From Pseudomonadota bacterium (lineage in GTDB: Bacteria; Pseudomonadota; Gammaproteobacteria; Halothiobacillales; Halothiobacillaceae), in NCBI GenBank assembly GCA_021795795.1, contig JAJYPA010000075.1, positions 1-23,595 of the forward strand: a DNA stretch of 23,595 nt, in the 5' to 3' direction. Shown one piece after another: positions 1-23,595 of this stretch. Under the pieces are notes generated by a model. That model searched no databases, had not been told where the DNA came from, and saw nothing but the letters and a program-made list of their open reading frames with translations. Each line of letters begins with the position of its first letter. The first letter of the stretch is position 1. The translations under genes were made by a program, and so were the position numbers.

Positions 1-1
1 A

Positions 2-529
2 ATTATTCCGATTATAAACGGGTACTTTAGCGTATGGTTTAACGAAAATATCGATGCAATATTTGAAGTTCATGTAATAGAGCCATGTGTAGCATATCTA
101 ACTGAACTAATAGACAGTACAATCGATAACCCTAAATTAAACGATCAGAGCAAGACGGATGATGTGCTCGATACCTCTAAAATATCGCCGTATGACTATG
201 AAGAGCTTTGCGCAAATATATTAAACGAAAATGGTTGGATGGCCCAAGCCACAAAAAAGAGTGGTGACCAAGGCGCTGATGTATATGCTGAGAAAAACGG
301 AATTTCGGTTGTGCTCCAATGCAAGCTAACCAACTTGACCGTTGGCAACAAAGCTGTTCAGGAAATTATAAGCGGGCAGAAGTTCATGTCTGCCGACTTC
401 GCCGCTGTTGTTACGCCAGCAAAGTACACGCCCGGAGCGCAGGACATAGCACGAGCCGCAAAGGTGTTATTGCTGCATCATGAAGACCTGCCACATTTGG
501 AGTCTTTGTGCAAGAGAATACTATCGTAA
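2..529 (+). CDS. Mrr-like restriction endonuclease, 5' end outside window
   Basis: The C-terminal 120 or so residues match the Mrr_cat nuclease fold: a helix (PYDYEELCANIL), then GDQGADV, then a strand ending LQCK, giving the D...QxK variant of the PD-(D/E)xK active site (Asp39, Gln52 and Lys54 counted from the GTG at 164), and a late VVTPAKYTPGA segment typical of the family. Type IV Mrr enzymes cut modified DNA. The frame is open to the first base of the window and the only possible start inside is the GTG at 164, which has no good ribosome site, so the gene probably begins upstream with another N-terminal domain. It is clearly AT-richer than the minus-strand backbone, which suggests separate acquisition. 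The domain call is fairly sure; the specificity is unknown. Confidence 0.7.
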   Translation: MIPIINGYFSVWFNENIDAIFEVHVIEPCVAYLTELIDSTIDNPKLNDQSKTDDVLDTSKISPYDYEELCANILNENGWMAQATKKSGDQGADVYAEKNGISVVLQCKLTNLTVGNKAVQEIISGQKFMSADFAAVVTPAKYTPGAQDIARAAKVLLLHHEDLPHLESLCKRILS

Positions 530-548
530 CAATACATTGGAGCAGACC

Positions 549-1037
549 GTGATTAAGTTCTCTCTAGAAGGTGTTGATGGATTGTTGAATGTTCTTTCTG
601 AGCGATTAATAGAACTAAAGAATTGGCTCTACACAAAGATTAGTAATACTCATTACTATTTCTTCACCCAGCGCCCGCGCCGAAAGGAAATAAAAAATAA
701 AGCAAATAACCTCGAAGGACCGGAGCGCTGCGTTATGCAATGGATACTAGACTGGCCCGCTAAAACTGTTGGGGCGTCTATTAATGAAAAAGGGAACTGC
801 AACTTGCTACATTGTTTTGAATCGTTGGAGTCGAAAAAATTAATAATTCTTGACCACACAAAAAACGTAAATGGAACATGGATAAACATATCAGTATCTT
901 TTGAATTTCTAGAATCAAACCCAGAGACAGTCCAAAAGATAATACGTAAAGCGTTAGACAAGGGAAATTCTAGACTTAATGACTCCACAGATTGTCAGCA
1001 AGTGCTTGATAAACTCCAAAGATTAGCCTCTGGATAA
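549..1037 (+). CDS. hypothetical protein following the Mrr-like gene
   Basis: This is a soluble protein of about 162 residues that I do not recognise. I chose the GTG at 549 because TGGAG lies six bases before it and it avoids the 50-base overlap with the nuclease gene that the ATG at 480 would cause; TTG at 537 is an alternative. A basic stretch (QRPRRKE) is followed by a part that reads like a winged-helix layout: a helix CVMQWILDW, then a helix around NLLHCFESLESKKLI and a strand. SieB-type superinfection exclusion proteins have a similar soluble tail, but no membrane segment is visible here, so that resemblance is weak. It shares AT-rich composition and strand with the nuclease gene 19 bases upstream, so the two may be a two-gene defence unit. 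Confidence 0.6.
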   Translation: MIKFSLEGVDGLLNVLSERLIELKNWLYTKISNTHYYFFTQRPRRKEIKNKANNLEGPERCVMQWILDWPAKTVGASINEKGNCNLLHCFESLESKKLIILDHTKNVNGTWINISVSFEFLESNPETVQKIIRKALDKGNSRLNDSTDCQQVLDKLQRLASG

Positions 1038-1104
1038 AATTTCTAACACTAGACTGCCAGATAGAGCGGGTCAACAATGAGGTTTTACCGATAGGGAAAC
1101 CATC

Positions 1105-1287
1105 ATGGACTCAAAAACCACTGTTCACCATTGCGTTGTGTATGCTCTTGCTGCAACAATTTTCTGGGCGACAATAAGTTCCGGCCATCTTCCTCAGCAT
1201 ATTGAGGCGTTCAATGAAATTAACGCCCCTATTCCTTGTGCGACAATTTACGCGTCAGGTTCAGATTCAGTGACAGGTGATTTGTAG
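1105..1287 (+). CDS. possible small membrane or exported protein, doubtful
   Basis: A 60-codon ORF starts with ATG behind a weak AGGG sequence. Residues 9-26 (HCVVYALAATIFWATISS) could be a membrane segment or signal peptide; the rest has no recognisable feature. It lies at the right edge of the AT-rich segment, just before the composition changes. It could be chance. Confidence 0.3.
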   Translation: MDSKTTVHHCVVYALAATIFWATISSGHLPQHIEAFNEINAPIPCATIYASGSDSVTGDL

Positions 1288-1446
1288 CCTTATCCCCAAA
1301 ATCCACGGCCCTTGCCCAGACAACAAAGCCCCCACAAGGGCGTGTGGCCGTCTGGGTTGTGGTTGGCAAGCTGGCGCGTGCGCTGGCTGGTCGTTACGCA
1401 GTAACGGGCCGTCCACAAGGCGGTGGAGTTTGTGGGTAAGGCGGGG
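1288..1446. other. intergenic junction between AT-rich and GC-rich DNA
   Basis: No gene is visible. Base composition changes here from the AT-rich plus-strand block to the GC-rich plasmid backbone. The stretch contains a short inverted repeat (CCACAA/TTGTGG, minus strand) and a 15-base palindrome CGTTACGCAGTAACG at 1392-1406. There is no clear terminator with a T-run for either flanking gene. Confidence 0.5.
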
Positions 1447-1884
1447 TTACCCCCACTGTATGAACAGCGCCCCGATCGCGGCCGCGCTGCGCCCTTGACG
1501 GTGCAGATACCGCACGGCTTCGCAGATCTCTTGTTCGGTTGGTTCTTCGCGCTGGACGCCTAGTAGACGTGCCGCATATGCCCAGGACCAGCGCATGTCG
1601 TCTTGGCCCGCCTCCTGTAACCTCTGGCGGACGGCCTCCAGGCTGCGGACCGGCGCTCCGCTCTTGCCAGTCCATGTCAGACTCGCTGCGTGTTTCCATG
1701 TCTCCAGGTCGCCGGGTGAAAGGTCGGCTATCGGATCCGAGCGCTGCGCCGCAATGGCTTTGATGATCTCGGTTTGCGCCGGCGTGGCCCAGACGATGAC
1801 TTCATGCAGGCCTTCCACATGCCGCTTTTCACGGATCCGCGCGGCGGCCTGGCGCTTCTGCTCCTTGCGTTTTTCCGTGTCCAT
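1447..1884 (-). CDS. small protein with RHH/MazE-like N-terminus
   Basis: The 145-residue product has a strongly basic first 25 residues (KRKEQKRQAAARIREKR), then GLHEVIVWATPAQTEIIKAIA, the layout of short plasmid regulators and antitoxins in which a beta strand (EVxVW) precedes two helices of a ribbon-helix-helix fold. The C-terminal half, with an Arg-rich EAVRYLHRQGR helix, is unassigned. The ATG at 1884 is preferred over an earlier start at 1926 because AAGGGGG precedes it and because a perfect hairpin (GGGCGGC/GCCGCCC, 1905-1924) lies within the longer reading. It is the second gene of a unit with the DUF2958-like gene 47 bases upstream. DNA binding is inferred only. Confidence 0.65.
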   Translation of the reverse strand: MDTEKRKEQKRQAAARIREKRHVEGLHEVIVWATPAQTEIIKAIAAQRSDPIADLSPGDLETWKHAASLTWTGKSGAPVRSLEAVRQRLQEAGQDDMRWSWAYAARLLGVQREEPTEQEICEAVRYLHRQGRSAAAIGALFIQWG

Positions 1885-1904
1885 GATACCCCCTTCTTGG
1901 TGAA

Positions 1905-1924
1905 GGGCGGCTCGGTGGCCGCCC
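1905..1924 (-). promoter_or_regulatory. GC-rich stem-loop in the mRNA leader
   Basis: A perfect 7-bp inverted repeat with a 6-base loop lies between the DUF2958-like gene and the downstream RHH-like gene, 21 bases before the start codon. No T-run follows on the minus strand, so mRNA processing or translation control is more likely than termination. Confidence 0.5.
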
Positions 1925-1931
1925 ATGTGGT

Positions 1932-2339
1932 TTACGCTGCCGCCTTCTCCTTGATCTGGCGCAACGTGCGGGGTGTCCAGTGCATATCCAGTTCAGCGCC
2001 GGCACGGGTGATTTCCTTGATGCTGATATATCCCATTTCACACTCATAGCCGTCCACCATGCCGAACGCCTGGATCTGGCCCTTGCCGTCGCTGTCCACG
2101 TCCTTTTCGGTGATGTACCAATCCCAGCTACCGGTGAAGTAGTGCAGGATCGCCACGGCTTCCTTGCCCTGCCCGTCCGTTTCGTAGCTTTTCGGCATGG
2201 CCTCGATGATCTCCGCCATTTCCAGAATCTTGCCCTTGAAGAACTCCTTTTCTTCCCCCTTGCAGCCGTTCACCAATGCCCAGGTCTGCGCTGTGCCAAT
2301 GAAGGGTGCCAGTGTGTTGATTGCGGTCTTGATGTTCAT
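1932..2339 (-). CDS. DUF2958-like protein
   Basis: The 135-residue product carries the pattern known from DUF2958 proteins of plasmids and integrative elements: an aromatic WDWYITE segment, then a (F)GMVDGYECEMGYISIKEI segment and the closing LDMHWTPRTLRQI (residues about 70-130). The function of the family is unknown; it is a common plasmid accessory gene. The N-terminal 60 residues (FIGTAQTWALVNGCKGEEKEF) are not recognised. The start is supported by AAAGGAG eight bases before ATG. It heads its own unit with a canonical promoter at 2396-2423, unlike most neighbours, which use the AATTTGGCA element. Confidence 0.75.
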   Translation of the reverse strand: MNIKTAINTLAPFIGTAQTWALVNGCKGEEKEFFKGKILEMAEIIEAMPKSYETDGQGKEAVAILHYFTGSWDWYITEKDVDSDGKGQIQAFGMVDGYECEMGYISIKEITRAGAELDMHWTPRTLRQIKEKAAA

Positions 2340-2395
2340 GTCATGCTCCTTTCGTCTGCTGTGGGCTGGCCGGATTTGCTTGCCCCATGTGTTCT

Positions 2396-2423
2396 ATTAT
2401 ACAGACTACTAGTAGTCATGCAA
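2396..2423 (-). promoter_or_regulatory. sigma70-like promoter with palindromic operator in the spacer
   Basis: On the minus strand TTGCAT is followed after 16 bases by a perfect TATAAT. The spacer holds the 14-bp perfect palindrome GACTACTAGTAGTC (2404-2417), the classic position for a repressor that blocks RNA polymerase. It would drive the DUF2958-like and RHH-like genes. The AlpA-like protein encoded just upstream (2513-2773) or the RHH-like product is a candidate repressor; this is inference. Confidence 0.65.
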
Positions 2424-2512
2424 GCCTTTTTTGAAAGTTTTTGTCAGCCAATAAGACCAGCGAGAAGTGACGCGCGATTTGCTTGAAAATCACGCGACGC
2501 TGCCGCAATCCG

Positions 2513-2773
2513 TTACACCTTCTTGGGTCGTCCGCGCCCGCGCTTGGGTTGTGAAGCTTTGACCTTGGCAATCGCGACTTCCTGCGCCTTCGTGCCTGTC
2601 TGGCTCTTGTCATCCATCCACTGCTGGACTACCGATGGCCGCCAGCGATATGAATCGCTGACCCGTATGTACGGGGGCAAAAGGTGCGGCTTTTCCCTTG
2701 CCATGTTGATGATGCTGCGGTGTGCAAACCCCAGAATCTCCGCTAAATCCTCTGCCTTGAGTAGCTTTTCCAT
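2513..2773 (-). CDS. AlpA/excisionase-like HTH regulator
   Basis: The 86-residue product opens with LKAEDLAEILGFAHRSIINM, a MerR/AlpA-type helix-turn-helix, followed by LPPYIRVSDSYRWRPSVVQQWM, the usual wing and closing helix of prophage AlpA and excisionase-like proteins. The tail is basic and ends in GRGRP, an AT-hook-like sequence. ATG at 2773 is chosen over 2779 because AAGGA then stands seven bases away. It has its own AATTTGGCA element 48 bases upstream. A paralogue with the same order of parts, including an RGRVGRPR tail, lies at the right end of the window (23073 onward). The target is unknown; the operator at 2404-2417 is 95 bases downstream of its stop. Confidence 0.75.
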   Translation of the reverse strand: MEKLLKAEDLAEILGFAHRSIINMAREKPHLLPPYIRVSDSYRWRPSVVQQWMDDKSQTGTKAQEVAIAKVKASQPKRGRGRPKKV

Positions 2774-2798
2774 GGTCATTTCCTTTACGTTTGGTTCC

Positions 2799-2821
2799 TA
2801 CCTATCAGGCTTTGCCAAATT
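2799..2821 (-). promoter_or_regulatory. AATTTGGCA promoter-like element, copy 1
   Basis: Minus strand: exact AATTTGGCA, six bases, then GATAGGTA. It lies 48 bases before the ATG of the AlpA-like gene. It is one of 13 dispersed copies described in the findings. Confidence 0.75.
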
Positions 2822-2903
2822 GTTGATTCTGTTGATGCGGGGTTATGCATAGAGTTGGCCTGTGGTAACGGAATCAGGCACTTGGAAAGTGGGGTCCAGA
2901 CGC

Positions 2904-2928
2904 AAAAAAGCCCCTCATGAAGAGGGGC
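2904..2928 (-). terminator. intrinsic terminator after the outer-membrane protein gene
   Basis: Minus strand stem GCCCCTC/GAGGGGC with a 5-base loop, followed by six T. It lies 25 bases beyond the stop of the gene at 2953-3597. Confidence 0.9.
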
Positions 2929-2952
2929 AATATGCCGCTGGTAAAGCCTTGT

Positions 2953-3597
2953 TTAGAAGTGATAGGCCAAGCCGGCGCCGTAGTTCATCAGGGACGCGCC
3001 GGGCAGGTGGAGATAGGACACATTGATGTTGGCCGTCACATGCCCGGCAATCTTAAAACCAGCGCGCGCTGTGCCCTTGTAAACCGCGCCACCGTTGCCA
3101 TTCTGCGCCATCAAGGTGTGTCCGAAACCGCCGCCGATCTCCAGGCCAACACGGCTGCCCAGGGGGATATCCATGTTCGCTCCGGCTAATCCGTAGAGGT
3201 CCTGGATGCTGGCACCCTGGGTGTAGGAATACGGGGTCTGGTAGGAGTAGGAATACCCGAAGCTACTTTGGGTGATGGTGTTGTACCCCGTTTTCTGCTG
3301 GTTGTAATTCAGGTTGAGAAAGCCAGCACTGAGGTAAGGCTCAAAGCTGACAGAGCCGTGGGTCTGGATGATTTTTCCCAGAGACGCATCCATCTGGTAA
3401 TAACCGCGGGCAAAGGTGGCAGAGCCAGACGCCACCACATCGCGGTGATACAGATTGCCTGCCGTCAGAGTGACCCCCGGACGTCCGGCATGGCCAGATA
3501 AGCCAATGTCAGAATAGCCAAGGCCTACAACCGGGCCAGCCATGGCAACACAAGGGAAGGCGGCGAGTACTGCAACTGCTATGATCTGCTTTTTCAT
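2953..3597 (-). CDS. outer-membrane beta-barrel protein
   Basis: The 214-residue product starts MKKQIIAVAVLAAFPCVAMA, a signal peptide with a likely cut after AMA at residue 20. The mature part alternates short amphipathic stretches (VGLGYSDIGLSG, VSFEPYLSAGFLNLNY, VGLEIGGGFGHTLM, ARAGFKIAGHVTANINVSYL) and ends in Tyr-His-Phe, the C-terminal aromatic signature recognised by the BAM machinery. The size fits an eight-stranded barrel of the Ail/OmpW/opacity type. A Tyr/Ser/Gln-rich part (about residues 105-135) may be an extracellular loop. The ATG at 3597 has CAGGAGT in front and an AATTTGGCA element 52 bases upstream, so the longer reading from 3747 is rejected. A role in mating contact or surface exclusion is possible but not shown. 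Confidence 0.75.
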   Translation of the reverse strand: MKKQIIAVAVLAAFPCVAMAGPVVGLGYSDIGLSGHAGRPGVTLTAGNLYHRDVVASGSATFARGYYQMDASLGKIIQTHGSVSFEPYLSAGFLNLNYNQQKTGYNTITQSSFGYSYSYQTPYSYTQGASIQDLYGLAGANMDIPLGSRVGLEIGGGFGHTLMAQNGNGGAVYKGTARAGFKIAGHVTANINVSYLHLPGASLMNYGAGLAYHF

Positions 3598-3626
3598 GGT
3601 AATACTCCTGTCTGTTGGTTGAACTT

Positions 3627-3649
3627 CATCTATGGAGCACTGCCAAATT
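3627..3649 (-). promoter_or_regulatory. AATTTGGCA promoter-like element, copy 2
   Basis: Minus strand: AATTTGGCA, six bases, then CATAGATG. It is 52 bases before the outer-membrane protein ATG. Confidence 0.8.
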
Positions 3650-3666
3650 AAAAATTTTCCGGCGTG

Positions 3667-3687
3667 AAAAGCCCCTTGGAAGGGGCT
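3667..3687 (-). terminator. second intrinsic terminator of the three-gene unit
   Basis: Minus strand AGCCCCTT/AAGGGGCT stem followed by TTTT, placed just behind the stronger terminator at 3698-3722. Together they form a double stop before the next promoter element. Confidence 0.65.
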
Positions 3688-3697
3688 CTCAAGGCAC

Positions 3698-3722
3698 AAA
3701 AAAACCCGGCGCAACGGCCGGG
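3698..3722 (-). terminator. intrinsic terminator after the three-gene unit
   Basis: Minus strand stem CCCGGC/GCCGGG with a 6-base loop, followed by seven T, 20 bases after the stop of the gene at 3744-3980. Confidence 0.9.
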
Positions 3723-3743
3723 GTGGGTGTGGTTTCGTGATGC

Positions 3744-3980
3744 TCACGCTTTGGGGTCTTCTTCGCTCCAGGTGCGCTGCCAGGTGTCAGGCACCTGGAT
3801 CACCATGATATCCTCCCCGTCTTCATTCACTTCATCCCTGGTACAATCCAGGCTTGCCAGGACTTCATCAAGCGTCTCAGAATCAATAAGATGGCCGCAT
3901 TCTGCGATCGCGTCTTCCCTGGTCATCTGCCCTTCTCTAATGCTTCTTGCCAGCATGTAAGTCATTCCCAATGTATTCAT
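3744..3980 (-). CDS. hypothetical acidic protein, 78 aa
   Basis: This is a small acidic soluble protein (MTREDAIAECGHLIDSET near residue 20; DEVNEDGEDIMVIQVPD near 50) that I do not recognise. Its start has AAGGAG eight bases upstream, and the site follows directly on the stop of the preceding gene (10 bases apart). It is the last gene of a three-gene unit closed by a double terminator. Confidence 0.7.
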   Translation of the reverse strand: MNTLGMTYMLARSIREGQMTREDAIAECGHLIDSETLDEVLASLDCTRDEVNEDGEDIMVIQVPDTWQRTWSEEDPKA

Positions 3981-3990
3981 GTCAGTCTCC

Positions 3991-4266
3991 TTATTGGACA
4001 GTTTTGGGGGTGTTGTGGTGATACTGGACGCGTTTTGTGATGCGCGTCGCCATCATTGCCTGCATGGCCTGCCTGGCAAAACTGAAATTGAGCATCTGCT
4101 CATCAATTTCACCCAGCAAGTCATCCAACTGCTCAAACTCAAGCTGCAGGCGCTCCATGCCTGCCGCCCGGTCTTCTTCGATCGCCACGGCGATCATTGC
4201 GGTCTGATAGCTTAGATCCATCAATAGCTTAATCACGTCTTTGTCTTTATCTCCTGAGTCTTTCAC
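3991..4266 (-). CDS. hypothetical coiled-coil protein, 91 aa
   Basis: The start is GTG, overlapping the TGA of the upstream gene as GTGA, which indicates translational coupling. The middle of the protein (residues about 28-70, AIEEDRAAGMERLQLEFEQL onward) is a long, leucine- and acid-rich amphipathic helix typical of a short coiled coil. The C-terminus is basic. I recognise no family. It is probably made together with the 61-residue membrane protein just upstream and may bind its cytoplasmic side; that is inference from gene order. Confidence 0.65.
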   Translation of the reverse strand: MKDSGDKDKDVIKLLMDLSYQTAMIAVAIEEDRAAGMERLQLEFEQLDDLLGEIDEQMLNFSFARQAMQAMMATRITKRVQYHHNTPKTVQ

Positions 4267-4448
4267 TGGGTGCCTCCTGCTTTTGCTGCCGCCTTCTGGG
4301 CCACCTGGTGAGCTATGCGCTCATATGCTGACACCTGGGTGACAATTTCCACCACTAAAATGCCACCGCCGCCGATGATGGCCGCGATCAGCAGCCATTT
4401 CAGGGCTGATCTCATGGATTGGAACACTTCTTTAATGAACGCTTTCAT
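4263..4448 (-). CDS. small single-pass membrane protein, 61 aa
   Basis: Residues 17-35 (LKWLLIAAIIGGGGILVVE) form one clear hydrophobic segment, with basic residues before it and a charged helix after it. GGAGT precedes the ATG and an AATTTGGCA element stands 56 bases upstream, so this is the first gene of the 4448-to-3744 unit. No family is recognised. Confidence 0.7.
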   Translation of the reverse strand: MKAFIKEVFQSMRSALKWLLIAAIIGGGGILVVEIVTQVSAYERIAHQVAQKAAAKAGGTQ

Positions 4449-4481
4449 GGCTTAAACTCCTGTCTCCTGTGGTTAATCTCT

Positions 4482-4504
4482 CATTAATGTGGTGCTGCCA
4501 AATT
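4482..4504 (-). promoter_or_regulatory. AATTTGGCA promoter-like element, copy 3
   Basis: Minus strand: AATTTGGCA, six bases, then CATTAATG. The first A is also the last base of the topoisomerase stop codon (TGA). It is 56 bases before the ATG of the 61-residue membrane protein. Confidence 0.75.
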
Positions 4505-6516
4505 CACTTCTTTGGCATGGCTTTCCACTTTTCCCCAAGGGCATCGGCATCCTCTTTGTCAGGCCACCAGGCGCCGCTGCATTTCTGGCAACGGTAATAA
4601 GGTTTGCCGCTCTTGGTGCTGAATTTGCCAGTGGGTTGCTTGCATTTCTTGCACTGCGGGCCTTCGGCTTCAGGTGTCGCCTTTGGGCGGTCGGCAAAGG
4701 GTGCGCCGGGGCGCCCATCGGCGTCTTGGAGCAATCCATGGCCATCTTTGATGGAGCATGCCCAGAAAAAAGATCCGGGTTTGTTCCGGCTTTCCAGGCG
4801 CTTCACCTGCCCGGTGCAGCCTTCGACCGGGCAAGGTTCCGTTACCGGTACCGCACCGGCGGGCATAGCTTGCAGGCCGGTTTGCAGCGAGTCCCACACC
4901 CTTTGCATCGTCACCCTTGGCTGCGCTTGGCCTTGGGTGATCTGGTCCAGGGAGTCCTCGATCTCCCGCGTCCAGTCCAGATCCGCGAAGTCAAAACGGC
5001 CAGCCAAGGCGGTGATTACGGACTCGCCAAGGGGTGTTGGGTAGAGGGCCGGGGCCTTACCCTTCTGCTCCATATAGGTGCGGGAGAACAACACCTTTAT
5101 GATGGATGCGTAGGTGCTGGGGCGGCCTACCCCATGATCTTCCAGCGCCTTTATCAGAGTCGCCTCCGTGTATCGTGCCGGGGCCTTGGTGGTCTTTGAA
5201 AGGACTTCCCCGCGCTCGGGTTGTACGGTTGCGCCGCTTTGCAGCACTGGCACGGGGTTTGCGGCTTCCTTGGGCTGATCGTCATCGTCCTCTGACTCTA
5301 TATATAATGTACGCCAGCCCGGATCCGCCATGACTGATCCCGTGGCCTTGAATACGATGGGGTGGCCTTGGAACTCGCCGCCATCCAGCACACAAGATGT
5401 TTGCTGGTACACGGCATCAGGCATCTGACTGGCAAGCGCCCTTTTCAGTATCAGAGAGTAAAGGGCTTGCTGTACGGCGTCGGATCCGGCTTCACTTGCC
5501 ATGGGATCCGTTGGCCTGATGGCTTCATGGGCTTCCTGACTGCCTTCCTTCACCTTCCAGCGCCGGGGCGTCTCAATGACGGGAAGGCCTGCGGCTGCCA
5601 GCGCGTTACGCAGTAACGTCTCGCCTTCCTGACTCAAGTTCGGGGAATCAGTCCTGTGGTAAGTGATGGCGCCGACTTCAAAAAGAGCCTGCGCGGCTTT
5701 CATGATGGCCTCTGTGCCGACTTTCAGCGCACGGGATCCGTCCTGCTGCAAAGTTGACGTGGTGAAAGGCGGCTGTGGTCCTTTCTTGGTGGGTTTGGAC
5801 TCGGCTTGGGTGACGGTCAGAGGTAGGGTGTGCAGGGTGGATGCCAGCGCATCAGCAAAGCCTTTGTCCTGGAAATACTCGCCTTCTTGGGTGCCATCCA
5901 CCCATGCAGCACGCCAGCCGCCGGGCATGTGGGCCATGATCTGAAAGAACGCGGTGGGTTTGAATGCGCGGATCGCCTGCTCGCGCTCCACAATTATCCG
6001 GAGCGCGGGCGTCTGGACGCGGCCTGCCGATGCCTTGGATCCCACTACATTACTCAAGGGGCCGGAACACTCCCAGCCAACCATGCGATCCAGCCCGCGC
6101 CGAACCTCTTGAGCTGCTACAAGGCGCATATCCATGGAGCGCGGATTCTGTATAGCCTTGAGCACCGCGCTTTCTGTGACTTCCTGGTAGGTGACGCGCT
6201 TTGCGTCCGTTGGGCGGATCCCTAGCACTTGACAGAGATGCCAGGCAATGGCTTCACCCTCTCTGTCTGGATCCGTAGCCAGGAAAACGGCATCAGCCTT
6301 GCTGGCGGCGGCTTTCAAACCTGCCACTGTGTCCTTCTTATCGTCGGATATTGAGTAGTTCATCTTAAAATCCGGGGGCCGGACATAGCTTTTGTCGCCG
6401 GATTTTTCCAGGTCCCTGATGTGCCCAATGGACGCTTTAACAATCCAGTCACTATCCAGAAAGTGCTGGATGTGCTTGGCTTTGGTGGGTGATTCGACTA
6501 TCAAAAGTTTCGTCAT
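4504..6516 (-). CDS. topA: plasmid-encoded type IA DNA topoisomerase I
   Basis: The 670-residue enzyme relaxes negative supercoils through a 5'-phosphotyrosine. The TOPRIM domain opens with LLIVESPTKAKH (Glu9) and has TDPDREGE at 81-88 for metal binding. SAGRVQTPALRII (163-175) is the conserved domain IV signature. The active Tyr286 lies in ITYHRTDSPNLS. The C-terminus carries two cysteine sets (CPVEGC...C and CKKC...CQKC) for zinc ribbons. E. coli TopA has 865 residues, so this is a short form with fewer zinc modules. The ATG at 6516 is preferred over 6660 because the family N-terminus starts there, GGGAG precedes it, and it overlaps the upstream stop as ATGA. It sits behind a VirB1-like gene, which suggests a role in plasmid replication or conjugation like other plasmid type IA enzymes. 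Confidence 0.93.
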   Translation of the reverse strand: MTKLLIVESPTKAKHIQHFLDSDWIVKASIGHIRDLEKSGDKSYVRPPDFKMNYSISDDKKDTVAGLKAAASKADAVFLATDPDREGEAIAWHLCQVLGIRPTDAKRVTYQEVTESAVLKAIQNPRSMDMRLVAAQEVRRGLDRMVGWECSGPLSNVVGSKASAGRVQTPALRIIVEREQAIRAFKPTAFFQIMAHMPGGWRAAWVDGTQEGEYFQDKGFADALASTLHTLPLTVTQAESKPTKKGPQPPFTTSTLQQDGSRALKVGTEAIMKAAQALFEVGAITYHRTDSPNLSQEGETLLRNALAAAGLPVIETPRRWKVKEGSQEAHEAIRPTDPMASEAGSDAVQQALYSLILKRALASQMPDAVYQQTSCVLDGGEFQGHPIVFKATGSVMADPGWRTLYIESEDDDDQPKEAANPVPVLQSGATVQPERGEVLSKTTKAPARYTEATLIKALEDHGVGRPSTYASIIKVLFSRTYMEQKGKAPALYPTPLGESVITALAGRFDFADLDWTREIEDSLDQITQGQAQPRVTMQRVWDSLQTGLQAMPAGAVPVTEPCPVEGCTGQVKRLESRNKPGSFFWACSIKDGHGLLQDADGRPGAPFADRPKATPEAEGPQCKKCKQPTGKFSTKSGKPYYRCQKCSGAWWPDKEDADALGEKWKAMPKK

Positions 6517-7004
6517 GACTTGCTCCCTGTATATCTCTGCGAAAAATAATCTACGGTGCTCACATATGCGCCGCCACCATTTCCAAGGCTTAAGTGCCCT
6601 GTCGTATATGCCGCCACTGCCAAATTCTGAGCCTGCGCTCCACGGTAACCCCGTCCCCATGCCCAGCCTTGGTTTTCACTCAATAGATGTGCGGCAAAAT
6701 TCGCGGCATAGCAGGCATTTAAGGCATCCAAATTCGTGATTTTCCAGCCCTGGAAATTGCTGCTTTTCAGGCCAAAAGCGCCGATGGCCACGTTATGCCC
6801 TTGTCTTTCCAGTCTGTGGATGATTGCCAGCGCTTTGCCTGGATTGCTTGGCCGGTACACTCGCAGCGTGGATGTATCCACCAGTTGCAGAGGGTCGCCC
6901 GTGCCTGCCGTTTCGGTCTCGGCTATGCCGTAAAGCGTCCTTCTAGCCGCTTTTGGAGCGCATTTTATATAGGCGCTGGGTGGTTCAGTCTGGTAGTGCA
7001 TCAT
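6513..7004 (-). CDS. VirB1-like lytic transglycosylase
   Basis: The 163-residue product follows the VirB1 layout: TLYGIAETET at 23-32, where Glu29 or Glu31 would be the catalytic acid, then DPLQL, a helix SNPGKALAIIHRLERQG, then HNVAIGAFGLKSSNF, corresponding to the GLMQIN block of the SLT fold, and LDALNACYAANFAAHLL, corresponding to the DPC.N..AGA.IL block. These proteins open the peptidoglycan for the type IV secretion channel. Unlike typical VirB1 it has no evident signal peptide (start MMHYQTEPP). The start has AAGGAG seven bases ahead; the stop overlaps topA as ATGA. An AATTTGGCA element is embedded in its 3' part at 6604-6626. The Glu assignment is uncertain. Confidence 0.65.
   Translation of the reverse strand: MMHYQTEPPSAYIKCAPKAARRTLYGIAETETAGTGDPLQLVDTSTLRVYRPSNPGKALAIIHRLERQGHNVAIGAFGLKSSNFQGWKITNLDALNACYAANFAAHLLSENQGWAWGRGYRGAQAQNLAVAAYTTGHLSLGNGGGAYVSTVDYFSQRYTGSKS
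6604..6626 (-). promoter_or_regulatory. AATTTGGCA promoter-like element, copy 4, inside a CDS
   Basis: Minus strand: exact AATTTGGCA, six bases, then GCATATAC, the least typical 3' half of the set. It lies within the VirB1-like coding sequence, 110 bases before the topA ATG, so it could give topA its own transcript. Confidence 0.5.
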
Positions 7005-7182
7005 GACGGTCTCCTTGCTGGTTTATAGGGCCATGGATAAGCAGGAATCGAGCGCGATTCAGCGCATCCATAAGCAGCCATGCCGCTTCTCTGGAATGGA
7101 TGCCATGGTGCAGACAATGCGGTTTTATTGCGGCTTCCATGTCATCCATTACAGAAAATAACTCAAGGCTCTTGGTGTCCAT
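6985..7182 (-). CDS. hypothetical protein, 65 aa
   Basis: This is a short soluble protein with two helices (LELFSVMDDMEAAIK and REAAWLLMDALNRARFLLI) and three His/Cys near residue 22 (HCLHHG). I chose ATG 7182 because AAGGA stands seven bases before it; ATG 7203 in the same frame has no good site. It overlaps the start of the VirB1-like gene by 20 bases and follows the 194-residue membrane protein, so all belong to one unit. The family is not recognised. Confidence 0.6.
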   Translation of the reverse strand: MDTKSLELFSVMDDMEAAIKPHCLHHGIHSREAAWLLMDALNRARFLLIHGPINQQGDRHDALPD

Positions 7183-7235
7183 GTCGGTATCCTTGGCGGG
7201 CATATTGCCCGCCGGTTGGGTTATCTTGTTCGGAG

Positions 7236-7820
7236 TTACTTTTTGTGGGAAAAGCAGCGCGCTTCGACCTTGTCGAGTTGCCCAAACGTCGCCGTTTTGG
7301 TATCCCAGTGCTTCACCCCTTCCCACTTTGCGCAAAAATTTATGGCCTGTGGGATGTTCCACACGGGCACATGGAAGTGGTCGCGGACGGCTTTAACCAT
7401 GGGAACATGCGCCTCCTCATAGATTCGTAGATCCGCTTTTGTTGGGGCACATACCCGGTGGTAATACATAACCAAGGGCCAATAAATGCCTGTCCTGACT
7501 GGGGTTTTAATGCCCAGAATTGCCAGTCTGTGCTGCATCCTGCCCTGACTTTCCGCATCCATCAGACAGTACTGCCGGTTTACGCTGTGCAGGGCCTTTT
7601 CTACGGCTGGTGAAGGCATTTCACCCAGCTTTTCAGCCGTCTTCATGATGACGTTGTTGATGGTTGTTTTCTGATGCTGCGGCGGCGTCACCGTGCTAGC
7701 CATGGCAAGATCCCAAAAGCCTTCCACCACAAAAACCGCCAGGAGAGTGCTTAGGATAAATATCATGGGCAAGAGCACCACCTCTGCAAAAACTTCCTTT
7801 TGCTTGTCTGTCATTTTCAT
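7236..7820 (-). CDS. membrane-anchored hypothetical protein, 194 aa
   Basis: A single N-terminal hydrophobic segment (about residues 12-34, FAEVVLLPMIFILSTLLAVF) probably anchors a periplasmic domain of about 155 residues containing four cysteines (in RQYCLMD, HRVCAPT, NFCAKW and EARCFSHKK), compatible with two disulfides. AGGAG stands eight bases before the ATG at 7820, and an AATTTGGCA element is 58 bases upstream. It heads the unit that continues through the 65-residue protein, the VirB1-like protein and topA, so a role in the mating channel is plausible. I do not recognise a family. Confidence 0.7.
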   Translation of the reverse strand: MKMTDKQKEVFAEVVLLPMIFILSTLLAVFVVEGFWDLAMASTVTPPQHQKTTINNVIMKTAEKLGEMPSPAVEKALHSVNRQYCLMDAESQGRMQHRLAILGIKTPVRTGIYWPLVMYYHRVCAPTKADLRIYEEAHVPMVKAVRDHFHVPVWNIPQAINFCAKWEGVKHWDTKTATFGQLDKVEARCFSHKK

Positions 7821-7855
7821 TTCGGTTACTCCTGTTCATCAGTTAGTGGGGTGTT

Positions 7856-7878
7856 CATCTATCTGGTGTTGCCAAATT
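7856..7878 (-). promoter_or_regulatory. AATTTGGCA promoter-like element, copy 5
   Basis: Minus strand: AATTTGGCA, six bases, then GATAGATG, 58 bases before the 194-residue membrane protein ATG. Confidence 0.8.
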
Positions 7879-7906
7879 GATTTGATGACGGGTTGCGATG
7901 GTCTAT

Positions 7907-7932
7907 AAAACCCCGGCTTTTCTGCCGGGGTT
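7907..7932 (-). terminator. intrinsic terminator after the 89-residue protein gene
   Basis: Minus strand stem AACCCCGGC/GCCGGGGTT with a 6-base loop followed by a short T-rich tail (TTTTAT when the stem end is included), 7 bases beyond the stop at 7939. Confidence 0.85.
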
Positions 7933-7938
7933 ATTCGC

Positions 7939-8208
7939 TTATGCCGCTTTGCGGGCGGCCTTTTCTGCTGCCTTGGCTTCGGCTTCGGCCTTGGCGGCGG
8001 CTTCTTCGGCTTCCTTCTCGGCCTGGATCTGCTCCGGGGATTTCCAGTTGGGATCCAAAACCTCCGTCAGTTCAGCCATGGTAAATTTCGGGCGGGAATA
8101 CACTTCTTTCAGTTTCTTGCGGCGTTCCCCGGCGTTTTGGCCGTTCCTGGTGATTTCTGACGCCACAAAATTCGCTGCCATCTGTGCTTCAAAATCGTGC
8201 TGGTTCAT
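7939..8208 (-). CDS. hypothetical Ala/Glu/Lys-rich protein, 89 aa
   Basis: The first 57 residues are soluble with a basic middle (ERRKKLKEVYSRPKF) and MAELTEVLDPNWKSP; the last 30 are a nearly pure Ala/Glu/Lys repeat that must form a long single helix. AAGGAGT precedes the ATG and an AATTTGGCA element lies 53 bases upstream; a terminator follows at once, so it is a one-gene unit. No family is recognised. Confidence 0.7.
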   Translation of the reverse strand: MNQHDFEAQMAANFVASEITRNGQNAGERRKKLKEVYSRPKFTMAELTEVLDPNWKSPEQIQAEKEAEEAAAKAEAEAKAAEKAARKAA

Positions 8209-8238
8209 TTCGGTACTCCTTCTATTGATGTGGGACTA

Positions 8239-8261
8239 CACCTATAGGGGATTGCCAAATT
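8239..8261 (-). promoter_or_regulatory. AATTTGGCA promoter-like element, copy 6
   Basis: Minus strand: AATTTGGCA, six bases, then TATAGGTG, 53 bases before the 89-residue protein ATG. Confidence 0.8.
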
Positions 8262-8298
8262 AAAATGCGCGGGGATTTTTGGACATGGGGGTTATTGA

Positions 8299-8367
8299 AA
8301 CCCAGAAATAACCCGGGTGGTTAAAAAACAAAACCCAGACAATAACCGTTTGGGTTATTTCTGGGTT
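8299..8367 (-). terminator. three-arm inverted repeat, terminator-like
   Basis: On the minus strand arm A (8352-8367, AACCCAGAAATAACCC) is followed by arm B (8331-8347), which pairs with it with one mismatch across a very short loop and runs into TTTTGTTTTTT: a good intrinsic terminator. Further on lies arm C (8299-8314), a perfect 16-base complement of arm A. B and C would compete for A. It backs up the terminator at 8402-8428. Confidence 0.65.
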
Positions 8368-8401
8368 GTATGGAAGGTTGCCGGTGTTAAGGATAGAAAA
8401 C

Positions 8402-8428
8402 AAAAAAACCCGGCACGATGGCCGGGTT
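8402..8428 (-). terminator. intrinsic terminator after the micro-pilin gene
   Basis: Minus strand perfect 8-bp stem AACCCGGC/GCCGGGTT with a 6-base loop, followed by a run of T (seven counting the end of the stem), 26 bases after the stop at 8455. Confidence 0.92.
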
Positions 8429-8454
8429 GGTGAGTAAGTGGTAATGAAGCGGAT

Positions 8455-8550
8455 TTAGTGGATCTGGGGGATCGCCACTGCCGCCAGAAGCGCAATCAGG
8501 GCAATAATCAGCACCCATTCCAGCTTGGTGAGTCCTTTTTCATTCTTCAT
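8455..8550 (-). CDS. 31-residue type IV prepilin-like micro-protein
   Basis: The product is a type IV prepilin N-terminus and nothing more. The leader MKNEKG ends in the Gly of a prepilin peptidase site. The mature part would start LTKLE, with Thr2 and the invariant Glu5, followed by a hydrophobic helix ending LLAAVAIPQ, which matches the LAAIAIPQ of Pseudomonas PilA at the same distance, including Pro22. Classical pilins continue for over 100 residues; this one stops after 25 mature residues. It is not an obvious frameshift, because an intrinsic terminator starts 26 bases after the stop. AGGAGT stands about eight bases before the ATG. It has its own element (copy 7) and a long structured leader. 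The reading is clear; function is unknown. A holin-like small membrane peptide is the alternative. Confidence 0.75.
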   Translation of the reverse strand: MKNEKGLTKLEWVLIIALIALLAAVAIPQIH

Positions 8551-8722
8551 CGGATTTACTCCTGTGTGTGGTGGAAAATGGAGCCGCTTTCGGCGGCGAG
8601 TCGGGTTGCCCCTTGGGGAAGGAGATAGCTACATCAAGCCAATGGCAACCTGCCGGCGTTTATCGCCACTGACCGGCTTGGCGGCAATGGTGTATCAGAA
8701 TGTGTGACGCCAGTGTCACGTA
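8551..8722 (-). promoter_or_regulatory. long structured 5' leader of the micro-pilin gene
   Basis: About 170 bases separate the promoter-like element from the micro-pilin ATG, against about 25-35 in most other units. The minus strand contains several stems: GTGAC/GTCAC, a long imperfect stem with CAAGCC/GGCTTG ends, CCCC/GGGG, and GCCGC/GCGGC close to the ribosome site. I see no gene and no known riboswitch consensus. Control by RNA structure or a small RNA is possible. Confidence 0.45.
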
Positions 8723-8731
8723 TATTGATAC
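8692..8731. promoter_or_regulatory. 40-bp nested palindrome over promoter copy 7
   Basis: The order GTATCA-N6-GTGAC-N6-GTCAC-N6-TGATAC is exactly symmetrical. The outer arm on one side covers the TATC of the promoter-like element, so a dimer-of-dimers repressor binding here would shut the micro-pilin promoter. Confidence 0.6.
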
Positions 8732-8745
8732 GGTGATGCCAAATC
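8723..8745 (-). promoter_or_regulatory. AATTTGGCA promoter-like element, copy 7 (variant)
   Basis: Minus strand: GATTTGGCA, the only copy with a changed first base, six bases, then TATCAATA. It begins two bases after the stop of the 66-residue protein gene and stands 195 bases before the micro-pilin ATG. Confidence 0.6.
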
Positions 8746-8747
8746 CA

Positions 8748-8948
8748 TCACCACTCGATTTCAATCTCGGATCCACCCCCTGACATACCTGGGCCGTCCA
8801 TGCTGGGCCGGTCCATGGTGGGCTCTGAGTCCAAGGGCGGAACCACCAGGATCCCGCCTTCGCCCGGGCCGGTTGGGCCGGTTGGTTGTGGATGGCCCTC
8901 TTCGGGCCATTCCTGCTGCTGGTTTTGCTGCACTGTGTCTGGTTCCAT
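8748..8948 (-). CDS. Pro/Gly-rich low-complexity protein, 66 aa
   Basis: The protein begins MEPDTVQQNQQQEWPEEG and is rich in Pro, Gly, Gln, Glu and Met (GPTGPGEGG, MDRPSMDGPGMSGGG), ending in an acidic IEIEW. It is probably disordered. AAGGAG lies 7 bases before the ATG, and the gene starts 10 bases after the relaxase stop, so it is the last gene of the relaxase unit. The earlier in-frame ATG at 9017 lies inside the relaxase gene and is not preferred. No family is known. Confidence 0.65.
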   Translation of the reverse strand: MEPDTVQQNQQQEWPEEGHPQPTGPTGPGEGGILVVPPLDSEPTMDRPSMDGPGMSGGGSEIEIEW

Positions 8949-8958
8949 TTGAGTCTCC

Positions 8959-11900
8959 TTAGATTTCCCTTTCCATGCCGCCCTTGTCCTTGTCCACATT
9001 CTGCTGGGTTGGGTCATAGCGCAGTTTTTGAGCGGCCTCGCGCCCCAAGACTGTGTCCCAATTTTGGGCTGCCTTTCCGGCGTCGTCGCCCCTTTCAGGC
9101 CTTTGCGTTTCCACCCACTGGGCCATCTTGTCCATCGGTGGCATTGGCGCTCTTTCTGGGCTTTCAGGCTGCTGCACCGGTGCCGGCGCGCCCTTCTCTG
9201 CCGATGATGCCTTATCCTTGCTGGGTTCTTCCTTGGGGGTGGTTGGACCTATGTCTGGGTCCTTGATGCCTTCCTCCCGCATTGCCTTGAGAGCCCTCTC
9301 CTGGACAATCATTTGTTGATCGTACTCCATCATCGCGATGTCAATGGGCATCGGGTTGAGGTAGGCCTCTTCCTCCAGGCGCCTCTGATGTTGCTCCTCT
9401 ATAAGCTTTTCGCGCAATTCTTGGGAGACATAAGGCACGAACGGCTTTTCTTCATGCCGATGCCCCTGGATCGCGTCCTGCATGTCTTGGCTTTGGCGAT
9501 GTTCGGGCTCTGGGGCCGATTCAATGTAGTCCTGCTCCCCCATCGCCGACGGCACGCTTTCATCCCAGACAGGTTCGCGGGCTGACTCGGCCGCGCGTTC
9601 CGCACCGTCCTTTTCAGTTTCTGGGGCCTGCTGATCCTGGGTGTGATGGTGGTAACGCTCGGCTGCTTCCGGGTGCTCCGCTTCCCATTTCTGGATCTCT
9701 TCATCCGTTGCCACTGAACGCCCATGCTCGTCAATCCATTGGTGGGGGTTATCTGGGGAATTTACCTGCCCGTTTATCTCAGCCATGTGCTGCCTGGCTT
9801 GGCGCTCTTCAGCGTCCAGGCGGTAGGCTTCCATCATGTCCTGCCCATCCTTTTCGTACTCGGTGAGTTCATGCACAGGCGTTTCCGGCTGATCCGTTAC
9901 CTCTTTCTCACTGGGTGCCGCTGTTTCGTGAGTATCACGATCCGGCTCCGCCTCGCGGAGTGCGCCGTCGCCGTCAGGTGCTTCCCGCTCGCTGTTTACG
10001 CTGGCGGCGGAGCCTTTCTCCGGCTCCATTTTCGGATCCATATCTTCCTTTTCCACAATTTCCATCTTCTTTTCCTCCACCTGCTGGTTAAACTTCTGTT
10101 GATCTTTAGAGTGTGCATAATCAATTGCGTTTTGCTGGTACTGGTATCCTTTACCCCAATCTTTTTGGAGTTGGGATACATTATCGGTGTGTACCTTTAT
10201 TTCATACCGGAATCGCGTTTGCCCCACATAACCCTGATTCCCTGTATTGATTTGACTTCCGGATCTCAGTGCGGCAATGCCATAATCTGCCGTTGCGCCC
10301 TGCATGCTATGGACCGTTCCTGAATAGGCATGTTCCACCCTTACTCCGCCATTTTTATCAATCGCCACGGCTTCACCCTGGGACGTTTTAATGTAGATCT
10401 TGCTTTCATCGATCCCGGTCACTACTCCTTTCTGGCCGTTAAACACCTTCATTTCCTGGCCGTCCGGCTGCTCAATGTCCTGATTTTGCTTGAAGATGAT
10501 CTTGTCGTTTACGGCCATCGCTGTTTGCTTTTCCTGATACTCTTTGACCTTGCCCGCTTCATCCGGTTTCCAGAGTATTTCGCGGTTTTCCTTATCGATG
10601 AGCCGGACTTCAGCCTTTTGTAGATCCACGCTTTGGACTCTGTATTCCTGGCCCTTCTCCAGAATGACCGGCATGTTTTTCTTGGCTTCTTCGCCTTGCT
10701 TGGACATTTCTGCACGGGTTTCTATATGATGCTTTTGCAGGGCTGCATCGGCAAATTTAGCACCATGCACGGCATAATTCTTTTCGGGAATGATGACGAT
10801 CTGGACGGCTTTGCCGTCCGCGTCTTTCATTTTACCATCATAGTAATAGGCCTGCCTTAATTCTTCTTTGGTTGCTTTTCCGTCATGCAAGGTACGCGCC
10901 TGCACGTCTTGCGCGCCTAGTGTGCCTTCGGCTTTTAATCCTGCCCTGATTCCTTCATTCAGGCGTTCGCGCATACTATTTGTAGCTACTAAAAGCAGGG
11001 TATTATCCCGCATTTGACTGGGGATGCCTTTATCGTTTTCTATTGGTGTTCCCTGTGGTAAGGCCAAGTATTCCTTGGCTACGGCATCAGCAATCTTCTG
11101 ATCTATTTCCTTGTAATCTTTGGCGTCTGCTATGTCCACTGGCACCATGAATTGCTCCATGGCCGTCGCTGCTTCTGATGCTTTGCCCTGGCTGAATAGT
11201 TCTGCAATATTCAGCATTTCCGGGGTTTTCTGGCGGCGGATTTCAGTCAAGGTGGATGAATCGCATTCTTTTTTCATGATCCTGAAAGGGCTGCCGGATC
11301 CGACTGCCTGGAGCTGGTTGTCATCCCCAACAAAAAGCCCGCGGCTTTTGTTTTGTTCGATGGAATCAACGATTTTTGCACCTTCCTCGCTGGCCGTCAT
11401 CCCGTGCTCGTCGCCAAAAAAGAACGTGTCCGGGCCACCTTTTTGACCAGCGGCTATCCACGCCGCATGGGTTTTGCATTCCACTCCAATTGAGGTTAGC
11501 TCCTTCACCGCCTGCGTTCCGGACGCTATTCCCAGCACCTTATGCCCGCGATTTTCAGCCGCGATTTTTACCACTTCCAGCGCGGTCGTCTTGCCGGCAC
11601 CGGCTACACCTTGCCACACGGTATTTCGATCACCTGACTCCAGGGTGGTGTGAATTGCGGCTACCTGATCAGATGACAGTTTAAATCCTTTCTGGGCTTC
11701 ATATGTGGATATTGCTTTCTGTATTTCTTCCTTTGTCCATCGGTCTTTTAAGGGAATCGCGCCCTTTCCGGCTCGTAGATTTTTGATCATCTTTTCGTCG
11801 CGGGCAACGGCCAGGCTGGTAGTTACCCATCGCTCAACGGATTGCACGCCTGTCTTGGGATCTACCGGGGCTTTGGCGGTGAGTAGGCCATGCTGATCCT

Positions 11901-13029
11901 TTCTTTCTGGGAAGGCTTGCCTTAACTCTGATTCTGTGATGCCCTTGGGCAAGCCAACCGCCAGCGCATGCTTCACCACTTCTTTTGCTTCAAAAACGGA
12001 TTGCCTTTCAGACAGATGACGCGCCGCACTCAGTAGTGCGGCTGCAGCCATGTCCATGCGCTGCTCGTGGTTTTCGTGACGCTCATTTAACAAGGCGGCT
12101 TCCTTGATGGATTTAAAATCGTAGCCCTTTTCCAGCACTAATTTGTAACCTTGGGCCAGCATTTGCTCATGGGTGATGTGGATCTTTTCCTCTCGGATTT
12201 TGAAGGCGGCCGCCTGCTTTTGGTCGCTGGTCGCAGTTGCTCTGGTCAGGCCCATCTTCTCCAGTTCTTTTTCTATTGCTTTCAGTCTGGGGGAGAAATC
12301 TTCCACCATCTGCCTATCGATTCCTACTATCTCAAAAGCGTCTTTTGTTTTGTATAGATCATACCCCAGCTGACGCAATTCGCTTGCCAGTTCAGAGAGA
12401 TAGGTAGCGTTCATCTCCTTTTCCCATCCCTGGTATTTATCCCAGGAAACGGCGCGCTCCGCGCCGTCGCTGGTTCGGATCGCTACATTCATGAATAGCG
12501 CATGCGTGTGTAGGTCTGCGGCCACGAACCCGTTTACCGGGCGCGCGTCCAGGTGCTGGGCCAGGGCTATGATGAACTCGCCGGCCACCTTTTCCTGCTT
12601 TCCATCCACCATGCCCCGGACAGCCATCATGCGCTCCTGGATTTTCTCCAGCGTTTTTAAGACAGCGCGGTTGTGGGCTTCTAAGATCCTCTCATCGCCA
12701 CCGTAGGTTGCCATGATTGACACTGATTTTGGGGCAGACATTACTATGTCTTCGCCCGTGCGCCTTTCGTTTCCGTTATTCACGATCTGCGGCATTTCCC
12801 GGCCGTCCGGCAATTTGCCTTTGATCATGTCATCGAACACTTTCAAATCGTGTTCTGTCTTGATTTCTGGGGGCAATCCCAGCAACTCGGCTCCAGATCC
12901 TACCCATTGCATGGGGGCATGGGCGGCGGCTTGCACTTCTCCAAGGTCGTTTTTTTCACTGTAATATTCAGCACTTCCATAGTATTGCGAACCGTCGCCG
13001 CTGATGCCGGTTTTGCTTGGGGTGATCAT
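8959..13029 (-). CDS. traI: MobF relaxase-helicase, TrwC/TraI family
   Basis: This 1356-residue enzyme nicks and unwinds plasmid DNA for conjugation. The N-terminal relaxase has the double tyrosine pairs Tyr16-Tyr17 and Tyr22-Tyr23, nearly at the F TraI positions, the MobF motif MSAPKSVSIMA (97-107), and the metal-binding histidines His159, His174 and His176 (HTH). The RecD-like helicase has Walker A GVAGAGKTT (474-482), GDEHGM as motif II (Asp540-Glu541), GLFVGDDNQLQAVGSG as motif III, and the late VHSMQGAT and VGQTR motifs. About 350 C-terminal residues are charged, Gln/Glu/Pro-rich and probably disordered. R388 TrwC has 966 residues and F TraI 1756. The start has AAGGAG and follows an AATTTGGCA element and a GC stem-loop. 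It lies directly behind the coupling protein gene as in R388. Confidence 0.95.
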   Translation of the reverse strand: MITPSKTGISGDGSQYYGSAEYYSEKNDLGEVQAAAHAPMQWVGSGAELLGLPPEIKTEHDLKVFDDMIKGKLPDGREMPQIVNNGNERRTGEDIVMSAPKSVSIMATYGGDERILEAHNRAVLKTLEKIQERMMAVRGMVDGKQEKVAGEFIIALAQHLDARPVNGFVAADLHTHALFMNVAIRTSDGAERAVSWDKYQGWEKEMNATYLSELASELRQLGYDLYKTKDAFEIVGIDRQMVEDFSPRLKAIEKELEKMGLTRATATSDQKQAAAFKIREEKIHITHEQMLAQGYKLVLEKGYDFKSIKEAALLNERHENHEQRMDMAAAALLSAARHLSERQSVFEAKEVVKHALAVGLPKGITESELRQAFPERKDQHGLLTAKAPVDPKTGVQSVERWVTTSLAVARDEKMIKNLRAGKGAIPLKDRWTKEEIQKAISTYEAQKGFKLSSDQVAAIHTTLESGDRNTVWQGVAGAGKTTALEVVKIAAENRGHKVLGIASGTQAVKELTSIGVECKTHAAWIAAGQKGGPDTFFFGDEHGMTASEEGAKIVDSIEQNKSRGLFVGDDNQLQAVGSGSPFRIMKKECDSSTLTEIRRQKTPEMLNIAELFSQGKASEAATAMEQFMVPVDIADAKDYKEIDQKIADAVAKEYLALPQGTPIENDKGIPSQMRDNTLLLVATNSMRERLNEGIRAGLKAEGTLGAQDVQARTLHDGKATKEELRQAYYYDGKMKDADGKAVQIVIIPEKNYAVHGAKFADAALQKHHIETRAEMSKQGEEAKKNMPVILEKGQEYRVQSVDLQKAEVRLIDKENREILWKPDEAGKVKEYQEKQTAMAVNDKIIFKQNQDIEQPDGQEMKVFNGQKGVVTGIDESKIYIKTSQGEAVAIDKNGGVRVEHAYSGTVHSMQGATADYGIAALRSGSQINTGNQGYVGQTRFRYEIKVHTDNVSQLQKDWGKGYQYQQNAIDYAHSKDQQKFNQQVEEKKMEIVEKEDMDPKMEPEKGSAASVNSEREAPDGDGALREAEPDRDTHETAAPSEKEVTDQPETPVHELTEYEKDGQDMMEAYRLDAEERQARQHMAEINGQVNSPDNPHQWIDEHGRSVATDEEIQKWEAEHPEAAERYHHHTQDQQAPETEKDGAERAAESAREPVWDESVPSAMGEQDYIESAPEPEHRQSQDMQDAIQGHRHEEKPFVPYVSQELREKLIEEQHQRRLEEEAYLNPMPIDIAMMEYDQQMIVQERALKAMREEGIKDPDIGPTTPKEEPSKDKASSAEKGAPAPVQQPESPERAPMPPMDKMAQWVETQRPERGDDAGKAAQNWDTVLGREAAQKLRYDPTQQNVDKDKGGMEREI

Positions 13030-13042
13030 TGCCTACTCCTTG

Positions 13043-13058
13043 GGGGCCGGTTGGCCCC
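13043..13058 (-). promoter_or_regulatory. GC stem-loop in the relaxase leader
   Basis: A perfect GGGGCC/GGCCCC stem with a 4-base loop stands between promoter copy 8 and the relaxase ribosome site, so it would be at the very 5' end of the mRNA. It may stabilise the mRNA or tune translation. Confidence 0.55.
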
Positions 13059-13060
13059 TT

Positions 13061-13083
13061 CATCTATATGTCATTGCCAAATT
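13061..13083 (-). promoter_or_regulatory. AATTTGGCA promoter-like element, copy 8
   Basis: Minus strand: AATTTGGCA, six bases, then TATAGATG, the closest copy to the consensus. It is 54 bases before the relaxase ATG and just after the coupling protein stop. Confidence 0.85.
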
Positions 13084-13086
13084 GGA

Positions 13087-14928
13087 TTAGAAGGGATCGT
13101 CATGGCCGATTTCTTCCTGCTCCACTTCACCGGGCAACTGGAACTCGGACACGGACGCGTTTACGGTAGTGGGGGTTGATTCCGTCACTTGGGGCAGGCT
13201 TGGGACCGTTTCGGAGATAAGATCAGGTTCGGGGGTGATGGCGCGCGCCATTACATAGGCTTGGGCCTGGCTGGGACGGTCTTTCCAGTTCAGTTTGACG
13301 CGACAGATCTTCACTCCATCATCACTTGCGGGGTACAGGAGAATGCCTTCCAGCTTGGGCAAGCCCTGGATCTGACTGGGCAAAATCGAGTCTTCAACCG
13401 TGTTCTGAAAGCTGCTGGACTCGCCACCCCCCGATGAATTGGAGCTTTCAGACTGGACTTCACGCACCAGGTTTCGGGTGCCGATTGCTTTCGCGGCCCA
13501 TTGGGAAGTGTCCGGATCCGGCAATCGCAGAATCAGCTTGGACTGAGGCAATCCCAACATGGTCTCGGCTCCAAATTGTCCATACGTGTCGCGGAGTTGA
13601 GCGATTGATTGGATGCCCGTTACTACGGCAAGGCCGTATTTCCTGCATTCCGCTTGGGCGATTCCAATCTTGGGCATTTTTTGGAGCGTTGGCAGCTCGT
13701 CCACCATCAACCAGAGCCGCCGGACACGACTTGGGGGAAGCATCATGACGCCGTTAATGGCCACGTCTAGCCAGAGACTCAGCAACGGTCTTAGCGTCGT
13801 CCTTTGGTCTGCACGACTTGTCAGGAAGAGCCACGAGCCCTTATTTTGCTCTTCATTCATCACCCATTCCCGTATGGAAAAGGGCATTTCTCCTGGGCGC
13901 GTATCGCGCAGATAGCGCAAACAGGTTGTTGGGGCTGTCATGCTGGCCCGCGAGTTTGAAAATGTCTGACTTGAGCCGACAAGGCCTAGCAGGCCGCATT
14001 TTTTCACCAGTTCTATTAACTCTTCATTTTCAGACGCCATGATCATGCGAGTCATCTCGGATACGGATTTTGTGGTTTCCAAGATCGCCACTAACAGCGC
14101 GCGTGCGCTTTGTGGAAAGAATGGTTGACGCTCATCATCGGCAATCAAACCGCCTGCAAGGGCTTCAAAGTCCGCCCTATTATCCGCATCGGACCATGGA
14201 GTCCAAGGCTCAGACCTGGCATCCAGTGGGTTAAGAATACGGTCACCAGGACGGTAAAACCACTGGAGATATTCACCCGTTGGATCGTATACAATTGCCC
14301 TTTCACCCCTTAACCTTATCGTTTCCAACATCTGGGAAATGGCAACTGACTTACCAGTTCCTGGGCCGCCGGCAAGCAGGAAATGGCTAGGCTCTTCGTC
14401 GCGCGGGATTTCTACACCCCCAATAGTTATGGGGTATTTCTCTTTGGTTTTGAGCGCTGCCAGCTTCTTCGGATCCCGATAATCATAGATCCGCGCACCA
14501 CGAATAAACTCGCCATCCATGTCTTCGTCATCGGTGTTGCTGGCGACTTTCTTCTTATGCAAAAGGATTCTGTGGACAGCAAACAGGGTGACAATCGCCA
14601 AGAGAAAACCGATGCTTTGGGAGGAGATCATGGTTATTCCTGCTGCGGTTCCTGTCACCCAGCCTGCCCCAAAAAAAGCCCATCTTGAAGGGCGCGGATC
14701 GCCCTTTCTGGGGGTGTCTTTGCCACCCAAAAACGCGAGGAAAAAGACCATCATGCCCATGGCATAACCGGGCAACATTACCATGCCTTGGCCGTAAGTT
14801 ACGGCATTCATACCCATGCCGGTAAGGCCGCTGGAGACCATAACCAGCGTCCAAATCCAGTACATAGCTTTGCCGATTCCGGCTGTAAACTTCTCTTTCT
14901 TACGGTTGGGTTTTGCGTTTGCGTCCAT
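13087..14928 (-). CDS. traD: type IV coupling protein, TrwB/TraD family
   Basis: This 613-residue hexameric ATPase brings the relaxase-DNA complex to the secretion channel at the inner membrane. The N-terminal 125 residues hold several hydrophobic segments (about 21-40, 50-68, 84-100 and 103-123), more than the two of R388 TrwB. The ATPase shows Walker A GGPGTGKS (187-194), YDPTGEY, and Walker B LWLMVDE (405-411) followed by LPTL, as in TrwB. The acidic C-terminus ends DDPF. AAGGAG precedes the ATG. It lies 33 bases after a 41-codon gene and probably shares its promoter (copy 9). The gene order RHH protein, coupling protein, relaxase equals trwABC. Confidence 0.93.
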   Translation of the reverse strand: MDANAKPNRKKEKFTAGIGKAMYWIWTLVMVSSGLTGMGMNAVTYGQGMVMLPGYAMGMMVFFLAFLGGKDTPRKGDPRPSRWAFFGAGWVTGTAAGITMISSQSIGFLLAIVTLFAVHRILLHKKKVASNTDDEDMDGEFIRGARIYDYRDPKKLAALKTKEKYPITIGGVEIPRDEEPSHFLLAGGPGTGKSVAISQMLETIRLRGERAIVYDPTGEYLQWFYRPGDRILNPLDARSEPWTPWSDADNRADFEALAGGLIADDERQPFFPQSARALLVAILETTKSVSEMTRMIMASENEELIELVKKCGLLGLVGSSQTFSNSRASMTAPTTCLRYLRDTRPGEMPFSIREWVMNEEQNKGSWLFLTSRADQRTTLRPLLSLWLDVAINGVMMLPPSRVRRLWLMVDELPTLQKMPKIGIAQAECRKYGLAVVTGIQSIAQLRDTYGQFGAETMLGLPQSKLILRLPDPDTSQWAAKAIGTRNLVREVQSESSNSSGGGESSSFQNTVEDSILPSQIQGLPKLEGILLYPASDDGVKICRVKLNWKDRPSQAQAYVMARAITPEPDLISETVPSLPQVTESTPTTVNASVSEFQLPGEVEQEEIGHDDPF

Positions 14929-14961
14929 TGTAATTTACTCCTTTATATAGGTTGATTCAGG

Positions 14962-15087
14962 TTAAACAGCCCAGAGACTTTCCAGGCATTCGTCTTCCAG
15001 TTGGGCGTCGAGATCGTCCAGGATAACGCTTTCAATTTCCCCTGAAAGTGGATTGTCCTGTGTTTCAAGCTCGGTTTCGTTCTCCAT
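14962..15087 (-). CDS. acidic 41-residue protein before the coupling protein gene
   Basis: The ORF begins MENETELETQDNPLSGE and continues with a strongly acidic helix (SVILDDLDAQLEDECLESLW). GGGAG stands nine bases before the ATG and an AATTTGGCA element is 48 bases upstream, at the standard distance, so I take it as a real gene and first of the unit with the coupling protein. No family is known. It may be a small partner of the coupling protein; this rests only on position. Confidence 0.65.
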   Translation of the reverse strand: MENETELETQDNPLSGEIESVILDDLDAQLEDECLESLWAV

Positions 15088-15112
15088 TCTATGACTCCCT
15101 TGGGTGGTGATT

Positions 15113-15135
15113 CATCAATAGGGAACTGCCAAATT
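15113..15135 (-). promoter_or_regulatory. AATTTGGCA promoter-like element, copy 9
   Basis: Minus strand: AATTTGGCA, six bases, then TATTGATG, 48 bases before the ATG of the 41-residue protein; it would also transcribe the coupling protein gene. Confidence 0.8.
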
Positions 15136-15138
15136 CAA

Positions 15139-15363
15139 TTAAAACGGATCGTACTTTGGCACCCCATTAGTGACCGATCCAGCATCTTCAGGACTTTGCA
15201 TAACAGAATCCGGCTCCGGCTTGGACGGGTGGTAACGCATGTTTATATTATTGGTAGCAAACACACATTGGCGCACCAACTCCCCCGCCATTTCCGCTGC
15301 TGCCTGGCATTCATCTGCATCAAAACCAACACTAAAAGTGACTTTATGTATTGCGATCTTCAT
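15139..15363 (-). CDS. hypothetical protein, 74 aa
   Basis: The protein starts MKIAIHKVTFSVGFDADECQ, a strand-helix start, and ends in an extended tail finishing YDPF, like the DDPF end of the coupling protein. CAGGAGT stands eight bases before the ATG. A longer reading from 15510 would overlap the RHH gene and is rejected. It follows that gene by 28 bases and probably shares its transcript. It is not recognised. Confidence 0.65.
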   Translation of the reverse strand: MKIAIHKVTFSVGFDADECQAAAEMAGELVRQCVFATNNINMRYHPSKPEPDSVMQSPEDAGSVTNGVPKYDPF

Positions 15364-15391
15364 CGTGCATACTCCTGTCTGATTAATGGTT

Positions 15392-15841
15392 TTACTTCTT
15401 GAACTTCCTGCAAAACACTTCCACTGCATCACGCTCCATGATCTGTGTATCAACTCCTTGCGCATGCAAGGCGGTAGTTCCAAATGCAGTGACACCACGT
15501 CCATCGGCAAAGGCTTCTATGTGCTCCACTTTTAGACGCAGCACTTGCAATCCTGTCAAAATCCGTTGCAGCACTTCGGGTGAAGCTACTGCAGCACCAT
15601 CTTGGCTCGTGGTGGCGATTTGCGGCGCGGTCTTTTGCTCGGCCAATTCACCCATGCGCGTGTTTATCTGCTCCACTAAGCCATGCAAATACTCAATATA
15701 GAGCCTGCTTTTTCCGTGCATCATCAAGGTGCGGATGTACTCAGTGGACGACATTCCAAGCATTTCTGACTCTCTGGTCAATGCATCGCGTTCCCCGTCA
15801 GTCAGCCTTATGGTGAAGTTTTTACGGATGTTTTTAGTCAT
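15392..15841 (-). CDS. ribbon-helix-helix protein, TrwA-like relaxosome accessory factor
   Basis: Residues 5-42 (KNFTIRLTDGERDALTRESE, then MSSTEYIRTLMM) form a ribbon-helix-helix DNA-binding domain of the kind found in TrwA, MobC and TraY. Residues 45-75 are probably a coiled coil (YLHGLVEQINTRMGELAEQ) for oligomerisation; the C-terminal half is not recognised. In R388 the equivalent TrwA binds oriT and represses its own operon. Here the gene borders a long non-coding stretch rich in inverted repeats, and is followed by coupling protein and relaxase genes, so the same role is likely. GGGAG stands nine bases before the ATG; the promoter element is 74 bases upstream. Confidence 0.72.
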   Translation of the reverse strand: MTKNIRKNFTIRLTDGERDALTRESEMLGMSSTEYIRTLMMHGKSRLYIEYLHGLVEQINTRMGELAEQKTAPQIATTSQDGAAVASPEVLQRILTGLQVLRLKVEHIEAFADGRGVTAFGTTALHAQGVDTQIMERDAVEVFCRKFKK

Positions 15842-15873
15842 GTCAGTTACTCCCGTTTCTGGTTAGTGGTGCA

Positions 15874-15890
15874 GGGCGCCCGAGACGCCC
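15874..15890 (-). promoter_or_regulatory. stem-loop in the RHH gene leader
   Basis: GGGCG/CGCCC stem with a 7-base loop, between promoter copy 10 and the ribosome site. Similar stems stand at the start of three other leaders. Confidence 0.4.
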
Positions 15891-15892
15891 GT

Positions 15893-15915
15893 CACCATTG
15901 GGCCGGTGCCAAATT
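15893..15915 (-). promoter_or_regulatory. AATTTGGCA promoter-like element, copy 10
   Basis: Minus strand: AATTTGGCA, six bases, then CAATGGTG. The 3' half is atypical. It is 74 bases before the RHH protein ATG. Confidence 0.6.
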
Positions 15916-16122
15916 CCTGGCGCATCGCGCATGGCGGAATTTTGGCCCGCGCCCTGCGCGGCAAAGCCGCGCCGTTGCTGGCGGCGGGACGCCGGTTGCT
16001 ATCCCCGAAGGGGTAGCGACCGGTGTCTGAGATTTACCGTGGTACCTGTGAGCGTAGCGAACAGGTGCCACTTGCTTTTTTCGGAGTGGGGTATATTGGT
16101 GAAGGATAAGGGATAGATAGGG
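15916..16122. other. oriT: candidate origin of transfer (oriT)
   Basis: This non-coding stretch of about 200 bases sits next to the trwA-like gene, where oriT lies in R388. It holds GCGCGGC-AAA-GCCGCGC (15956-15972), an imperfect 14-bp stem (15992-16023), and an 11-bp stem with one mismatch (16039-16071). The last is followed on the plus strand by TTGCTTTTTTCGGA and then GTGGGGTAT (16086-16094). F oriT as I recall it has a very similar TTG-T-run-GCG-GTGGGGTGT, with the nick after the last T. A plus-strand nick near 16094 would send the right side first and the transfer genes last, as expected. Location is likely; the exact nick is inference. Confidence 0.55.
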
Positions 16123-16533
16123 TTAGACTGTCATGCATGCAGCCAATCCAATCTTGAATGATTTCCAATCTGACAGAGAATCAAATTCTGTCATCTCCAA
16201 TAACCTGATATGCTCCCTGAAAAATGCACACGGATTTTTACCAACTGTCTTTCCCCAAATGTCTTTTTGCCCGAGCGTCGCCGCCGCGCTTCCAAAAAAG
16301 TCGTTGGCACAAACCCATTGCCCCCGCCGCCCCAACCCCGCGCCCTTTCCACACTGCACGGGTAACATCGCGCCGGTTAATACCGGCACTTTCCATCCCG
16401 CCTTTTTCAATGTGAATGCTTTAGCAATATCACTATCAACCCGCACCCCATGTGTTTCTGCCAAACCCCACAGTTGAATAACCACACTCAACGCCACAAA
16501 GCCGAACACCACCCAAAATATAAACTTTTTCAT
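16123..16533 (-). CDS. hypothetical protein with N-terminal membrane or signal segment, 136 aa
   Basis: Residues 3-24 (KFIFWVVFGFVALSVVIQLWG) are one hydrophobic segment after a Lys pair, either a signal anchor or an uncleaved signal. The exported part has four cysteines (VQCGKG, WVCAND, NPCAFF, AACMTV), suggesting disulfides in the periplasm, and a conserved-looking CANDFFGSAAATLG. It starts with ATG behind a weak GGGG site. A hairpin with a short T-run separates it from the gene upstream. It is the closest gene to the candidate nick and would enter the recipient early. The family is not recognised. Confidence 0.65.
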   Translation of the reverse strand: MKKFIFWVVFGFVALSVVIQLWGLAETHGVRVDSDIAKAFTLKKAGWKVPVLTGAMLPVQCGKGAGLGRRGQWVCANDFFGSAAATLGQKDIWGKTVGKNPCAFFREHIRLLEMTEFDSLSDWKSFKIGLAACMTV

Positions 16534-16555
16534 CTCACACCCCGCGCTATTCGGT

Positions 16556-16577
16556 AAAGGCGGGCGTCCAGCCCGCC
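16556..16577 (-). terminator. weak terminator or intercistronic hairpin
   Basis: Minus strand perfect 7-bp stem GGCGGGC/GCCCGCC with a 5-base loop followed by only TTT, between two genes of the same direction. It may attenuate rather than stop transcription. Confidence 0.5.
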
Positions 16578-16584
16578 GGTTATT

Positions 16585-16800
16585 TCATGCTGCCGCCTGC
16601 AATTGCCGCAATTCATTACGGGTGATTGCTGCGTCTCCGAGTGCACGCGGATCCTTGCGCTTTGAGTAATAGCCCACAATATAAGATGGGCAATTCGCCA
16701 ACGCTTTCGCTTCCTTACTGCCTGCCATGCACCATTGAACAGTCAAGGTGATATCCAGATAAGCACACCACACAATGCGTCTTTCGGTTTTAGTTTTCAT
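16585..16800 (-). CDS. hypothetical basic protein, 71 aa
   Basis: This is a small basic protein (KTKTERRIVWCAYLD at the start, YYSKRKDPRALG in the middle, ITRNELRQLQAAA at the end) with three cysteines. AAGGAG stands seven bases before the ATG. It follows the membrane protein gene upstream by 22 bases in the 17216-to-16585 unit. I see no recognisable family. Confidence 0.6.
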   Translation of the reverse strand: MKTKTERRIVWCAYLDITLTVQWCMAGSKEAKALANCPSYIVGYYSKRKDPRALGDAAITRNELRQLQAAA

Positions 16801-16822
16801 TGCAGTCTCCTTATCTCTTCAC

Positions 16823-17035
16823 TTAAATAATGGCGCCGAGTAGCAGATGCCACAAATTCCAGCTAGCCCAGAGTGCGTCCAACAAAAAGAACAGGAAGAA
16901 TATAGCCAGCCATTCAACTGCTTCTTCTGCTCCTTTTGGAGTCATGATGTAATCTTCCAAAAGGATTTTGTTTTTGATCACCGCAGCCGCCGCGCGGCCT
17001 ATCCAGTCTTTCCAGATTTGATCAAGGTATTTCAT
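16823..17035 (-). CDS. small membrane protein, 70 aa
   Basis: The N-terminal half is soluble and basic (IWKDWIGRAAAAVIKNKILL); residues about 41-68 (EWLAIFFLFFLLDALWASWN onward) form one long or two short hydrophobic, Trp-rich membrane segments. ATG 17035 has AAGGAG seven bases before it, and that site overlaps the TAA of the upstream gene, so the two are coupled. The earlier in-frame ATG at 17059 lies in the upstream gene. No family is known. Confidence 0.65.
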   Translation of the reverse strand: MKYLDQIWKDWIGRAAAAVIKNKILLEDYIMTPKGAEEAVEWLAIFFLFFLLDALWASWNLWHLLLGAII

Positions 17036-17045
17036 GTCACACTCC

Positions 17046-17216
17046 TTATGCTTTTCCATTCAGAACGCATGCCAGACTACGGCCGCCGTGAGTCAAACAA
17101 TACGATGTGCTACGCACGGGCAATTGCTTTTGGACGCTGTTTGCCGCCGCCCATGAATAGCCGCCCATGATTCCCATGCTCAGAATCAAGATGCCAGTTA
17201 TTAGCAACGTCTTCAT
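17046..17216 (-). CDS. small exported protein, 56 aa
   Basis: The ORF reads MKTLLITGILILSMGIMGGY, then SWAAANSVQ, a convincing signal peptide with a likely cut after AAA at residue 25. The mature part has only about 31 residues, with two cysteines (SYCLTHGG and LACVLN) that could form a disulfide. AAAGG lies eight bases before the ATG; a GC stem-loop and an AATTTGGCA element (77 bases upstream) precede it, which confirm it as a true gene and first of its unit. No family is known. Confidence 0.68.
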   Translation of the reverse strand: MKTLLITGILILSMGIMGGYSWAAANSVQKQLPVRSTSYCLTHGGRSLACVLNGKA

Positions 17217-17229
17217 TTTCGTTTCCTTT

Positions 17230-17244
17230 GGGGCCGATGGCCCC
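17230..17244 (-). promoter_or_regulatory. GC stem-loop in the leader of the 56-residue protein
   Basis: A perfect GGGGCC/GGCCCC stem with a 3-base loop stands directly before the ribosome site, almost the same as the stem in the relaxase leader. Confidence 0.55.
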
Positions 17245-17270
17245 TTGCAGTTGCAGTTTGAGTTTCACTT

Positions 17271-17293
17271 CACTTATACGGTGGTGCCAAATT
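17271..17293 (-). promoter_or_regulatory. AATTTGGCA promoter-like element, copy 11
   Basis: Minus strand: AATTTGGCA, six bases, then TATAAGTG. The second A belongs to the TAA stop of the upstream gene. It is 77 bases before the 56-residue protein ATG. Confidence 0.8.
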
Positions 17294-17477
17294 AGTTGGC
17301 GCCCTGCGCTTCCAATGCTTCAACCAAAGCAAAGATGCGTTCCGCGTCTTTTTGACTACCATGTGTTTCACGCTGGATCACTGCTTTGACCTTTTCCAGA
17401 TTCATTTTCAGCCCACCCATTTTTTGGAGCTCAACGCGGATCCTGATTACCAGAGTCACTATTTCTGCCTGCTTCAT
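17292..17477 (-). CDS. hypothetical helical protein, 61 aa
   Basis: This is a small helical protein (MKQAEIVTLVIRIRVELQKM, then NLEKVKAVIQRETHG and AERIFALVEALEAQG). I prefer ATG 17477, with AAGGG 10 bases ahead, over GTG 17534, because the latter lies inside promoter copy 12. The leader would be about 55 bases. Its stop overlaps promoter copy 11. No family is known. Confidence 0.6.
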   Translation of the reverse strand: MKQAEIVTLVIRIRVELQKMGGLKMNLEKVKAVIQRETHGSQKDAERIFALVEALEAQGAN

Positions 17478-17531
17478 GTTCTGTATTCCCTTCCGGTTTT
17501 CCGGGTGCGAAGTTGGCTGAATTGCCGCCTT

Positions 17532-17554
17532 CACAGATAGGCCACTGCCAAATT
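17532..17554 (-). promoter_or_regulatory. AATTTGGCA promoter-like element, copy 12
   Basis: Minus strand: AATTTGGCA, six bases, then TATCTGTG. It shares its first bases with the TAA stop of the upstream 114-residue gene and is 77 bases before the chosen start. Confidence 0.75.
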
Positions 17555-17897
17555 AATTTTTTGGGGAAGCGTCCAGCAAAAATCTTGAGTGATACCGCAT
17601 GAAGAATTTATCCACTTGCCAGGCAGAAAACAGGGATATCTCCAGCGATGTGCTTATCTCCAATGCGCCTTTCCAATGCGTGCCCGATAAAGTCACCGCT
17701 TTCCACCAGACGTGCCAAAACCCCGGGGTTAAATCCCCCGCCGCATATTTATTGAAGATCAGGACCAAGCCGCCCCAAAAATCCGGCAAGCCGCCCCACG
17801 GGATAAGGTGTAACAGGTACACCATAAGAAAAAATGATAAGACAGACACCGATATAGCGCGAGCGATACGACGAGACAGACTTAAGGCTTCGTGCAT
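17553..17897 (-). CDS. membrane protein, 114 aa
   Basis: Residues about 15-34 (ISVSVLSFFLMVYLLHLIPW) form one clear membrane segment; a second, weaker hydrophobic stretch (LPDFWGGLVLIF) follows. The remainder is Trp-rich. ATG 17897 has AAAGGAG eight bases ahead; a longer reading from 18056 would run through the palindrome cluster and is rejected. It is the only minus-strand gene of this block with no AATTTGGCA element in front; instead the palindromes of 17927-18066 precede it, so it may be controlled separately. No family is known. Confidence 0.65.
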   Translation of the reverse strand: MHEALSLSRRIARAISVSVLSFFLMVYLLHLIPWGGLPDFWGGLVLIFNKYAAGDLTPGFWHVWWKAVTLSGTHWKGALEISTSLEISLFSAWQVDKFFMRYHSRFLLDASPKN

Positions 17898-17926
17898 GAC
17901 AAAATCTCCTTTAGTGCACCTGCTGT

Positions 17927-18078
17927 GTACTTTTAGTACATACCAACCAGTCGGTTGACTGGCTTCCGGGGGTGAAAACCTAAAACTCAGTACTTTTAAG
18001 TACTCAGAAAGTACTGTTGTGCCTTTACAACAAGCCACCAGCCTGAATCCGTGCACTTTTAGGTGCTCAAGAAGTTCT
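17927..18078. promoter_or_regulatory. cluster of GTAC palindromes, operator or iteron array
   Basis: Three related palindromes lie here: GTACTTTTAGTAC (17927-17939), AGTACTTTTAAGTACT (17989-18004, followed by CAGAAAGTACT) and GCACTTTTAGGTGC (18053-18066, followed by TCAAGAAGTTCT). The last two form a degenerate direct repeat of about 27 bases. A CCAGTC/GACTGG hairpin stands between the first and second. They precede the 114-residue membrane protein gene. A repressor array or the iterons of a replication origin would both fit. Confidence 0.5.
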
Positions 18079-18107
18079 CGCGTTTCGAAAGGCGTCTGGC
18101 TTGTGCC

Positions 18108-18167
18108 GTGCTGCGTTTTGCGGGTTTATGGTAGGTAAGTACTGCCTACCACCAGAAAACGCACCAC
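18108..18167. repeat. large nested inverted repeat centred on AGTACT
   Basis: The outer arms GTGCTGCGTTTT and AAAACGCACCAC pair over 12 bases with one mismatch; the inner arms GGTAGG/CCTACC (18130-18150) flank AAGTACTG. The centre shares the AGTACT core with the neighbouring palindromes. It could be a cruciform, a protein-binding site or part of an origin. Confidence 0.55.
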
Positions 18168-18184
18168 AGGGCAGGGAAAGCGGC

Positions 18185-18634
18185 CTAATGGAGCGGCACG
18201 GCACGAGTCCGCCCGTCCGCACCCCTGAGAATGGCGACTTGTTCGCCGGGGTGAAGGTGTGGGTTGCCCGCTTCTGGGACGCCTAACAATTGCCCGTCGG
18301 TGAGTTTCACCATGACCTCTGTGCCATTCACATGGCCGGAAGTGGCGGCATTGCCGATGATGGCTCCGCCTACAAGGCCGGCGACCGCGCCGATGGCGTT
18401 GCCGCCGATCAAATAACCGGCCGCGCCGCCAGCGATGCCGCCCAAGGTGCCATTGGCCGCTTTGGCTTGGGTGTTACTGATTTCCACGGGCTGACACCGA
18501 ATGACAGTGCCTTCGGCCAAGGTCTGGGCCTGAAGATTTTCGGTACTGCTATACCGCTGATAAGACAGGGGGGTGGTGGCGCAACCGGTAAGGGTGAGGG
18601 CCAAGATGGGGATAATGAAGATTTTGGGATTCAT
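18185..18634 (-). CDS. glycine-zipper outer-membrane lipoprotein, SlyB/17-kDa antigen type
   Basis: The 149-residue product has a lipoprotein signal (MNPKIFIIPILALTLTGC, lipobox LTGC with Cys18). Residues about 70-105 are a glycine-zipper repeat (GGIAGGAAGYLIGG, then GAVAGLVGGAIIG), the signature of the Rick_17kDa_Anti/SlyB family that inserts hairpins in the outer membrane. The C-terminus (VKLTDGQLLGV and EQVAILRG) is the usual small beta domain. AGGAG precedes the ATG and the promoter element is 46 bases upstream. Its role on a plasmid is unclear: envelope stability or entry exclusion are possible. Confidence 0.85.
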   Translation of the reverse strand: MNPKIFIIPILALTLTGCATTPLSYQRYSSTENLQAQTLAEGTVIRCQPVEISNTQAKAANGTLGGIAGGAAGYLIGGNAIGAVAGLVGGAIIGNAATSGHVNGTEVMVKLTDGQLLGVPEAGNPHLHPGEQVAILRGADGRTRAVPLH

Positions 18635-18657
18635 GGCAGTGCTCCTGATTGAGTAGA

Positions 18658-18680
18658 CATCTATCAGGCGCTGCCAAATT
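18658..18680 (-). promoter_or_regulatory. AATTTGGCA promoter-like element, copy 13
   Basis: Minus strand: AATTTGGCA, six bases, then GATAGATG, 46 bases before the lipoprotein ATG. It is the rightmost copy. Confidence 0.8.
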
Positions 18681-18710
18681 CCGGTGCTGTGCAGCGACAC
18701 CAGCATGAAT

Positions 18711-18716
18711 TACAAT
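18711..18716 (+). promoter_or_regulatory. possible -10 box for the plus-strand unit
   Basis: TACAAT stands 35 bases before the leader-peptide ATG. No convincing -35 is seen 17 bases upstream, so this is tentative. Confidence 0.3.
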
Positions 18717-18750
18717 CTGAGTGCGTGAAGTCAGCGAAAAGGGAGAAAGC

Positions 18751-18816
18751 ATGCGTCACAAAGACACGGAACCACCCGACATAGAGCGTATTACCCGCTC
18801 CGACATCCCGCTGTGA
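18751..18816 (+). CDS. 21-residue leader peptide, translationally coupled
   Basis: ATG follows GGGAG by six bases, and the ORF (MRHKDTEPPDIERITRSD, ending IPL) ends in TGA that overlaps the GTG start of the next gene as GTGA. The next gene has no ribosome site of its own, so this small ORF probably delivers ribosomes to it. Whether the charged peptide has a function is unknown. Confidence 0.5.
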   Translation: MRHKDTEPPDIERITRSDIPL

Positions 18817-19250
18817 GCTTGCTACCTGATATAGATTCAACTCTGACCAATATATCAAAGGTAACTCTCCCAGGTGGTGTCGTTGGAAAAGTTACTTTGG
18901 GAGTGATTATCGCATCCTTATGTATGGGCGGTATCGCTTTGACATCGCATAATATTTGGCTTTCTGCCGGAGCACTAACTCTAATCTTCTTGCTGGCGGC
19001 AACCATGTTTTGGCGGCTTATTAGTTTTGCCGATAGACATCCTCAAGCCGCCTTGCTTGAGGGGGCGCAGTTTCTTGCGCATGAACAGATGCAGCAAGCT
19101 ACAAAAGGGCAACCTGCATTCATAGTAGAGCCGACTGACCGAACGCAACCGTTCGCGGTAGAAGGCCCAGATGCAAACCTACAAATTGCATTGAATCCAG
19201 ATTCAGATATTCAGGACGAACAGAATAACACCGGAAGGGACAATCATTAA
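18813..19250 (+). CDS. two-TM membrane protein, 145 aa
   Basis: The start is GTG, coupled to the 21-codon ORF upstream. Two hydrophobic segments are seen (about residues 28-45, TLGVIIASLCMGGIALTS, and 50-68, LSAGALTLIFLLAATMFWRL), followed by a cytoplasmic-looking tail of about 75 residues rich in Gln, Asp and Asn. The TAA overlaps the ATG of the next gene as TAATG. Composition is less GC-rich than the plasmid backbone. The pairing of a two-TM protein with a small soluble protein resembles many two-gene defence or toxin modules, but I recognise no family. Confidence 0.65.
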   Translation: MSLLPDIDSTLTNISKVTLPGGVVGKVTLGVIIASLCMGGIALTSHNIWLSAGALTLIFLLAATMFWRLISFADRHPQAALLEGAQFLAHEQMQQATKGQPAFIVEPTDRTQPFAVEGPDANLQIALNPDSDIQDEQNNTGRDNH

Positions 19251-19525
19251 TGTCAACCCTCTATCATATCTACCTGAAACCAAAGCCGGAAGTTGCGGAG
19301 AATGATATCAGTAAGAAGCTGGATCTCGCCATAGACTGGTATAAATATGGCGAAAACTGCTGGATAGTAAAAAGCACATCCGAACCTGACAAATGGCAAA
19401 CACGCCTTAAGCCGTTGGTCGACCCCGCTGGGACGTTATTCATCTGTAAACTTGACGCCACAAAAAGGCAGGGATGGATGCCTAAAAAGTTTTGGGATTG
19501 GCTCCGGGAAAACGCCAAGTCATAA
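19250..19525 (+). CDS. SinR/Cas2-like small protein
   Basis: The 91-residue product has the layout of short proteins annotated as SinR family with a Cas2-like ferredoxin fold: an N-terminal strand (TLYHIYLKP), a helix (ISKKLDLAIDWYKYG), a strand (NCWIVKS), a helix (DKWQTRLKPLV), a strand (GTLFICKLD) and a closing GWMPKKFWDWL. Cas2 relatives include nucleases and toxins (VapD), but many SinR proteins have no known activity. The catalytic Asp of Cas2 at the end of the first strand is not obvious here. It is tightly coupled to the membrane protein upstream. The fold assignment is by pattern only. Confidence 0.5.
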   Translation: MSTLYHIYLKPKPEVAENDISKKLDLAIDWYKYGENCWIVKSTSEPDKWQTRLKPLVDPAGTLFICKLDATKRQGWMPKKFWDWLRENAKS

Positions 19526-19539
19526 ACACGGGGTTGTCT

Positions 19540-22500
19540 TTACCACGGCGGCGGCACCCCCTCCGTCCGGCCCAAGGCTTCCAGCACTAACCGCGCGGTC
19601 ACCAATTCAGTATTGGTGACATCTCCGTATTCAATCGTGTCCCAAGCGATTTCAGCCAGCCGGTCGGCGTCGCCGCCGGTTGATTTGAACAGCAAGTCAG
19701 CCATTTCCAGGGCTTCCTGGACCATTGCTTCACCGAAGTACTGAGCGGCTTCCTGGGCGGCCTTCACTACGCGGGCGTTCCGCCCAGTGGTGGACAGGTG
19801 CTGTGATAGTATCGGCGCCCGGGTGGCGAACCACTCCTGAACGACCCGCTCGTGCGGCATGGTGAAGGTGGCACTTTCCCTTTGTGCCGGGGTGGTATGT
19901 ATATTATATCCACCCTGGCACAAACCATATTCCACGGGGCTTTGCGGGCCATCGGTGCCAGTGGCCTGCATGATGACGGCCTCCGCTTTAAGCGTCGCAC
20001 GGGTCACTGTCTGGCCCTTGGAAATCACGCGGGCGGCCAACACGTCCACCTTGGCAAGGCTAACTGCGCGTTCTTCCTGCATGTCCTGCATGTGCTCGGC
20101 TTTGGTTTGGCCCAGGCATTCCGGGTCAGCGGTATATTCGGCCACGGACAGTCCGTGCTGCCAGAGGCTATGCAGGGGTACTCCACCATAGATATGAATG
20201 TCGATGGTGTTCTCCGCATTGGCTCCGCGCGCGCGGCCAATGGCCTGCACCGTCTCAGCCGTCACGCGGTTCAATAGCCATTCACGGATCCGTGCGTCGG
20301 CGGGCAAGGGCAAGCGACACTGCACGTCGGTGTCACCTTCGCCGACCCACTCATCCGCCACGGTCTGCATGTCATCCTGCCATGCGGGCCAGTTTTCGGG
20401 GTTGGCTCCGGCAGACAATGCCGCTATTCGGCTGCGCTGGTACTCGGCGCGCCAGGCTTCCATCGGTGGGAAGAATGAGCCCACAATGACCAGCGGCTTG
20501 CCGGACCAGCCGTTGTGCGCTCTGTGGTGCCGACCCCAATGCCCAAGCATCGGGTTCTCATCTTCTGGGTCGATTTGGTCCTCGACCTTCTTGTGGAACA
20601 GGCAAGCCGCTCCGGCGTGATGTGCCATGAGCTTTTCGTATTTCTCAATCTCCCGGTCCCGGCGCTCTGCCCCGCTGCGCTTCACGTTCAAGGGAGTGAG
20701 TCCCCAGAACCGCGTGGGGTAGCGAACGACGCGGACATTCTGGTGGGCTATGGCATTCACGATCTGCCCGCCCTGCGCCTGCACCACGTCCACAATGACG
20801 GGGTCGGGGGTGGCGTCCATGATGATGGTCGGCTGTCCATGGGCAAGCCGTTCCATGACGGGCAGACTGTGGGCAACGATCAATTCACCGTTGCACACAT
20901 AGCCATCACCAAACTGCAGTGATTCCGCTATAGCATGCGCGGCACGCAAGGGATTGTCGGACATTTCGCCAGCGGCATTGAATTGCAGCTTTTCCCATCC
21001 GGCCAGGGCTATATCCGTTTTGCTAGACTGCTTTGCGGTCTCCAGGACACCCTTGATGGATTCCAGCAAGGGGGCGTCAATATTGATTGATCCGGTCTTT
21101 CCAACCCATCCCGCCATGTCCATAGCCATTGCCCGGAAGAACTCGCCTGCCTGCCGGTGGCGGGCCAGCGCGACGGCATCCTCGCCCTTTTCCAGATATT
21201 CGATGACCTGCTGATTGCGTCGGCTCCAGTGATCAATGTCCTGTAGTGTCACATTGACGCCCTTGCCCGGCTCAAAATGCTCATCAAAGATGACCAGCGA
21301 GTCGCGGGTTAGGGAATGGGAATAACTGCCCGACGCGGACACCACAAACTGCGCGGCTAGTGCATCACGCAAATGAGACTGCCAGACGCAAGGGGTAACT
21401 TCGCGCCAGTCCAGCCCGCGCGCGGCAAGAATGCTCTTGGCCTTTGCGACTTTCTCCGGGGCGGCCTTGGTCGTTTGCCCTTGCCCATCCGTGTAGTAGT
21501 CAACCTGCCAGGCAAAACCATTGCTGCACTGCAGGCATACCTCTGCCTGGGAGATATGCCCCTGATCCATGGCCTCCTGGGCGGTTTGATGGTTCGGACA
21601 ATACCCGCAATGATCCGGATCAGGGTTTCGTCCCCAAAAGTGGAAGAACCCCTCTGCGGCATACTCGTCAGCCTGTCCATGGTCAGGCACAAAAACGCAC
21701 GCCCGCCCGGCTTCCAGCCGAAGTCCGGCATGCCGGATCAACGCCTTGGCCGCGGTGGACTTGCCGGTGCCGGTGGTGGGCATCATGAGAACCGGGGCAA
21801 AGGGTTTGCCCTTGTCCTTCATCCATTCCAGATAATCGGCCACCGTCTGCTGTAGCGCGGTCTGCAATTCAACCCGGACTTCATGCGTCGGGCCGGATTG
21901 CGCGGGTGCTTGTGGATTTTCAGAAGGACGCCATGCCCTGATCTGAACCGGCCTGGACAGGACCATGCCGCCGGGGTAGTCCACTTCCGGCATCTCCTGA
22001 TCACCATGGGCAATGGCAAGCGCCAGGTGAGCGGCCAGCACGTCGGTGCTCATCCCTTCGCGCGGATAATCTCCCCAATCGCTGCCCTTTTTGCCGCCCT
22101 TGGGGCCGCCATTTTCAGGGGATGGGGGGATGGCGTAGTATGCCCTCAAGCCAGCGGCGCGAAGGATTTTGACCGCGCGGGCAGACGCTTTTTGCCCCGC
22201 GCCAGATGCGTCACGATCAACCAGAAAAACTGCTGCCGGGACTTGTGCGAGCTGGTCAGTGGTCATGCTTTTAGCCTGCAAAGCCTGCTCGGTGGCCCAC
22301 TTGACTATGCCGCCATCATACTGACATGAGATTCCGGGCCACCCTGCCGCCTGAACGGTCGCTGCATCGGTTTCCCAGCCTTCCGCGATCAGCCGCGTCG
22401 GCCCGACACCCATATCGCGGGGGAAGACACCTACAGGGACCGGGCACAACGTGATGCCTTGAGGTCCAAGCATCTTTCTTTCAGACTTCTGCCCGGCCTT

Positions 22501-23079
22501 ATCAAAGAACGTCCGCTGGATGCCGGTGATGACACCCGCATTCTGCATCGGGCTCAGCATCAATCCGTTTTTACTGATCCTGACTTGCCTGGACCAGTGG
22601 TCCAGGTGGTCGGGGCCAAGCCTGCCAGCAAGGTATGCTCGAACCGTTTCGCGGTGCCGCTCCAGCGCAACGCGGCGGGCACCCTTCTGGCTGGCGTTCA
22701 GCCCCTTATCCCAACCGGCGGGCATGTCTTTCTCATGGGTGCAGGTCCAGCCCGCGCTCCAAATCTTGAGAGCATCTTCCTGAGTTGTGGCAAGACTTGA
22801 ACGCTGCCCGCCGTTGGCGGGGTGTGCAGGGGCTATCGCCCCTGCTGGGACTTGGGCATGGATTTGGTGCAAGAGCGCGGCAATCGTGCCGCCTTTGCCC
22901 GTGCTGGCGTCCAGATATACCCCCTTCTGGGGGCTGATCTTGATGTGGTGATGGCCGCAACCGGACGGGTCAGCGTTGACCTGGCGCCCTTCCACGAGAA
23001 AAGGAATGCCCTTCTCCTGCAGCGCACTGATCACCTGATCCACGGTAAAGGTTTTGGCCTGGTGGCGGGGGTTCAGCAT
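19540..23079 (-). CDS. TOPRIM primase-helicase fusion
   Basis: The 1179-residue protein begins with a region like the primase zinc-binding domain (CGHHHIKISPQKGVYLDAST, residues 41-60), but without the usual CxxC pairs. A TOPRIM domain follows, with LIAEGWETDAATVQ (Glu233) and FLVDRDASGAG (Asp288, Asp290). A helicase part has Walker A PTTGTGKST (434-442), a cysteine cluster (CGYC at 491-494, CLQC at 515-518, Cys564), LVIFDEHFE as motif II (Asp599-Glu600), and TVQAIGRARG as motif VI near the C-terminal third. The cysteine cluster between Walker A and DEHF recalls the iron-sulphur domain of XPD/DinG helicases. It is the likely replication protein of the element, or a conjugative primase. The start overlaps the upstream stop. 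Confidence 0.75.
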   Translation of the reverse strand: MLNPRHQAKTFTVDQVISALQEKGIPFLVEGRQVNADPSGCGHHHIKISPQKGVYLDASTGKGGTIAALLHQIHAQVPAGAIAPAHPANGGQRSSLATTQEDALKIWSAGWTCTHEKDMPAGWDKGLNASQKGARRVALERHRETVRAYLAGRLGPDHLDHWSRQVRISKNGLMLSPMQNAGVITGIQRTFFDKAGQKSERKMLGPQGITLCPVPVGVFPRDMGVGPTRLIAEGWETDAATVQAAGWPGISCQYDGGIVKWATEQALQAKSMTTDQLAQVPAAVFLVDRDASGAGQKASARAVKILRAAGLRAYYAIPPSPENGGPKGGKKGSDWGDYPREGMSTDVLAAHLALAIAHGDQEMPEVDYPGGMVLSRPVQIRAWRPSENPQAPAQSGPTHEVRVELQTALQQTVADYLEWMKDKGKPFAPVLMMPTTGTGKSTAAKALIRHAGLRLEAGRACVFVPDHGQADEYAAEGFFHFWGRNPDPDHCGYCPNHQTAQEAMDQGHISQAEVCLQCSNGFAWQVDYYTDGQGQTTKAAPEKVAKAKSILAARGLDWREVTPCVWQSHLRDALAAQFVVSASGSYSHSLTRDSLVIFDEHFEPGKGVNVTLQDIDHWSRRNQQVIEYLEKGEDAVALARHRQAGEFFRAMAMDMAGWVGKTGSINIDAPLLESIKGVLETAKQSSKTDIALAGWEKLQFNAAGEMSDNPLRAAHAIAESLQFGDGYVCNGELIVAHSLPVMERLAHGQPTIIMDATPDPVIVDVVQAQGGQIVNAIAHQNVRVVRYPTRFWGLTPLNVKRSGAERRDREIEKYEKLMAHHAGAACLFHKKVEDQIDPEDENPMLGHWGRHHRAHNGWSGKPLVIVGSFFPPMEAWRAEYQRSRIAALSAGANPENWPAWQDDMQTVADEWVGEGDTDVQCRLPLPADARIREWLLNRVTAETVQAIGRARGANAENTIDIHIYGGVPLHSLWQHGLSVAEYTADPECLGQTKAEHMQDMQEERAVSLAKVDVLAARVISKGQTVTRATLKAEAVIMQATGTDGPQSPVEYGLCQGGYNIHTTPAQRESATFTMPHERVVQEWFATRAPILSQHLSTTGRNARVVKAAQEAAQYFGEAMVQEALEMADLLFKSTGGDADRLAEIAWDTIEYGDVTNTELVTARLVLEALGRTEGVPPPW

Positions 23080-23595
23080 GACGCACCCCCCTTGCCAGCT
23101 TGGGCAATCCGGGGGCGACCTACGCGGCCGCGGCGCTTTGGTGCGGGGTTTGCGGGTGGCATGGCTTCGTGTGCTTCAAGCCACCGAAGAACCGTGGCGA
23201 GCAACCACCTTGGGCCGCGGCATCCCGGAATCAGGATGGCCGGGGGAAGGCCGGAGGGGTCCCGAGAATAGCGGTTTTTAAGAGTACCGACAGCGACGTG
23301 AAGCAGAGTCGCCAGATCTTCGTATGTAAGGACAAGGGGGTGGTGCGGCGGCTCTCCGTCTCCGCCATCGCCATCATTTCCCGATCCCGATCCGCTTCCC
23401 GCCCCGGAGTTGCTACCTGTGGCACGGTGGCGCGTCTGACGTGGCGCTGCGCGGTGGGCGACGCGGACATGCGCGGGTGGCGCAAGGCGGGTGCGGATAC
23501 GGCCGCCCCAACGGCCCCAAGCGGCGCGGCGCACCTTGGGGGGTAACGGCTGACTTGGCCCTTCCCTGTTGACTGATCGACACAAGCGAATCGTC
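23073..23595 (-). CDS. AlpA-like HTH protein, possibly running off the window
   Basis: The C-terminal part repeats the layout of the regulator at 2513-2773: LTYEDLATLLHVAVGTLKN (helix-turn-helix), GLPPAILIPGCRGPRWLLAT, then LRWLEAH and a basic RGRVGRPR tail. A Gly/Ser/Asp linker (GAGSGSGSGNDGDGGDG) and an Arg-rich N-terminus stand in front. The first start inside the window is TTG at 23585 without a clear ribosome site, and the frame is open to the end, so the true start may lie outside. Its stop overlaps the primase ATG as ATGCTGA, so the two are coupled. Control of replication is inferred from this pairing. Confidence 0.65.
   Translation of the reverse strand, partial: TIRLCRSVNREGPSQPLPPKVRRAAWGRWGGRIRTRLAPPAHVRVAHRAAPRQTRHRATGSNSGAGSGSGSGNDGDGGDGEPPHHPLVLTYEDLATLLHVAVGTLKNRYSRDPSGLPPAILIPGCRGPRWLLATVLRWLEAHEAMPPANPAPKRRGRVGRPRIAQAGKGGASC

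Follow-up and report, generated by a model that had tools for sequence, protein, structure and literature searches.

Thirteen copies of one short sequence, all on the same strand, are dispersed among the genes of a 23,595-bp stretch of bacterial DNA (the window), and the question raised by this locus is whether they are promoters of a common regulon and, if so, what reads them. The original prediction saw in them a promoter-like signal shared across the whole element and pointing to a dedicated factor, and the comparison with related elements described here supports that view.

Occurrence and placement of the sites

The sequence RATTTGGCA occurs 13 times in the window, always on the minus strand (12 copies of AATTTGGCA and one of GATTTGGCA, at 8745), against a chance expectation of 1.02 on both strands (sd 1.02; maximum of 4 in 100 shuffles). 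The thirteen-site observation is thereby confirmed; the accompanying estimate of well under one copy expected holds for AATTTGGCA alone (0.31 per strand under an order-2 Markov model) and not for the R form, for which about one is expected. The sites are as follows:

2797..2821, minus: site 1, 48 bp before gene A (HTH_17/AT-hook-like); matching site in related element E1
3625..3649, minus: site 2, 52 bp before the outer-membrane-like gene 2953-3597; a terminator ends 53 bp upstream
4480..4504, minus: site 3, overlaps the topoisomerase stop codon; gene 4263-4448 starts 56 bp on
6602..6626, minus: site 4, within the VirB1-like gene; second half absent
7854..7878, minus: site 5, 58 bp before gene 7236-7820; a terminator ends 31 bp upstream
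8237..8261, minus: site 6, 53 bp before gene 7939-8208
8721..8745, minus: site 7 (GATTTGGCA), second half weak or lacking in the window; micro-pilin gene 195 bp on
13059..13083, minus: site 8, 54 bp before the MobF relaxase; UTR hairpin GGGGCC-AACC-GGCCCC from position 26
15111..15135, minus: site 9, 48 bp before gene 14962-15087, itself ahead of TraD
15891..15915, minus: site 10, 74 bp before the NikA-like gene 15392-15841; second half degenerate
17269..17293, minus: site 11, stop-codon overlap; 77 bp before gene 17046-17216
17530..17554, minus: site 12, stop-codon overlap; 77 bp before gene 17292-17477
18656..18680, minus: site 13, 46 bp before gene 18185-18634, lipoprotein-like by eye

Eight copies lie 46-58 bp ahead of an ATG and several overlap stop codons (at 4504, 17293 and 17554), both as originally described, and three further sites stand at 74-77 bp. 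The claim that every copy precedes a minus-strand gene needs one correction: 110 bp ahead of the topoisomerase ATG, the copy at 6626 is intragenic, within the VirB1-like gene 6513-7004. The copy at 8745 has no start codon preceded by a ribosome-binding site (RBS) in range. Site 4 is kept in E1 and in a second related element, E2, within the same conserved gene and there too without its second half, and is probably coding conservation and not a promoter. The matches of site 7 in E1 and E2 retain TATAGATG, with extra spacer bases. A second half at a fixed distance had also been proposed; its strict form (A17-T18 with R21-T22-G23) is found at 9 of the 13 sites, with near misses at 15915 (CAATGGTG) and 2821 (GATAGGTA) and nothing of the kind at 8745 and 6626.

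The genes with recognisable products, or otherwise relevant to the argument, are listed below:

2513..2773, minus: gene A, weak HTH_17 match (PF12728, E=3.8e-5, 24.3 bits, under the cut-off of 27), with a GRGRPKK tail
4504..6516, minus: type IA topoisomerase (profile match)
6513..7004, minus: VirB1-like lytic transglycosylase (E 4.6e-14, under the equivalog cut-off; 84-85% identical in E1/E2)
8959..13029, minus: MobF relaxase/helicase (178.1 bits, cut-off 100)
13087..14928, minus: TraD-like coupling protein (nearest the F type, below its equivalog cut-off; 81% identity with A. ferrianus)
19540..23079, minus: replication-type protein (weak Toprim_3 match; putative replication role)
23073..23594, minus: gene B, related to A, its tail AT-hook-like; truncated on the 5′ side where the window stops

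The product of gene A is 78% identical in E1, and its tail is AT-hook-like; gene A is a candidate regulator placed behind its own site. No element site lies between the replication-type gene and gene B, and the outer-membrane-like gene of the window has no Pfam match.

Anatomy of the element

The 9-mer of the AATTTGGCA type recurs 14 and 11 times in E1 and E2, two related elements of Acidithiobacillus ferrianus. Together the three elements yield 40 sites (type 1), collected on the element strand and leaving aside E2 sites before coordinate 20000 as outside the element (one GATTTGGCA at 11189), and these define one 25-bp element, AATTTGGCA-N-Y-R-C-C-N-N-ATAGRTGAA. A further AATTTGGCA in the E2 record, at 14455, is on the opposite strand and likewise lies beyond the element. 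The sequence logo, in which positions 2-9 are the search word, is sharp over positions 1-25 and almost flat from -44 to 0, where the strongest signal is a T at -1 (0.41 bit). Among 23 matched site pairs, counted without the intragenic site, positions 1-9 are identical at 205 of 207 (99%) and positions 17-25 at 154 of 207; the figures are 361 of 920 (39%) for the 40 bp upstream and 197 of 460 for positions 26-45.

The upstream and downstream boxes are 7-10 bp apart, several sites carry 2 to 4 extra spacer bases, the strict second half is present in 21 of the 40 sites and G20 in 29. An RBS-preceded start codon follows 46-77 bp downstream at 34/40. Terminators end 30-38 bp before position 1 at four of the 40 (one of them a doubtful hairpin within a gene) and 52-88 bp before it at seven more.

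Related elements and other wordings

Two further MobF elements carry the same architecture in other wordings. Type 2, TGTTTCCGC[TC][CT]TGCACATA, is represented by 8 sites in element C6 of A. ferrivorans, and type 3, TGTTTCCG[AC]NNNGCACA, by 6 sites in element F16 of A. ferrianus, so that types 1 and 3 coexist in one A. ferrianus genome. TTT (positions 3-5) and C14 are present in all 14 sites of types 2 and 3 and ATA (17-19) in 12, the other two being shifted by 2 bases; the distances to the ATG are 48-69 and 46-72. A degenerate core pattern built from types 1 and 2 recovered type 3 blind. It had no match in 10 further MobF loci, nor in any of the 15 sequences when these were reversed or complemented as controls. 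As far as scanned, each element has one wording, present at some six to fourteen sites, and the family has at least three. Two homologous outer-membrane-like genes (66% identical) follow sites of different type, type 1 in the window and type 3 in F16. This occurrence of further MobF elements with other wordings, one per element, argues for a family of element-specific promoters and not a quirk of a single replicon, and suggests that each kind of element may have a private switch for its genes.

The four related elements, whose proteins were compared by BLASTP (with Pfam scans of selected ones), sit on contigs of 46.6 to 573 kb, and an integrase sequence is found at one border of E1, C6 and, truncated, E2. 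The plasmid of the original prediction is a putative one. A search of plasmids for DNA near that of the window gave no match; the plasmid relatives of the TraD-like protein are 32-36% identical in 20 of the at least 5000 matches listed, all matches listed being below 60%, and the replication protein has partial matches of 28-37% to plasmid proteins in 7 records.

Whether the element is equally frequent away from gene starts was asked of the A. ferrianus genome, and it is not: 25 of the 41 copies of AATTTGGCA are packed into two clusters, together about 33.5 kb long, the other 16 being spread over about 3.17 Mb, and all 12 matches to the extended pattern WATTTGGCAN7ATNNRTG lie within the clusters. 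Across 17 genomes of the genus the strict site patterns are found outside elements only as single matches in G002, G006 and G007, those in G002 and G006 lying on the other strand of a gene that is porin-like by eye, and among 369 genomes of the class the type-1 pattern is confined to A. ferrianus and one single match (G272). Stray single matches aside, the strict patterns in both genome sets are located on elements and not on the chromosome. In viral contigs, 29 carry one pattern match each; in the stretches retrieved from them a second matrix match occurs only in L075 and is weak (13.1, versus 15.1-34.8 for the sites), and no relative of TraD or of the sigma-like protein X discussed below was found. 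In L071 the dispersed 10-mers are mostly spaced by multiples of 84 bases, suggesting a repeat within coding sequence. No description of this element was found in the literature searched, as judged from titles and the beginnings of abstracts in a collection that most subscription journals lie outside.

Alternative readings of the sites

Sigma70 and sigma54 promoters were sought with position matrices. For housekeeping sigma70, no -35/-10 pair (16-18 bp apart) exceeds shuffles at the sites: over 55 sites the pair score is 3.60 against 3.54 in shuffles for the 100 bp upstream, and 2.31 against 1.87 (sd 2.9) across the site itself, in keeping with the earlier remark that the halves are too closely spaced for such a pair. 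A consensus scan of window positions 1900-19000 gave 9 matches where 12.1 are expected, none just before an element gene. These results also bear on the reading of the sites as repressor operators or 5′-UTR signals, transcribed from unrecognised promoters further upstream. The narrow range of start-codon distances, and hairpins in the UTR at 11 of the 55 sites, are what a leader element might show; yet the sequence upstream has almost no conservation and no above-chance sigma70-like signal, terminators end close upstream of some sites, and Rfam (like the tRNA scan) finds nothing in the window, which leaves this reading quite improbable. A sigma54 promoter has GG at -24 and GC at -12, with ten bases between. 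TTTGGCA resembles the -24 box, and mean sigma54-like scores do exceed shuffles (3.89 versus 1.35 over positions 1-45; 4.99 versus 3.23 from -40 to +35), but it is the GGCA that raises them. The -12 GC is present at the required distance (positions 18-19) in 0/40 type-1 sites, as the original prediction had anticipated, the type 2 block is without any GG, and type 3 has its GG elsewhere, at positions 12-13, in 5/6 sites. We give the sigma54 reading hardly any credence.

Scarcely more probable is a phage-type single-subunit RNA polymerase, one form of the other polymerase that the original prediction had allowed beside a dedicated factor. The T7, K11 and SP6 promoters share a layout of an AT-rich end, a variable specificity block and ATAG at the start, and they span -17 to +1, with little freedom in the distance to an initiating G that hardly varies. 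The present sites recall this in the 18 nt from TTT to G20 and in a block that varies by type beside a constant ATA, but 2 to 4 extra spacer bases at several sites and a G20 in only 29/40 do not fit such rigidity, and PF00940 is absent from the genomes of A. ferrianus and A. ferrivorans, hosts of the relatives (T7 control 9.9e-110), and from all 17 genus genomes. It is also unlikely, though less so, that the promoters answer to a master activator supplied by a conjugative helper, in the way that those of the SGI1 family respond to AcaCD of IncC plasmids. The elements carry MobF, TraD-like and VirB1-like genes, with no full type IV secretion system recognised among the window proteins scanned, and the helper logic is established for SGI1-like elements (PMC8409611). 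Site type, moreover, tracks relaxase type: type 1 occurs in the window, E1 and E2, and types 2 and 3 in C6 and F16, which have relaxases 75% identical to each other. The F16 replication protein, by contrast, is closest to those of the window and E2 (76% and 79%, versus 26% to C6). Against this, an FlhC-family protein was found in 0/2 host genomes (E. coli control positive), and since the strict patterns occur elsewhere in the 17 genus genomes only as the single matches noted above, no helper with such sites was seen, though one outside these sequenced genomes may exist; SGI1 sites also work with a -10 box (PS004), and none is visible downstream of the present ones.

A self-contained promoter and its candidate readers

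The explanation that we favour, and consider somewhat probable, is that the 25-bp element is a self-contained promoter defining an element-wide regulon across a family of mobile elements of acidophilic Acidithiobacillus, read by a dedicated factor with the host core RNA polymerase. Conservation, orientation, start-codon spacing, the change of wording between elements and the lack of any other above-chance promoter signal are established at the level of sequence; promoter function is what we infer from them. The upstream block (positions 1-9, with C14) would be the specificity box and the downstream ATAGRTG the melting or start box, with transcription beginning within or just after it. The factor would be specific to the type of element and most likely encoded by it, either as the sigma70-like protein X of the replication operon or as a small helix-turn-helix protein (in the window, the product of gene A), which would keep RNA polymerase in place where a -35 box is missing. 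Both are candidates, the first seen in one element.

That element is F16, where X, a sigma70-family protein by its NCBI name, is encoded directly upstream of the gene B homologue. Pfam region 4 is detected at E<=0.1 in 13 of the 14 members of its family, F16-X itself scoring 20.8 bits, under the cut-off of 24.1; one alignment of relatives took in 18 of 33. Its fold matches are mostly sigma factors, and since the aligner also lists the non-sigma 8hno_A and 4ldz_B, and the TM-scores from Foldseek, about 0.2, are low, they support only the two sigma-like domains. The region-4 recognition helix comes in two forms in this family, NFSRERPRQ and NRHRERARQ. The protein ends in QLSLF, which we take to be the canonical clamp-binding form, and Q-[LM]-x-L-F is kept in 13/14 relatives. 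E1 has a region-4-like relative, under the cut-off (profile match to F16-X 68%, E 4.9e-5); no sigma-like protein was recognised in E2 and C6, and the window ends at that locus. This distribution gives no support to X as a common reader of all elements. Gene B is disfavoured as reader: the B proteins of E2 and C6 share 66% identity and a near-identical helix-turn-helix, yet the site types of their elements differ. E2 could be served in trans by E1, which bears on the argument over gene B.

A bolder version, which we regard as a long shot, is that sister elements run orthogonal private channels, in which a compact promoter without a -35 box and with a swapped specificity block would be matched by sigma-like factors that the elements encode, that diversify quickly and that end in a clamp-binding tail, and transfer expression could be tied to element replication.

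Comparison with known systems

If the favoured explanation is right, the sequence by itself reveals a regulon in this group of mobile elements, its promoter geometry lying outside the standard sigma rules, and the family would offer both a system for studying the co-evolution of promoters and readers and a sequence tag for such elements in acid-mine metagenomes. The T4 late promoters likewise have no -35 box, and are read by the small sigma gp55 with the sliding clamp; F16-X, with its QLSLF end, is a comparable candidate small sigma, its clamp coupling being putative. T4 late promoters are without an upstream specificity block, whereas the present element would have one.

AlpA-type factors (PMC9371919) bind between -35 and -10, and there too a protein recognises a short stretch of DNA immediately upstream of where the strands melt. 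AlpA serves antitermination at a promoter with both boxes, whereas here there is no -35 and no general downstream terminator. The AcaCD/SGI1 family (PMC8409611 and PMC7826253) shares with the present elements the placing of several genes of a mobilizable element under one activator motif. AcaCD is, however, an FlhDC-family activator supplied by the helper, a family whose FlhC was found in neither host genome here, and the present sites are more numerous and have no -10 downstream.

A further parallel in layout is SigN (ZpdN) of plasmid pBS32 of Bacillus subtilis (PMC6751061), where a plasmid has many dispersed promoters of its own, none of them found in the chromosome, together with the gene for the sigma factor that recognises them. 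The present elements share the many dispersed copies, with a candidate in the place of the reader. Promoters of the SigN type possess both a -35 and a -10 box, apparently at ordinary spacing, and mapped 5′ ends, whereas the boxes here are 7-10 bp apart and come in several wordings in sister elements.

Distribution of the element

The thirteen minus-strand copies of the original prediction are borne out, as RATTTGGCA occurs 13 times in the window, always on the minus strand, against 1.02 expected. The window encodes a MobF relaxase, a TraD-like coupling protein, a type IA topoisomerase and a VirB1-like transglycosylase, together with a protein that weakly resembles NikA, one of replication type whose Toprim match is weak, and many small proteins without assignment. 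No near-DNA match to the window was found in the plasmid collection. In a pattern-based scan of ~85,000 species genomes, which detects close relatives only, its TraD has one relative, 81% identical, in Acidithiobacillus ferrianus MG (G001). Two elements of this genome largely share the gene order and proteins of the window:

E1, C31:251952-270861, with 14 copies of the 9-mer
E2, C31:405880-420433, with 11 copies of the 9-mer

Identity to the window in E1 and E2, respectively, is 58% and 81% for TraD, 36% and 61% for MobF, 82% and 83% for the topoisomerase, and 84% and 85% for the VirB1-like protein. When A. ferrianus was checked for equal frequency elsewhere, the element proved concentrated in keeping with the proposed regulon: 25 of the 41 9-mer copies lie in E1 and E2, and the remaining 16 are dispersed across ~3.17 Mb.

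A phage-integrase-family gene (PF00589, 3.6e-25) is found at the E1 border; that of C6, an A. ferrivorans element, is 49% identical to it, and the E2 copy is truncated. Apart from TraD, the VirB1-like protein and the relaxase, no type IV system parts were recognised among the window proteins scanned. The window element and its relatives E1, E2, C6 and F16 (a further A. ferrianus element) are thus putatively mobilizable.

Other features of the window are:

2-529, plus strand: Mrr-type restriction endonuclease gene (PF04471), clipped at the window edge, with no element site
8455-8550, minus strand: 31-aa open frame whose N-terminal helix is type-IV-pilin-like, with little beyond

The latter is presumably pilin-like, by the glutamate at position 5 after the glycine, and an E1 frame is 77% identical to it. 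On the reverse complement of E1, a gene at 14453-15658 (G001:C31) starts 47 bp behind an element site and encodes a protein in which PF05869 marks a Dam methylase domain and the front part looks ParB-like by eye.

The type-1 element

The 40 type-1 sites (13 in the window, 14 in E1 and 13 in E2) give the consensus AATTTGGCA N Y R C C N N A T A G R T G A A. The search word dictates positions 2-9, and the evidence independent of it lies in positions 10-25 (C14 37/40, A17 37/40, T18 31/40, G20 29/40, T22 34/40) and in matched site pairs. Across 23 pairs of the window with E1 or E2, identity is 205/207 in positions 1-9 and 154/207 in positions 17-25, versus 361/920 in the 40 bp upstream. Signal is nearly absent from the 45 bases ahead of the sites, where the maximum is 0.41 bit for T at -1. 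An RBS-preceded start follows at 46-58 bp in 25 of the 40 sites, at 67-77 bp in nine, at 97 bp in one and at 110 bp in three, which are one and the same intragenic site; two have no such start in range.

Other wordings of the element

Twelve further Acidithiobacillus MobF loci were surveyed for other wordings. A k-mer count revealed type 2 on the A. ferrivorans contig G005:C6, with eight copies of TGTTTCCGC[TC][CT]TGCACATA that are invariant across positions 0-9 and 12-19 and lie 48-69 bp ahead of start codons; one copy is on the opposite strand, ahead of a divergent gene. An alignment of types 1 and 2 on ATA (positions 17-19) shows that they also share TTT (positions 3-5) and C14. The resulting core pattern, TTT-N8-C-N2-ATA[GT], found type 3 blind in F16 (G001:C16) and matched neither the controls nor any of the other ten MobF loci. 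The full type-3 set comprises six sites, TGTTTCCG[AC]NNNGCACA, 46-72 bp ahead of start codons, with ATA missing or displaced by two bases in two. Outside C6 and F16, the type-2/3 pattern has a single match (G007) in 17 genus genomes.

Only type 1 is present in the window, E1 and E2, only type 2 in C6 and only type 3 in F16; types 1 and 3 coexist in one genome, that of A. ferrianus. The window and F16 share a homologous outer-membrane-like gene, which follows a type-1 site in the former and a type-3 site in the latter; therefore promoter type goes with the element, not the gene. In F16 and C6 a site also stands ahead of a divergent operon for three proteins: a small HTH protein, one that by eye is a ParA-like ATPase (77% identity between F16 and C6), and a third. 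We take this arrangement to resemble stbABC of R388.

Nature of the proposed promoter

We infer that the element is a self-contained promoter, in which the block at positions 1-9 and C14 would supply specificity and ATAGRTG would serve DNA opening or transcription start. UTR hairpins are present at 11 of 55 sites, with the 5′ arm starting at positions 26-28 in six, 23 in one and 40-50 in four; if these are meant to be whole, the transcript starts no later than about positions 23-28. A hairpin GGGGCC-NNN(N)-GGCCCC recurs shortly ahead of the ribosome-binding site at 6/55 sites, in the UTRs of window sites 13083 and 17293 and of E1 and E2 sites.

Known promoter classes account poorly for these sites. 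Terminators, one of them doubtful, end 30-38 bp ahead of four sites and thus leave scant space for another promoter there, and housekeeping sigma70 pairs upstream of or across the sites are not above shuffles. The sigma54 score is raised by GGCA, yet the -12 GC is found in 0/40 type-1 sites, as had been claimed from the window. Another polymerase, one of the readers originally proposed, is disfavoured in its T7 form, since spacing is not rigid and no such polymerase was found in the two host genomes of relatives (A. ferrianus and A. ferrivorans), in a search whose T7 positive control worked. FlhC-type activators were likewise not found in these two genomes.

One sigma70-like promoter is predicted by eye outside the regulon:

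2396-2423, minus strand: TTGCAT-16-TATAAT, with the palindrome ACTACTAGTAGT in the spacer, ahead of gene 1932-2339

It is absent from the consensus sigma70 scan because its -35 is too weak.

Candidate readers

The genes concerned are:

2513-2773, minus strand: gene A, a small HTH protein
23073-23594, minus strand: gene B, related to A

The F16 replication operon reads X, B, rep, and the window ends inside gene B at the point where, in F16, X stands upstream. NCBI name, Pfam (where F16-X itself scores below the curated cut-off) and fold (model pLDDT 62) place F16-X in the sigma70 family. A QLSLF-like tail is found in 13 of the 14 family members, and in the alignment the region-4 recognition helix takes two clearly different forms within an otherwise conserved region 4, which looks as if promoter specificity had been switched in this family. 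All three A. ferrianus X proteins are encoded on one contig of 3,077,018 bases. The X of E1 is distantly region-4-like; E2 and C6 have a different, helix-turn-helix X between B and rep, in which sigma likeness is not recognisable. Sigma X is disfavoured as the common reader by the box spacing and because X family and site type do not correlate. The second candidate, for type 1, is gene A, which has an AT-hook-like tail and sits behind its own element site in the window and E1. It may have been lost from E2 at an IS insertion; a transposase-like gene (named by eye) follows the last shared gene there.

Comparison with known systems

A literature search, judged from titles and the starts of abstracts, found no published description of the element. 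Its nearest known counterparts are the SigN regulon of pBS32 (PMC6751061) and, where mobilizable elements are concerned, the AcaCD regulon found in SGI1 relatives (PMC8409611, PMC7826253). The present elements differ from both in box spacing, in having several wordings and in a reader that is at the candidate stage only.
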